This document shows, piece by piece, positions 1 to 64,000 of a DNA stretch of 64,000 bases (position 1 is its first letter; each line of letters starts with the position of its first letter). The DNA lies in contig OY829330.1 of NCBI GenBank assembly GCA_963691655.1, positions 18,098,182 through 18,162,181 of the forward strand, read 5' to 3'. The position numbers and the translations under genes were made by a program. The notes beneath the pieces were generated by a model. That model was not told where the DNA came from. It did no database searches and saw nothing but the letters and a program-made list of their open reading frames with translations. This DNA is from Toxonevra muliebris (taxonomy: Eukaryota > Arthropoda > Insecta > Diptera > Pallopteridae).

Positions 1-395
1 GTAGTTGAGTAGATGCGTCCCTCTTACGTTGCACTTGCTGCTGACCCAGATAATATTCTGTGCATTAGCGTCACAACATAATATGAGCCCCAAATTCATC
101 CTTTCACAGTACTCCACAAATTTAACAATCATCGCTGGCGGAAGCAATTGCAAAATGTTTTCATTCTCGTTTGTCCTGAAAGTTCACCATATCTTGGCCT
201 GGTACCATATCTTGGCCACAAAACTGACCTAGTTTGGTGATTGTAAGATGAGGAGATGCTATAAGACAGGTTCTAGGTCTATTAGAACTCTCATCATATA
301 GAATCGTGCTCCCCCTTAACTCGCCAAGTCCACAGATGCAATATGGATAGGAGCTTACATATGAGTGCAACAGCAGCCTGGGATACTGTAAGACC

Positions 396-880
396 ACAGA
401 TAGGTTCCGCAATATTTGCAGAGTTAGAAGACCAGGGTATCATTTCCGGCAGCAGTAGGCATCACAGAGGTGGCGTTAATACTTTGGAAAGTATTAAAGG
501 CTAACATCTGCGCGCTCACCATGCAAGAGACGACAGCGCTGGAAGTATCGGTCTTCGTCCTCTTAACCTGAGCTCGCCTGAAGGAAGCGGCTTGATTTCT
601 TTGAGGAACCTCTGCATCGGTTTTTGTAACCCCAGCAGAGCGTACCCTCTTTGAAATATGGGCCATAATTGGGTCTTCAACCACAGTAGTGGCCGAGGCC
701 TCCTTACATCTGCTTATCGACCTAATCTTCCTCCATTTGCGTCTCATACTACGAGGTGGTTTTGACCCCAGTACGCCGACTTCTGTAGAAGGTATGTCAG
801 TCACAGTTGTGACGTCTAGACTCATACATGGAAAGTTGCGTGCCATTTCAACCCACTTCGAGTATGTTGTAGTTTTTTAA
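396..880 (-). pseudogene. LINE ORF1-like relic, copy A
   Basis: An open stretch of about 140 codons (846-424, minus) is rich in Lys, Arg, Ser and Thr, like the basic first ORF of I/R1/Jockey-type LINEs. It is clearly related to 4484-5198. Both contain a DVTxVTxIxxTExxxLGS peptide, and the 396-520 DNA matches 4810-4930 (GGCAGYAGTAGGCATCACAG). I see no zinc knuckles or other diagnostic domain, so the LINE assignment is inference from composition and from the LINE-rich surroundings. The flanking 1-395 holds only short frames that I do not recognise. It could instead be part of another coding repeat. Confidence 0.35.
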
Positions 881-1094
881 ATCTGATGTTATCTACGCAA
901 CTTATCGAGAAGTGGGTTTCAAGAAATTTTTGATGATAATTAATTTTTTATGAATTCAGAATAAAGATATTCCACTACTTCCCCTACTGAATATGATGAT
1001 TATATTTAGAAGGGTTCTTCACCAAATTAACGACCAGTACCTTAACAATAAAAAATAAAGTTTTATACATAGGTACATGAACATTGATTGTCAT

Positions 1095-1582
1095 ATATGA
1101 GGCATTTCATGTGAAGCGGACAACGAAAAAAAGTAAGGTTCTATAATTCTTTGAAATTCGGCCTAATTAAACTTCTAGAAAATATGAATTTTTTCTTTTA
1201 TTATATGAAGTTTATTTGCCAAACTATATGTTTTTAAAGAATTGATGGAGTTGAAATATAGATTTTTCAAAAGTAATTTTTAGAATTAGGCAAATTTACA
1301 ATAAAATATTGAACATGGTAATTTAAACAGGAAATTTACTGTTCTTTTCAATTATGGTATCAGACCGAAAAATAAAATTTTTTTTAAGCACCAAACCTTC
1401 GACCATTTGAAAAAAATATTTCAATTACGTCAATTCTTTAAACCCATAACTTGGCAAATAAACTTCATACAAAAAAAAAAAAATTGCGTGTCCACATTTA
1501 TATTTTCTAGAATTTCAATTAGTTCGAGTTTCAGAACTTCATATTTTTTTACGTTGTCCGCTTCACATGAAATGCCTCATAT
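1095..1582. repeat. Fold-back MITE, ATATGAGGC family, copy 1
   Basis: The two ends are inverted copies. The left begins ATATGAGGCATTTCATGTGA at 1095 and the right ends with its complement at 1582. Homology continues inward for more than 100 bp, including the AAACTTCATA / TATGAAGTTT blocks. No coding capacity is evident. A second copy lies at 9975-10250 and shares the left arm and centre. The superfamily is unknown because no target duplication is clear. Confidence 0.75.
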
Positions 1583-1680
1583 GTACGATATACATATAAA
1601 TGTTGTGATAAAAATGAAATCTAAATCTATAGGTTTTTTTTCTAAAAGTGGCAAAACTAAAGATTTTTTTGGGACAGCTA

Positions 1681-2558
1681 GGGGGAAATAGGTTTCGCAA
1701 TCTGTACTCTATAACCATAACAATCATGTGGTTTCAAGTGTTGCTGTAACTACGTAGCAGCACCCTCGTTTGAAATGTAACGGAGTGTTCCCGCGTATGA
1801 GACGGGTTTTGTTTTTGAGCCATACATTTTCACTGGTTAAACCAAATCGGGTGTTTTATATACTGTGGGAATGGTAATAAAAATACGCAATTTTTATCCG
1901 AAAAAAATGTAGTGATTCCATTGGCACGCAAAATTGTAAGACCAATTTTCTGAGGATGTGTATTTTTGCCAAAAAAAAAAAATTTACCCGGGTATGAGAC
2001 ACCTACAAAAATCTACTTAATATTGGAAAATATGAACTAACAACCCCATAACTATTTGTAAATATAAATTTATTTATTTTGTAGGCTTTGCATGTGATGC
2101 ATTCGATGGACGATTTTCTTTTTTGGTGTTGACATGGCTAAAAATTAATTTTAAAAAAATAAAAAAAATGGAAAAAAACAGTAGTTAAATGGCGTTTCAT
2201 ATCCGGTAATATGCTGTGTATCATACCCGGAAAATAATGCCACTTTGAGAATTGGCATAATCCAAAACTGGATCGCAACATATACGTAAAACATTAATTG
2301 CTAATGCATTACACTCACCTTTTTCAATTAATTCATTCGAAAATGGAAAAAATCTAGAAAAGTTTTCATGATCGATTTTCACACATGATGTTTGCAGCTG
2401 ATACAAGCAATAAGTCTATTCACTCCGCTGTTACCACAAAAACTGGTTCTTGTCAGAAGAAAAGTTTCACAGCAGTCAGATCGCAATATTGCTATTGCAT
2501 TATGTAAACTATCGACTGTCTCATACCTGATGCTGTCTCATACTCGGGTACTCTCCCC
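1681..2558. mobile_element. TA-flanked DNA element with repeated GTATGAGAC words
   Basis: The termini are GGGGGAAATAGG at 1681 and, in complement, GGGGAGAGTACC ending at 2558, each next to a TA (1679-1680 and 2559-2560), as for Tc1/mariner/pogo elements. A word close to CCGGGTATGAGACA occurs forward at 1791 and 1987 and in complement at about 2216, 2515 and 2532. The copies therefore face inward from both ends. No transposase is recognisable. The architecture matches 14407-15589 and the elements near 59.0 and 61.2 kb, although the word itself differs. Confidence 0.5.
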
Positions 2559-2599
2559 TACCAAGATCGCTTATTTAGCTATCTGAAATTTAAGATATA

Positions 2600-4480
2600 C
2601 AGTGGAAACCTTTTTTTGACCACAGATTTATAGTCTATCTCACCGTGCGACGTACATCATCCAGTGTATTCATACACAATCAAATTGAAAAACTGAGTTA
2701 ATTATATTACTACCTAAATATTTAAATATAATAAAACACAAACAGAAAATATTTTCTTAGTGTGAAAAAAAATTATCTTAAATAAAAATCTTTTTCGTGA
2801 ACATACTTTATTCACAGCATATATACATACACATAGTAGATGTGAAATTAAAATTAAATTCACTCAACAACACAAAATCAATTTTGAGATTTTAATTTAA
2901 AAAATTTTGCCACTTCGATACGGCTATAAAAATTGTATTACTTCCATTTGACTTATTTACACTTGCTTTGAGGACTAACTGGCTGGCTGGCTGGCGGGGC
3001 TCACTCTACTGTGCTACACAGTGCGATGTGCGATATTCATTATCAACGTCATCAGCATCATTATTTGTGTGTATATGTCATCTCTATGTGAGTTTATGCG
3101 AATGTGTGTGACACTAATAGGATATATGTCCATACATACATATAAACATATGATGGGATAACAGCGCTATATATTTATGAGCCTTTCAACCCAGACTGAC
3201 TGTACATATCTCGAACAACTTGAATGACTTTTGATTGCTTATGAAAATTTAGCGAATTTGTAGAAGTTTAATATTATTCTCTTCCTAAGTATGTAGATAC
3301 GTGGCGACGCACTATAATACGTAAATTTGATTTTTATTATTTAGATTAAAAATTACTAACATCTTTAAAAACTTTTAAACGATTTCAGATTACCCATTAG
3401 TGGATCGATTTTGTCATCATTTATTTATTTTTTTTAAACTATGCTGAAAAACTGAACAATCACCATTTCAGAATATACTTTTGATTTGCTGACTGTAGGC
3501 ACCACTAAATCGCCATGTTACATTTTTATTGACTTTACTTGAATATCAAAGTAATGCTAACCCTTTTGGGACCGACCTGGACTAGTATTCTCTAATCCCC
3601 ATTTCTTTTTACATTTTTTCATCAAGGACTTTAGGTTCACCGTTGACCCTAACATAACTTAATTTCCAGAGAAAGTAAACAAAAATTTAAAACAATGAAA
3701 GTTATGTTTGAGTTAATAGTTTTTCGCATAACATATAAAAAATAACAATAAAAAAAGCGATTGAAAATAATAAAAAAAAAATTGGCTACAATTCCATGAA
3801 TTTTTTAATAATAACTTAAGTTTTCTCTTTCCATTCTCTTTTCAACGAATAATAATAAGTTTGTTAAAATCAGTGAAATAGCTTATCAAAAACAGGAAAA
3901 TACGAATTTCAGATCGCAGGTAACCAATATTCCCGAAATGGCTAAAGTAGAAAATGGCCAATACTTTTCAGGGATGATTAACATTTTTCAACCATTATAA
4001 CAGATACATATTAATACTTTTTTTGTAAAATTAGTGTGAATGCTGCCAAATATTGTTTACAGCTTTTATCAAGGGGTTATATACGTTTGGGCTCGGGAAA
4101 ATTGGTTTATTTACTTTCTTTTAGTATGTAATCGAAAATTTATTTAAACTAATTACAATGTAATGGAATTTTGGTTCTTTCCTCGGAACGCCTTTTCTTC
4201 TATCGTTTACGGTGACCATGATATATCAATCATTTCGGATATATGTGGAAAGTAACCACTCCAAAGAACAGAATGAGACGACCGTTCCCAGTTCCAAGAA
4301 CATCAACTGAGACTTGTCCCATTAGCACAACAAAAGATATTCCGTCCTTGTTCCCCCAGAACTTTCCAAGACCTCGTGTCAATGCCTGGGTTCTGAACAC
4401 TTCAACAGGAAAGCACATCGGCTGTAAACAGATAAGCATCTGAAATATAGCAGATTGCTTTCCTTTGGTGAGTGAGTCTC
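2600..4480. other. Non-coding AT-rich stretch
   Basis: No gene or diagnostic repeat seen. It contains simple AT-rich sequence, a short GGCT run near 2985 and several complementary short ORFs without domain similarity. Confidence 0.5.
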
Positions 4481-4483
4481 ATT

Positions 4484-5198
4484 TCATCTGTTTCTCATTA
4501 CAGCTATTTCGGTACTTCCTTTACTGGGCATCTTGGATACAGTCGGCCTGATCCAATCAAAATTGGCTAGGGATAAACACTTCACTCTTAAAGTTCCATT
4601 GATCACCTCATTGCCTTTTGCTTTTGCATCAGGGCCAGCGGTTATCACTGAACGCATTAGTTGAGTTTTGCAGTGCTTGTTGAGTCCAGCATTTCCTATT
4701 ACAGCAATAGGGAGCGATTTAGCCGCGGCCTCACTATAAGTTGGCTTGATATCCTCCATAACAATGGAGTTCTTAGATAGCCCCCTCGAGGTGCTGGAAG
4801 GGAAAAAGCTCGATAGGTTCCACAATAATTGGAGAGTTAGAAAACAGATGTAACCTCGCGTTATCATTGTCGGCAGTAGTAGGCATCACAGAGATGGCGG
4901 TAATACTTTGGAAAATATTAAAGCCTCCCATGTGTGAGAGAGCTATGATCCCAATATGTCCGCTTCAGTAGGAGTTATGTTTGTAACATTTGTGACGTCG
5001 AAACCTACTGCAGCAGGAGGGTTCACAGCCCCAGAAACCAAAGAAGTGTTGGTTGTAGAAATTACAGCCCCACTTTTCTTCAGGATGCGGTCTCTGTCGT
5101 AGACTCCAGAGACTTTGAGAGAATGCACTACAAGCTCTAGAAGGTAAAGGAGAAGGGAATCTCGACCATGGTAGCGTCCCATACCACAGCAATGCCAC
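4484..5198 (-). pseudogene. LINE ORF1-like relic, copy B
   Basis: On the minus strand two consecutive open stretches (5182-4943 and 4867-4484) encode a basic, Ser/Thr-rich protein. It includes TYSEAAAKSLPIAVIG, which resembles the YSEAA-type motif in ORF1 proteins of I/R1-like LINEs. The N-terminal part shares DVTNVTNITPTEADILGS with copy A at 396-880. At least one frameshift separates the two stretches. Homology between copies shows that this is a dispersed repeat. No RT or endonuclease follows directly, so the copy is truncated. Confidence 0.4.
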
Positions 5199-5271
5199 CG
5201 TTATTCTCTAAGGCGGCCAGTGAAAATCAAAAATTTGTAAAGCCCATCGTTGCAATTTTCGGAATATGAAA

Positions 5272-5340
5272 ACGAAAACTTTTATAAAGAAGTAAACAAC
5301 AATGCGTAAAGTATGTTATCACACCATGTGATGAGTGCAG
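5272..5340 (+). repeat. Short dispersed repeat shared with 42196-42270
   Basis: The block around GTAAACAACAATGCGTAAAG and its flanks reappears in inverted orientation at 42196-42270 with few changes. Function unknown. Confidence 0.7.
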
Positions 5341-5779
5341 AAGGGACTCATTTTAGTTTTTTGTGTCACTCGATGCAACACTGCGATCCAATCAAGTTAA
5401 ATTTATTCTCTTTTCTTTTTTTTTGCGTTTAACGCTGATTGAGCACTATTTGAATTCGTTTTGAATGGGCGTTTGCGTCATAGAATACATGAAATGAAAC
5501 TCAGGGAAGCGACGTCGACGTCTCCAATATATTTATATGAGCCATGTGCTCTACGTTTTGGTTCGGTTCTACCATTTGCATTCTGATTTATTATTTCTCA
5601 CAATAAACCAAGCTGAAAAATTGGAAAAAAGCTCATTTGTTTCGCATGTGGCTGGCATTAAACAAATTTTGAACAAATTACTCTCTCTGCGAAGATTTAA
5701 AAACAATTGACCTTAAGAATTTGATAGTTTTGCCAACGGTAATACCATCTGAGAGAGTAAATTCGACAGAAAGTATTTG

Positions 5780-5838
5780 CGTATCGATATTTGTCGATAA
5801 TATCGATCAGTTTTACTAAACTATCGATATTTGTCGAC
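5780..5838. promoter_or_regulatory. Cluster of TATCGATA (DRE-like) sites
   Basis: TATCGATA occurs at 5782-5789 and 5822-5829, each followed by TTTGTCGA, with a third partial ATCGAT between them. TATCGATA is the Drosophila DRE recognised by DREF/BEAF-32. Whether it acts here is inference; it could be a small duplicated repeat. Confidence 0.35.
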
Positions 5839-5839
5839 A

Positions 5840-6915
5840 GGCTCCAATACCGAAATTTCTCATTCCTAACCTACGGATTCGTGACTGGAAATTCAGTTCA
5901 AACAACAGTTCAAGACGCATCGAAATTCTTTTTGAGACAGACATAAACCCTATTTGGACTATAATATAAATATATATCAATACAAAAACTTAATGTTGCA
6001 TTGAATTCCCGTCAAAGTATACATATCTCAGTACCAGCAAATTTTTAATCAGTTCTCTTTTGCCGTCTTTTGTATGTATGAATTCTGATATATAACGTCT
6101 GATATCTGCCAGAATAACGAATGTGCTTTAAACCAATTATGAGTAGACTATATCACGATTTCAAGAATTTATTGTTTCACAATTCACTAAAATTTGAAAC
6201 CTGATGTTTGATTTTTGGCTTTATAAAATGAAATTCACACGGATGTGCCTATCTATATAGAATTGTGCTGAAGTGTGAACTTTAAAATCAGTTTTTCTCA
6301 AAACTGAATTTTGTCACAATCGTGGTTTTGGCACCACCTGACGATATAACCATATCTGTTCATTTTAGCTCTTCGTGTTTTTGGCTCATCCGTCTAAGCA
6401 ACGGACGGCTCTGTCAGTCAACATTCATTCATAGGTCGGTAATGCGTCTGCTTCCCTTTTTTCTTTTCCAATTGAATAACTAATTGCTCAGTGAAGTGCA
6501 AGAACCGATTCGGGCTACAGAGAGCGAGAGTATTGTCCTTACTTTATTTTATGCCTTTTACTTACTTTCCTGCGTAGCAATATGTGTGTGTATGTATTAT
6601 GTGGGTTTGATGCTCTGTACCATTATACCATCCATTCAATTCCATCCACCACAGGCAAATCGTCATCTTAATTGTCGTCGTCATTCGCAATTCGGTCGCA
6701 TCATCATCATAATGTTATGAGTATGTGCGTGTTTATATGTGTGTGTTTGACTATTGTAAAACAAAATTTAACGCACTTCCATTTTGATGCGCATTTCAAG
6801 CGCATCAAAACCGAGGTTTATTTTTAGAGGTGTACAACAAGACCGTATTTTTTGTGTGTAGGACTAAAGGCACTTCAATATACACACATATATCGGTCAT
6901 TTCCACAATCATCAC
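5840..6915. other. No supported gene
   Basis: No recognisable domains. A 78-codon frame at 6484-6720 has one hydrophobic run but is followed by CA/GT-rich simple sequence and has no other support. The complexity around 6360-6710 is higher than its surroundings and could be ordinary unique intergenic or intronic DNA. Confidence 0.4.
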
Positions 6916-7165
6916 AGGGCACAACACATGTGGTCAGCATATGACTAACATGGGCGTTATCACCGATCTAATTTGCTAATCGTGTCTTGAGGACGACGAT
7001 ACTACGGAGCATTATCTTTGTAGCTGTCCGGCGTTCGTGAGAATCAGATTAAGGCTGCTGGGTAGTGATGTCTTGGGTATGAATAATGTCCATTCCCTCC
7101 CCCTTCCTGAGCTTCTAAAGTTCATCAGTGAAACAAAAAAGTTCGAGATTGAGAGACCCTAGACC
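6916..7165 (+). pseudogene. C-terminal end of an I-clade-type LINE ORF2
   Basis: One frame reads TGHNTCGQHMTNMG, a stop, then SCLEDDDTTEHYLCSCPAF and ends LLKFISETKKFEIERP before a stop at about 7163. This is the zinc-finger-like CCHC tail that follows RNase H in I-clade LINEs, where a C-x2-C (first Cys here in DLIC) is followed by EHYLC. There is one internal stop. The same domain occurs on the minus strand at 22437-22646. The rest of ORF2 is absent, so it is a 5'-truncated insertion or a remnant. Confidence 0.7.
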
Positions 7166-7790
7166 TTTTTTCTTCCCATTTGGACCTTTAACATACACAT
7201 TAGCTTGGCTACGAGATATATGAAATGTGCAAAGTTTGACTTTTTTTCTGCTCCTAGTGGATTTTCTGAAAGATTATATGAGAAAAATAAGATTTAGAAA
7301 AAAATACAGAGGTCTCTAGTGGAAAATAGCCAGTCGCTTTTGAATCCAAGACTTAAAAATAGACTTTAAAAAAGTAAATAGCTTTAATTTAAAATATTGA
7401 ATTTTGAGTAATTGCCCCAGCTCAATTTTAAGTATAAGTAGGGCAATATTTTGTTCTTAGAAAGTTTTGATCTACGAGTGAAATTTAGCCATGTTTTGAT
7501 CTTAAAGCTGTCAATTTTGTACAAAATTTCCATGAGAAAAATTCTTTAAACGAATTTTTTTTAATTTTTTAGGGGTGAGATTTTCTGTTTAATGTGTTTT
7601 ATATTATAATTTGTTGGCTCCACATGAGACCGCGGGTCAAAAAATTTTTTTTGAAATCAATAAATTTTTTTTTTAATTTTGTTGGCTCCACATGGAAGCT
7701 TAATATACAACAACAAGCAATTCCATTTTTTAATTACATAGTTTGAGTGGCTCGATTCTAATGCAATAAAATTCGCTTTTTGCATTATTC
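7166..7790. other. Non-coding AT-rich stretch
   Basis: No gene seen. A GTTGGCTCCACATG word with T-rich flank occurs twice, at about 7612 and 7680, suggesting a local duplication of roughly 70 bp. Confidence 0.45.
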
Positions 7791-8236
7791 TGGAAAAAAT
7801 GTACCTCGTAGATTATTCCGATGTTTGGAAAACTCCCATAACTTTTAACAAGGAATATTTTCTCCAAAGACAATAGCTGCATTCACGACACTCATCAATT
7901 GCTAAACAGTTGCAGCTCATCAATTTTCGTGTTATGAACATGCTGGTACTTTTTAGCGTTAACTATTCTATTGTGAATAGTTTTTTACAATTTTTCGCTT
8001 TTAACAAAACCAAAAACTTAAATAATGACTATAAATAATTTAATGTTTTTGCGAAGTATGTTTGACTATGGCGTTAATATGAATATGTTTTGCCAATTAT
8101 GACAGCCATTATTATTATTATTTGAAGGAAGGACGACTCGAAAGTCAGGCACTGCGACCTATAAGATATATTGTACCAGCGACCCAAGTTATGAAAGAAA
8201 GAAAGGAAGAGAGAAAGAAAGATAGATAAGAAACAT

Positions 8237-8310
8237 ACCCAAGCCGAGAATCGAACTCAGGTCTGCAGAGACAAGAGTCCGGAACTCTGCCACTAGACCA
8301 CAATGGTGAT
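8237..8310 (-). repeat. tRNA-like SINE head, unit 1
   Basis: The minus strand contains an A-box-like GTGGTCTAGTGGCAGAG and a B box GAGTTCGATTCTCGG with a pairing T stem. The anticodon arm is imperfect and no acceptor stem closes, so this is a Pol III promoter head and not a tRNA gene. Confidence 0.8.
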
Positions 8311-8480
8311 GTCCGGAATTATAGCAGAGTAATACTGAGTGTCGATTTCTGCGTTCTATTATTATTTGAAGGAAGGACGACTCGAAAATCAGTCACTGCG
8401 ACCTATAAAATCTATTGTACTAAAGCCCCAAGTTATGAAAGAAAGAAAGGAAGAGAGAAAGAAAGATAGGTAAGAAACAT

Positions 8481-8554
8481 ACCCAAGCCGAGAATCGAAC
8501 TCGGGTCTCCAGAAACAAGAGTCTGGCACTCTGCCACTAGACCACAGTGGCGAT
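8481..8554 (-). repeat. tRNA-like SINE head, unit 2
   Basis: Close copy of the head at 8237-8310. The anticodon stem CCAGA/TCTGG is intact but encloses eight bases instead of seven. The B box GAGTTCGATTCTCGG is present. Confidence 0.8.
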
Positions 8555-8730
8555 AGTAGGACCTACAGTTTAACGCCGATTCCGAACGGCTGTGTGGCAA
8601 TTTTTTATCAGATCGGTGGTTTTGCCATTACCAATCAAGGTGTGTGTAATTGTACACATTCTTATAATTCTCATCCACTTCATATCGATAGTGGATATAA
8701 GAAGTTTATGAGAATTAACCACCAGACCAA

Positions 8731-8797
8731 GACGGGAATCGAACCCGCAACCTTTTGGATGAAAGTCTAGTGCACTATCCACTAGACTATCGAGGTC
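8731..8797 (-). repeat. tRNA-Glu-like SINE head, unit 3
   Basis: The minus strand has TAGTCTAGTGGATAGTGC (A box), a CTTTCAT anticodon loop as in tRNA-Glu(UUC), and a perfect GGTTCGATTCC B box. The anticodon stem is degraded, so it is SINE-derived. Confidence 0.8.
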
Positions 8798-9265
8798 GTC
8801 TATGACAGCCATAATAAACAAAAATAATATATATAAAAAGCCGCTGTACAAAATCAACCGAGGAAAAGTATCATACAAATTCTTCGCTATCAAAAATGGC
8901 GCTTGCTTACTAAAAATTGTGCCATTCACAATAGAATTTTACAACTGTTTAGGAATTGATGAGTGTCATGAATGCAGCCAATATAATAGTTTTCTCAATA
9001 TTCTGTTTTATCGGCCATTTATCGAAAAAGGGGTTTAAAACCCCATTTTCAAGAGAAAGTGTAGAAGATGGAGGAAGTATATATCCAAAAATTGTTTATC
9101 TCTTTGTGCTTAACAACTTTACATCAAATTAGTATCTGTTGAAATAAAGAAATTTCTTAATAGCCCCTGAAGATCTCATTTTTCCGATTTCAGGTCTATA
9201 TTGTGGGAGAACTAGATGTGATGGAGAAAAACTGAGTACGCATTCGTGACGTCGCGACGATATAG

Positions 9266-9361
9266 GGATCGTAATGTATGGAATTTTTGCGAATGAAACG
9301 ACAGTTTGTTGCAAATTATTGAGATTTTCGAATTATCGGGGTACGAATTATCGCGATTCTA
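9266..9361 (-). repeat. Pogo/Tigger-like element terminus
   Basis: The minus strand starts CCAGTAGAATCGCGATAATT, the form typical of Tigger/pogo ends (CAGTnGAAnCnCGATAAnT). The inner 80 bp matches 52866-52950 (GGAATTTTTGC, CAGTTTGTTGC). Another similar end, TTAGAATTTCGATAATTCGT, is at 51038. No partner end was found nearby, so it is a fragment. Confidence 0.5.
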
Positions 9362-9974
9362 CTGGATAAACATTCGTCTTCCTATAAATAAACTCAAAAT
9401 TCAAAAAATTTAAAAAGTCGATTTTTTTTAAACTTTGAGACGGCCTAATCTTTTTCTTAAAAATAAAATTTTTTTTAAAAATCAATCTAAATTTAATGCT
9501 CTATAATATGAAACATATTAACCCTTTAAAGCCCGAATTATAATGGGCTTGAGAGAAACCTTTTGTTGTGAAATTATAGTTACTTAGGTCTTCCACAATC
9601 ATGACATCAAATTTCTTTCTTCTACATTGATTTGTTTGTCCTTTAGTAAATGTTAAAAAAACAGAGCTATGAAGATGTAGACAACCACTGGATAACTCCT
9701 TTTCTCCAATTTTTTGATTTTCATATTCTCTTATCTTTTTATAAACATATCTGATAAAAAAATTTCCAGTTAGTAATAATTTAATGCATTATTTTTTAAA
9801 CAATAGTGCAAAAGATTTTATTAAAACTTTTTGCACTTATGTTTTTTGCTGGACTTCAAAGCCAAAACATTAAAAAAAATTACTTAAGCAAGAAATTTCA
9901 AATATTTGGCAATCAGCAAACGTGAAGAATACCTAACAGAACCGAATACAAATAGCGTTATTAGTAATATCTGT

Positions 9975-10250
9975 TGCATATGAGGCATTTCATGTGGACA
10001 ACCAAAAAAGGAAAGTTCTGAAATTCGTTGAAATTCGGCCTATTTAAACCAGTAGAAAATATGAATGTGGACACACAATTTTTTTTTTGTATGAAGTTTA
10101 TTTGCCAAGTTATGGGTTTTTAAAGAATTAACGTAAAAGAAGTATTAAGTATTAAGCAAATTTACAATAAAATATTGAACATGGTGATTTAAATAAGAAA
10201 TTTACCGTTCTTTTCAATTATGGGATCAGAATTTTTTTTATGCACCAAAC
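9975..10250 (+). repeat. ATATGAGGC family, copy 2 (partial)
   Basis: Homologous to 1095-1400: ATATGAGGCATTTCATGTG, then AAATTCGGCCTA, then ACAATAAAATATTGAACATG. The right arm is missing and is replaced by the hairpin at 10311-10508. Confidence 0.75.
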
Positions 10251-10310
10251 CGGAAGTAAAAGTTTTAAATCAGAATTTTAATAACTTCGAAAATAAAAAA
10301 AAAAAATATT

Positions 10311-10508
10311 TTTCAAAATTTAGTTAAAAGATTTAAAAATACTCTTAAAATTTCAAAATGGGATCTGCATTAGTTCAGGAGATACATGAATTTAAGTGCA
10401 TAGCTATCATGCTCAGTGAGACACCTATGTACCTATCTCTTAAACTAATGCAGATCTCATTTTCAAATTTTAAGGGTATTATTTAAATACTTTTACCTAA
10501 ATTTCGAA
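10311..10508. repeat. Palindromic hairpin with about 80-bp arms
   Basis: The left arm (about 10311-10392) and right arm (about 10424-10508) are inverted copies centred near 10408. The matching landmarks are GATCTGCATTAGTT and AACTAATGCAGATC. A transcript could fold into a long imperfect hairpin. Confidence 0.75.
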
Positions 10509-10509
10509 A

Positions 10510-11500
10510 AATTCTGTTTTTAAACTCTTTCAGAAAATCCAAATGGGCAATCTCACAATGCAATACATAGCTACCCAAAATAGATATGGAACTCACGGCA
10601 AGTATTGTACGAAAACTAAAATGCATCCTGATCGTTTCTTTGATAAAATAAAAAATAAAGGATTTCAATGTACAATAAGAAGCGCTTCAACGCTTCCAAT
10701 TATACGCCGTAAAATGAGCATCTCGGCCGCTGGGTATACATTTATGTTTGTTTACATGTAGTGCGTTTATTTCGTATGTAGCAGAGCACATAATACTTTG
10801 AGTTAGTCCAGTTTTTAATGTTTCTGACGTTAGGGTTGTGCCGATTAAGGTACTGCAAATAAATGCATGATGCCGATGTTTTTGTTGCAAAATATTGTAT
10901 TGAATGAACTGAAACGAACTATTCTTAAATATTACGAGTAGTTTTAAATGCTTGCATGTTTGGACAAATTTTAAGATGTAATTAATGTATGAAGCAGATA
11001 GTAAAATAAAAAAAATCGTTATTGTGCCTACATCAGGTTGAAATTAAGGGGACATTCGAGTTTAAAATTTGAAGATTTTTGGGTTCCTTATAGTTTCAAG
11101 AATACTCTCCTGAAATATTAGCGAAAAATTCGAATTAATAATTATACATATGGCTTCCAAATCGTTACTCAGGGGTTTTCAGGGTCGTTGATTACGAATG
11201 TGGCATCAGATTTTGAAAATGCAAAATGTTTGATTGATCTTTTTAGTTCTAAGGAAGCATTAAACATCTGCTTAAATAAATTATTACAATAATTTTATTT
11301 TTATTTTATAATTTATACAATTTTGTTTGAAATTAGTCTGTAAGAACTTTGTTCATTGACTGAAATTAATAAATAAACAAATAAAAACTAATTACAAAAA
11401 AAAAATAAATAATAATAATTCTAACAAAAAAATGAAAATAATGTTTTTAACGGTTATTAATATTTGGCTTCTGGCTCGCATTCAAAATATTCCTTGTGAT
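10510..11500. other. Non-coding stretch
   Basis: No supported gene. The sequence is AT-rich and short frames at 10543-10890 show no domains. Confidence 0.4.
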
Positions 11501-11936
11501 TTGTGTCAGTCGTGCGTAGGCCAGCGAAATTTTGGATTGTGGTAGATCCAAGAACTAAATGAGCTAAGAATATTATGGAACGGATATATAAGTTAACAAC
11601 ACTGGACGCATATTCTAATTTCTTTCTTTCGCGCAACTATTAAATAATTATTTAAATACAAAGATTTAATAATAATTGGCAAAATTAATACACAAAATTA
11701 AATAAGTTTTTCAGCAATGAAAACCTTATTTGTTTTTTCTCCTTCTGGATTTCATTTGCGAATCTGAATTATCAAAAATAATTTTCGCAATTCTGCATCG
11801 TAATGAAACGTAGTGGAAGTGAAATTAATTAATTTACATATATACAAAATAACTAAAAATAACTGCAATGGAGAACCTAACTGGAGTTCCAAAACGGAAA
11901 GCAGACTTTCAATCACCACTTCATATAACTCCTAAC

Positions 11937-12991
11937 TAGTGTCCGACCGAATATTCGGATTCGGTTACGGTTTCGGCCAAAAAATCGGTTTCGGCAAAAA
12001 ATATGACCGAATATTTGGCCGAAACCGAAACTTTATAAATTTTACTGTAAATTGCATTTCAGTACGCAAAGGAATGTTTTTATTTTTAGCATATAACATA
12101 AAGTTATTCAATTTTGAATATTAAAATAAAAATGTGAATTTCATTTGTTCCTATACCACAAAACGTATTTTTTTAGTGCCTTTATTATGTATTTTCTTTA
12201 TTGTTAAAATAATATTTTTGTTATTTTATATATACATATATAAGTATGTATATTAGGGCGTACCAATTTGTATGGATGAATTTTTCTTCGGAGTACCGAC
12301 AGAAGAGTTCCATATTCTATGACAAAAAATGGAGCTTACCCCCCGTAAAATTCGTAGAAGTTAAAGTAATATTAAAAGTAACTATCGATTTTTATTCAAC
12401 AACTACAGTACGTAGTACTGAAACTTTTTCGAATTTTACGGGGGGGTAGGATCCATTTTTTTTGCCATACTTTCTTCGGCAAAGTTGATCAGAATCGAAT
12501 ATAGAACTTTTCAGTCAACGTACTTTTCAAAAAAAAAAAAAAAAATTGGTACGCCCGAATGTACATGGATTTTTTTTTGAGTTTTAATTTAAAAAAAATA
12601 TTAAAATGATTTGAATTTTGTTTTTAACATATCTGTGATCACAAGCAATAACGACACAACTCGAGTTTTGTCGAATTCGAGTTATTATCATAATTTGAAT
12701 CTTCATATCCGTTTTCATATTGTGTCAGAATTTTATGACTATCGGTTCAGTGGTTTACGAGATATTAGGGCGGAAAAATAGCACAACTCAACCTGATTAC
12801 TCTCAGCACTTGAACCTTTGAAGTGCTCTCCAGTAAAATACAAAAAACACACTTATGCTGTTATGCCTTGTGACCACAGATATATACATATATATTAAAA
12901 AGTTTCGGTTTCGGTTTTGGCCGAATATTAGAAAAATGGCCGAAATTCGGTTTCGGTTTCGGCCGAAAAAGTCGGTTTCGGTCGGACACTA
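11937..12991. mobile_element. hAT-like non-autonomous element
   Basis: The terminal inverted repeat TAGTGTCCGACCGAA is perfect over 15 bp at both ends. The 8-bp direct repeat CTCCTAAC at 11929-11936 and 12992-12999 is the duplication length of hAT and P elements. Subterminal sequence is built from iterated TTCGG and CCGAAA words on both sides, probably protein-binding sites. No transposase is encoded. A second fold-back element sits inside (12248-12565). The insertion splits a LINE ORF1, so it is younger than the LINE. Confidence 0.85.
12248..12565. repeat. Fold-back element nested in the hAT-like element
   Basis: The outer ends TGTATATTAGGGCGTACCAA (12248) and the complement of TGTACATTCGGGCGTACCAA (ending 12565) are inverted. 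The inner arms carry matching ACCCCCCGTAAAATTCG blocks near 12339 and 12429. Nearly the whole 318 bp can fold on itself. The outermost TGTACATT-type bases recur on the MITE at 23672-24287. Confidence 0.75.
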
Positions 12992-13689
12992 CTCCTAACC
13001 TTTCAGACTACGGAACATCATCACCCCGTCTGCTGCAGCTTTTGGAACAACGCCTGGCCGAACACTTAGAGATGATTACGAATAATCCTTGATTTTATTA
13101 TACTGAGGTAGAATTCGTGGTGATATCAATAGGAAGATTTCTGGCTTGCGAACTGAAGTCACTATGTTTTCTGCACGTTTTGCATTTGGAAGAGGCAATA
13201 CCGGCAGTTATCAGTCTGAAAGCTGAGCTTGATGAAGTTAAGACTTACTTGGCAAAACATGAGAACGCAATAATCGCTAGTGACTTACGACTTCATGGAA
13301 TTCCTCTCCATGACAAGGAAGATCTTGTTGGAGTATTCAATAATATATGTAATGCTCTTAAAATACCACCACCACAGATTAAGCAAATACACCGGCTTAG
13401 GCGCAATTCAAATATAAATAGTCGTAACACCAGAACAGATGCGGCACTTATTATTAAACTTATGACTACGTGCATACTACGAAAAGTCCACTACGACTTC
13501 ATCATGCAGGCTTTGAAATGAAAGCCTAACTAAAACAAACCACGAGATTTTAAAAGCTGTGATTATAGACAAAAAATATAAGAAGCTATGGGCTGCTTTT
13601 AGCCGCCATGGCCTTATTCACGTGAAATTTCGCGTGATGATTCTGATAAAGTTATAAATCCACTTAGTATGCTGGAAAACTTGTTTTTT

Positions 13690-14270
13690 TAGGCCAGCTG
13701 ATCCACCAAATGTCATTACTCAGTAATTTCCGAGTTTGTTCGGAATGATACGAAGCAAAGTAGTGATCAAGTAGTGATCAGTAACGTCACCCACAACTTC
13801 GACAACAAAACAAATACTACGAATGATTTAAAAACTTCAATTATTATTTATTATCAGAAATGAAGTCGAAGATCGAATTAAAGTTATTATTTTTGCTCGA
13901 GGTGAAAAAATAAGTGGTCCATCAAAAAGCTTGTAGTCCCGATAAATGAAAAAGTTAAAAATTGTTATGTTTTCAATCCAAAAATAAATGTAAAATATTA
14001 TCAATTTCGTACTTCCAAATACTTTTTCAATTCTAACAAAATAACTATAAATATTTTTTTTAATAATTAAAACTATCACAAATAGTTTTAATATCACCTA
14101 AAATAATTTTTTTTCCTTAATTACTCGAAATCTGCCCTTCAACCGACGATAGAATCAAAACGAAACAACGCACAGAGTACGGAAGCTACTAAGCGGCAGA
14201 ATACACATAAAAATTTTTTAATCGTCTTTTAAATTGTATCAAGCGGTTACCCGCCTTTTGACGAATCTTA
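13690..14270. other. Non-coding stretch between LINE pieces
   Basis: AT-rich. A duplicated AAGTAGTGATCA occurs near 13758. No domain is seen in the short frames. Confidence 0.4.
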
Positions 14271-14274
14271 TAAC

Positions 14275-14404
14275 ATGATACGTATTCTGTCAAAACAACA
14301 TAATGGTTTGAAAATATGTCATTTGAATGCGCAAAGCTTAGGAAAGAAAATTTATGAGTTTCGATATATTTTTGAGAATTCTTCTGTGGACATTGTATGT
14401 AGGT
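14275..14404 (+). pseudogene. LINE endonuclease N-terminus
   Basis: The frame contains GLKICHLNAQSLGKKIYEF and NSSVDIVC, the first strand and helix of the apurinic-like endonuclease of Jockey/CR1 LINEs. The NAQSL Asn is a metal-site residue. The domain ends abruptly at 14404, where a TA-flanked DNA element begins. The C-terminal half of an endonuclease resumes at 18416, but the central part is missing. Confidence 0.7.
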
Positions 14405-14406
14405 TA

Positions 14407-15589
14407 AAGTGGGGTACGTTTGACACCGGGGCACATTTGACTTTGCCATTTTCAGTATGATCATGCCTTAAAAGTCAAAAAGTTGCAATGCAGAAAAAGC
14501 TTAATTTGATTTAAAGAAACGTTATGAACTTTGAAGATTCTACTTTAACTCTTTTTGGATTAAAACGTGTTTTTGTAAATTTGCTAACACTGATGTAATT
14601 TTCGACAACTAGTATGTAAGCGTTTTGTGAATTAATCGTAACTGTTTTCTAAAAAAGAGTAACAAAATTTGTTAGCACTGCTCTTTAATGTTAACAAAAT
14701 AAAAGTGAGTTTTTTGAAAATAAAACAAGATAAATTGAAAAAGAAGAAACAAATCATTAAGAGCTTTTGGGTCACATTTGACTTTTGCCAATGGGGCACA
14801 TTTGACATATATCAATTGTTCCCTATATTGCAGATTTACGTATTTACAATACAATTGTTATATTTTCTGTTTATAGATTTTTTAAGATATGGTACGTAGC
14901 TAAAAAGACAAATCGATGCGAAAGTGAAGAGAGCTATTTCAAATATTAGAAATAAGCATGAAACGGTGACATCAGCCTCCGAAAAATATGGAGTAAATAA
15001 GACAACATATAAAGTCTTTCATACTAAACCTTGGGGTTCCACCCCTTTTCCAATTCCATCCACGTTTTTCCTGTGGTACGACATTGTCAATCGACGTCCT
15101 TGCGCGAAATTTCAGTACAGTACCCTAAATGGTTTTAGATATATACCAAAAAGAAAAAAAGTTTGTACTGGAGATGCCACACCCACTTGTAATTTTGAAC
15201 TCAGACAATGCCTATCTTATGACCATAGACATAATGCATCATTATGAAATTATAAATGAAAATTTCGACAAATAAAGAAAAAAAAATAATAATAGTCAAA
15301 ACAGAAAACTAAAATGTGTATTAACGAACACAAGGCAGAAGTGAAACTTCTTATGAACTAAACCCCCTAAACTAAACTTCTTATGAACAAAAGTGCCCCC
15401 GTGCCTGGGGCACTTTTGACAAAATGGGTTTTTTGGAAAAAGTACAAAAAAATAGTGATTCAGCTTTTATAAAAATATGGTTTTTTCGAGGTTTGATCTA
15501 GAAAAATCAATGTCTTAAAAACAGTTACATCTTTTAAAATCTATCAATAATTTTCGGAATTACAGGCCTTTGGTACAGGTACCCCAATT
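14407..15589 (+). mobile_element. Pogo-like element with repeated GGGGCACATTTGAC words
   Basis: The ends AAGTGGGGTAC (14407) and the complement of AATTGGGGTAC (ending 15589) are flanked by TA at 14405-14406 and 15590-15591. The word GGGGCACATTTGAC or a close variant occurs at 14411, 14428, 14768, 14793 and 15407, with one inverted near 15392. An ORF inside encodes a Psq-type helix-turn-helix. A TA target, short ends and a Psq domain are typical of the pogo branch of Tc1/mariner. The DDE domain is not recognisable, so it is non-autonomous or decayed. Confidence 0.6.
14924..15247 (+). pseudogene. Pogo-type Psq helix-turn-helix fragment
   Basis: The first 35 residues include VKRAISNIRNKHETVTSAS and EKYGVNKTTYK. 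This matches the Psq/CENP-B-like DNA-binding fold at the N-terminus of pogo and Tigger transposases: a helix, the turn TVTSASEKYGV, and a recognition helix with K-T-T. After about residue 37 the sequence loses resemblance and becomes Pro/Cys-rich, so the rest of the transposase is missing or out of frame. The domain would bind the repeated words at the element's ends. Confidence 0.5.
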
Positions 15590-15985
15590 TACAATTCATT
15601 AACGAAACTTCCCACCCAACACACAATTCGATATTTACATTTTTAATTTTTTTTTTTCAAATTTCAGCAAATTTGTATTTTAGCGCGGTGTTGCCGATTT
15701 TCTCTGCTGCCGCTGCAAAAAAAAACAAAATTTAATTTGGTTTGAATTGAATATTTTTCATTTTGCCAGCTATAATTATGATCATTGTTTATGTTTGTGT
15801 TGGTGGTAATCGATGGATGGTTTATTAGTTTGTCATCTTACATCATTGATGTCTGAGACAAAGTTGTTTATTATGAAAAGATAAATATTGTTTGCTTTTA
15901 CAGCAATCCTTCAGCTGCTCGGCGTACCGCTATTTTGGGAGATTTTCGGAGTATATATCCCCAAAAGCAATTTTGGTCTTCCTAT
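15590..15985. other. Non-coding stretch
   Basis: AT-rich, no recognisable gene. Confidence 0.4.
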
Positions 15986-16205
15986 ACTCTTTTTACTTTT
16001 TTATGAGGAATATTTTTGTCGAAGGAAGTATGTCAATATTCCAAGCCATTTAGCCTGTATGAACAATTTTAAATAAATTTTGACCAAAAACCTCTAAAAC
16101 AGAGGTACAGAGAGCAGGTGGAGGGTTGGTATGGAGAGAAAAAATTTTTATTTTTTTTTCATACACAACTTTGCCTCAGATGCCAAAGTTGTAGGACTTC
16201 GAAAC
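15986..16205. repeat. Dispersed repeat, pair member 1
   Basis: Diverged match to 17275-17470. Landmarks are ATTCCAAGCCATTT, the A-rich centre and GTWGGACTTCRAA at the end. Confidence 0.6.
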
Positions 16206-16305
16206 AATATACTTATCAATTATAAATGCAATGATTTTTGCAAGAAAAATAAAATAAAGAAGAAGTAAAGCCAAAATATATTCCGTCGCATGTGCAAATG
16301 TATTG

Positions 16306-16380
16306 CCGCCCGAGAATTGATTTGGCGTATATGTATAAGTGTTCGTATGCCTATACGCCATATCAATTCTCAGGGGACGG
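16306..16380. repeat. 75-bp palindromic MITE, copy 1
   Basis: The arms contain GAGAATTGATTTGGCGTATA and its near complement; a TIR-only hairpin. A second copy lies at 47171-47246. Confidence 0.85.
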
Positions 16381-16615
16381 TATGTTTGTAGAATTTTTAT
16401 ATATGTAAACTAAATACAAAAATTGTTTGTTTACATGTTATCATAGCAGCGATATCTGAAATTTAACATGTACAAAAATTAACATTGCACCCCATGTTAA
16501 AATCTGATTGTAACAGAAACCCAAAGCAAAAAATAAGAAGAAGAGATGCGTGTTTTTATTGTTTTCCTGATAGTTGACGAAAATAAGCCATTACAGAACC
16601 TCAAATTTAACATTT

Positions 16616-16900
16616 TCAATCGTTTTTACATTGCACCCCGTTGTGATTCTACATTTTGTGACAGAAATGAATAAAAACATTTGCCAAATACATAGTAAGA
16701 AGAAGATTTGTTGTTATGAATGTAAAAATATACAAGGAGGATACTTTGTGTTGGCAACCGCCGCTTTCACACCATCGGTATTGCGCCTCGTTTCTGGCTT
16801 CTACAATTTTGTGTTTCGATTTCAGTCAGAGCGAATTGTGACCTCTTTACAATATAGACTCTTTGTCTGTTCATTCAAGGGAGCGAAACACAATTGCGTC
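16616..16900 (+). repeat. Dispersed repeat shared with 53485-54080
   Basis: Two blocks match. The first is TTTTTACATTGCACC through CATAGTAAGAAGAAGATTTG. The second is TCACACCATCGGTATTGC through CTCTTTACAAT. In the other copy the blocks are separated by about 340 bp of extra sequence. The frame across this region has no known domain. Confidence 0.75.
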
Positions 16901-17085
16901 GTATGGCGGTATACATTAGTGATGGGGTTTCGGTACAATCGTAAATTTTTCAGTACACTTTGAGGTTCGGAAATACGTCAGTACATAATCAAGATTTTTA
17001 GTACACTTTCGTACAATAAATTCTTTTTATGTGATATCATTTCAAAGAAATATAAAACTGTGCAAATCATGCAAATATTTCCAGA

Positions 17086-17260
17086 CCTACTAAAATTCAC
17101 AATTAGATATTTTCAAGACAATCTGTATGGGGTTATGAATCTGTATGGTGTTATAAATATGGATGGGGCAAGGAGAAATTATTTTATACTTTTTAGTCCG
17201 TTTTAAAAACGTGGTATATTAAAAAGTGTTTTTTATTTAAATCATTTTTATATATGGGCT
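17086..17260 (+). repeat. Dispersed repeat shared with 52970-53130
   Basis: Shared landmarks are TTTTCAAGACAATCTGTATG and TTTTAAAAACGTGGTATATT. The order relative to the neighbouring repeat is reversed in the other location, so the two are independent units. Confidence 0.75.
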
Positions 17261-17274
17261 CCTACATTCCCTTA

Positions 17275-17470
17275 TTATGATCAACATTTTTGTGCGAAAA
17301 AAGTGTCTCATTATTCCAAGCCATTTTCATAGAGAATGAGCATGTTAAGAATAGGTTTGCCCAAAAACTCAAAAAAATAAACAAAATGGTACAAGGAGGA
17401 AGTTGAGTGTTAGTGTAAAAATAAAAACTGTCAAGCTTTCCATAACGAATAAAGTTTTAGGACTTCAAAT
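17275..17470. repeat. Dispersed repeat, pair member 2
   Basis: Matches 15986-16205 with divergence, including ATTCCAAGCCATTTTC and the terminal TAGGACTTCAAA. Confidence 0.6.
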
Positions 17471-17965
17471 AAAAAAATTGTGTCTTTGAGACGGCAAAAA
17501 AAAGATGGTGCCGTAGCTATCTACTATATATAGCCGTTGCGTGCAAAAGTGGCGTAAGTCAAAATTAAATTTTTGAAAATACATACATTGGTTTTGTAGA
17601 AGTGCTGTGCAAAATAGGCCTCTTATAAATATATTTTCCCGATGTGCAGGCAACTTTATAGTACACATGTTCAACCCAGATGTACACCATTTTTGTATGA
17701 AACTAAATGAGGCCAAAATTATTGCTTGAAGGAGAAAATCAAATAGTAAAAAAAAACTGGCTTACACCACTTTTGCACGCAATGGCTCATATGTGTCTTC
17801 AGAGGAACTGATCTGGACAGTATTCTCTTTCAAAAAATCATCAACTCACCGTAGCGGAAGTCAATAAGTTGTAATTTGTCGTTCTATATTATCTGTCATC
17901 CAGGCATTTACATTTTTTTCAGATAGCAATATATTTGTGCGGGTTAAGAGCTAAACGCTTTCGCT

Positions 17966-18129
17966 TGAAATAAAACCTGTAATTATGGGTTACGATTTCA
18001 AATTTTAGTACCTTATATAAGATGATGAAAAGACTAAGAACTATCACTAAGATCACTGATGAGGAATTGTTCCGGATTCCGAAACAGCCGTCTGATTTGC
18101 CCGTCAACTAAGCCTGTTATACATTACTT
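17966..18129 (+). mobile_element. Small ribozyme-bearing retroelement, copy 1
   Basis: A 164-bp insert is bracketed by the direct repeat AACGCTTTCGCT (17954-17965 and 18130-18141). It shares about 85 bp with copies 2 and 3 upstream of a hammerhead fold, and shares its 3' end (CCTGTTATACATTAC-like) with copy 2. It lacks coding capacity. A likely 12-bp duplication plus a self-cleaving motif suggests retrotransposition of a small, possibly circular RNA, as for retrozymes. It is shorter than copy 2 by an internal deletion after the ribozyme. Confidence 0.65.
18050..18098 (+). ncRNA. Hammerhead ribozyme, copy 1
   Basis: Stem I is AGATCA (18050-18055) with TGATTT (18093-18098). The core CTGATGA is at 18056-18062 and GAAA at 18081-18084. 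Stem II is GGAATT/GGATTCC-type across 18063-18080. Stem III is two base pairs (AC/GT) with an AGCC loop. The predicted cleavage site follows GTC at 18092. All invariant core bases are present. In this copy the stem III palindrome is broken by one change (ACAGCCGT). Confidence 0.75.
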
Positions 18130-18415
18130 AACGCTTTCGCTCTTTATTCAAACAAAAACCACAGACTCGTGACTGATATTGTTCATTCGTTTTTTTTTCA
18201 CAAATTGTTCTTATCAGCATGGTGACTACTGCAAGTTGTTCATTTGCAGCATCCTTGTTTCTTCTCGATAGCATTTCCTGAATAGTGACGATGTCAACAT
18301 TTTTTAGGACGTTCGTCATTTTATCGCAGTGGGTTCCATCCAACGCACAACCAATGTGTGCCCGCTTAAAACTCATATGCCAAAGCGCTGCAGCTATTGA
18401 ATTCTGTTAACCCCT
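18130..18415. other. Unassigned stretch
   Basis: An 82-codon minus frame (18376-18128) containing HIGCALDGTHCDKMTNVL is open, but I cannot relate it to any family. It may be part of the insertion that separates the LINE endonuclease halves. Confidence 0.3.
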
Positions 18416-18850
18416 GGTGACTTTAATGTGAACCTGCTCTCTGATGATCAGCATACTGCGAGGTTATGTGATCTTATTGCTTCTGCTGGTCTTTCGATTG
18501 TAAACTCTGTTGTCCCCACACGATTTGCTAACAATGCTAGACCTAGTCTACTAGACTACTTTATTACCCCCAATGCTACAAGAGTTTTGAAATTTGATCA
18601 AATATTCTTTGTCTCGGACCACGATCTTATCTTTTGTAGTTCAAATGTGAATCTTAATCGTAAAAATACGTCAAATACCTACTCGTTCCGTGATTATAAT
18701 GCTATTAATGTTAGTGCCCTGTTTTCTGACCTAGCCTGTTTCCGTTGGAATGATTGTTGGTTTATGAGTTCTGTAGATGAAAAACTTGATTTTTTTGTAA
18801 AAAATTTGAATAAAGTATTTGATGCTCACGTGCCGTGTTGTCCATGTTAA
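18416..18850 (+). pseudogene. LINE endonuclease C-terminus
   Basis: The frame reads PGDFNVNLLSDDQHTARL, later LLDYFI, and VSDHDLIF. GDFN and SDH are the catalytic Asp/Asn and Asp-His motifs of the LINE AP-like endonuclease. The linker follows, ending VFDAHVPCCPC before a stop at 18848. The RT linker continues in another frame from about 18840, so a frameshift lies here. Together with 14275-14404 it represents one endonuclease with its middle missing. Confidence 0.75.
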
Positions 18851-20745
18851 ATATGATTCATGTTCGTGGTATGATTCTTATGTTGAAATGGCTATTAAGA
18901 AACGTAATAGACTGCATTTTATTTGGAGAAAAAAACCGATGACTGTGAACTGGAGCTTATACAATATTGCCCGAAATAGAGCTTCCCTAGTTGTTAGATT
19001 AGCTAAGCAAAAATTTTATTCCATGAAGTTGAGTACTTCACTTTCTACGAAAGTTTTATGGCGTAACATAAAGAATCTAGGTGGGTACCGTAAATGTGAT
19101 TCCCTCAGTCAATTACCTCCTGATGCCCTAAATGATTTTTTTATTTCCGTTTGTAAACCTACTCTTAATAGTTCTTACGTTAACAATTTGTCTGCTACTA
19201 TCCCCTCAAATAAATTCTTTCAGTTCTGTGCTGTCAATGAAAATGATGTGGTTAGGTGTGTCATGAAGATAAAATCAAATGCGGTGGGCGATGACGGAGT
19301 GCAAATTAAGTTTGTAAAGATCGTGTTACCATATATTTTAGCTCCTCTGACACAAGTATGTGGAAAGTAGCTTCAATTTTCCCAATAGCCAAAAAACCGT
19401 CTGCGCATACAGTAAATGATTTTCGTCCTATTAGTATTCTGTCATCGTTATCAAAAATATTTGAAACTATCATGTCTGAACAAGTCTCAAATTACTTGTT
19501 TGAAAACAATCTGCTTTCACCATTTTAATCTGGGTTCCGAGAAGGTCATAGTTGTTCCACTGCCATGTTAAAAATTATGGAAGATATTCGTGTACCTTAT
19601 GACCAGGGTGACCTCACGCTTCTATGTCTTTTAGACTTTTCTAAAGCGTTCGATTCTGTGGATCATTTTTTGTTATGTGAAAAGCTAAAGTCTTACTTTG
19701 GTTTTGATACAAGCTCATTAAGGCTAATGAAAAGTTATTTAAAAGGTAGATCCCAACGAGTAAAGGTAGGCGGTGCCTACTCTCAATATAAATCGGTGAC
19801 TTCAGGTGTTCCGCAAGGATCAATTCTTGGTCCTTTGTTGTTCAGTATATTTATTAATGACATATTTGTTGTGTGTAAGAATGTAAATGTTCATGCGTAT
19901 GCTGATGATATACAACTTTATCTGTCTAATCGTATTGGTCTTACTAACGATCTCAGTGCTACAATAAACGAGGACTTATTAACCATTAGTAAATGGGCTT
20001 CTGACAACGCTTTAAGCCTTAATGCTGCTAAATCATTTGTTTTACCCATTTCTAAGGACAAAATTTCATTGACAGATATTCCCCCCTTATATATAGGAAC
20101 GGTGCCGTTGCAATTCGTTGACAAAATAACTAGCTTAGGTTTTCGTATTAATTCTAACTTGTGTTGTGTCGATCATGTCAATAGTATTCTTATATATATA
20201 TATAGAAGTAAAGTGTTTTTAACTCTGCGTAATTTGAGAGTGTCTGCTGCTTTTACTCCTGTAGAAACAAAACGGAAACTGGCAATCCAGTTAATATTAC
20301 CAATAATATCGTTTTCTGAACTTGTTTACAGCAAACTAGATTCTCATTCGCTGCACAAGCTTGAAGTAGTATTCAATAATGTTACTCGCTACGTTTACGG
20401 CCTACGTAAATTTGATCACATAACTTCATGGAGAAATAGTATTCTTGGTTGCAGTCTTTCTGATTACTTGAGAGTCAGAAACTGTGTATTTTTATTCAGG
20501 CTAATTACTCGTAAGATCCCTCTGTATTTATATGAGAAATTAATTTTCCCTCAATCTGCAAGATTCCAGAATTTGATTGTACCTAAATTCAGTCAGATAC
20601 CTTAATTCATCCAGAATGTTTTTCATTAACACCATTAAGCTATGGAACACTATCCCTTTACATATTAAACGAAATCTAAGTGTACGTAATGCTAAGTTTT
20701 TACTGTTTAAATATTTTTCGGCCAAAAGTTTGTAAGCTGCTCAAG
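18840..20745 (+). pseudogene. Jockey-like LINE reverse transcriptase
   Basis: Several frames together give an almost complete RT: the linker region (18870-19370), VNDFRPISILSSLSKIFE (19410-19470), LLDFSKAFDSVDH (19631), TSGVPQGSILGPLLF (19801) and the catalytic HAYADDIQLY (19895). A C-terminal domain ends near 20745 (TIKLWNTIPLHIKRN). Frame breaks occur near 19365, at the stop at 19527 and near 20603. The longest uninterrupted part is 19565-20605. In the family this enzyme primes cDNA at nicked target DNA. The YADD motif is intact but the gene is dead. Confidence 0.9.
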
Positions 20746-21194
20746 ATTTTAATTTTAATATTTCAATGTTAATTTTAATACTATCTCTTCATAAGATTTT
20801 ATAATCACGCTAGTTATTTATGTAGCAATTGTCTTATATCGTTTTTAATACAGTCTGTCAAATGTGCTCTGCATTACATTGGTTCAATATTTACTTTAAT
20901 TATCTATTATCGTGTCTTAACTAGTTTAACTTCTTATTTTTACTGCGATTCTTCTTTTTAAGCTGCCTATTTATTTTTATCTTACTTTTAAGTACTGGAA
21001 AAGATTTCATATCTTAGTGTACTACTATATTTTCTTATTGAATAAATTGAAAACATATTTTTAATAGAGCTTGAAAGATAACTTTTGTGTTAAATTAATG
21101 ATTACCTACAACTTCTACAATAAATCAAAAAATGTTTTACACCTCTGTAAAAAGAACTTTAACGTGAAATGATCATATATATATACATATAACT

Positions 21195-21990
21195 ATCGGT
21201 AAAGTCTACACCATGTTGCGCAGCTTATGGGTAACACAACATTTTACTCCGCAAAAAATTCGAATTCTATTATTCCAACTGTGATTATTCTTGCAATCCA
21301 AACTAAACTCTCTAAACAACAACATATCAAGATATATATCTGGCAAAAGACGTTACGATCACGTCTCGTTATACGCTAAAAATATCTTCTCCATTACATT
21401 CAATAACTTGCGAGCTTTTCGGACCATACTACAGCTACACAAAGTAATATTCACAAAAGAACCAAACTATCTGTTTGACCGTCTGTGCTTTACGCTATCG
21501 AAGCGTTCGAATCAAATAATCCAATTCAGATATCAGTCTCTTACATCTGAGCGGCATTTTTACATATATTCAATTCTTCTTTGGAATAAACTACCGTCAT
21601 ATATACTTTCAATCAGCAACGCACAGCGCTTCAAAACTTCCCTTTTAAAATACCTTGCAAGCCAACAATAAACTAAATTTCATTGTTCATTGAAAGCCTA
21701 ATAATTTTAATAATTAAATTTCTTTCGTTAATCTTTTTATAACTTTGAAATTTGTTAAACTTTTTTTTTTTGCTTTTTTCTTTCTTCTTCGTGTTTTTTA
21801 CCACTTTTCATTTCCTTTAATTTTAAGTTTTATATACATTTTATAATAATTCAAATAATAACCCCAACTGACTAATGTTAATTATAATTAAAAATTTTTT
21901 TTAATGACTAATGTTAATTATACTAAGGATACTGTTTCCTGTAACATTAGGATAATAATAATAGAAATAAATAATAAATTATAAAATTTA
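21195..21990 (+). pseudogene. C-terminal fragment of a second Jockey-like LINE
   Basis: From 21195 the frame gives KVYTMLRSLWVTQHFTPQ, a stop, then LQSKLNSLNNNISRYISGKR. It continues through LLWNKLPSYILSISNAQRFK to a stop at 21669. This is the post-RT C-terminal region, homologous in layout to the preceding LINE (compare RYVYGLRKFDH and KLWNTIP) but clearly a different family. An AT-rich 3' UTR follows to about 21990. It is a strongly 5'-truncated insertion, as is usual for LINEs. Confidence 0.75.
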
Positions 21991-21999
21991 ATAAGAGAA

Positions 22000-22330
22000 A
22001 AGAGGAGACCTCCTCCCAATAAGCCAGTTCATTTTTCGTAACTTCAGTGCTAATTCGGTTTGTTTAATTTTAACGTGTTCTTTTCAGCATAGTTTAGCAT
22101 CAAGCGTCTTTCCCAAATTCTTTGCCGTATTGGCGTAGGGAACTTGAGATCCTGATAAATTTTTTTTTGTTCGTGAAGTCTACATGGATCGATTTCGTTT
22201 CATTGAGCTTTATACGCCACAAAATGTTACAGCTCATTAAAAAAGACTGGAAGACCACATTAACCCTGTGGCACGAAGACTCTTTAACACTTTAGAGCTC
22301 ACCCGAAGGTTAAAGCGCAACAAACCTCAT
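22000..22330. other. Non-coding stretch
   Basis: No recognised gene or repeat between two LINE fragments. Confidence 0.4.
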
Positions 22331-22331
22331 G

Positions 22332-23390
22332 ATTTAGGCTAGGTTAAGTGGCTGTCGGTACGGACACACTTAGGCCAAATACGGCTCGTTGTGCTACCAC
22401 GTGGGTGTTTCAATTCACCCCTTTAGAACCTGAAAATTAGTTGAAACAATTAGACTTTGTCACGAAATTAAGTAAGTCCCCTAGGTCAGTTGACCCTAAG
22501 TCGGATAAGTCATCTAGAAAATATTGACCTAGGGCATTTTTCCTACAGTTAATCAGGGCTGGGCAGAAGCACAAGTAGTAAGAAATGGATTCCTCCTCTT
22601 CTTCATCTTTACAGCTTCTACAATTGTCGTTTGAGGGCGCGGCCAATCTCGAGGCGAGTACGCCTATAAGACAGTGGCCAGTTATTACTGCTACAGCTTT
22701 GTATATTTGTCTTCTACCGAGAGATAGCAGCTTCCTAGAGCGTTTGGGGTTATACTCTGGCCATACCTACTTGGTGGTTCTGCACGTGTTTTCGGGTACT
22801 TTTTAAATTGTATAAACGGCTTTTTTGTGCCTAATCTAGCTAGTTCGTCAGCTTTGTTATTTCCAAGTATATCACTATAGCCTGGTACTCATACAAGGTG
22901 TGCGTTGAGTTCATCGGCTACTTCGTTGAGTAAACGCCGACTATCAAAAGCCACCTTGGAGGTCAATGATATACTGGCTAGGGATTTGATAGCAGGTTGG
23001 CTATCGCTGAGAATAAAAATATCATGGGCTGATACTTTATTGCATTGCAGCCAGCTCGCCGCTACCTGAAAAGCCATGAACTCAGCTTGGAAGATGCTGC
23101 AATGGTCAGGCAGACGAAAGGATAAGCTTAACCCTACTTGCTCAAAGAAAACCCCTCCCCCTACCCTTCCATCCAGTTTGGATCCATCGGTGTAAAGGTA
23201 CACCGCATCCTTCTGCTGGTCTCGACTCTTGATCATTACCTCTCTCGAAGGAATTGGTGAATTCCTAAAGGACTTTGGAATGTCCTACAAATGGGCCACA
23301 TTTCCATCTGGTCACTCAATTACGGCACGTACCGAGATACATGTTGATCCCCTTAAGTGACCGATGACCTCATGATTTAACATCAAAATA
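22332..23390 (-). pseudogene. I-clade-type LINE 3' part: RNase H and C-terminal finger
   Basis: On the minus strand the RNase H domain (23236-22889) starts VYLYTDGSKLDGRVGGGVFF. It has IFQAEFMAFQVAA (catalytic Glu) and IFILSDSQPAIKSL (catalytic Asp). Next come a GNNKADELARLG-like segment and the finger CRSCKDEEEEESISYYLC (22646-22437). The 3' UTR ends near 22332 in the complement of AACCTAGCCTAAA, resembling the (TAACC)-like tail of this class. Frames change between the pieces. The RT upstream of RNase H is missing. Confidence 0.85.
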
Positions 23391-23394
23391 AATT

Positions 23395-23667
23395 TGGTAG
23401 CAACTGATATCTTGAAGTTGTGACTTAAGATTTTTCTTTTTTATATATTTATGTATTTGAATGTAAATGCTTAAATATTTCATTTATTAAACAAATATTA
23501 CTTGATAGTTTATACTAGGTGTAATGTAATTGAATTTATGAAATTTTAAAACGATTAAATAATAAAAAAAGCCCAATGTGTGAGATTTAACAAAATAACA
23601 ATTGATTGTGGTAAGTTTGCACATTTTTTCTCATTGGTGCTTTTTTTTACATAATTACACATGTACA
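23395..23667. other. Non-coding AT-rich stretch
   Basis: Nothing recognised. Confidence 0.4.
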
Positions 23668-23671
23668 TTAA

Positions 23672-24287
23672 GGCGCCTCACGAAAAAAAGATGGTGCGTC
23701 AGATGGATCGTTAAAAAAAAAAAAAAATCTAAAAATCGGCTTTTGTACTAAACAATTTATCACTAAGTTACTTTTGATTGCATCAAAACATTTAAAATTT
23801 GTAGTTATGGCGCTTTATGCGATTTCCATGAAAATTAAGATAAATCTGTAATTTTATTCATAAAAACTTTGGTTTCCATTGGATTCGAGAAATTTATAGC
23901 TCCTTACACTAGCAGATCCAAAGGGGCGGTTTGGGTTTATCCCCCGTTAGTGAAAATCTCATTAGGAATCAACCAACATTTTAAAGGGATAATAAATTAG
24001 GAAATCTCTGGATCCACTAGTGACTCCTTGGATATGTGTTTTTTTTTTAATTTTGACCTAACTACATCGATCTACTAAGTCACACCACTTAAAAGACAAC
24101 GTTTAAAACCTAATTATTTTTGAGTTTCTATTCTGAATCTTTATTTGGCCAAAAGTAACAAAAAGCGAGCGACAGCTTATCGCTAGAGTCAAAATATTTT
24201 TGGCAATCTTCATAAAACCAATAAAGTATAATTTTTAGGAGGGTGAGCAAAAACCTTTTCTTTTTTTTGTATGGAAATTGAGGCGCC
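23672..24287. mobile_element. TTAA-flanked MITE with GGCGCCTCA ends
   Basis: The ends GGCGCCTCA and TGAGGCGCC are each next to TTAA (23668-23671 and 24288-24291). The perfect inverted repeat extends outward over the TTAA into TGTACA, giving 19 bp. So either TTAA is the target duplication (piggyBac-type) or the true end is TGTACATTAA. The inside is AT-rich and non-coding. Confidence 0.7.
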
Positions 24288-24291
24288 TTAA

Positions 24292-24960
24292 TGTACAGAA
24301 CTATATTATATCTCTAAACTAAAAAATGCAATGCTTTAATAAGCTGCATTACACTTCAATGACTTTGGCCCGATGAAAATAAATGTCAAGCCAAGCCAAT
24401 TTACTTTCTATAAAAACGCCCTCGCCTTCGCTTCACAATCTATTGTATATAAATCTTTTTGTATACATATGTGTGTGTGTGTGTATGTGTGTTTCTGTCG
24501 TGTCTCCTTTTTGCTACGCCGCACAAAGGCGCATTAATTGTTCTTGTGCGTAAGCATGGAAATAAATTTTGCAACCCTGTTCATTTATGAACTAAAAAAA
24601 CAAAAAATAAGAAAACTAATTCAATCCAAACAGGCAAAGCCAAAAAATCCCTTTTTGTGAGATTTCGTCACTGTGCGTTTACTGCTTGTGTTAAAAAATG
24701 TATTAAGAGCAACTGGGAAACAAAAAAAAAAAAAAAAAACAAGGAATGAAAGAATAAAAATAAATATAGGACAAATGTTTCCTTAATTTTCATTAATACG
24801 AAATCATTGAATTGTAATAATGAAAATCCCAAAAAACAATCAAAGGGATATATGCGCATGTAGACTAGTGTTAGACGAGATTGTTAGTAAATAGTGTGTG
24901 GTGCGATACATTAGGAGAAATGGTAAAGAATAAGGTATGTATGTGTACATTAGGACACCT
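24292..24960. other. Unique-looking non-coding DNA
   Basis: Contains a (TG)n microsatellite near 24470-24490 and a poly-A run near 24722. No gene is seen. Confidence 0.5.
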
Positions 24961-24964
24961 CATG

Positions 24965-26060
24965 TAATTCTGCGAGCTGGCCCCAGATAATAAGCTCATT
25001 ACAACGTTTCAAAATACCGGAGTATCTGTTACGAGATTACTTCCGAAACAAAGTACTCCTATATGATACCGATGACAGCGTGATACAGTACGAGGTCACA
25101 GGAGGCGTACCACAGGGTTCCGTACTCTGTCCGACACTATGGGATGCAATGTACGATGACATACTCAAACTGGATCTCCCCGAAGAGACCACGCTTGTTG
25201 GATATGCCGATGATATCGCTATGGTTGTAGTCGCCAAACAACTAGACTTACTATAAGGTAAATGCAACGATGGAATTACGGACTCTAATATGGCTTTTAA
25301 GCAGCCCTTGCAAACTGCCAGCATTAAAGCAGCCAGGATAAACGGCGCGTTAACACGAATTATGTGGAACACCGTAGGCCCCCAAGTGACAAGCGCTAGC
25401 TGCTTTCAACGGTGACCAGTTCAGTGATTCTGTATGCCGCTCCAATTTTTGGCGGATGCGAAGAAGAAGACACGAAAGGCATTCGCTCGACCTATAGGAT
25501 CAGTGCCCTGAGGGTAGCAAGCGCTTAACGAACGGTGTCGGACGATGCCATTTGCGTCAATTCCAGAAAGGTGCCTATCTATCTACGTGTGACCTAGATG
25601 AAGCGCCTTTACAGCAAAACTGGAGTTGGACCTACGAGCACAATGAATAAGGAAGAGAGGCAGCGTACAATAATAGAATGGCAGCGAAGGTGCGAACAAT
25701 CCGTAAAGGGTCGCTGCACCTTTAATCTAATTCCAAATATTGTATTATGGATGAATCGTAAACACGAAGAAATGGATTTCTACCTAACCCGACTCTTTAG
25801 CGGACATGGAGGAAATAAGGCATAGAAGAGGACTCTAGTTGCCCGAACCAACCTGAGGACTCAACGCATATCTTAGAGAGGAGCTGGGAAGAGTTTTTGG
25901 TGAGCCCCCGACGATACCACAGATGTGCGACTCTGTAGGAAAATAGAATGCTGCATGCAATCAAGCGAAGGAATCCAGAACGAGCGCATGGAACCCAACG
26001 ATGGAGCTAGAGCTGGAGCAATGAAATTTAACCGCTCTGCTGCTCCGATTCCTAATTTTT
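24965..26060 (+). pseudogene. R1-clade-type LINE RT fragment
   Basis: The frame includes LQRFKIPEYLLRDYFRN, EVTGGVPQGSVLCPTLWD and GYADDIAMVV (about 25000-25250), then a stop. The family's C-terminal region follows in shifted frames: RTIIEWQRRCEQSVKGRC and WMNRKHEEMDFYLTRLFSG (25650-25810). The TGGVPQGSVLxPxLW signature and the W-x-RKH-E-x-x-FxLTxxLSGHG stretch are characteristic of R1-like LINEs. Upstream endonuclease is absent and at least four frame disruptions exist. Confidence 0.85.
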
Positions 26061-26154
26061 CCAATTATTGTTGCTTGACATTATATTTGAAAACTTGCAC
26101 GTTATTACAATTACAGGCAATGAAGTTTTTCCCTTACCATCTCCATTAATCAAT

Positions 26155-26280
26155 GCAAATGGCAATGCTGAGTTCAAATCCATTGGAATGAATTAGTACT
26201 AAAATAAATTCATTACATTTATAGATTAATTACAGATTCATTGCAAGGGATTTGAACTGAGTAGTACCATTTCCGTTGCA
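26155..26280. repeat. Short inverted repeat element
   Basis: The left arm (CTGAGTTCAAATCCATTG region, 26152-26195) and the right arm (26240-26280) are inverted copies of about 40 bp. Probably a MITE whose outer ends are eroded. Confidence 0.6.
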
Positions 26281-26311
26281 GTAATGAAATGTTCAATTTT
26301 AATTACAATAG

Positions 26312-26456
26312 CCCTATTCACGAATTCGTGCAAATGGTCTTGCATCATTGCAAGTGCAAAATAGTTCTGCTATCACAACAACAAATATATGCGATATGCA
26401 ATAAAAATTTGCATTTGCAATGATGTAAGACCGTTTACACCATATCGTAAATAGGG
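26312..26456. repeat. CCCTATTCACGA MITE, copy 1
   Basis: Inverted ends of about 50 bp begin CCCTATTCACGA and include CATCATTGCAA. The centre CTGCTATCACAACAACAAAT is shared with copy 2 at 47366-47493. Confidence 0.85.
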
Positions 26457-26459
26457 ATA

Positions 26460-27400
26460 ATGTGTGTTTATAATTCCTAATTTTTTTTAAAAGATGTCAC
26501 TAAGAATAAGGAGTTCACAATCTTAACTGGTTCTATTGCTATGATAGCAGCCTTCAAAACGATGTAGCAACTCAGCATTATATTTTTTCGTATGGTAAAC
26601 ATGTCGAGTTTTGAGCCAAATAAAGAGTATTTTCGGAATTTCCCAGGATTGGCCACCTAACATCAAATTTTTCAAAATCGAATTTTTGGTGGATTATGAA
26701 AAGTCGTGCTCACTTTCATCTGTACCAAAAAGTTTGAAGATATATACCGAAAATTTACGATCTCTTCCTTCAACTCAAATTACAAATTCTGGAAGCAGTA
26801 CTGCAAATATCAAAACAATATTTGCTTTTCCTGTAAAATTTGGAAAATGGGTGTTAGGGCTTTAGCAAATTAAGGTAGCGATACACATAAAAGAATTTAA
26901 AATAAAAAAAATGATTTTTATTGAGAAAATTATATGTAGTTGGGGAGCTCGGAGCGGAGTCGGAGCTATACTTAAGAGGTCGGAGTGGAGCTGGATTATA
27001 CGACAGTATATGAAAAGATTTAGAAATATTTTTTTTTAGATCTTTATAAAAAGCTTAATAGGCGCGATAATTTTTCGTCACAAAACAACAATTGTGTGAT
27101 TGCAGAAAGTGCAAACTGACCACAAATTGTGTGTTTATTCTTTCTTCAGGTCTGCCAATTAATTAAAAAAATAAATAAATTACCACTTATCGATCAATCA
27201 AAATAGAATGATGGCTGCCTCAGGGGGGCCTTACGGGTTAGAGGGTTAAAGTTTCAATTTTAGTCGTATTTGTCAAGCTTTAATGGGAGAAGGGGCGGTT
27301 TTTCGAAAAATTTGTTTTGTTTAGTTATGTGGATATTGGCCTTTTCAGAAAATAAACCAATTTTTATTGGAATCCTTTAATGTTTTAGCATTTTCAGCGT
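26460..27400. other. Unassigned stretch upstream of the gypsy gag
   Basis: An 84-codon frame at 26611-26865 has no recognised domain. Near 26945-26995 an iterated GGAGCGGAGTCGGAGCT / GGTCGGAGTGGAGCTGG stretch resembles a hAT terminus, but no partner was found. The gypsy 5' LTR and primer-binding site should lie near here, but I could not define them. Confidence 0.35.
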
Positions 27401-27402
27401 AA

Positions 27403-28154
27403 TTGAATACTTTTAGGGTTAACAAAAAAAGTTTAATTCCAATTTTAGTCGAAAAGATCATATTCAGACCTATTTTTAAATTGAATTATTCCCTGAAAGC
27501 GGAAGAAAGTAGGGGTGTTTTTGCATATTCCGATAAAGAAAGGTGCCTTTTTGATTGGATTGAGAAAAAATCCAGGAACATATTTCCATATATTCATCGA
27601 CAAATGCCAATAAGCAAGTATTGCCCTTCAAATCTGACGGTCGAGTGGAAAAATTGGAGCAATCAATTTAAAATATTTGTATGCGCTTCGAGTTTGGAAC
27701 AGCCAGACACTAGAAAATTCACGCTACTTCTTCATCATCTTGAACCGGAGTCACTGCCGATTTTTAATTCTTTTATTGAGGATGAGGACATTATCAAATA
27801 TAGTGATCTACTCAGCCAATTCGAAGCATATTTTGTGCCAAAAGCTAACATCGACATGGAGCGTCATAAGATTTTCATGCGTAGGCAGCTTCACGGTGAA
27901 TCAATTGGAAAATATACTGCAGCCTTGCACAATCTGAGCACGTCTTACGTTTGTGCAGTAACTGGAGATGAAATGGTGCGAGATATTTTCATCTGCGGTC
28001 TTTCGCAAAGTTTCGCGAAAATCAAGGAACGGTAAACATGGGGTGAGTACAGTTGCAGCATTAAAACATCAGAAAACTGTACATGCACAACGAAAAGAAC
28101 AGTTGCAGTCATCTAAAAAATATGCAACAACAGCGTCATACATATAAAGTATTT
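27403..28154 (+). pseudogene. Ty3/gypsy gag-like region
   Basis: An open frame of about 210 codons encodes a Retrotrans_gag-type protein. The core starts near VEWKNWSNQFKIFVCAS and includes DTRKFTLLLHHLEPESLPIF, then RHKIFMRRQLHGESIGKY and VRDIFICGLSQSFAKIKER. In the family this forms the particle coat. The expected zinc knuckle falls in the degraded sequence after 28035. The region is cut at 28165 by an RTE LINE and the element's reading resumes after 30822. Type: Mag/K02A2.6-like Ty3/gypsy, inferred from the gag and pol together. No envelope gene is visible. Confidence 0.75.
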
Positions 28155-28468
28155 GATGATGTACTTACTTTACTTTAGTTGGCTTTACAGTCCCATGCGG
28201 GTTTGAGCCTGGTTCAAAATTCGTCTCCATACTTCTCGATCTGCTACCTTGGATTTCCAATCCCGTATCCCTAGTTCTCGAAGGTCGTCTTTACAAAATC
28301 TATTCACCTAAGCTTTGGTCTGCCACGACATCCTGAGCCCACAGGATCACTGAATAAGACTCTTCGCGTTGGGCAGTTCTCCTGCATTCTATATACATGC
28401 TCCAACCATCGCAGGCGATTACACCTAATGATGTTGACTAGGGGCAAACCGCTATACAGCTGATATAG

Positions 28469-29704
28469 TTAGCCGTTGAATCTTATTCTCCACTCTCCGT
28501 TGATGCATACTGGCCCGAAAATAATGCGCAGTACTTTTCGCTCAAAAACCCCCAGCAGCTCCTTACTCGCCGTTGTCAAAGTCCACGATTCCGCGCCATA
28601 TGTTATTACTGGGATAATAAGGGTCTTATAGATCTGTATTTTTGTCTTTCGGGCCGTTTCTCTCGATCTTATTACTTTGCTCAAGCCAAATAAGCAGCGA
28701 TTGGCGAGCCCAATTCGACGCCTCATTTCAATAGTGGTGTTGTTGTCGGATTTAACACATGATCCCAAATACACGAAGTCATTTACTACTTCGAAATTGT
28801 ACTGCTCAATGGTGACGTTTTGGCCTAGCCGATGTTGTGTGCTGTTATTTCGACTGCAGCACATGTATTTGGTCTTGCCCTCATTTATCTTGAGCCCCAT
28901 TTTTTTAGCTCCGCGCTCTAGCCCACAAAATACCTCCCTAATGCGTTGCTGGTCACATGCGAGAAGCTGATGTGGTCTCTGAAATATTATTCCAGTGGTG
29001 TATACACCAGCGTCACGGGCTATTTTTTCAAGGCTTATATTAAACAGGTCACACGATAGCGCATCGCCCTGACGTAAACCCTGAATGGCATCGAAAGGTT
29101 CGGATATATCGTCAAAAATTCTGACGGCGCAGCGTGAGTTTGCTAGGGTCATTCTGCAAAGCTTGATGAGCTTGGTTGGAAGGGCAAGCGACTCCATAGC
29201 AGCAAATAGCTCATCTCTCCTGACGCTATCATACGCTTGTTTAAAGTCGATAAACAGATGGTGGGTATCGACCTGGTGCTCACGGGCTTTCTCTAAGATT
29301 AGACGGAGTGCAAATATTTGGTCTGTAGTTGATTTACCTGGCCTGAAACCACACTGGTATAGCCCAATGATGTTGTTCATAAAGGGTTTCAGGCGTTCAC
29401 ATAAGATGGAGGAAAGGATCTTGTACGCAACATTTAGAATGCTGATACCTTCTGGCATCATTCCGGTCGAAAGCATTTTGCATATCCAGCACGCATGATC
29501 TCTCTCATGCTGTCTCTTCTTGCTACGCAGCAGTCTATACGCCTCTCTTCTTTTAGCGTTACACGCATCAATACTACTGCGGGTCGCTCGCTGTAGCATA
29601 TTTCTTATTATTATTTTTCTTATTTTTAACCTCAATGGCTTTCGAATATTCCTCATCGAACCATCGATTACGCTGCCTCGGCCGCCGGGGGCCAAGGACC
29701 TCAT
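28469..29704 (-). pseudogene. RTE LINE reverse transcriptase, catalytic motif deleted
   Basis: The RT includes ILSSILCERLKPFMNNI, YQCGFRPGKSTTDQIFALR, HLFIDFKQAYDSVRRDEL, GLRQGDALSCDLF, and LKINEGKTKYM before VNDFVYLGS. The block that should carry the catalytic FADD/YADD is missing: the frame passes from IIFQRPHQLLA directly to CDQQRIREVF. A small in-frame deletion has therefore removed the active-site Asp pair. The C-terminal Y-GAESWTLT motif is present. The enzyme cannot be active. A break lies between this and the linker frame near 29590. Confidence 0.9.
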
Positions 29705-29889
29705 TGGCGGATGTTAAAAGCGCATCGACGCAGCTCTGCCAATGGTCGTCGATGGCTTGCGTGTTGGAATGCTCCGATTTCTTGGAAACCATACTGGCGT
29801 ACTCAGTAGCTACATCGGGTTGCCTTAGCGCTTCAATATTAAATTTAGTGTTGCCGTTTGGCGTTCGTTTCGATTTTGCGTCTGAAATC

Positions 29890-30573
29890 CTAAGTTGAAT
29901 TTTGGATTTCACGAGAAAATGGTCTGAGCCAATACAAGGACCTCGATAGCTCCGCACATCCAACACACTCGAAAAGTGTCGGGCATCTACTAACAGCATC
30001 CGGTGGTCTGGCGACCACCAAGTACCTACTAACAACTAAATTTCTTGCCGCTGCCAGGTTCACAAGCCTCACGCCATTATTTGTAGTTTCCAAATGTATG
30101 CTGTGCTTACCAATTACTCCTTGGTAGATGCTCTCATTGCCAATTTTCTCATTAAAATCCCCCAAAATAATTTTCATGTCATGTTTGGGACAACGCCCAA
30201 ACGCTATGTCTAGCTGATCGTAGAACTGGTCATTTATAGACTCCACTGCGTCTTCGGTAGGCGCATATGCGCAGATAATGCTGATGTAGAAACAAGCTTT
30301 GAGGCGAATATAGCAAATCCTATCGCTGATCGGTTTCCAGCCGATGTTGTATTTGTGCTTTACAGCAAAACCCACTCCGTAGGAGCCCCTTTTTTCTCGG
30401 CCGCTGTAGTATACGTCGTACATTTTTTTTCCATCCTGCAGGATACCATTTCCTGCCCATCTAATATCTTGCAATGCAACGATGTCTACTTGATGTTCCG
30501 TAAGCACAATTTTCAACTCCTGTAGTGCACCTGGCCTTAGAAGAGTTTGCACGTTCCAAGTACAGATGTTCAA
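29890..30573 (-). pseudogene. RTE LINE AP-like endonuclease
   Basis: The frame starts MNICTWNVQTLLRPGALQEL and has VDIVALQDIRWAGNG, where family members have QEIRW at the catalytic Glu. Later blocks are RGSYGVGFAV, YAPTEDAVE and IILGDFNEKIG (catalytic Asp and Asn). The final SDH-type block (SYRGPCIGSDHFLVKSK) lies in the overlapping frame 30035-29574, so one frameshift near 30030 splits the domain. In the family this enzyme nicks target DNA to prime reverse transcription. The Glu-to-Asp change at QDIRW is notable. Confidence 0.9.
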
Positions 30574-30822
30574 ATCGTTATCCTTTTCATTTCCGGGTCG
30601 TTTTCCAAAAGATCATATTCGTATCCGAGGCTTGTTTGAAATTTTCGTAGTCATAGTTTTTAAAGAAATGACGGCTGACTAGGCCATCTACTCCTTGCCG
30701 GTTTTGGTCCGCGTGTGGTATTTTATTTCCCACATACCCTGCATATCTGCCGGGCACTCCCCGATCCGCCACCTGGGGACGCATCCGATGGGAGACAGGC
30801 AATTCCTCACGGATGACGTACT

Positions 30823-31084
30823 AGAGAAGGTTGAAAAACGGTCATCTTCATACAATGAAACAACAACAAGAGAGTGGAACATCAATGTAAAAATTAACAA
30901 CAAAGACATATACTGCAAGGTAGATACAGGAGCACAAGCAAATCTTATGTCACAAAATACGTTTAAGTTATTGAATTTAAGTCAGTTCGATAAAAATGTG
31001 AAAAGTAATATTTTAACATTTAGCGGGGAAAAATTACCTATTTTGGGAATTTGTCTTTGTTTTTCCAAAGTGCAGAATATTTAA
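30823..31084 (+). pseudogene. Ty3/gypsy aspartic protease
   Basis: Directly after the LINE target duplication, the gypsy frame continues with WNINVKINNKDIYCKVDTGA. D-T-G is the catalytic triad of a retroviral-type aspartic protease, and the GAQANLMS form is usual in Mag/K02A2.6-like elements. The frame ends at 31082 and RT resumes in a new frame from 31205, so a frameshift separates them. It would process the gag-pol product; it is inactive here. Confidence 0.8.
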
Positions 31085-31204
31085 CAAGCTTTTATATATT
31101 AAACATGGTGTGTAACAACATCATTGGTTTGAAAAGCACCATTGCTATGAACTTACTGCAGCAAATTAACATCGTCAAAGTTATCAATAAAAAATGCGAT
31201 AAAT

Positions 31205-31640
31205 ATGCAAAGACGCCTAGGTCTACTAAAAAACGTTTGTTCTTTTAAGGTTAATCCCGGTATTGAGCCTGTAGTATATCCGCAGAGCAAAATACCTTTT
31301 ATGTTATATGAGTCTCTTAAAAAAAAACTTGGCAGGATGATAAATTTAATTGATATTGTTTCTGTAAAGGAACCTACACAGTTGGTCAGCTCTATTGTTT
31401 TAGCTACAAAGCCTAATGGTAACCTCCGCTTATGTTTAGATCCCAAAAATTTCAACAAAGCAATCTTGCGTCGACGTTTTGGTTTTCCAAGCATTGGCGA
31501 ATGTAAGTCCAAACTTAGTGGCCCTAAAATTTTTAGCACTCTCCACGCAAATTCAGAACTCAGACGACGATACAGATTTTTGCGTTTACCCTTTGGGATA
31601 AATGCAGCACCTGGTAAGATTGTTCGGTGAGATCAAAGGT
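31205..31640 (+). pseudogene. Ty3/gypsy reverse transcriptase, N-terminal half
   Basis: The frame contains IDIVSVKEPTQLVSSIVLAT, KPNGNLRLCLDPKNFNKAI, and later YRFLRLPFGINAAPG. These are the first RT blocks of Ty3/gypsy elements. A short internal deletion lies between KIFSTLHANSE and the YRFLRLPFG block, removing the region of the first catalytic Asp. A few codons after 31640 give IIHIDDFLKHA-like coding, close to the active site but with a single Asp pair in altered context. A LINE fragment then interrupts. Confidence 0.8.
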
Positions 31641-31679
31641 TTAATCATCCATATAGATGATTTTTTGAAACATGCGTCT

Positions 31680-32995
31680 AATATTATTATTATTTTAATG
31701 AGTTTAATAAAGCTAAAGGTGAAGTAAGAAAATAATGGAGTCTAGTTAATGGTATTCTTAACATATCTAAAAATGAAGACCATGTTCAGAAAGTTTTTGT
31801 AGACAATGAGGAATCATCTGATCCCTCAGAAATTGCGAATAGTTTCAACTGCTTCTTTGCAAATGTAGGTAGGAATGTGGTTGAAAGTAGTGGAGTGGAT
31901 AATACTTCATACAATTGTTTGTCTAATGAACATTATCAATCTTCAAGCTTTTATTTCGAGCCAATTTCATCATTTGAAGTTTATTGTTTAATCATATCAT
32001 TAAAAAATTCCAATTCCACAACTTTTAACTGTTTTTCAAGCAGTTTTGCTAAAAAATTATAGTATAATATCATCTGTGTCATTTATTCAATAAAAGCGTA
32101 ACTGTTGGTATCTTTCCAGATGACTTTAAAAAGGCTGAAGTAATTCCACTTTTCAAGAAGGGTGATAAAACTTCTATTAACAATTATAGACCAATTTCCC
32201 TTCTTTACGTATTTTCTAAAATTTTGGAGAAAGCCATGAAAGCTGGGATAACTAATTTTCTTAATAATATAAATTTTTTAAAATCATGTTTTTTAATGCA
32301 GATGGGAAAGAAATGGATTATGATTCCTTAACATTTCATGGTGCTAATTGTTCGCTGGCGATGACCTGTGCCAATCTAGTAGACAACAAATTTTCTTCTT
32401 CACTACAGTGCTCCTCTAAATATTTCCCTATTGAATGCGTTAAATCGTACAAATACCTTGGGTTAATGCTGGACTACAAAATGAATTGGTCTTTTCATAC
32501 CTCACTAGTTAAAAAATTTTTCATAGCTGCTACAAGGCATTTATATCTCCTGAAATCGTACTGCTCCACTAAGCTTCCTAAAAGTATTTACTACGGTATC
32601 ATAAATTCGAAGATGGAATATGGCTTAGTTTGCTGGGGTGGAACCCATTTCAATAAAGTTAAACCTTTAATAATATCACAAAAACACGCTATTCGTATCA
32701 TCTGTAATAAGAAGCAATGAGTAAAAAGTTTTGCTTAAGCCGATGTCCCTCAGCACAACTTCCAACTGTTTCTAAAATTTTATTCGTCAGTGACCCCTAG
32801 ACTGTATACTGGCATATAAGATCAGGAACATTTGAATAAAACATGATTTCTCAGGGAAGTAAAATCATGGCTTTTTAGTTATAATTTCGATGATATTAAA
32901 TCTCTTTTCTAAATAGTCTAAGTAATTTACTTGTAATTCTTATAGCATTGTGTAACTTAGCTTTAATTTATGTTTTATATTATTAAGGATTGCAT
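31680..32995 (+). pseudogene. Jockey-like LINE fragment inserted in the gypsy RT
   Basis: Fragments in order: a linker with GILNISKNEDHVQ and SEIANSFNCFFANVG (31740-31870), FKKAEVIPLFKKGDKTSINN followed by YRPISLL (32120-32210), then a large deletion that removes the catalytic RT core. Next is the post-RT region CVKSYKYLGLMLDYKMNWS to GTHFNKVKPLIISQKHAIRI (32286-32720). The 3' UTR runs to about 32995. It is 5'-truncated and deleted. I could not define a target duplication, but the gypsy RT resumes just after it. Confidence 0.8.
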
Positions 32996-33003
32996 TAAGA
33001 TTG

Positions 33004-33840
33004 CATCTTGCATAAAGTTTTAGAAAAACCTAAGAACGTAGGGTTGAAATTTAACCAGTCGAAATCAAACTGGGTCAAGCCAGACCCAGCTAAAATCAAG
33101 TCAATTTTAGAGTTGCCAGCGCCACGTTCTGTAGCAGATCTTCAACGATTCATGAAAATGATTAACTATCTCGGTTCTTTCATAAAAAATATGTCGTCTA
33201 AAAATAAAAATTTGCGCGATCTTTTGAAAAAAGATATACTATGGCATTGGGATGCTGTCCATGAAAAAGAATTTAATGATCTAAAGCTAGAAATAACTAA
33301 GTCTCCTGTACTAACATACTTCGATATGCAGCTTATTTGGTCAGTTGTCGGTTGGTGCGTTATTTTTCATGAAAAGAATCCCATTGCGTATGCATATGCG
33401 TCATTAACAAATGCACAAATTGATTACGCTCAAATTAAAACAGAGTTATTGCGATTCTATTGCGATTGGTTGTGTGAAGTTTCACCAATATATATACGGG
33501 TTGAAAGTAATCGTTGAAACAGATCACAAACCATTGGTATCATTGTTTAATAAACCACTATACAAATTACCAGTTTGCAACGTTTCATGTTAAGTTACAA
33601 TGCTATGATTTTAATGTAATCTACAAGCCAGGCAAATTTATTTTTGTAGCAGGTACACTATCTAGAGCACCGTTGAAAGAAACCACAGATATCAAAATTG
33701 ATAAAGAGTTAAATTTGCATTGCAATTTTTTAATATCTCAAATAGATTTGTCAGAAAACTATATAAAAGAAATTCAAAATGCTACACAAATGGACGAAGT
33801 GTTAAGTAAAGTCAAAACGTATGTGCAAAATGGGTCTGGC
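33004..33840 (+). pseudogene. Ty3/gypsy RT C-terminus and RNase H
   Basis: This resumes the gypsy pol with NVGLKFNQSKSNW, a PRSVADLQRFMKMINYLGSF connection block and LRDLLKKDILWHWD. RNase H follows with LTYFDMQLIWSVVG (catalytic Asp in the family D-A-S position altered to D-M-Q), NPIAYAYASLTNAQIDYAQI, and after a frameshift near 33510 TDHKPLVSLFNKPLYKLP and YKPGKF. Two frame changes occur (about 33515 and 33590). Only relics of activity remain. Confidence 0.85.
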
Positions 33841-34790
33841 CAGTAAATAAAAAACAAATTGATAAGAAAGCTATGCCATATTACAATTATAAAGACGATT
33901 TTTGAATCGTCGACGAAATATTGTTGAAAAATAATAGTATTATAATTCCAACAAGTCTTCTTAAAAAGATTTTATCAAAAATACATGAGGGGCATTTAGG
34001 CATACAGCGCTGTCAAAATTTAGCCCGAGATTCGGTGTACAGGCCTAATATTAACAACGATATTTTTAATGTAGTATCAAATTGCGAAACACGCATGAAA
34101 TATAGAAATGCAAATCCAAAACAAGAACTTATGAGTCATGAGGTAACAGAGATTCCATGGTACAAATTAGGTTGTGACTTGTTCGAATTCAACAAGAAAA
34201 TAAATTTGTTGGTTTTGGGCTATTACTTAAAGTTTATTGAAGTACAGCTTTTGAGTTTTAGCTTAGCAAGTGCATCCGTTATAACAAAATTTGAGTCAAT
34301 TTTTGCCAGAAATGGAAAACCTGATTACTCATCTCTGATAAGAATCCGCCATTCAGTTCGACTGAATGTAAAAAATTTTGTATTAAGTAGAATATTCAGC
34401 GTAGCACATCTAGTCCTTATTTACCTAATTCAAATGGTCTAGCAGAAAGATCTATTCAAAGAATTAAAAAAACGCTGCATAAATGTCAGGATACAAAAAC
34501 AGATTCGTATACATCACTCTTGCACTACAAAACCACACCAAAAGATAACATGCCGAGCCCAAGTGAACTTTTACTGTCTATAAAACTTAGGACAAAGATT
34601 CCGGCAGTGCTGCACAATTTTGAAGCAAAAGAACTTGATAAAATTTATTACAGAACACTAATTGAAAAACAAAGACAAAAGACAGCTAAAAATTACAACA
34701 AATCGAAAAAGAATTTAAAGCCAGTTGATTTTGGGAGGAAAGGTCACGTATAAAAACCTAGGTCTTACATGGTCCAAGATGTAGATGGTT
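33841..34790 (+). pseudogene. Ty3/gypsy integrase
   Basis: The H2C2-like N-terminus reads KIHEGHLGIQRCQNLARDSV and VSNCETRMKYRNANPKQE; the second Cys of the finger is changed to Arg. The catalytic core begins EIPWYKLGCDLFEFNKK (first catalytic Asp). The middle of the core is shifted and shortened, and the end GLAERSIQRIKK-like coding near 34437 carries the last catalytic Glu in another frame. The C-terminal region (34520-34753) has HYKTTPKDNMPSPSELLL. An intact enzyme would insert the cDNA; this one is broken. Confidence 0.8.
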
Positions 34791-35257
34791 CCTTATGCGG
34801 GAGAAATAGAGAACATACTTCAAAAAGACAAATACAACAGGAAGAAAATGTATGTGAAAATAATCAAGAAATCTTGCAAAATGTTGATGTTAAAAATTAA
34901 ATTGAAAATGTTATTATAATGAAAATGAAGAAATTCAAGAAACTCAAAATAATCCTCAAGACTTTTATATTACAAAGAAAGGAAGAAAAGTTATATCGAC
35001 TAACAGATTGGAATATAACAATTCTTGAATTAGTATTTTCATATTCGAAGAAAATATTCATAAATAATTTTTATCAAACTGATTTTTAAATACAATAAAT
35101 TCAATCAATGATACATTTGATGGACCCTATAAAATTAAAATTTTAGGAAAAATTTTCCGATTTTTTTTAATCTTAACCTCAAAAAAAAAGACCAAGTGAC
35201 AAAAAATTCCCAGAATAATCAAATTAATTTTTTTCAAATAAATATTAATCAATGTGC
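34791..35257. other. End of gypsy pol and 3' flank
   Basis: The last coding trace is KGRKVISTNRLEY near 35000. After that the sequence is AT-rich. I could not identify a polypurine tract or a 3' LTR. Confidence 0.4.
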
Positions 35258-36235
35258 ATTCTAGTCACGGTTGCCACTTTGGTCCTTTTGGACCAAAAGT
35301 GGTCCTTTTATTTTCATTTGGTCCGCTGGTCCTTTTTTTTCTGAATTGGTCCTTTTTCAAAAATATTAAGTAATTAACTTTCATATGTAATGTATGAGTC
35401 ACTCTGTGACTAAAAAAATGTAAAAATCAGTGTAAGAAAGTTGTAGTAATGAAATGTTATATTAAGCAAACTAGTGTCTTTATTCAATGCAGTAAAATTA
35501 TTTGGAATTTTTCAGAACACACTTGATGAGAATTTGTTTAAAAATCACTTTTTTGACCCAAATTTTGTTTATTTGAATTAGGGAGAGCAGGCCCTTCCCG
35601 AAAAACGGATTTTTGGCATTAAAATGTATTTAATAAATAGTAAAATAACAAATAAAAGAAACTAAATGGATACATGACGCACTAAATTCTTTGGCCATTT
35701 TGGTTCTTTTTCGCGCGAATTTTTTACTTTTTTTAAGTATGATTTGAATACAAATACCTTGACCTTTTAATTTGGGCGACACAAGTGCAATTTATGCATG
35801 ATGTATTCATTTTTAGTCATATCTTTTTTTAAATTTATTTGTACTATTTTTTGAAAAAATTTTAGCGACAAGAACCCGAACCGGGAAAGGGCGGCACGCC
35901 CCAATTCACATTAACAAAATTTGAGTCAAAAAGTGATTTTTAATCCCAATCAGAAGTGTAATCTGAACATTTACCAATAATTTGAAAGCAATAAAATAAC
36001 TTTCTTTCAATACGCCTGCCTAATTGAATCCGCCTTGCTGGCAATGGCTTCATCAGTAAGTCTGCCGTCATGTTTTCGGTCGGACAGTAAGTGCAACTTT
36101 TTATCTACTTAGTCCTTTTGAAAACAAACTCGCGCGTCCTTGTGCTTTTATTGGCCAGAAACCTGAAAACTTCTCTCCTTCAATCGGTCTCAAGCAACTT
36201 TGTCTTCGTACAACTTTGGTGCGCTCATTTGTTGA

Positions 36236-36574
36236 TTAAATCCACTCAAAATTTGCCGAAGTCACACCAAGTCTTTGCATGCTTCTGATAAAGATGTAAA
36301 CACAGACCCGGTCGATGTCTACTTTGGTTTCGATACTACTGAGTAGTAAAGATTTAGCAACGCCATTCTGTTGAGGAGTATATGGCACTGTTTTTTGGTT
36401 TTGAATACCGTTTTTTTCTAAATTTTTTCTTTGATATCTGATTTCAAAAATGACTTTACATTTGTATTCATCTATAAAAGAATATACTTTCTGCCTTGTT
36501 ATTTTTTGATTTGTCGATATACTTGATTTATTTCCAGTCCCAAAAATGTTCTTTGTATCTGAATTGCTAACCAT
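36236..36574 (-). pseudogene. Copia integrase fragment
   Basis: The minus frame contains KVYSFIDEYK and GIQNQKTVPYTPQQNGVA, matching the Ty1/copia integrase core. FIDxxxRK holds the first catalytic Asp area, and TVPYTPQQNGVAE precedes the last Glu. Here the residue after NGVA is Lys, so the Glu is lost, and the segment between the two blocks is deleted. It lies inside the hAT-like element, so it was either captured by it or inserted before the element spread. Confidence 0.7.
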
Positions 36575-36685
36575 TTTTTTGTTGTTGTTTTTGATATTGT
36601 TTAATGTGATATATGTTTTTACTATATAACAATCTCTTAAAATATTATAAGTAGTTTTTACATTTTATACACTTTTTAATACATA

Positions 36686-37959
36686 CATGGTGACAATTGT
36701 AAAGTGACGCAAGTTTAATACTCTGCAGTAAGCTTTGCCATTTACCGTTACTTTAATTTAAAAAGCAAATTCATTCATCATTGGCTTTGCTTTTAATTTC
36801 ATTTGAATTTTTGTTATTACATTTTGAAATTTCCATAAAAATGGACAAGGAAAATATTCGTCGTGAAATTATGAAATTTCATTTGGCAAATTATAGTAGC
36901 CGTCAAATTGCAAAGGCTTTAAATTTGTCAAGTCGTACGGTAGACCGAGCTATTATTCGATATAATAAAACTGGGGGTTTTGGAGATAGAGACCGGGGAA
37001 AATTTTCAACAGTTGCCACTACTGGTTTAACAGAAAAAATTCGTAAACGAATCAAGCGAAATCCAAGGCGCTCAATGAGAAAAACCGCTAAGGAAGTGGG
37101 AGTAAACCGTGAAACAGTGCGAATCATTGCAAAATCAAAGCTTAATCTTAAGCCGTACAAGTTCCGAAAAGCTCAAGATCTGACACAAAAAAAGAAATAT
37201 TTGCGACTGCAAAGGTGCAAGGCGCTGCTACGCTCCTCCGTGTTAAAAAATGTTGAAAATATCTTGTTTACAGATGAAAAATTTTTCACGGTTAAACAAC
37301 ATTTCAATGCGCAAAATGACCGAATGTGGCTAACATCATCATCGAAACAAAATAGGACTGTTGGCCGAGTTCAAAAGCCAGCTTCCGTTATGGTATGGGC
37401 TGGAGTTTCCGCTAATGCCAGAACCCCTCTAATATTCGTTGAAGAGGGTGTTAAAATTGACCAAGTTGTTTATCGGAGCATTTTAAATGAACATGTTCTT
37501 CCCTGGGCCCTTGGTACATTTGGAAATGAAAACTGGACTTTCCAGCAAGATTCTGCACCTTCCCACATGGCAAAATTAACGCAAACATGGATAAAAGACA
37601 ATTTTTCTGGATTCATAACATCTCAAGAATGGCCACCATACTCCCCAGACTTGAATCCAATGGAGTATTTTAGAGAGTAAGGCTTGTGCATCTCAACACC
37701 ACAGTCTGGAGTCGCTGACAAATTCATTAGAGAAAGTCTGGACTGAAATTGATCAGGAAGTCCTGCGGCGAACAGTCCTACGATTTCCGGATCGATTGAA
37801 GGCATGTGTGCAGGCTAAAGGAGGTTATATTGAATGAGGTGGGGTTCAAATGAATGCTTATATATTTAGCAATTTTAACACTTAATTGTACTTAATGGAA
37901 GTACGTCCTTTTGAAAATAACTGCTGAAATGTGTGCGTCACTTTACGATTGTCACCCTG
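36686..37959 (+). mobile_element. Mariner-like element (Tc1/mariner), nearly complete
   Basis: The 26-bp inverted ends begin CATGGTGACAATTGTAAAGT (36686) and, in complement, CAGGGTGACAATCGTAAAGT (ending 37959), with 24 of 26 identical. TA dinucleotides flank both sides (36684-36685, 37960-37961). The single ORF between encodes a transposase with one break. Little divergence between ends and an almost open ORF suggest a comparatively recent arrival. It sits inside the hAT-like element and is therefore younger. Confidence 0.95.
36841..37837 (+). pseudogene. Mariner transposase, DD37E-type, one frameshift
   Basis: The probable start is the ATG at 36841 (MDKENIRREIMKFH). The open frame extends 20 codons upstream, but that leader is hydrophobic and not family-like. 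Domains in order: a paired-like helix-turn-helix (SSRQIAKALNLSSRTVDRAI), a second HTH (RRSMRKTAKEVGVNRETVR), then the catalytic blocks NILFTDEKFF, WTFQQDSAPSHMAK and EWPPYSPDLNPMEYF. From the second Asp to the Glu of NPME there are 37 intervening residues. Relatives with this layout (maT-like) usually have Asp there. Just after MEYF a small deletion shifts frame near 37665; the C-terminus (SKACASQHHSLESL to a stop at 37835) is otherwise intact. Confidence 0.95.
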
Positions 37960-38346
37960 TATATGCTATATGAACTTGTAAGCACTTCTTTTTTTGTTTT
38001 TTCTGCTAATATATAACGTGATATACTAATGTTTGTACTATATAATAATCACTTAAAATATTATAAGTAATTTTTATATACCTTTCATTACATATGTGCT
38101 GTATGAATTTCTGAGCAATTTTTTTTGTTTTTTTGTTTTAGTTTGATGTGATATATGAATGTATTCTCTAGCAATCGCTAAAAAAATATTATAAAATTGT
38201 TATACACATTTTATAATGTGCTATATTTACTTGTTAAATAAACAAAATAATTTAAAAAAATTTGGTCCATTTTTTTCCATTTTGGTCCTTTTTGCTTTTG
38301 TTTTTGGCCCCAAAAAAAGTTTTGATGTGGCAACCGTGATTCTAGT

Positions 38347-39114
38347 GCATTTTTTTATCGTGAAGGACATAATTTTATTAACTCATTGACTTCCCACTTC
38401 TGATGATGTACCCAACCTCAAAAAAATTACCAAAAACAAAAGAGGCTCATTTTTTTCAAATGATAATCATTGGGCCATTATCAATGATAAGGAACCCGGA
38501 TGAGGTTGGCTTATATTCCCTAAATTCGTGAAGTCACAGCATTGAAAGAGATCTTTCTAGTCGTGGTGCTCTGAGCAATAATGCGTTATAAAATTAATTT
38601 TAAGATGGGTTTTGCTAATAAGATGGAGTTTTTGCGAAAGAATTTTTCACGTTGAACACGAATCTAAGGTCAAAAACTTCCCATCACGTAACGTTTTAGG
38701 AAAAAATGGGGTTCAAGCAAGTCTTATTTTACAAGGATCCGATAATTTTTTCTATATTTATTAATTTTTAAACTTTTCAAACTGATTCAGGACGAACCCT
38801 TAAATCAAAAACAGTTACTGACCCAGAAAAACTATTTTTTATATTTGACTTTTTTTCCATCCATTGGCAATTAATCTAAAAAATTAGAATAAAGTTTCCA
38901 TATTTCGGGGGGGAGGAGGTCAGAACCCCCAAACCGCCCCCCCCCCCCTAAATACGGCCTTGCAATGTACTAATCCAAGCGACTATACTCTTAATACTAT
39001 ATAATTATTGAATATACTTGTTATCATATATACTTGAAGTACGTACTAGACATATGATTGAATAAACTCAGTCTTACAACAAAAATGACACAAAATTTGT
39101 TTGGTTTTGACATT
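38347..39114. other. Non-coding stretch
   Basis: No gene. A G- and C-rich patch at 38907-38950 (runs of G and C) stands out. The stretch at 38412-38470 resembles 35172-35257 weakly. Confidence 0.4.
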
Positions 39115-39472
39115 GGGTGCGTTTCCCGGGTGCAAAATCAGAAAAGCTGCTTAGAAACGCGTCGCAGAGTGCTTCTGATTAGCAAAGTGGACGCCATTTT
39201 CGTAATCATATTATTTTTCTGACTTTTCAGGTCAGCATGATTTCTCAAAACTTTGACAGTTGACAAACTCGACACAAGTTCGAAATCATCCAAAAATTAT
39301 ATAAATATATTTTTGAAATGAAATGAAAACATTTCACAAACTAGAATTTAATGATTTTCAAAAATTTTACAACTAATGCATAATGCCGTTTCTAAGCGCG
39401 AACACTGATTACTGATTTTTAATTTATCACTTCGAAATCAGCTTTTCTGATTTGCATCCGGGAAACGCACCC
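39115..39472. mobile_element. MITE with GGGTGCGTTTCCCGG ends
   Basis: The left end GGGTGCGTTTCCCGGGTGCA and the right complement GGGTGCGTTTCCCGGATGCA agree over more than 30 bp, into AATCAGAAAAGCTG. The flanks ATT and ATA may be a decayed 3-bp duplication, which with the GGG start suggests PIF/Harbinger. No coding. Confidence 0.85.
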
Positions 39473-39765
39473 ATAATGAATTTTTTGAATTTTGTCTATG
39501 GTATAATCCACTGTGTGACGCTTCAATTTAGGTATGACTGTAACTCATATTTTGCAGCATAAGAAAAATTCATTTCAAAAAAGATGATTGATATTTACCT
39601 TAAGCTACACTATCTCCGTTTACGATGCGATAGCTCTTTTACTTTTTCCCCCCTTTCCTAAAACTTTACTCTAAATTGTGAATAGGGCTCATATAATTCT
39701 TTACTATGTCGTTTGTTAATTATATTTTTGTGTAAATAAATTTCTTTTTTTTCTTTTTATTTTAG

Positions 39766-39926
39766 CTGATATGTTGCAAAATCGTAATTGTGCCTCTCTT
39801 ACCGACAGTTGTGTTCCAGTTTTGTATTGTTCGCATCAGCAGTCACTACAACGACAACTCTCATCTTCTAATATTACTACTTTCAAATGTTCAACTATTA
39901 TTTCGAAGAAAGCTGTCATTGAATAA
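39766..39926 (+). CDS. Possible terminal exon of an unknown gene
   Basis: A pyrimidine-rich tract ends TTTTATTTTAG at 39765, a good splice acceptor. It is followed by an open stretch to the TAA at 39924-39926 (about 52 codons, DMLQNRNCASLTDSCVPVL in one frame). Base composition is less AT-rich than the neighbourhood, and the piece is not part of any repeat I found here. I recognise no domain. It could equally be a chance acceptor with a short open frame. The ATG at 39771 would be the first in-frame Met if it were a separate small ORF. Confidence 0.2.
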
Positions 39927-39929
39927 TCC

Positions 39930-41050
39930 ATGAGCTGTCAACTGTTGGTTTTTGTATTAAAAAAAAAAATCTACGAACATTAAAAACATAAAGAATATGA
40001 ATATATAAACGATGACGTATTTCTTTCCTGTCATCCTCAATACTATGTATAATGTTGATCAACGACCAAGGCGCCACACCGGTATTAATATCTCATATCT
40101 ATATCTCGATGTCTGAGCTCTAAAACTGAGACAACTTTCAATCAATCGCTCGTTCTTTTGTTCATTGATCGGTAGTGTTTTTTTTGCTCAAGTGTGCATG
40201 TCTGCATCACTTAGTTTATTTCTTGTGCATATCTTACGGCAATATTTAATGCGCATCTACTTTGCTTAGAGTAATTTTTTGGAAACAGGTTGGAAGCAAG
40301 TTGAATTCGCCTTATACATACAGAGCATGAGTGAACGAAATCATTTGCTGTTCATGTTATGAAAATACAACACAAACTGTGATCTATTTATGTGATTTTC
40401 TTTTTAGTATATAGTAATAACACTAGAAATTCCTCACAGAATCAAAATCAACTTTTCTAAACCAAAACTTCGTCGTGCTAATTCCAAAGATCACGTCTAT
40501 AAATTTTATTTGACATTGGATCGTTTTTAAACCTTTACTAAAGCTAAAGAGGGAACTCTAATTAAAATGTTGATGTATCATGAATTGCATACCTAAGGAA
40601 ACCAGAGGATTTGCACCTTAGAAGGCTTGAACTTTCATGCGTCACCGGTGGCCCTGTGGCTTTCAATTGGATTTTTTACGAACTTTTTCCATACATTTTT
40701 ATTAAATAATTTTTTAAAGATAGACAAAGTAACTTAGTTTTGATTTTCTACTTAACCCTTTCTTGACCTTAAGGAAACTAGAATCTATAAAACGAAACCG
40801 AGTCCAAATTCGTATTCTCTGACTCCCATTTAATTGTAAAAAAGTTCTTTAAACATTTCTATTGAAGATCTTAGGGTAACCGGTGACCCATAGCAAAACT
40901 TGCATTTCAAAAAAAGTTGAGTAAATAGTTTTCCCATACCATCTTAAAAATTTGGTGTATTTGGACAAATTTTGTAAAAATTGTGAACGATTAAAAAATT
41001 AATTCTACACTATGTTATGATTCAAATATACAACTTTTTAAATATACAAG
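39930..41050. other. Unique-looking non-coding DNA
   Basis: No repeat or gene recognised. Confidence 0.45.
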
Positions 41051-41066
41051 ACTTTCAAATAACGAA

Positions 41067-41363
41067 CTGTTATGCAGACTAGCTACAATGGGAAAAAAAA
41101 CAACGACTTAAGTATATAGAACGGTAGTGGTAGTTTCTTTCAATATCTCTATTCAGTGAAGATATTTGGAATCAAATCCGTAATTCTGGGTTATGATTTC
41201 AAATATTAGTAGCTTATGTAGGATATTGAAAGATTTAGAACTATCACTAAGATCACTGATGAGGAATTGTGGCGGATTCCGAAACGGCCGTCTGATTTGC
41301 CCGTCTCTATATACATTGTTGTTGTGATGACTACATTTGTTCATTAACCTGTTTATATATAAC
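41067..41363 (+). mobile_element. Small ribozyme-bearing retroelement, copy 2
   Basis: A 297-bp insert is bracketed by the direct repeat TTCAAATAACGAA (41054-41066 and 41364-41376). It is the longest copy and has the best-preserved ribozyme. The 5' third (to about 41150) is not shared with the other two. The region 41180-41320 is shared with both, and the segment after the ribozyme (CTCTATATACA) is shared with copy 3. Non-coding. Confidence 0.7.
41250..41298 (+). ncRNA. Hammerhead ribozyme, copy 2 (best preserved)
   Basis: Stem I is AGATCA (41250-41255) with TGATTT (41293-41298), six pairs with one G-U. The core is CTGATGA (41256-41262). Stem II is GGAATT with GATTCC (41263-41280) around a GTGGCG loop. 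GAAA is at 41281-41284. Stem III is AC/GT closing GGCC, and the cleavage trinucleotide GTC precedes 41293. The stem III sequence ACGGCCGT is a perfect palindrome. Known minimal hammerheads with very short stem III act as dimers through such a palindrome. All core positions fit the consensus. Confidence 0.85.
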
Positions 41364-41379
41364 TTCAAATAACGAAATA

Positions 41380-42550
41380 ACGAAATTGACATGAACTTAA
41401 GTCATGACTTTGAAAATTAACCACTAGATTTAATTTTCGTAGTCTACTAAAAAACTATCAACAACTCTTTTAGTTTTTCAAAAAACTTTATAAATTTATT
41501 TTTTAAATTATAGATTTTACTCTTAGTCCAAACTTCAATGCAAAAAAATCTTTCACAGCCAGAATAAACTCTGCATCGCTTCCATAGATGTGCATTAGAA
41601 TGCATTCTGAAGCAGTTTTGTCAGCCGTTGGGTACATACATGTACACATACACACACATGAGAAAAACTAATTCGCGCATGCAGTGGCGATCATGATCGC
41701 TCTTTTGTTGTCACTGACATTGTATATCACTATCGATTGATTCGTCCAATCGATCGATGGATCGTTCGTTTCAATCATTTCAGGCAACAACAAAAAAAAC
41801 TAGACGCACTCGTTGTAGACAATTTACGGTGACACTTTCGATTGTTGTTTTTATTTTTATACTTATTATAATTATATGAAGTAGATATCATATTTCTCTT
41901 CTTTGTTGCTTTACTCATAAGAAATCAAACTCAAAACAAAGATCGATCGATCATCTAATTAACATTTATGCTAAGGGATAATATACTGTTAAAGATTATA
42001 TAAATACAACAACAACTAAACACAGTCAAAATATTATTATGATTTAATTTACACAAGCATTGTTTATACATATGGCGGGGGGGATTTCATCATGGATGTT
42101 TCGAGGTACTCGACATTAATTTCGGTAGATAAATCAGTCAGTTTCAGCCCATTTTCGGACATCAAAGTTCTCAAAAGAAAAGACCTAAGCTTTCACATGA
42201 TGACAACATGTTGTGATAACAAACTTTACGCATTGTTGTTTACTTCATTATAAAAGTTTTCGTTTGCACGTCTACATCGGCTAATGTTGATATTATTTTA
42301 AATTTCAATTAGGAAAGAATAAACTATAAACTAAAATAAAACAACACAATAAATAAAAACAATGTTCCACTATTCCATATATATGTAAGTATATTCCATA
42401 ACCATTTTTGATATAGAAATTATGTGTTGCATACTTTTGGGCTTAAAGTAAAATATATAATAAAACACACCTTATTAACTCCACTCACTCACTCCACTGC
42501 AAAATTTTCCTTCAGCCCCGAGTAAAGATGTTATCACATCATCCAAAACC
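41380..42550. other. Unique-looking non-coding DNA
   Basis: Contains several ATCGATCG-type words near 41740-41760 and 41940, and the inverted copy of the 5272-5340 repeat at 42196-42270. No gene. Confidence 0.45.
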
Positions 42551-42749
42551 GAGTCGATCACCCTTTTTTTTAACTCAATTTATTAAATACAATCTGTCTA
42601 CATTGACATTTAGTTATATATATGATTTTAAAATTTGACATGTGTACGAATGCCCAATGGCATTCATTACGTTATTTAAAATATTAACAATGGTTAAAAG
42701 TTATAGCGTTATTGCATTATTAAGCTTAAAATTTACATATTCATATGTT

Positions 42750-43860
42750 TGCTATTTAAATCTATTGGGTAGATCTAATGGTAAAAATCGTTTTAATCTG
42801 CGAGTGTATTTCTCGGTATTCAGCAACTCTGTAGCCAGGTAATTTGGATGGACGCTGAGGCGGCTGTGGTATTTTTGACTAAAATTATAAATCTCTTCAT
42901 ATATAGTGGGGATTTTCAGGTCTCGGTGGATAATTTCATTGCTAACGAACTTCGGAGCGTTGGTACACATACGAAGAATTTTCGACTGGAATCTTTGGAT
43001 TATATCCAGATTTTATTTGGATGCCGAACCCCAAATTTGGATTCCATAGGTCCATATTGGCTTTAATATTGCTTTATATATAAGAACTTTGTTTTCTACA
43101 GAAATAGTTGAGTTCTTACCAAGTAGCCAGTATAGTGACCTGATCCTTAATCCTAGTTGCTTGCGTTTTGTGATGATGTGGTGCTACCATGTGAGCCTCT
43201 TATCAAAGTGTACTCCAAGATATTTTGCGTGATCAGATTGAGGTAAGCGGCAACTATTAAGAGTTACAGGCGAACAAGTTCCATTTCGTAGAGTGAATGT
43301 TGTTTGAACAGACTTTGATTCATTTGCTTTCATTCTCCATTCGTCCAACCAAATGTTGATTTTGTTGAGGCTTGTCTGTAGTCGATATGTAGCTACATTA
43401 GGCTCGCTGTTACTCGCCATTACAACTGTGTCATCAGCAAAAGTTACAGCGTAGGTATGTTGTGTCAATGGTAAATCAGCTGTAAAAAGGGTATAAAGAA
43501 CTGGCCCTAGCACACTACCTTGGGAGACTCCGGCCTTAATCGAATGAATATTGGTGACATAATCGTCCACTTTGACCATAAAATATCGATCTTCTAGGTA
43601 TGATTTTAATAATTCGAAGTAACAATGAAGTACATATTTTTAAGTTTGTATAACAAACCAGAATGCCACACTTTGTCGAACGCCTGTGTTATGTCAATAA
43701 ATGCTGCCGTGCAATACTCCTTTTTTTCTATAGAGTTTCTCGCAACTTTATACACTCTGTTTATTTGCTCTATAATAGAATGATGTGTCCTGAATCCGAA
43801 CTGGTGCGAAGGAATTAAGTATTTTTGTTCTATTATAATGTTGAATCGTTTCAGTAGCAT
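42750..43860 (-). pseudogene. Jockey-like LINE reverse transcriptase and C-terminus
   Basis: RT blocks on the minus strand: PSHQFGFRTHHSIIEQINRV and AAFIDITQAFDKVWH (43810-43670), then after a frameshift IKAGVSQGSVLGPVLYTLF and AVTFADDTVVMAS (43545-43420, catalytic Asp pair present), QSDHAKYLGVHFDKRLTW (43230-43185), and the C-terminal HRDLKIPTIYEEI to RRLKRFLPLDLPNRFK (42910-42755). This is the usual Jockey-clade arrangement. Frame breaks are near 43600 and 43180. The 3' UTR continues to 42564. Confidence 0.9.
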
Positions 43861-44568
43861 TTTTCAAAGACTTTAGATAAAATGTGAAGAAGACTTATTG
43901 GTCTGTGGGATGTGACTACATCCAAGGATTTACCTAGTTTAGGAATGAGTATAATTTCTGATACTTTCCACTGACTTGGGAAGTGGTTGCATCGAATAAT
44001 AGCATTAAATTGCTGAGTAAGAAATCTGTACCCGGAATCAGGAAGCTCTTTAAGAATTTTACCCGTTGTGAGATCGTATCCAGGAGCCTTTTCAGCATTT
44101 TATTTTTAGTCCATCTTATTTCCTTAGTATTAAAACAACGAATGATATGGAATTTCTAGAAATTTATCTATTTCAATATCTTTTTGTAGACTCCTAGTCG
44201 GAAAAGGTTGAAATACATCTGCTAGATGCGATGCAAAAGTGTTTGCTTTTTCCTCATTAGTTCTACACCAATTTACTTTCTTACTTTTTATTGCAGGGTT
44301 ATGTAGCGTTGAGTGGTTTATTTTTTTGGTAGCCTTGTACAATGAATAGTCTGTTGCTTTGGTCGCAGTCAGGTTAGATATATAGTTTTGTACTTCAGAA
44401 TTATTTTTTTCCTTGAGAGCGTCCTTCAATTTTTTTATGGCGCGATTGAGTTGTTTTTTGTTTTTTGGATTTCTAGTTATTTGCCAGACTCGTCTCAGTT
44501 TCCGCTTTTCCTCTATCAGTATTTTAATGAATTTGTCAACCTTATTATTTTTATTATTGGGATTTTCT
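43861..44568 (-). pseudogene. LINE linker between endonuclease and RT
   Basis: The minus frame 44429-44130 contains ATDYSLYKATKKINHST and EKANTFASHLADVFQPFP, typical of the Jockey linker. Downstream to 43861 other frames carry the first RT blocks (PLISLLHILSKVFEKC-like reading). Several shifts. Confidence 0.75.
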
Positions 44569-45236
44569 TCAGGAGTGGAAAACCATGCAGCTTGCTTCAG
44601 TTGAAAAGTTCAAAATAAGGGGTGAGTGATCTGATGATAGATCCAGGCATGATTCGATTTGTGCGTGGGTTTTTATTACACCTTTAGATATAAAAAAATC
44701 TATAACATCTGGTAGTTTGTTTTTATCTGTTGGCCAGTAGGTCGGCTCACCAGTTGAAATGTGATTTAGGCTGTTTAGCTGCATTGCCTTAAGGAGTGCA
44801 CGCCCCCTGGGTGATGTTAATCTAGAGCGCCACATTGTGGATGTTTTGAGTTATAATCGCCACCTGCAATGAATCTTGTGCCTAGCGTTTTGAAAAAGTG
44901 AATAAACTGGTCACATTTTGCCGGATGATTTGGTGGACAGTAAACCGATGCAACTGTAAGATACCCTTTACAGTCATTGATTCTTATTATTGTTGATTGT
45001 AGATATGGCTCTTTATACTTTTCTTGTATAGTATGGTTAATGACTGCAGTTCCACCTCGTGCTTTGCCGGATGGATGGTTTGCGGTATAAATACTATACT
45101 GGGGTATTTTAATATAGCTCTTTTCTGTAAAATGTAAAATTATCTGACATGAAAGCTTGAAGTGCGTTACTATATTGGGAAAGCCCGTTAGCGTTCCAGG
45201 TAGCTATTCTTAGTGACTGACTCATTTCGATATATT
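44569..45236 (-). pseudogene. Jockey-like LINE endonuclease
   Basis: ORF2 begins at the ATG at about 45225 with MSQSLRIATWNANGLSQY, the start of the AP-like endonuclease (W-N-A-N-G metal-site Asn). After about 30 codons a frameshift breaks it. The C-terminal half is open at 44835-44569 (MWRSRLTSPRGRALLKA, LPDVIDFFISKG, LSSDHSPLILNF), with the catalytic SDH motif. The domain would nick the target site. Confidence 0.85.
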
Positions 45237-45495
45237 CGCTACTATGGCTGTCAATAAATTAAGCACCGTACCGACCTGTTCCAAGAGAGTTTCTATCATG
45301 CTTTTTAGCTCGACCATGTCATCACTACTTTGCTGCGCATGGGTGGTATGAGATAAGGTTTGTATTTCTGGGGTCTTGTTATTGGAACATTTGCATGGGA
45401 CGTTGATGGCTGTGTAGCATTGATAGGTTGCTGGACTTGGGTGTGCTGCTAAGACATTGGTTTTTCTGTGGTCTTGTTTCTCAGAATATCCTAAT
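45220..45495 (-). pseudogene. Jockey-like LINE ORF1 C-terminus
   Basis: The last codons of ORF1 read VELKSMIETLLEQVGTVLNL then LTAIVANISK and a stop. The stop overlaps the ORF2 start as ATGA on the minus strand (about 45222-45225), the coupled arrangement known in several Jockey-group LINEs, where ORF2 may be translated by reinitiation. The amphipathic, leucine-rich tail resembles ORF1 multimerisation segments. The insertion is 5'-truncated here. Confidence 0.75.
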
Positions 45496-45571
45496 GTCGA
45501 TCACCCTAATGTCATATTTCATGTCAAAGAGAGAATTTCTTTTATGAAATTGCCAACATTTTGAGTGAATT

Positions 45572-45718
45572 TGGCATGGTGAAAACCAGGCATAACATAA
45601 AAAGACCCTATGAATACATTTTTTGTAATGCCTGGTGTTCGCTATGTCAAATTCACATGGGAAATTCTCGCTTCCTCTCTCTTTGAGAGTGAATATGACA
45701 TAGTGAAAGCCAGGCATG
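45572..45718. repeat. Three copies of a 29-bp word
   Basis: GTGAATTTGGCATGGTGAAA with CCAGGCAT occurs forward at about 45573, inverted at 45628-45656, and forward at 45690-45718 with changes. The first two can pair as a hairpin. Confidence 0.7.
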
Positions 45719-45929
45719 AGCTTAACTGTCAAACTATGAAGTGAAATCTTAATAATAATAACTTTAATATAAATATTAAAATGGGGTCGGATATTTGAAT
45801 TAATTCTGATTAGCCGCCATGCCGGGCGTGCTAATAGGATGCACATTACAGTGCAACTGGTTATTAAATACACTCGGACTACATTAAACACAATTTCAAC
45901 TCCAGTTTATAAATATCTTACTTTTAGAA

Positions 45930-46640
45930 AGCCTGACAATGGTCTAGTTTTGGGGTTAAATTTTGTACTGAATTTTAGTCTGATATTGTATTCCGTTTTT
46001 GTCCTTTTTGATCTGAATTCTGGTTTGATTGTATGTTAGAATTTTGTTTTATTTTATGTCTGAATTTTAATCTGAATTTTGTTTATGTTTTAATCCGTGT
46101 TTGGCCTAAATTTTGATTTGCTTTCGGTCAGTATTTAAGATTCTTCTGGTCTGAGTGTGTAACTCTTATTCTAAATTGTGGTCCGAATTTTTGCTCAGAC
46201 CAGCATTTATCAGCGTTTGAACTGATTTCTGGTCTGAATTTTGGTTTACAAATTTAGCGTCTTTTTAGCCTCAGTTTTAATCTAACTCTTAGTTTGAGTT
46301 GTGGTCGAAATTTTGGTCTGAATTTGGCTGGAATTTTAGTCTAGTTTTTGTCTAAATTGAGTTAAAATTTTCTTGTGTGAATATTTATCAGATATTCCCA
46401 CTAGTTTTTGGTCTGACTTTTGGGTTGCTTTCGTTCGTTGTTTGGCATCCTTTTGGCCTAAAGTTTTATCTAACTATTAGTCTGAGTTGTTTTTGTCTAA
46501 ATCTTTTTTGTGTGAATTTTACATTGATTTTGGTTTGGATTAGGTCTGAAGGTTTTAAATCTGAGTGTTGATCGGAATTTGAACTCATTTTGGTCGATTT
46601 TTGTTGGAATATTGGTCCAATTCGTGGTCTGAATATTTTT
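45930..46640. repeat. Degenerate tandem array of GGTCTGAATTTT
   Basis: The word TTTTGGTCTGAATTTT and variants (TAGTCTGA, GGTTTGAT) recurs irregularly every 18-25 bp through about 700 bp. A second block of the same kind lies at 49420-49700, with unrelated nested elements between the two. An old, decayed satellite. Confidence 0.75.
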
Positions 46641-46649
46641 TTTGATGTG

Positions 46650-47165
46650 TAAACATTTTAGCTCACGGTATGGGCAAAATTTCAAATGTGTAAAATGTAA
46701 GAATAACTGTAACGTAAGATGTAAGATAACTGTAACGTCCAGTTCCCCTCTCGCTAACACTACTGCGCGGCATGACTGTGCTACTCTAAACAACAAAGAG
46801 AAGAGAGAAGAGAAGAAGAGAGGGAGAAATTAAAATACGAGCGGAGTTTGTTTGTTTATGATATGTTTATGTTTCGATCAATTTACTCACACATATGTGT
46901 ACATACGAAAACAAAATGTGTGTGTACATTTTTTCGTGGCAGAATTATTTGTTTTTTTTCATATTTTAATATTTTATTTTTTTATCTATGTAAATAGCAA
47001 AAATGTTGAACAGAAAAAATCAAACTTATTTATTATAAAGTCACTTATTTACTTTAATAAAATACATTGTTTCTTATTTTTATTAAATGCAGTTAAGGCA
47101 AATCTTTTTACGGTGCATTTAAAAAGTAGTGGGGTGGCTGGTCACCCCTGTTCCAAGGTTCAATG
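46650..47165. other. Non-coding stretch
   Basis: GA-rich run near 46790-46830 and AT-rich sequence. No gene. Confidence 0.4.
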
Positions 47166-47170
47166 CTTAT

Positions 47171-47246
47171 CGTCGCCTGAGAATTGATTTGGCGTATGTG
47201 TGTACAAATTCACATACCTATACGCCAAATCAATTCTCAGGCGACG
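47171..47246. repeat. 76-bp palindromic MITE, copy 2
   Basis: The arms CGTCGCCTGAGAATTGATTT and the complement are perfect over more than 25 bp, and TTAT lies on both sides. Related to 16306-16380. Confidence 0.9.
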
Positions 47247-47365
47247 TTATATATAATTTTCGCATCTAACAAAATTTCAAATCGACTGGAAGAAAAACTT
47301 AAAGCGGGAAAAAAAAGATGCAAATGCATTGAGTAAAAAAAAATAATGCAACTACAACATATCAG

Positions 47366-47493
47366 CCCTATTCACGATTTGGTGCAATTGCAAAATATTT
47401 CTGCTATCACAACAACAAATATATGCGATATGGAATTTATTCCATTTGCATTTGCAATGATGCAGGACCATTTGCAATTTATAGTGATTTGGG
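47366..47493. repeat. CCCTATTCACGA MITE, copy 2
   Basis: Shares CTGCTATCACAACAACAAAT and the TTGCAATGATG right arm with 26312-26456. Confidence 0.85.
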
Positions 47494-47819
47494 CTATTAT
47501 ATATAAAAGATAATGATATCTAATAAACTTTTAAGTTTGTAAAAGAATTGTTTTAATTTGAATTGTTTACCTAAGCATATAGATTATACATCAAATCCCT
47601 ATATATAGCTATACATATGTGAGCTTATGTATCATATATGGCATTCAGTTTGCCTAACTGTTTACATATCAAATATCTTGCGTGCCTTGCACGCATCCAT
47701 TTTTTTTTAACCGGTTGTTGCCCGGTACCCGAAAGCGTGAACGGATCTCGTTGAAATTTAAAATGTATTAGTTTTTTGAGTGTTTGGTTCTGGAGTTGTG
47801 GTAAACTCACCACCAGTGG

Positions 47820-49147
47820 CCTATTTCACCAACTTACAAATATGTGAATTGTAAGGAAATTCTCACAAAATTGTAAAAAAATCTTTAAATGTGGTTTCAC
47901 CCAATTCCTACAATTGTGAATTCGGACTTGTAAATCACAAGTACTTGTAATAACAAATTTTTCAATATTTGTTTCACCAAACAGGATTTGTAGTTGTAAT
48001 TTACAAGTAACAAATTTGTAGAAATGTTACTATTTTGTAGTTTTTTGTTTCACCAAACAGACGACTAATCACAAATTTGTAACATTTGTAAGAATTTCTT
48101 ACAAAAAAAAAAAACCCCTGTAAAATGGCTACAATTGTTTATTTTTCGTTTTTCGTCATACTTTTAGCAGTTTGTTCTTATATTTACAGTTTTTAATCAG
48201 CATCTTAAGAATGTAGATTAATTAAAAAAAAATTTTAAATTAATAAACATGTCTACTACAGGACATAGCCGGGCTTCCAGTCAGAAATGCTCCCAAACCG
48301 AATCAAGTTTTGCATGGACCCTTTTGAAGCATTTGATTTAAAAATGATTTGGCTAAATTGTCAGACCATTGTCTCCAATTTTTAATGAGTAATGGCGGAT
48401 TTTATAAATTTCGTTTTTCGCGTTTTTCAGCCTAACTAGCCATAGGAAAAATCTGAAAAAACTCACAGTAATATTTTGGTTTTGCAGACATATTTGGAAT
48501 TTTTTCGCGAATTTTCTTATGCGAAACTCGCGATGAACAAAATGACGAAAATTTTTATATGCGATTTTTTCACACTAAAAATAGGTAAAATAGGAAAAAC
48601 GAAATTTACAAAATCCGCCATTACTCATTAAAATTGCAAATAATGGTCTGATAATTTAGCCAAATCATTCTTAAATCAAGTGCTTCAAAAGGGTTCATGC
48701 GAAACTTGATTCGGTTTGGGGGCATTTCTGACATGGAAACCCGGCTATGCCCTTTTAAAATGATTTTATTTTTCTTTATGTATATATATATATATAAAAA
48801 GAGTTTTAAAAATAATTAATTTGAATATTTTTAGGTAGAAATACCTCTTAATCAAAGAAGCCGCGAAAATTTTAATTTGTTCGCTCATTGGTAAATGTTA
48901 TCATACATTAGTGGCACAAATTTGTATAAAAAAATTGGTTATTTACAAGTCATACGAAAATTTCGTGAAACGTCATTTTTTTTACACTTGTAATATACAA
49001 GTGCTCTCTTACAATTTTTGTTGCCTCTTATTACAAATTTGTGAATTTGAGAATTGTAACTTATGAAACGAAAAATGGTTTTACACATTTGTAATTGTAA
49101 TTCACAAGCACAAATTTGTAATTGTAAATTGTATTTGGTGAAATAGG
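47820..49147. mobile_element. Element with CCTATTTCACCAA ends and TTACAA arrays
   Basis: The perfect 13-bp inverted ends CCTATTTCACCAA (47820) and TTGGTGAAATAGG (ending 49147) enclose subterminal arrays of TTACAA, TTGTAA and ACAAATTTGTAA words about 280 bp deep on the left and 200 bp on the right. A second fold-back element is nested at 48261-48752. No ORF. The target duplication is unclear. Confidence 0.8.
48261..48752. mobile_element. Fold-back element with about 160-bp arms
   Basis: The arms 48261-48430 and 48600-48752 are inverted copies, with landmarks CATAGCCGGGCTTCC and CCGAATCAAGTTT, and ATGAGTAATGGCGGATTTT near the loop. The centre is about 170 bp. Non-coding and nested. Confidence 0.85.
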
Positions 49148-49419
49148 GAACAGGCCGGTATCAATAGTGATGTCAATGCTAAGAGTGATATGAATATATA
49201 TTTTGAATATCCGTTTGAAGTACTATCCAAATCAACTTTTATATTAAATAATTTCTTTTTCTGGATTTTGTTTCATCACAATTTTTTCTCAAAGGAAATT
49301 AAAATTTCCTCCAAATTGTTTTCTTAAAATTAAATAATATAAATCCGTCCGTTGTTCCTTGAACAAAGTGCTGGTAAGTGAACATACCTGCTTGGCAATA
49401 ATGAGTTAATCAAGGTTTT

Positions 49420-49700
49420 GATCTCATTTTGTTCTAGATTTTCGATCTGAATTTAGTCTTTTTCTTGGTTTAAACTTCGATCAGAAAAAAGTTTAGAATT
49501 TTTGTTTAAAATTTGGTCGAAATTTCAGACTCCATTTCTATCAGATTTTAGTTTCAATTTTGGTCTCAGTTTTGTTCCAGTTATCTTTTAATTTTTGGCC
49601 TGTATTTTTGGTGTCAACGTTGACCTAAACTAAAAACTAATTTTTAGTTTAGGTCTGGGATTTGGTCGATATTGAGTCTGATATTTAACCTTTAATTTAG
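49420..49700. repeat. Second block of degenerate TCTGAATTTT array
   Basis: The same word family as 45930-46640, for example GATCTGAATTTAGTC and TTTGGTCTCAGTTTTG. Confidence 0.65.
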
Positions 49701-49739
49701 TAAAATCCGCCCCGCCAAACCCAAATCCTAGAACCGCCA

Positions 49740-51030
49740 CTGCACATACACAGTAGAGTCCAGAACGAAAAACAGAACGCGGAGTAGGATGCGTCTACCT
49801 GGTTATTGTGCTATGGTGCAAATACCTAAATATGAGAGATTGCTGTTCATTTATTCTTGCATGGTTCTTGTTGTTTAACCGTTCTTTTGTTCGTTCGCTT
49901 CCTCCTCTCTATGCGTTACATCAATTTTAATGCCACTTCGTTTCTGTGCTTTTACATGTGTAAAACGTGCCTATAAAAGTTTCAATCCAAAAAAAAAAAA
50001 GATTTTTATTTCTCTTCGGCTTCCTGATACACAATTTAAATATTTTTAAACAAAATTTTCCTGTTCTTTTTAATCTTGTTTGCATTTTCAAAGATTTCTA
50101 GCACCTGCAAATCCGTTCGTTTTCTTTGCATATTTCTTTTTATTTAAATCCTGCCAAAAACGCAACGGGGTGCTCATCAAAATTGCCACTTAATTAAACC
50201 ACTCATAAAAATAGACGTTCATGCGGCGCCGTATTGCGCCGGTATCAGTATCTGTTCTTCCAGTACAAGCAATCGTACTGAATTGTTGGCAACATCTCTT
50301 ATATTATTAAATTTTCGTTTCATATTGGATACATATGGGTATTCCCATTATTATGGACAACACGTCCGTATGACTTGAGTAGATTTTGCATTGAAATAAA
50401 TCAAAGTATTGGATATATCGTTTAAGTGTAAATGTAGTTAGTATTAAATAAAATTTGTTTGAGTAGTGCATATTATTTTTTTAAGAAAGGACGTATCCAT
50501 CTTTGAAAACTGATTAAAAAACTAACTCTCCCAAAATACTTTCAAATTTGGCGAGTATTAGTATTCGCGCATAATATCCATAACGATGGAAATGCCCATA
50601 TGAATTACAATTTTCAAAAGTTTAATTTGTTATTTGCTTGTATACCCTACATTAAAAAAGTAAGAATATACACACATCGTGGGTCATTGTACCAAATTTC
50701 AGTACTATATTGTGTATGATTCCAGAGATAAACTCAAATAAGCATATGATTTGCATGAGAGGTACCACGCTTACTTTTCCAAGCCCACCCTAATTTTTTC
50801 CACAGAATGCCGTAAACAAATGTTATTTCCGTACCAAATCTTAGTACCGTTCTACAAACATTTCGTGAGATGAAAATTCAGGTTTGTATTGGAGTTACCA
50901 CTACCACTTTCTCTCGTTATGAATATTGACGTGCACTTCAGGCCTCATAACAAACACATTGTATAAGTTTGAGCTCAACCGGATGGTTAGTTTTTGAGGT
51001 TACCGTTCTCAAACGAACAGCTCATTTTTA
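49740..51030. other. Non-coding stretch
   Basis: No recognised gene or repeat. The segment 50640-51030 has an intergenic character with short AT tracts. Confidence 0.4.
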
Positions 51031-51683
51031 TATACATTAGAATTTCGATAATTCGTAATCGCAAGGGACCAGCAATTATTTACGTATTATAGGGGCTTTA
51101 GATATAATGAGATTTCGATTTAACGAGGTTAAAATAAGAAAAATAAAAACGAATTGACGCGGTTTTTTTCAATTATTTAATAGAAAGAAAAAAACAGAAA
51201 CAATTATTCATTTAGTTGAAATATGTATGTATGTTACATATACATTAAACGTGTTTTATGACGTAGAGGATTTTTCAAAACGTGTTCTAGATGGTTCGAT
51301 TGGGCTATTTTTTTCCTATCACCTAACAATAGTTAGTATTAAATTTGAAGACAATTGCATAAGGGAAAATCGGCGCGGAAATCGATTGAAATTTAAAAAT
51401 GTAGTTATAAGGACGAAAAATCGTTTTTATTTATTTTAATTAAACTTATTTTAGTTGTAAATTTTTGGATCAGTTTATGATTTAATCGATTTCTGCATTA
51501 GATTATCTTTCCAACGAGCTTTAAAAAATAAAAATTGGTTTCAAAATAAATAGGTTACAACATTTTCTATTCAAATTAGACTAGATTTTTTATATGTGGG
51601 TTACTGTTTTCTATAAGATTCTACAATCTGGAGCAAAAGTTGTTTCTCTTCTTCCTTATTTGTAAGGATTTTGTTAAAGTCTT

Positions 51684-52440
51684 TCATGAAATTAACTTCC
51701 CTTTCTGCAGTATCATTTGTAACAAATAAATCACGGCACAAGTGACATCCACTGAAGGAAGAAATTTCAAAAATTCTGAAGATATGTGGAAACTGCTAAA
51801 GAAATTATAAGTCTTCTTCGACGCAAAATCGCGCAAATCGTAATGCGACAACGTTTCTGGTTTGACAAATTTACTATCAATTAGTTTTATATTTGGTTTC
51901 GGTTTAATTGAGTTTAGGCATTCAGTCATTTTTTTTTACTAACTGTTTCAGCTATATTTGCTCCACTGGACGAAACAAGTTTGGGAGCACCAAGGAATTT
52001 CCAACCCCCATTATAATTAACGAGAACTGCAATTCTCTCTTTGGTGTCGCCAATAAGGTCTGCACCAATAAGCCCTCCCTATGAACTTCATTGCTTGCGT
52101 AAAGAAGAGCATAGACAGAAGAAAAACGATAAAAATAGATGATAGTAGAGATGACATGATCGACTAAATTATGTTGTCAATAAAAAGTGGAACGGTTAAT
52201 AACTCGCTCGTCAGCGCGATGTCCCAACGCTTCCGCAGCTGCTATTAAAATATGAATAACTTTTCCATCGGAAACTTTTATACTACCGAATGCAGAAAGT
52301 AAACGAGGTGTAATAATAATGTTTGCTCCCCCTTTTAACAGTGATCGAAAGATATTCATCATCACTTGCAGACAATCCGTCATTTTCTCTTGCCGATTCG
52401 TCACTGTCAGTAAACCCTGTTTCATCATCACCTGGTTCGT
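51684..52440 (-). pseudogene. Relic of an unnamed transposase-like gene
   Basis: Three collinear minus-strand pieces fit one protein type. HILIAAAEALGHRADERVINRST lies at 52365-52190. LIGADLIGDTKERIAVLV then GWKFLGAPKLVSSSGANIAE lies at about 52075-51950. FVKPETLSHYDLRDFASKK to the SEFLKFLP end lies at 51875-51735. I remember this combination (EALGH-x5-INRS, then a D-x-x-G-DxKERIAVLV block and a LGxPKL block) from repetitive ORFs in insects and cnidarians, but cannot name the superfamily. A TTAGAATTTCGATAATTCGT pogo-like end at 51038 may belong to it. Frameshifts throughout. Confidence 0.35.
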
Positions 52441-52865
52441 TAATAATCATTTACCCGAATTCGAATTGGTAAAGTTTTATTTTCTTTTTTAATGTTTTCC
52501 TTTGAATCAATACTAAACGTTCTATGTTGAAAATATGTATGTGTGTAATTTAGCTATTTTTTATATCTAGAATAAGTTGAATTTTAAGAACTCCTCTAAT
52601 ATACATGTGTATATATATTGGACAACATTAAAAACTAAGTTTTAAAAAAGCTTACAATTTTTGGTTGTTTCAGGCTCTTCTCGTCCATATTCTCTTGTCC
52701 ACCATGAAAAATACAAAAAATTACACAAAAAAAAAAGAACAGAAACGTAGCTGTAGCTGCCTACTATGACTGATTTTTACCGAACCGTAGCTCGGTAGAA
52801 TTTTGCTTTGCATTACGTATTATGTATAAGAAGTTATCAACAATCAATTACGATTTATAAGAGAC

Positions 52866-52950
52866 TAAACCAACCTTGTATGGAATTTTTGCAAATAAAA
52901 GTGATTTTTTCAAGAAACCAACAGTTTGTTGCGAATTTTTCGTTTTAAAT
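52866..52950 (+). repeat. Fragment related to the pogo-like end at 9266-9361
   Basis: TGTATGGAATTTTTGC followed by CAGTTTGTTGCGAATTTTTCG matches 9266-9345. The outermost CAGTnGAA end is missing. Confidence 0.55.
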
Positions 52951-52969
52951 CATACAAGTATTTTCGTCC

Positions 52970-53130
52970 TAGTAAAATTCACAGTTACAAATTTTCAAGA
53001 CAATCTGTATGGGATTAGGAATCTATATGTGGTTGTGAATCTGTTAAAAGAAATTATTTTATACTTTTTAGTCCATTTTAAAAACGTGGTATATTAAAAA
53101 TATTTTTTATTTAAATTATTATTTTTTACT
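52970..53130 (+). repeat. Dispersed repeat, partner of 17086-17260
   Basis: Shares TTTTCAAGACAATCTGTATG and TTTTAAAAACGTGGTATATT. Followed by a T-rich tract. Confidence 0.75.
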
Positions 53131-53484
53131 TTTTAGTCTTGTGTGTGTGAAATTTTGCAATCGATTTTAAGTAAAGACCAGAGCTGTAAAAAAATGCATT
53201 CAATTTAATTGCAATACATTGAAGTCATGGTTAAAAACCGACAATTTGCACTAAATTGGAGTGACTTGAAGTCAATTGAGGTTTTGAAGTCACTTGAACT
53301 TAATTGGAATTTGAAATTGTTGACACATTGAATCAAAACCAATTGTCTAAGCAATGTCACAATTAATTATTGGACTCGTGCAAGATCATTTTCCCCAGAT
53401 TGCGAATAGCCCTATTCATTAAATTATCAATCAATTATCAATCAAATTATATCTTCTCACATAAATGGGTAACTCAATAAATAC

Positions 53485-54080
53485 TGTTTTTACATTGCAC
53501 CTCGTTGTGATTCTACATTTTGAAACAGAAATGAAATAAAGGCATTTGCCAAATACATAGTAAGAAGAAGATTTGTCGTTATGGATGTAAAAATGTACAA
53601 GAAGAATAATTTATTTATATATTAAAACATAAAATATGAAAAGTTCTAATATTTTAGCTAAATATACTTATTTACATACATATATGAAAGTTCTAATATT
53701 TTAGCTAAATATACTTATTTACATACATATATTTAGGTACAATGTTGAAAATAGTGAAAAAGTAGAAAAAGATTTAAAAGTACTTATATAAAATTCATAA
53801 AATCAAAACAAAACGTTTACATATTTGTATATAAAGAATATATAAATACTGTAAATGTTGAAAGTTATTTGCTAAAAGAAATGTTAAATATTTATTTCAT
53901 CAAACACGTCAAACTCATCCATTCATACATTTTTGTCTGCTGGATGTGTTGACAATCGTCGGTGTCACACCATCGGTATTGCACCTCGCTCCTGTTTCTA
54001 CGATTTTTTGCTTCGATTCCAGCAAGAGCAAATTGCGATCTCTTTACAATCTATACTCTTTGTAAGCGGAACAAAACGAA
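53485..54080 (+). repeat. Dispersed repeat, partner of 16616-16900
   Basis: The two shared blocks flank an extra segment at 53600-53940, which includes a tandem duplication at 53640-53735. It is therefore an insertion or an ancestral segment lost in the other copy. Confidence 0.75.
53640..53735. repeat. 48-bp tandem duplication
   Basis: AAAGTTCTAATATTTTAGCT through ACATACATATAT occurs twice with almost no difference, so it is recent. Confidence 0.9.
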
Positions 54081-54179
54081 AAGAAAAGTTCGTTATTGTT
54101 TGTTTTTGTTCTCTCTCTCATTTGTCTTTGAATTTGTGTATGTATACACATATCCATATATTCTACTCCCGCTAAAGCA

Positions 54180-55890
54180 ATGATTATAACAACGTTGAAT
54201 TCAATGCTTTGATCTATCAAAAAAATGGAAAAACTTCCGATGCTAATATTTTAAATATAATTATATTTATCTATATTTTAGATACTTCATATTGCATTGT
54301 CTTCCAGTTCTGAACTACATTTTAAGTTTCAAGTCTCTAGCTCATCGGGAAGTTAGTTTAAAATCGATTGCAAAATTTGTACCGAACAGACTGACAGACA
54401 CCATTGAAAGCGAATTGATATAAACGTGGTAAAAAAGGTCGTAATAAAAATCTCCGGTAACGCTTACTTACAGAATATCTATTAGATATAAAATTTGCTA
54501 AAGCTTCTATCTTTCGGTAACAAAATAAACACTACCGCGACAGAATCGACCTGTAATTATATGAGTACAGCCCATTTCAAATTTTTTTTTAGCAAATTTA
54601 AAGACAGCAAAAATTACCCTTCTTGGTCACATTCAATGATTTGCAAAATCTGTAGACTATTTTTACCAACTTTACAAAAAAGTATCATCCATTTTACGAA
54701 TAATCTCGATCAAAAATGTGCTGAGATATAGCCAATTAAATGGAGTTTAATAATTTGGACATTCGTTTAACTCACTGTATGTATGCATAAGTCGGTTTTG
54801 ACCGGCCGAAATATTTTTTTGCTTAATTTTTTTTAATACATTTTTTTTGAATGCTGTTTGTTGTTCACTTCACCATATGTAAGCGTAAGAATTGTCATAT
54901 GTCAGTTTAAAGTCAATTTAAACTCTATGTGAAGTGACACCTTGATATCCACTTAAAACTACATTTTAGACATTTCATCATATGAGGTGATGGTGTAGCA
55001 GCATCAACATATTGTTGGTTAGTAAATATTTCGTTATAAAAATACAATGAAATATTTTTAGCTCAACATAAAATGAAACTTGATTAAGATAACCATCATA
55101 GCCTTGTGCAAATTTTAGTTTAGCGTATAATCTCATTCCGTATAGTACTTTCACACAATATAAAAGTAGCACGGGTATAATGGGCCTTCAGGGTAGCACT
55201 TACACATACATAAATTCCTTGACCATTTCTAAGGTATGCATATGGTATATAGTAGTCAACAATGATACGCTCTGACTGCTGAGACTTTTTTTAATTTGTT
55301 TTACGTTTAATTTGTTTTACGATGAATTCTTGGCGACGTTACGGAATATCGCAATGACGACGCCACATGCTAGTCGGACTTCATTTTTTCCAAGAATTCG
55401 CTCTATTTTTACCTACAAATCTTTTTTCTCGATCGAACATCTTTTTGTTTGAACTTTAGGTAACAATTTCAATTTTTCAAAAGACTCATAAGTTTTCGAC
55501 GAACATGGTGAAAAATTTCACCAGGAGATTTCTAACATGGAACAACGGCACAAAGGAAAGAGTATCATCAATACGTTAACTGAATATTGCTGGACTCATA
55601 TTCGACAGACTGCTGATGAGCAATATTCAGACCAAGCTAAAACAAAAAAAAATCAAATAAAATAAAATGACAAAAAATACTTTTGAAAAAAATATTAGAA
55701 TCTATGATTTAGAAAAATATTCATTTCAATTAATTTATTCTTCAAATACAAAATTAAAGAATAAATAAAATGAGATTTCTTTTTAAATATTTTTAGAGAC
55801 TATGAAACTGAAATCTAATTGTTCGTTCATATTTTATAGTTTGACTTTTACTACCTAGCTAACTCAACTGTTTAAGGTTTGTTTATTAGG
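54180..55890. other. Non-coding stretch
   Basis: No recognised gene. A TTTAATTTGTTTTACG duplication occurs near 55293-55320. Confidence 0.4.
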
Positions 55891-55901
55891 CTAAATGAAA
55901 C

Positions 55902-56125
55902 ATCCTTTTTATCGAAGTGACAAAGTGGCTAAAGTGCAACAGTGTATAAAGAGCAGGCAAATCATACGGCCGTTTTGGAACCCGCCAAGATTCCTCATCA
56001 GTGATCTTTATGATGGTTCTTACTTGCATTTCAACATTCTATATAAATGTCTAATATTTAAAAACGTTACCCAGAATCACAAGGTTTTTGTGTTTCAAGT
56101 ATTTTCAAGTATTGAACAGAAATGA
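55902..56125 (-). mobile_element. Small ribozyme-bearing retroelement, copy 3
   Basis: A 224-bp insert lies between the direct repeats TAAATGAAAC (55892-55901 and 56126-56135). Read on the minus strand it aligns with copy 2 from GATTCTGGGT through the ribozyme and beyond it. The ribozyme has one core mutation. Non-coding in both strands apart from a chance frame. Confidence 0.65.
55959..56007 (-). ncRNA. Hammerhead ribozyme, copy 3 (core mutated)
   Basis: Minus strand: AGATCA (56007-56002), CTGATGA (56001-55995), stem II GGAATC with GGTTCC around TTGGCG (55994-55977), then AAAA where GAAA is required, stem III ACGGCCGT, GTA cleavage triplet, TGATTT. The G-to-A change in GAAA should abolish cleavage. 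GTA still fits the N-U-H rule. Stem II shows a paired change relative to copy 2: positions differ yet remain paired (U-G, C-G). Confidence 0.75.
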
Positions 56126-56169
56126 TAAATGAAACTAATAGCATTTTCTTTTCTTAACTAAATGTTGAA

Positions 56170-56470
56170 TTTTTTTGTGTCGTGCCGTGGCAACAATTTT
56201 TTAATGTTGCCCTCAAACATGCCAAAATGTTGCATTTTTAATGCAAAAAAGAACATAAAAATGCTACCCTGTCAGAATCAACTAATTTGAGGGCAACATT
56301 CTTACCCCGTCATTTATTTGAGTTTAAAAAGTGTAACATTTTTCCCCGCTCAGAAGGCAACATTTTTTAAAAATAGAACACAATACTCTCTGAAAAGGCT
56401 GCCTTTTTTTCAGAAAAGAACACGAAATTTGACAGCCCTCGCACGGTGCAGAAAAAATGCAACATTTTAT
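56170..56470. repeat. Cluster of GGCAACATTTTT words
   Basis: GGCAACATT or AATGTTGCC occurs at about 56206, 56292 and 56352, with related GCAACATTTT near 56459, in both orientations over 300 bp. Probably a MITE with subterminal repeats. I could not fix its ends. Confidence 0.45.
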
Positions 56471-56603
56471 CGAGAAAAGAAAACGCTATAACACACTAAC
56501 ACAACTGTTCTTCGTATTAATTTTGTTGAAATTCTCATTGCAACTAGATATTTAACAGTTAGTGAATAATTTGTCAGCTTGTAGAAATGAGAAAGAGAGA
56601 GCA

Positions 56604-56652
56604 CTTAGACACTTATATAGAATATTGAAATGCTAGTAAGAACCATCACAAA
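56604..56652 (+). repeat. Broken fourth copy of the ribozyme element
   Basis: TTAGACACTTATATAGAATA through GTAAGAACCATCACA matches the segment directly upstream of the hammerhead in copy 3. It stops just before the ribozyme core. Confidence 0.7.
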
Positions 56653-56659
56653 AATGTTC

Positions 56660-57420
56660 ACATTTTTTCAAAAAGTCACAAAAGTTCTACGTGACCCAAA
56701 AAAAAGGCTTGTAAATTCATGGTCAGCATCGAAAACAACTCTAGAAAAACCATATAAGACTTTAGAAATTTATATTTTAGGCCCATTTTATTGTACAGTG
56801 TAATTGATACTACAAATGGAATTGAAATCGTTGTTTAGTACTTAAAAATTAAAATTCATAATACAAATTTTTGGTTTCCTGTAAATTTCCACATTTGACA
56901 TACAATTAAAATTACTATTAAAATGATTGTCAATTAAAATTAAAAGCGAAAAATTTATAAAAATACGAATATGTATTTTAATGTAATAATAAAGTTAACA
57001 ATGAAATAAACCAAGTTTGGCATACCACCTGCATTCGACATAGACTTAACTGATTTGATATACGTACTACGTTATCGATGTGTAGCACAGTACACTCATT
57101 GGTTACGCTATGCCAAGTTATTTAAGTAAATACAAAAGTTGATATAAGACCTAATTAAATTGTAACATTCAACTAGCGACATGTGCGTGTGTTGCACAAA
57201 TCTACATTGATTCATTCGGCAGGGCATTTTATTATATCACCAAGCAATGGGGTGTTTTTTTATTCTAACAACACTATGCAACAACAAAAATCGGACTAGC
57301 GATTTCACATGCATTCTATATTAATTTGGGGTCGCTTAGCTTGGGTTTGAGCACCGTTTTCCTCCATCACGTCAGGCTTTCAAAATAACGATCGGGCGTG
57401 AAAAGTATGGAGTTTGGCTT
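56660..57420. other. Non-coding stretch
   Basis: No recognised features. Confidence 0.4.
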
Positions 57421-57427
57421 TATGAGC

Positions 57428-58084
57428 TGTAAGGACTCAAAATATTGGAGTTATTTTGACCCCACAATTAAAATTTAGCATACGTATGAATATATAAAAT
57501 GAAGTAAAAATTAATATGAACAAAACGGTACAACAGAAGGAAAATTAGTATAAAAGGACATGCATTAAACAGAACAAGACACTCAGACTTAGATCGTGGT
57601 CTAAGGTAGTAGCTTGGTGGTTCTATTGTCCTCCATTCGCTAGATTATATGTAATAAACCAACCGATGCGTCCGCACGGATGGATAGTACAAAAGAGTCG
57701 TTAGTTTATATCAAGATTAAGATATCCACGTACCCTGGTGTATTGAACACACGAAGTTGCCACGGACCATACAACAAACGACAATGACCTAACCATCGTA
57801 TCACGAACACACACAAAGAAACATACGAACGCAAACCGAGCGCCAAGGAAGGCAAACGAACGTCCGAGAGGGACGATTGAGGGGCTACAAGGAACAAACA
57901 AAGACTGTAAGAGGTAGCAAGAATAAAAATAATCAAGTGTATTTAAAAATAACAGTGAAAAAAATAAATAAACAAGTGAACAAAGAAAATCGAAACGAAC
58001 TAGCGTGAGTTATTATTTACGCACCCTGGTTACTCGCTGAGTATACCCTGACTAAAAGAAAAGGAACCAGGAAGGTTCGTTACA
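57428..58084 (+). repeat. Solo LTR, 657 bp
   Basis: It begins TGTAA and ends TTACA (inverted TG...CA termini), between the 4-bp direct repeats GAGC (57424-57427 and 58085-58088), as for Ty3/gypsy-type integration. A TATA box (TATAAAA, 57549-57555) and a downstream AATAAA (57653-57658) fit the U3-R layout on the plus strand. No internal region lies on either side, so the element was removed by LTR-LTR recombination. The family is unidentified. Its base composition is more balanced than the flanks. Confidence 0.8.
57549..57555 (+). promoter_or_regulatory. TATA box of the solo LTR
   Basis: TATAAAA followed about 25 bp later by ACACTCAGACTT, a plausible start region. Confidence 0.5.
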
Positions 58085-58461
58085 GAGCATATTTATTCAA
58101 GAATGAGGTTAGGGGTATTTTGATATTCCACATACTCCCCATACTTTTTGATAAGCAACCTTTTTCCCAAATACACTATAATATTTTAATCATTCGTTAG
58201 ATTGTTAGCAATCTAAACTTTACTTAAAAAACTCTCAATATTTAGAGAATATACCCAAAACGATGAACCTAAAATAAAAAATATGTTTTTTAAATTTCAT
58301 CAACCGTTATCTCAAAAACCTGACATGATAAACAAAAGATTTGAGCTCAGTGCTCCTAAATTACTGGAAATGCATATGAAATATCGGTAGTCTGATGAAA
58401 AAACTGAATTTTGTGTCACAGTTTATAATTTATGGTAAAAATGGACAAACTACATAACTTA

Positions 58462-58570
58462 GGGTCGTTTTTTCAATGTGCGGTTAAGCACTAATCAGAA
58501 TTAACTACTACTACTAACGTCGGTTAAAGTTCGGTTTAGTGCTTAACCGGACATTGAGAAAATGGCCCCC
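58462..58570. repeat. 109-bp palindromic MITE
   Basis: The inverted arms GCGGTTAAGCACTAA and TTAGTGCTTAACCGG with outer TTTTTCAATGT / ACATTGAGAAAA are almost wholly terminal repeats. The GGG ends suggest PIF/Harbinger. Confidence 0.8.
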
Positions 58571-59035
58571 AGAGCATTATTTGAGAGTGAATTAACACAG
58601 TTTTTCAGCCTGGCATTTTTCTTGTGCTGCAACATCAGGTCAATATCTACATTCCCATTAGGTTAGGTTGGAGTGGCTTAATGCTTAAAATATATGTTTC
58701 AATATCACTAAAAAGCAATCATTTATTTTAATGGTTTTTTTTTTTTTGCCGTAAATAAGAAAAATTGCAGTCGATACTATGAAATTCACCTGGCGGCTAA
58801 ATTGTCGCGGCGCGCCCTATCGTGTAACTTTCCAGAGCGCGTTCTCCGAAGGGCTAATAATTTCCACGTATTTCATCAGCAGTTCGTGGTACTTCTATCA
58901 TGGAAATTATTTAATTTTTTTTTGCAATTTCTAGAACAAAAATCAGTTGTTCTGTTCTAAAAATGCGCAAAGCTTTATTGGCTTTAAACCAGCTATGCCA
59001 GTCGACAATGTATGCAACTTGTGCAATTATATTGA
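58571..59035. other. Non-coding stretch
   Basis: No gene recognised. Confidence 0.4.
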
Positions 59036-59036
59036 G

Positions 59037-59940
59037 TACGGGAAACTGGGGTATTGGGGACCACGGGGAATTACGGACCAGCGTCATATTTTTCCCCTAG
59101 TAGTGGTTGACAGCTGCAAATAACTGTCATCAGCTCGCCTCATATTAAGCTCATTTTCCCTTTAGTACTCGACTTGTGTACATGCAATGTTACATCGCTT
59201 CGATAGTGAATAGAAATGAGATACTTCGAGAATTTTTTTTCCTTTTGTGTTTCGTTTAATTTGACCACATTTTTCGAGAACCAACTCAGGTAAATATGTT
59301 CATAATATGTCCATAAGCCTTCGACACAGTCAAGAAATTTTGCATGAAGTTTGCATTATGTTACTCATATGCTGCCATATTGTAAAAAAGAGCGTTCGGG
59401 GAATTATGGACCCCTCAGTTCTTGACATTTTAGAAGCTAACTTCGTTTATTTGATACACATAAGTGACTTTTCATGCAAAATTTCAACATTAGTTTTTCG
59501 GCAATTTCCAATAGTTTTTTGGTACGAAAATAATTTTTTAAATGTAAGTATATAATGTTCTCTTCTGTAGAGAATTTCGGTTACATTTTTGAAAAGAGTG
59601 AACATATTTTTTATTCATATTTCGCTCTCAATAAGAATACACGCGAACTCGAGAGAGCAAAAAGGTCGTGGCAATTCGAAAACAACACAGAATAAACAAC
59701 CGTTTTTAGCCGATTGTGATGTGGAGGAAATCATCGATTTCTGCATAATTAGTAAGAAAAATATATCAAAAAAGATGAACCGTCAAATACAATTTCATTG
59801 TCATTTTTCACTTCATTTCACTTTGTTTCTCTCCAAAAACAAAGTTTTTCTACCACATTATTTAATTTTCAATCGATTTGCAAAGTGGCCAGTAATTCCC
59901 TGTGATTTTTCAAAATCGCAAAAACACCATTTTTGCGCCA
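59037..59940. mobile_element. Pogo-like element with GGGGAATTAYGGACC words
   Basis: Next to a TA (59037-59038) the sequence reads CGGGAAACTGGGGTATTGGGG. The word GGGGAATTAYGGACC occurs at 59065 and 59398, a related form at 59047, and an inverted one at 59887-59902. The right portion shares GCAAAGTGG and GATTTTTCAAAAT flanks with the element near 61.2-61.7 kb, so the two are homologous. An open frame at 59589-59945 has no recognised domain. The right end is not defined. Confidence 0.5.
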
Positions 59941-60020
59941 ACTGATATAACTTGTATAATTTAATACAATTCGACCGAAATGCTGCGACCCAAAGAGCGG
60001 TTATTTCTCATACTACAAAT

Positions 60021-60360
60021 TCAAGCTTTGAAATTTTCAGATGCGCTTAGATAGAGCAAGCGAAACAATAAAAGAACCAATTTCTTCATATATTTGCTCA
60101 ATATTACTATTTTCTTCATTATTATTATTTTTATTTCAAATATTTCCTTTATCTCGGTCAACATTTTTTTTTTTTGAATTAGCAAATAAAATTGCTGTTT
60201 CGTCATCTTGAATATTGAAATATGATAAGATCTGCAATGCCATTCGACATTCAATTTGTGTTTGTGCTTAACATTGCGTTGGCATGCCAAACATACTGGT
60301 TCCCCAACATTATTTTGAATAAATAAAAAATCACCTTCCCAATCGTTGTTAAACATTTTA
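60021..60360 (-). pseudogene. hAT-type zinc finger N-terminus
   Basis: The minus frame begins MFNNDWEGDFLFIQNNVGEP and continues VCLACQRNVKHKHKLNVEWH and CRSYH. The pattern F-x-x-x-W-E-x-x-F-F...KPVCLxC...LxRHxxxxH is the BED-like finger of Charlie/GTF2IRD2-type hAT proteins. C-x2-C and the final His residues are present; one His position is shifted. After residue 55 the similarity fades into low-complexity Lys/Ile. The remainder of a transposase is not visible. Confidence 0.55.
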
Positions 60361-60471
60361 TAGCATACTGTATTGTATTGCTGTGTGATTTTCGATTAGT
60401 AACTGCTCGCATGAAGTCTGCATAACGACTGATCAATAGTCGCTAAACAAAATCGATTGCAAGCATTGCAC

Positions 60472-60834
60472 AATGGCAGAAGAATTAAGAAGGTAGATGC
60501 ATTTTGACAAGTAAGAGGAACTTTGACAATTGGGAAAACATTTGTTTTGATACTTTACTTCTTTTTGCAACAGCGTTGCATTTTCATAGTTCAATTTTTA
60601 TTTTTTTTGCTTATAAAGAAAACCAATTTAAATAACATTATTTATACTTTTTTATAACAAATAAAATTTATAATTTAGTATTACGTAATAAAAGTAGTAT
60701 TAATAATCTACTACTAACTCTCTCTTTTGTACCCATTTCAAGAAATGCATCTCTAAAAAGTTCCTCTTACTTGTCAAAAGTTCAAAATGGCTACTTTTTG
60801 AAAAAATGCATCTACCTCTAAATACTTCTACCAT
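60472..60834. mobile_element. MITE with GGTAGATGCATTTT ends and 9-bp duplication
   Basis: The inverted ends ATGGCAGAAGAATTAAGA / ATGGTAGAAGTATTTAGA continue into GGTAGATGCATTTT on both sides. The direct repeat GCATTGCAC flanks (60463-60471, 60835-60843). The second inner pair GACAAGTAAGAGGAACTTT is also inverted. Non-coding. Could be hAT-related if the true duplication is 8 bp. Confidence 0.85.
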
Positions 60835-60843
60835 GCATTGCAC

Positions 60844-61200
60844 GATTGCTCTCTAGCATGACCAGAGTTGCCACGGCCTAAAAAATTGTGTAACCAAATT
60901 CTTCTAAAAATGTTAAAAATTTGAAAAAAGTAAACAACATATCGTCGTCGTTCTGGCAGAAATTACTAAGTCCATTTTTTTAATTTCTGAGATGAAGTTA
61001 GTTTATACAGTGCATAGTGCTCTACGAACACTGGAAAAAATTAAAAAGTTAACAGATTCATGCAAACATTATAATGGGCTTAAATTGCATCATCAAAATT
61101 CGAATTTATTATGTCATTCGAATTCTAGAAGCTAATTATTACGGATCCAATTAAAAAAACTAATTTGGACTTAGTGACTTCTGCTTGAACAACGACGATA
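60844..61200. other. Non-coding stretch
   Basis: No recognised features. Confidence 0.4.
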
Positions 61201-61205
61201 TATAG

Positions 61206-61690
61206 TAGGGGGATGTGGGGAATGTCGAACCATTAGTTTTAACTGTATTATCTGATATTTGATCTATACGAAACTTTTGAATCATTGTGTGTGAATATTA
61301 TTTACAGTCAAAAAAGTTTTTTTTTGTATGAAATTTGGTTCTGTGACTCATGGGCGGCTATTTTGTAGAACACAGCTTTTGTGGGGAATATCGAACCACT
61401 TAGTTTTTGTAATTTGTCAAGTAGATAATGCATTTTTTATCGACAAAAAATTAGTTATAGGCAGTTTATAAAACTATTTTTTGAATTTATTAGTACACAT
61501 GACTGGTGGCTATTTCACATGCAAAAACTGCGGCTCCGAATAAATAACATCGATTTTTTCTCTATATTTTTCATTCAAATCTTATGTTTTTTCATAATGA
61601 AGTCATAAATAAAAGTTTTACATCAATATTTGTTCGAATTTTCTCAATTTGCAAAGTGGTTCGACATTCCCCACGATTTTTCAAAATGAT
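61206..61690. mobile_element. Pogo-like element with GGGGAATGTCGAACC words
   Basis: After TA at 61206-61207 the sequence begins GGGGGATG. The word TGGGGAATRTCGAACCA occurs forward at 61215-61232 and 61381-61399 and inverted at 61656-61675. The flanks of the inverted copy (GCAAAGTGG, GATTTTTCAAAAT) match 59880-59915, though the word itself differs. Non-coding. Confidence 0.55.
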
Positions 61691-61715
61691 AAAATCGAAT
61701 ATTTTGGTATAACGC

Positions 61716-61839
61716 TTAAAACTTTACAACAAATTCGAATTTTTAAATTCTGAAACTACCAAAACGTGGCATTTTGATTAAAACTTTACAACAAATTCGA
61801 ATTTTTAAATTCTGAAACTACCAAAACGTGGCATTTCTC
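61716..61839. repeat. 62-bp tandem duplication
   Basis: TTAAAACTTTACAACAAATT through CCAAAACGTGGCATTT occurs twice with nearly no change; recent. Confidence 0.9.
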
Positions 61840-61879
61840 CATTTCTCTATTTGAAAAATTTGCAAAAATTCTGTATTTC

Positions 61880-62110
61880 CATTATTCTGGGAAATATGTA
61901 CCTAGTATGTCATTCTAATGTTCTAGGACCCTTCATAATTTTTAACAAGACATATTTTCTCCAAAAACAGTATAATAGTTTTCTCAACGGTGTTTTTTTT
62001 ATCTGCCATTAAGGAAAAAGGGGGTTTAAAATCCCATTTTCAAGAGATGGAGGAAATGTGTATATTGTTTATCTCTGTGATTAACAACTTTGCGACCCCA
62101 ATACTATAAA
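61880..62110. repeat. Old dispersed repeat, copy B (empty site)
   Basis: Matches 7790-7875 joined to 8984-9120, without the inserted MITE. Confidence 0.8.
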
Positions 62111-62462
62111 ACCGTTGGAAAATCTCTAGAAAGTTTGGTTGAAAATTTGTGGCCCTATGTAATTTTGGTACTTCTTACATTTTTCATTCGATAACTTGCA
62201 GGGATGACACCAAGTATGCATGAACATAATTAGTGCTACCCATTCTTATTGAATGAGAAAAACGAAATAAAGGGAGTAATAAAAAAATTATGCCAATATG
62301 TCAAAATTTTCGTGCAAATTTTAGTTCAAATTGAATTTAAAAAAAATAAACAAAGTAAAAAGAAAAAAGTACACGTGTGCACAACCGTAAAAAAAGTAAG
62401 CAAATTTGCTTACAAATAAGCAAAACGGCAACCCTGAGCATGACACGATCTGTCATGTATGC

Positions 62463-62763
62463 AGTGTGGCCATCTTTTGTTTTTCAAAATCCGCTAAAAT
62501 GAAGAATAAAACGCGTATTTTGTTAAAAAAAGCGTTAAATTTGTTTTCTTATAAAAGTGTGAGAAACCTCAATACATTTTAACTTTTTCACTAATACAGG
62601 CACACATCTAATATTTCTAGTTAATTGAAATTTCTTCGATTTTTCGAAGATATTTTAAATTGCAAAAAAAAAAAACGCGCTGAGCGCTAAATTACTTTTT
62701 TTCCGCGTTTTAATTTTCAAAAAGTACAAAAATTAGCGGGAAAAGCGCTGAGTCGGCCACACT
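62463..62763. repeat. MITE with AGTGTGGCC ends
   Basis: AGTGTGGCC at 62463 and GGCCACACT ending 62763 are inverted, with GCGCT/AGCGC words inside. A hAT-like CAGTGTGGCC start is possible, but no 8-bp duplication is seen. Confidence 0.6.
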
Positions 62764-63141
62764 AAAAACCACATACAGTACCTGTTCATTGAATTATGAC
62801 CGATGAAAAAATGTATAACACTTGTAAATTCAGTGAATTCAGGAAGTTCATGCTTGTTGCCTACTTTACGACGGCTTTTAAGTATATTGCCCTAAATAAC
62901 TTTCACGACTAGTAAGGGGAGAAAGGGAAGTGGGGTATATCGATAACCACAAGGCTATCAAGCCCGAACCGAACCCACCTCTTTTTGAACTTGAATTCAA
63001 ATCTACACCAAGTTTGTTGAAGAGTTTGGGGCCAAGTTTTACACAGACGAATTTAAGACGGCAAACTCCAATGTACGATGGAATAATTATTATTATTGAT
63101 TTGGTAGAGTAACGGAAGGACAAAATATTTTGGAATAGTAG

Positions 63142-63258
63142 GAGCATCACAAAATTTATCTACCTTTATTGCTTGAAGCGTCGCAAGCGAATTTAACAAT
63201 TTCGTCGACACAAGTGAGTGTAGATTCAGCATTTTCTGAATTAAAATTTATAGTCTAA
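63142..63258 (+). pseudogene. hAT transposase C-terminal (dimerisation) remnant
   Basis: The frame reads IYLPLLLEASQANLTISSTQ and VSVDSAFSELKFIV followed by a stop at 63256. This matches the end of hAT transposases, where an SS-x-x-VERxFSxLKFI block mediates dimerisation. The upstream part (62930-63112) is open but not recognisable. A stop lies just before it at 63139. It may come from the same element type as the finger at 60021-60360, though 3 kb and opposite orientation separate them. Confidence 0.6.
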
Positions 63259-63259
63259 C

Positions 63260-64000
63260 CGATTTTAAGCTGTTATTCATACAATATTTAGACATTATAT
63301 ATGTAAATATATCACTAAAAAAAATTTTTCATCCGTTACTGCTAATGTATTGACCGTAGCTGTACGTACTTTTTTTCCTAACCTATCCATCAAACTACAT
63401 ATATATAACTATACATCCATTCCTCCATCCATCCAAATATATATTAATTAACTAACACCCAAGAGCAAATAATTCTAACATGTCTCAATTTGTGTAATCC
63501 TTTACTTCATTTGCACACGCACTAAGACTTACCAATGTAACGAATCATATAAATCCGTAATGTAATAGTTACATAACTTTTGAAATTTTACAGATATTAG
63601 AAGTGGGAAAAAAGGTAAGGGTTTAGATTGTGTGGTCGTCGAGTCGATCCTTTATTAAAGTAAAGTAAAAATCACCCTCATAATAATAGTGACGATATAA
63701 ACGTGTGCTTTATTTTATAATAGGAGCATCTACATTCATACATATGCATATATACACTAAATGTGAGTATGTAGTATATATGTATATCTGTGTATGCACC
63801 ATATTTATGATTGTATTCAATGCTTGCATGTATGTATGTATTTATGTTCTTTTTTGTGGATTGGTAGGTAGAAACCTTACATACATGGGTATCGCAGAAC
63901 CACCGTTCTATGGTTATATCTAATTTTTATAATTTTTTCCTACGCAAACCATCTCCTTCGAATTCATATATACATCGTGATGATTAGATTGCCCAAAGTT
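63260..64000. other. Unique-looking AT-rich DNA with microsatellites
   Basis: TATA/CATACATA-rich simple sequence at about 63395-63440 and 63725-63850. No gene. Confidence 0.45.

Follow-up and report, generated by a model that had tools for sequence, protein, structure and literature searches.

Most sampled retrozyme copies from the window (here, the whole 64,000-nucleotide stretch of DNA analyzed) and elsewhere in the same genome stop at one of two fixed internal sites, A or B, and head-to-head pairs with both ends classified combine one of each; read from sequence, these ends and pairs match what has been published on how Penelope-like elements insert. We put at about 0.74 the probability that a Penelope enzyme, priming on both target strands, acts in trans to reverse-transcribe the retrozyme RNA, which is probably circular. 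The copies start at two fixed sites at the 3′ side, have 5′ ends that scatter, and show target-site duplications, one-A-one-B pairs, and identity of units within arrays; resident Penelope elements share this anatomy and have an almost identical first start. Ribozyme cleavage, circles, and the identity of the helper are inferred. The family is a metazoan-type non-LTR retrozyme, an already known kind; the new point is the way its copies end.

The retrozyme family and its copies in the window

The repeat unit is 483 to 487 bp (∼484 bp) and stands single, truncated, or in tandem. A hammerhead pattern search of the 491-Mb genome gave 5,497 matches versus 60 for the reversed pattern. Within the window, cores were found at 18052-18075 (+), 41252-41275 (+), and 55982-56005 (−), i.e., 3 matches versus 0.02 expected in shuffles, with a pattern drawn from these same copies. 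The features are as follows.

17954..17965, no strand: left target-site duplication of copy 1, AACGCTTTCGCT, exact 12 bp
17966..18129, +: retrozyme copy 1, 5′-truncated, 141 nt matching the unit at 88.7%, limits set by the exact 12-bp duplication
18050..18098, +: copy 1 hammerhead, predicted cleavage after 18092, read by eye
18130..18141, no strand: right target-site duplication of copy 1, AACGCTTTCGCT, exact 12 bp
41030..41040, no strand: likely left target-site duplication of copy 2, ACAACTTTTTA, imperfect
41041..41460, +: retrozyme copy 2, ∼420 bp, 91% match to the unit, 3′ end at site B (AAAAAACTATCA)
41250..41298, +: copy 2 hammerhead, intact core positions, stem III palindromic (ACGGCCGT), cleavage predicted to follow 41292
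41461..41472, no strand: likely right target-site duplication of copy 2, ACAACTCTTTTA, imperfect
55892..55901, no strand: target-site duplication beside copy 3, reading GTTTCATTTA on the minus strand, exact 10 bp
55902..56125, −: retrozyme copy 3, old, ∼76% match to the unit, boundaries from the exact 10-bp duplication
55959..56007, −: copy 3 hammerhead, AAAA in place of GAAA
56126..56135, no strand: target-site duplication of copy 3, other side, GTTTCATTTA, exact 10 bp
56605..56655, +: old unit fragment, 78% match over 51 nt, unit positions 434 to 481, directly before the ribozyme

An earlier note on this DNA had reported three copies of shared structure, each with its own direct repeat, and a fourth fragment. 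The copies, their structure, the fragment, and the duplications of copies 1 and 3 all stand, but copy 2 was misjudged. Its extent had been given as 41067-41363, whereas the alignment to the unit continues to ∼41460 (BLAST match, 40993-41466; the start is placed by the imperfect duplication). The repeat TCAAATAACGAA, taken for its duplication, is internal, being present twice in the consensus unit (positions 110 and 286); we rejected it in favor of the better though imperfect pair ACAACTTTTTA/ACAACTCTTTTA. The copies had also been described as short elements; they are truncated pieces of the ∼484-bp unit, which is tandem at other loci. By eye, copy 1 has an internal deletion past the ribozyme, and its 3′ end is at the counterpart of site A.

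The following ribozyme parts reported earlier were seen by eye: CTGATGA, a 6-bp stem II, GAAA (AAAA in copy 3), a GTC/GTA site, and a 6-bp stem I. By pattern and by eye, the core, stems I and II, and the cleavage triplet are those of a type I hammerhead. Because stem III is the palindrome ACGGCCGT, one molecule by itself provides just ∼2 bp and a tetraloop; in copy 1, this stem has one mismatch (ACAGCCGT). Copy 3, with AAAA for GAAA, we take to be probably inactive. The covariance search suggested earlier gave only a match under the curated threshold: in a search of 151 bases, Rfam Hammerhead_1 (RF00163) matched copy 2 with 23.8 bits, below the gathering score of 34, and the hammerhead was absent from the matches listed by two whole-window scans. 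Folding energy at the hammerhead is not unusual (z of −0.4 to −1.0); it does not set the hammerhead apart and was dropped as a marker.

Sampled copies came from the window and the first 21.5 Mb of one contig. Those outside the window were picked by an intact 24-nt motif, which holds one strand constant in both stem I and stem II. L001 to L008 occupy the same places as L019 to L026 and were left out before counting. At hammerhead positions outside the search motif, identity in 27 old copies of 82 was 0.906, higher than in most other stretches (0.80 to 0.89) but below that at site B (0.937). No open reading frame of at least 150 amino acids overlaps the window copies, and the ∼484-bp unit is too short for a Penelope frame with a telomerase-like reverse transcriptase and a GIY-YIG endonuclease.

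As in the metazoan non-LTR retrozymes described in the available text of PMC7229834, a type I hammerhead, short tandem repeats, and thousands of dispersed copies occur together, although the unit is longer than their ∼170 to 400 bp (Cervera and de la Peña 2020, PMC7229834). A further insect repeat with a hammerhead is pDo500 of cave crickets. Judging by its name, pDo500 is ∼500 bp long. Our comparison with this satellite is by description alone (PMC2837043); the accessible portion of that paper does not contain “retrotranspos-,” “target site,” “circular,” or “dispersed.”

Ends, duplications, and head-to-head pairs

We classified the 3′ ends of 92 copies that reach at least 60 nt, and 69 of these ends lie at one of two internal sites: 25 at site A, which lies 69 to 86 nt past the predicted cleavage (mode, 81), and 44 at site B, 154 to 173 nt past it. 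Among the 23 with other 3′ ends are window copies 1 and 3, whose BLAST matches broke off before the duplication-defined end. The 5′ ends are scattered: the two richest windows, of 20 and 21 nt, contain 70 3′ ends versus 17 5′ starts, and a uniform simulation of the same test gave a mean of 18.6 and a maximum of 26. None of the 92 copies has its 3′ end at the cleavage site, and 24 are longer than one unit. A stem between GACTA before site A and TAGTC at site B was considered, resembling GACCAA/TTGGTC in PLE1 and PLE2, and dropped, since by eye it is missing from some old copies.

After exclusion of insertions with N in the flank windows, flank words of at least 8 bp are shared in 27 of 80 insertions (3.9% with swapped flanks), words of at least 10 bp are shared in 18 (0.5% with swapped flanks), and 53 lack a shared word of 8. 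Such duplications agree with those of >4 bp given for metazoan retrozymes in the available text of PMC7229834.

Head-to-head pairs occur at 12 loci. Four have an end outside A and B and were left out of the pair test; the eight whose two ends could both be classified each have one arm at A and one at B (probability of 0.002 if the arms chose independently). Shared flank words of 12 to 16 bp span seven of the 12 pairs (L011, L014, L021, L030, L048, L053, and L075), six of which belong to the eight fully classified pairs; the other five share only 4 to 7 bases at their outer ends. The center of L014 reads N. Two fixed start sites with paired inverted copies were not found described for retrozymes in the part of PMC7229834 available to us.

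Arrays in the sample hold up to five hammerheads. The mean divergence of units is 0.0001 within arrays (21 comparisons) versus 0.011 between arrays (232 comparisons). Both arms of L014 carry the same eight variants, four of which are absent from all other sampled arrays.

Resident Penelope-like elements

The genome contains 148 reverse transcriptase matches, some with frames of 827 to 866 amino acids, and two resident copies are 99.97% alike. The frames carry YVDD and YIGTT/YVGTT motifs. Pfam places RVT_1 in three of three full frames and GIY-YIG in none of these three (E of 0.1); a GIY-YIG match (28.3 bits) was found only in L085. PLE2 has an 866-amino-acid frame (L086 and L087) and a minimal hammerhead; at L087, an inverted arm accompanies a direct copy, with a duplication of 13 bp. 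With L090 left out (contig end), its starts lie 74, 76, and ∼77 nt and ∼110, 110, 113, and 113 to 116 nt past its own hammerhead cleavage.

PLE2 and the retrozyme are alike in insertion anatomy, in the first start site (74 to 77 nt versus 69 to 86 nt), and in the distance of AAGCCTGT from the cleavage (52 nt in PLE2 and 53 nt in the retrozyme). Words of this length matched in 24 of 2,000 shuffles at an offset of ≤1, in 46 at ≤3, and in 171 at ≤10. Of 81 copies, some of them too short to reach its position, 25 carry AAGCCTGT exactly, and one young retrozyme subfamily has lost one of its Gs. Unlike the retrozyme, PLE2 encodes an enzyme, and the remaining sequences are not significantly alike: the local alignment score past the hammerhead was reached by 32 of 500 shuffles (131 of 500 for PLE1 and 51 of 500 for PLE3). 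The A-B spacing also differs (∼80 nt in the retrozyme versus ∼36 nt in PLE2). Neither Penelope sequence nor retrozyme-Penelope hybrids were found in the 75 retrozyme loci and the window.

In the available portions of two studies, a Penelope protein initiates at two sites within the RNA and elongates both strands (PMC11167929), and Penelope shows inverted pLTRs, 8- to 10-bp duplications, and a tail on one inverted pLTR (PMC3846280). Compared with these descriptions, the retrozyme likewise has two internal start sites that follow a hammerhead, copies in tandem as well as head to head, a one-arm tail, and duplications of similar size; unlike Penelope-like elements, it has no coding frame of its own for such a protein, a larger A-B spacing, and a fuller hammerhead with longer stems.

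A model of retrozyme movement and its alternatives

The type I hammerhead would cut multimeric transcripts into ∼484-nt monomers, which would be closed into circles. A resident Penelope-like reverse transcriptase-endonuclease would bind the stretch past the hammerhead and nick both strands of the target DNA, and cDNA synthesis would begin inside the RNA at A or B. From a fraction of a turn up to ∼4.7 turns round the circle could yield single, truncated, or tandem copies; priming by both target strands could yield head-to-head pairs. We lean, by a small margin of belief, toward a more specific version in which the retrozyme lives as a parasite on Penelope and imitates the start module of its helper (the hammerhead, a first start site ∼75 to 80 nt on, and then a second), and one enzyme assembly primes both target strands at different sites on one RNA circle and then travels round it, so that every array records one circular molecule.

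That these are retrozyme-like RNAs moved by other retroelements had been proposed before, and dispersed copies, the type I hammerhead, near-identical tandem units, 5′ truncation, and duplications support it. The sources available to us in part name Penelope elements as strong candidate movers, because both have hammerheads and tandem copies and because they co-occur (PMC7229834), or name LINEs or Penelope elements as candidates for animal retrozymes (PMC11722881). Insertion footprints in which each of the two strands has its own start site now link retrozymes and Penelope elements in one genome, and the enzyme question for animal retrozymes becomes testable with resident Penelope protein and retrozyme RNA.

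It is possible, at perhaps a minority chance, that linear multimeric transcripts left uncut serve as the template and that the hammerhead has no part in movement. In the available text on Anolis Penelope, unprocessed RNA was the main template in vitro (PMC11167929), and two of the 92 copies (L060, which exceeds one unit, and L064) begin precisely at the cleavage site, which is what run-off at a cleaved 5′ end would produce. Near-identical units would likewise be expected of linear multimers made from a homogeneous array, and all nine L009 variants are common to L016, so that much of the variation is that of subfamilies. Against this, variants private to one array yet present in all its units (four in L014, two in L013, and one in L012) fit one circle most simply, and old copies keep nonmotif hammerhead positions better than most flanks. 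Array variants also preserve in the genome a record of the templates.

Movement by a LINE-type enzyme, through target-primed reverse transcription with occasional twin priming, is unlikely. LINEs also show 5′ truncation, duplications of similar size, and inversions. The window contains two neighboring LINE-like frames, one for a reverse transcriptase and one of endonuclease type (28469-30573, −), and many site-B ends lie in or after an A-run, with short A-runs at some ends. Yet this A-run is part of the unit, neither a consistent longer tail nor a LINE/SINE-type 3′ end was seen in the ends inspected, 3′ ends fall at two fixed sites inside the unit, and the second site of the pairs is fixed too (8/8). 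Very improbable is a satellite spread and homogenized by recombination without an RNA step: near-identical tandem units and the cave cricket precedent (PMC2837043, available in part) would suit it, but the copies are dispersed, their duplications exceed the swapped-flank control, and their 3′ ends are fixed while their 5′ ends are scattered.

The retrozyme family and its copies in the window

The family is a retrozyme, a kind of element already known; animal retrozymes are defined, and their occurrence in insects is stated, in PMC7229834, which leaves their helper open. Searched across the 491-Mb genome (96 contigs), a 24-nt hammerhead pattern (≤3 mismatches) matched 2723 times on the forward strand and 2774 times on the reverse strand; the control, the same pattern reversed, matched 31 and 29 times. 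These totals count motifs, not insertions. For closer examination, 75 loci (L009-L083) were fetched around listed matches, all with 0 mismatch and from the first 21.5 Mb of contig C1.

The unit length and tandem copies, which the earlier note had proposed to check, could both be established: the unit is 483-487 bp (23 full units found), and tandem arrays are present, the largest among the sampled loci having five hammerheads. Average unit divergence is 0.0001 inside one array versus 0.011 between arrays. A single circle copied several times would be a simple explanation of the within-array identity, and a homogeneous donor array would also explain it. Part of the unit variation is subfamily variation, since L009 and L016 have 9 variants in common and L010, L015, and L017 lack private variants.

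Sequence inspection and a pattern search agree with the earlier note on the positions of the three hammerhead copies in the window, whose extents are as follows.

17966-18129, +, copy 1
41041-41460, +, copy 2
55902-56125, -, copy 3

The duplications described for copies 1 and 3 are exact (12 bp and 10 bp). Copy 2 is longer than had been thought, and the duplication quoted for it is internal sequence of the element; an imperfect duplication fits at ∼41030 and ∼41461. The hammerhead core is intact in copy 2, stem III of copy 1 contains a mismatch, and copy 3 has AAAA in place of GAAA, its ribozyme being probably dead. In the suggested Rfam check, the type I model matches copy 2 at 23.8 bits (151 bases searched), under the gathering score of 34, and two scans of the whole window listed no hammerhead. 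A weak SNORD24 match at 41184-41263 (27 bits; gathering score, 41), which overlaps the hammerhead start of copy 2, is probably due to chance.

Insertion footprints of the retrozyme

Judged from sequence, the insertion footprints of the retrozyme carry marks of Penelope machinery, with self-cleavage, circles, and the identity of the helper as predictions. In circular unit numbering, 0 is the C of CTGATGA and the predicted cleavage follows position 36. Ends were mapped for the 92 copies that measure 60 nt or more, including the three window copies and counting both arms of pairs; 24 are longer than one unit. Among the 3′ ends, 25 fall at site A (104-123) and 44 at site B (189-209), which lie 69-86 nt and 154-173 nt from the predicted cleavage, and 23 fall elsewhere; none of the 92 is at the cleavage site itself. 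The two best windows capture 70 of the 3′ ends but only 17 of the 5′ starts, the latter being close to expectation under even placement.

Two copies (L060 and L064) begin precisely with the base that follows the predicted cleavage site, where simple arithmetic gives ∼0.2 expected under even placement; starts of this kind would be produced by run-off at the end of a cut RNA. In the unit region 278-292 (loci L009-L083), 9 of the 92 copies have their start within 281-292, close to the second copy of an internal repeat, TCAAATAACGAA, whose first copy is at site A; these starts possibly reflect template jumping between the repeats.

At 12 loci, copies lie head to head with their 3′ ends outward. 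Both ends are in A or B in eight of these pairs, and all eight combine one A with one B (probability of 0.002 if arms are independent at the observed A:B ratio); the remaining four have an end outside both sites. In 7 of the 12 pairs, among them 6 of the 8 classified, the outer flanks share a word of 12-16 bp, so that these seven look like single insertions, each primed from both strands; the other five share 4-7 bases. At L014, arms of 911 nt and 1842 nt have one set of eight variants in common, four of them absent from all other sampled arrays; the centre of this locus is N.

In 27 of 80 insertions, both flanks contain a common word of 8 or more bases (swapped flanks, 3.9%), and in 18 the common word has 10 or more (swapped flanks, 0.5%). 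The shorter words in the other 53 would fit age, imprecise BLAST ends, or no duplication.

PMC11167929 reports that an Anolis Penelope protein has two internal start sites on the RNA, cuts both strands and extends them, and prefers A/T-rich DNA, that its genomic copies end at the same two start sites, and that hammerhead mutants left insertion unaffected in that study. The Penelope inserts described in PMC3846280 have inverted pLTRs, one of which bears a 31-bp tail, and duplications of 8-10 bp. Literature listings and abstract openings contained no report of retrozymes that start at two sites or insert as inverted pairs, which is no proof of absence.

Resident Penelope elements

A GIY-YIG search returned two matches, one in a host gene that resembles SLX1 and one in a Penelope element. 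The reverse transcriptase piece of the latter has 148 matches, pieces being counted singly, and some frames reach 827, 842, 859, and 866 aa. In the three full frames, Pfam found RVT_1 and no GIY-YIG (E of 0.1); the C-terminal YIGTT/YVGTT motifs are present in them. The PLE2 family (866-aa frame) combines a full direct copy with an inverted arm and has a minimal hammerhead, CTGAAGA...GAAAC GTT. Its copies L086 and L087 are 99.97% alike over 2936 bp, and L087 has a 13-bp duplication.

PLE2 ends, in nucleotides after its cleavage site
L086: 74
L087: 76 and 113
L093: ∼77 (by eye)
L092 and L094: ∼110 (by eye)
L091: ∼113-116 (by eye)
L090: contig end reached

By these distances, PLE2 also has two start sites, ∼36 nt apart; L087 has one arm at each. 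Site A of the retrozyme lies at nearly the same distance after cleavage as the first PLE2 start site, whereas the distance of site B has no match in PLE2. The word AAGCCTGT occurs 53 nt after cleavage in the retrozyme and 52 nt in PLE2; a shared word of this length arose in 24 of 2000 shuffles at an offset of ≤1, 46 at ≤3, and 171 at ≤10. Of 81 retrozyme copies, 25 have the exact word; it has lost one G in one young subfamily and lies beyond the end of some copies. The overall alignment of the retrozyme is not significant, its score being reached by 32 (PLE2), 131 (PLE1), and 51 (PLE3) of 500 shuffles. Sequence kinship between the retrozyme and PLE2 is suggestive only.

There is also a third Penelope family, which is diverged and has a frame of 859 aa (L089, G000:C3:56000546 and 56003784); several of its matches have equal scores, two of them head to head.

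Other features of the window

8236-8307, -, weaker tRNA match
8480-8551, -, tRNA, over the gathering score
26155-26274, 47165-47253, and 58465-58565, hairpin-like, matching microRNA models under threshold
36781-37680, mariner-like 299-aa frame that has helix-turn-helix matches and falls narrowly short of the cutoff for DDE

The three hairpin-like stretches are perhaps small hairpin transposons.
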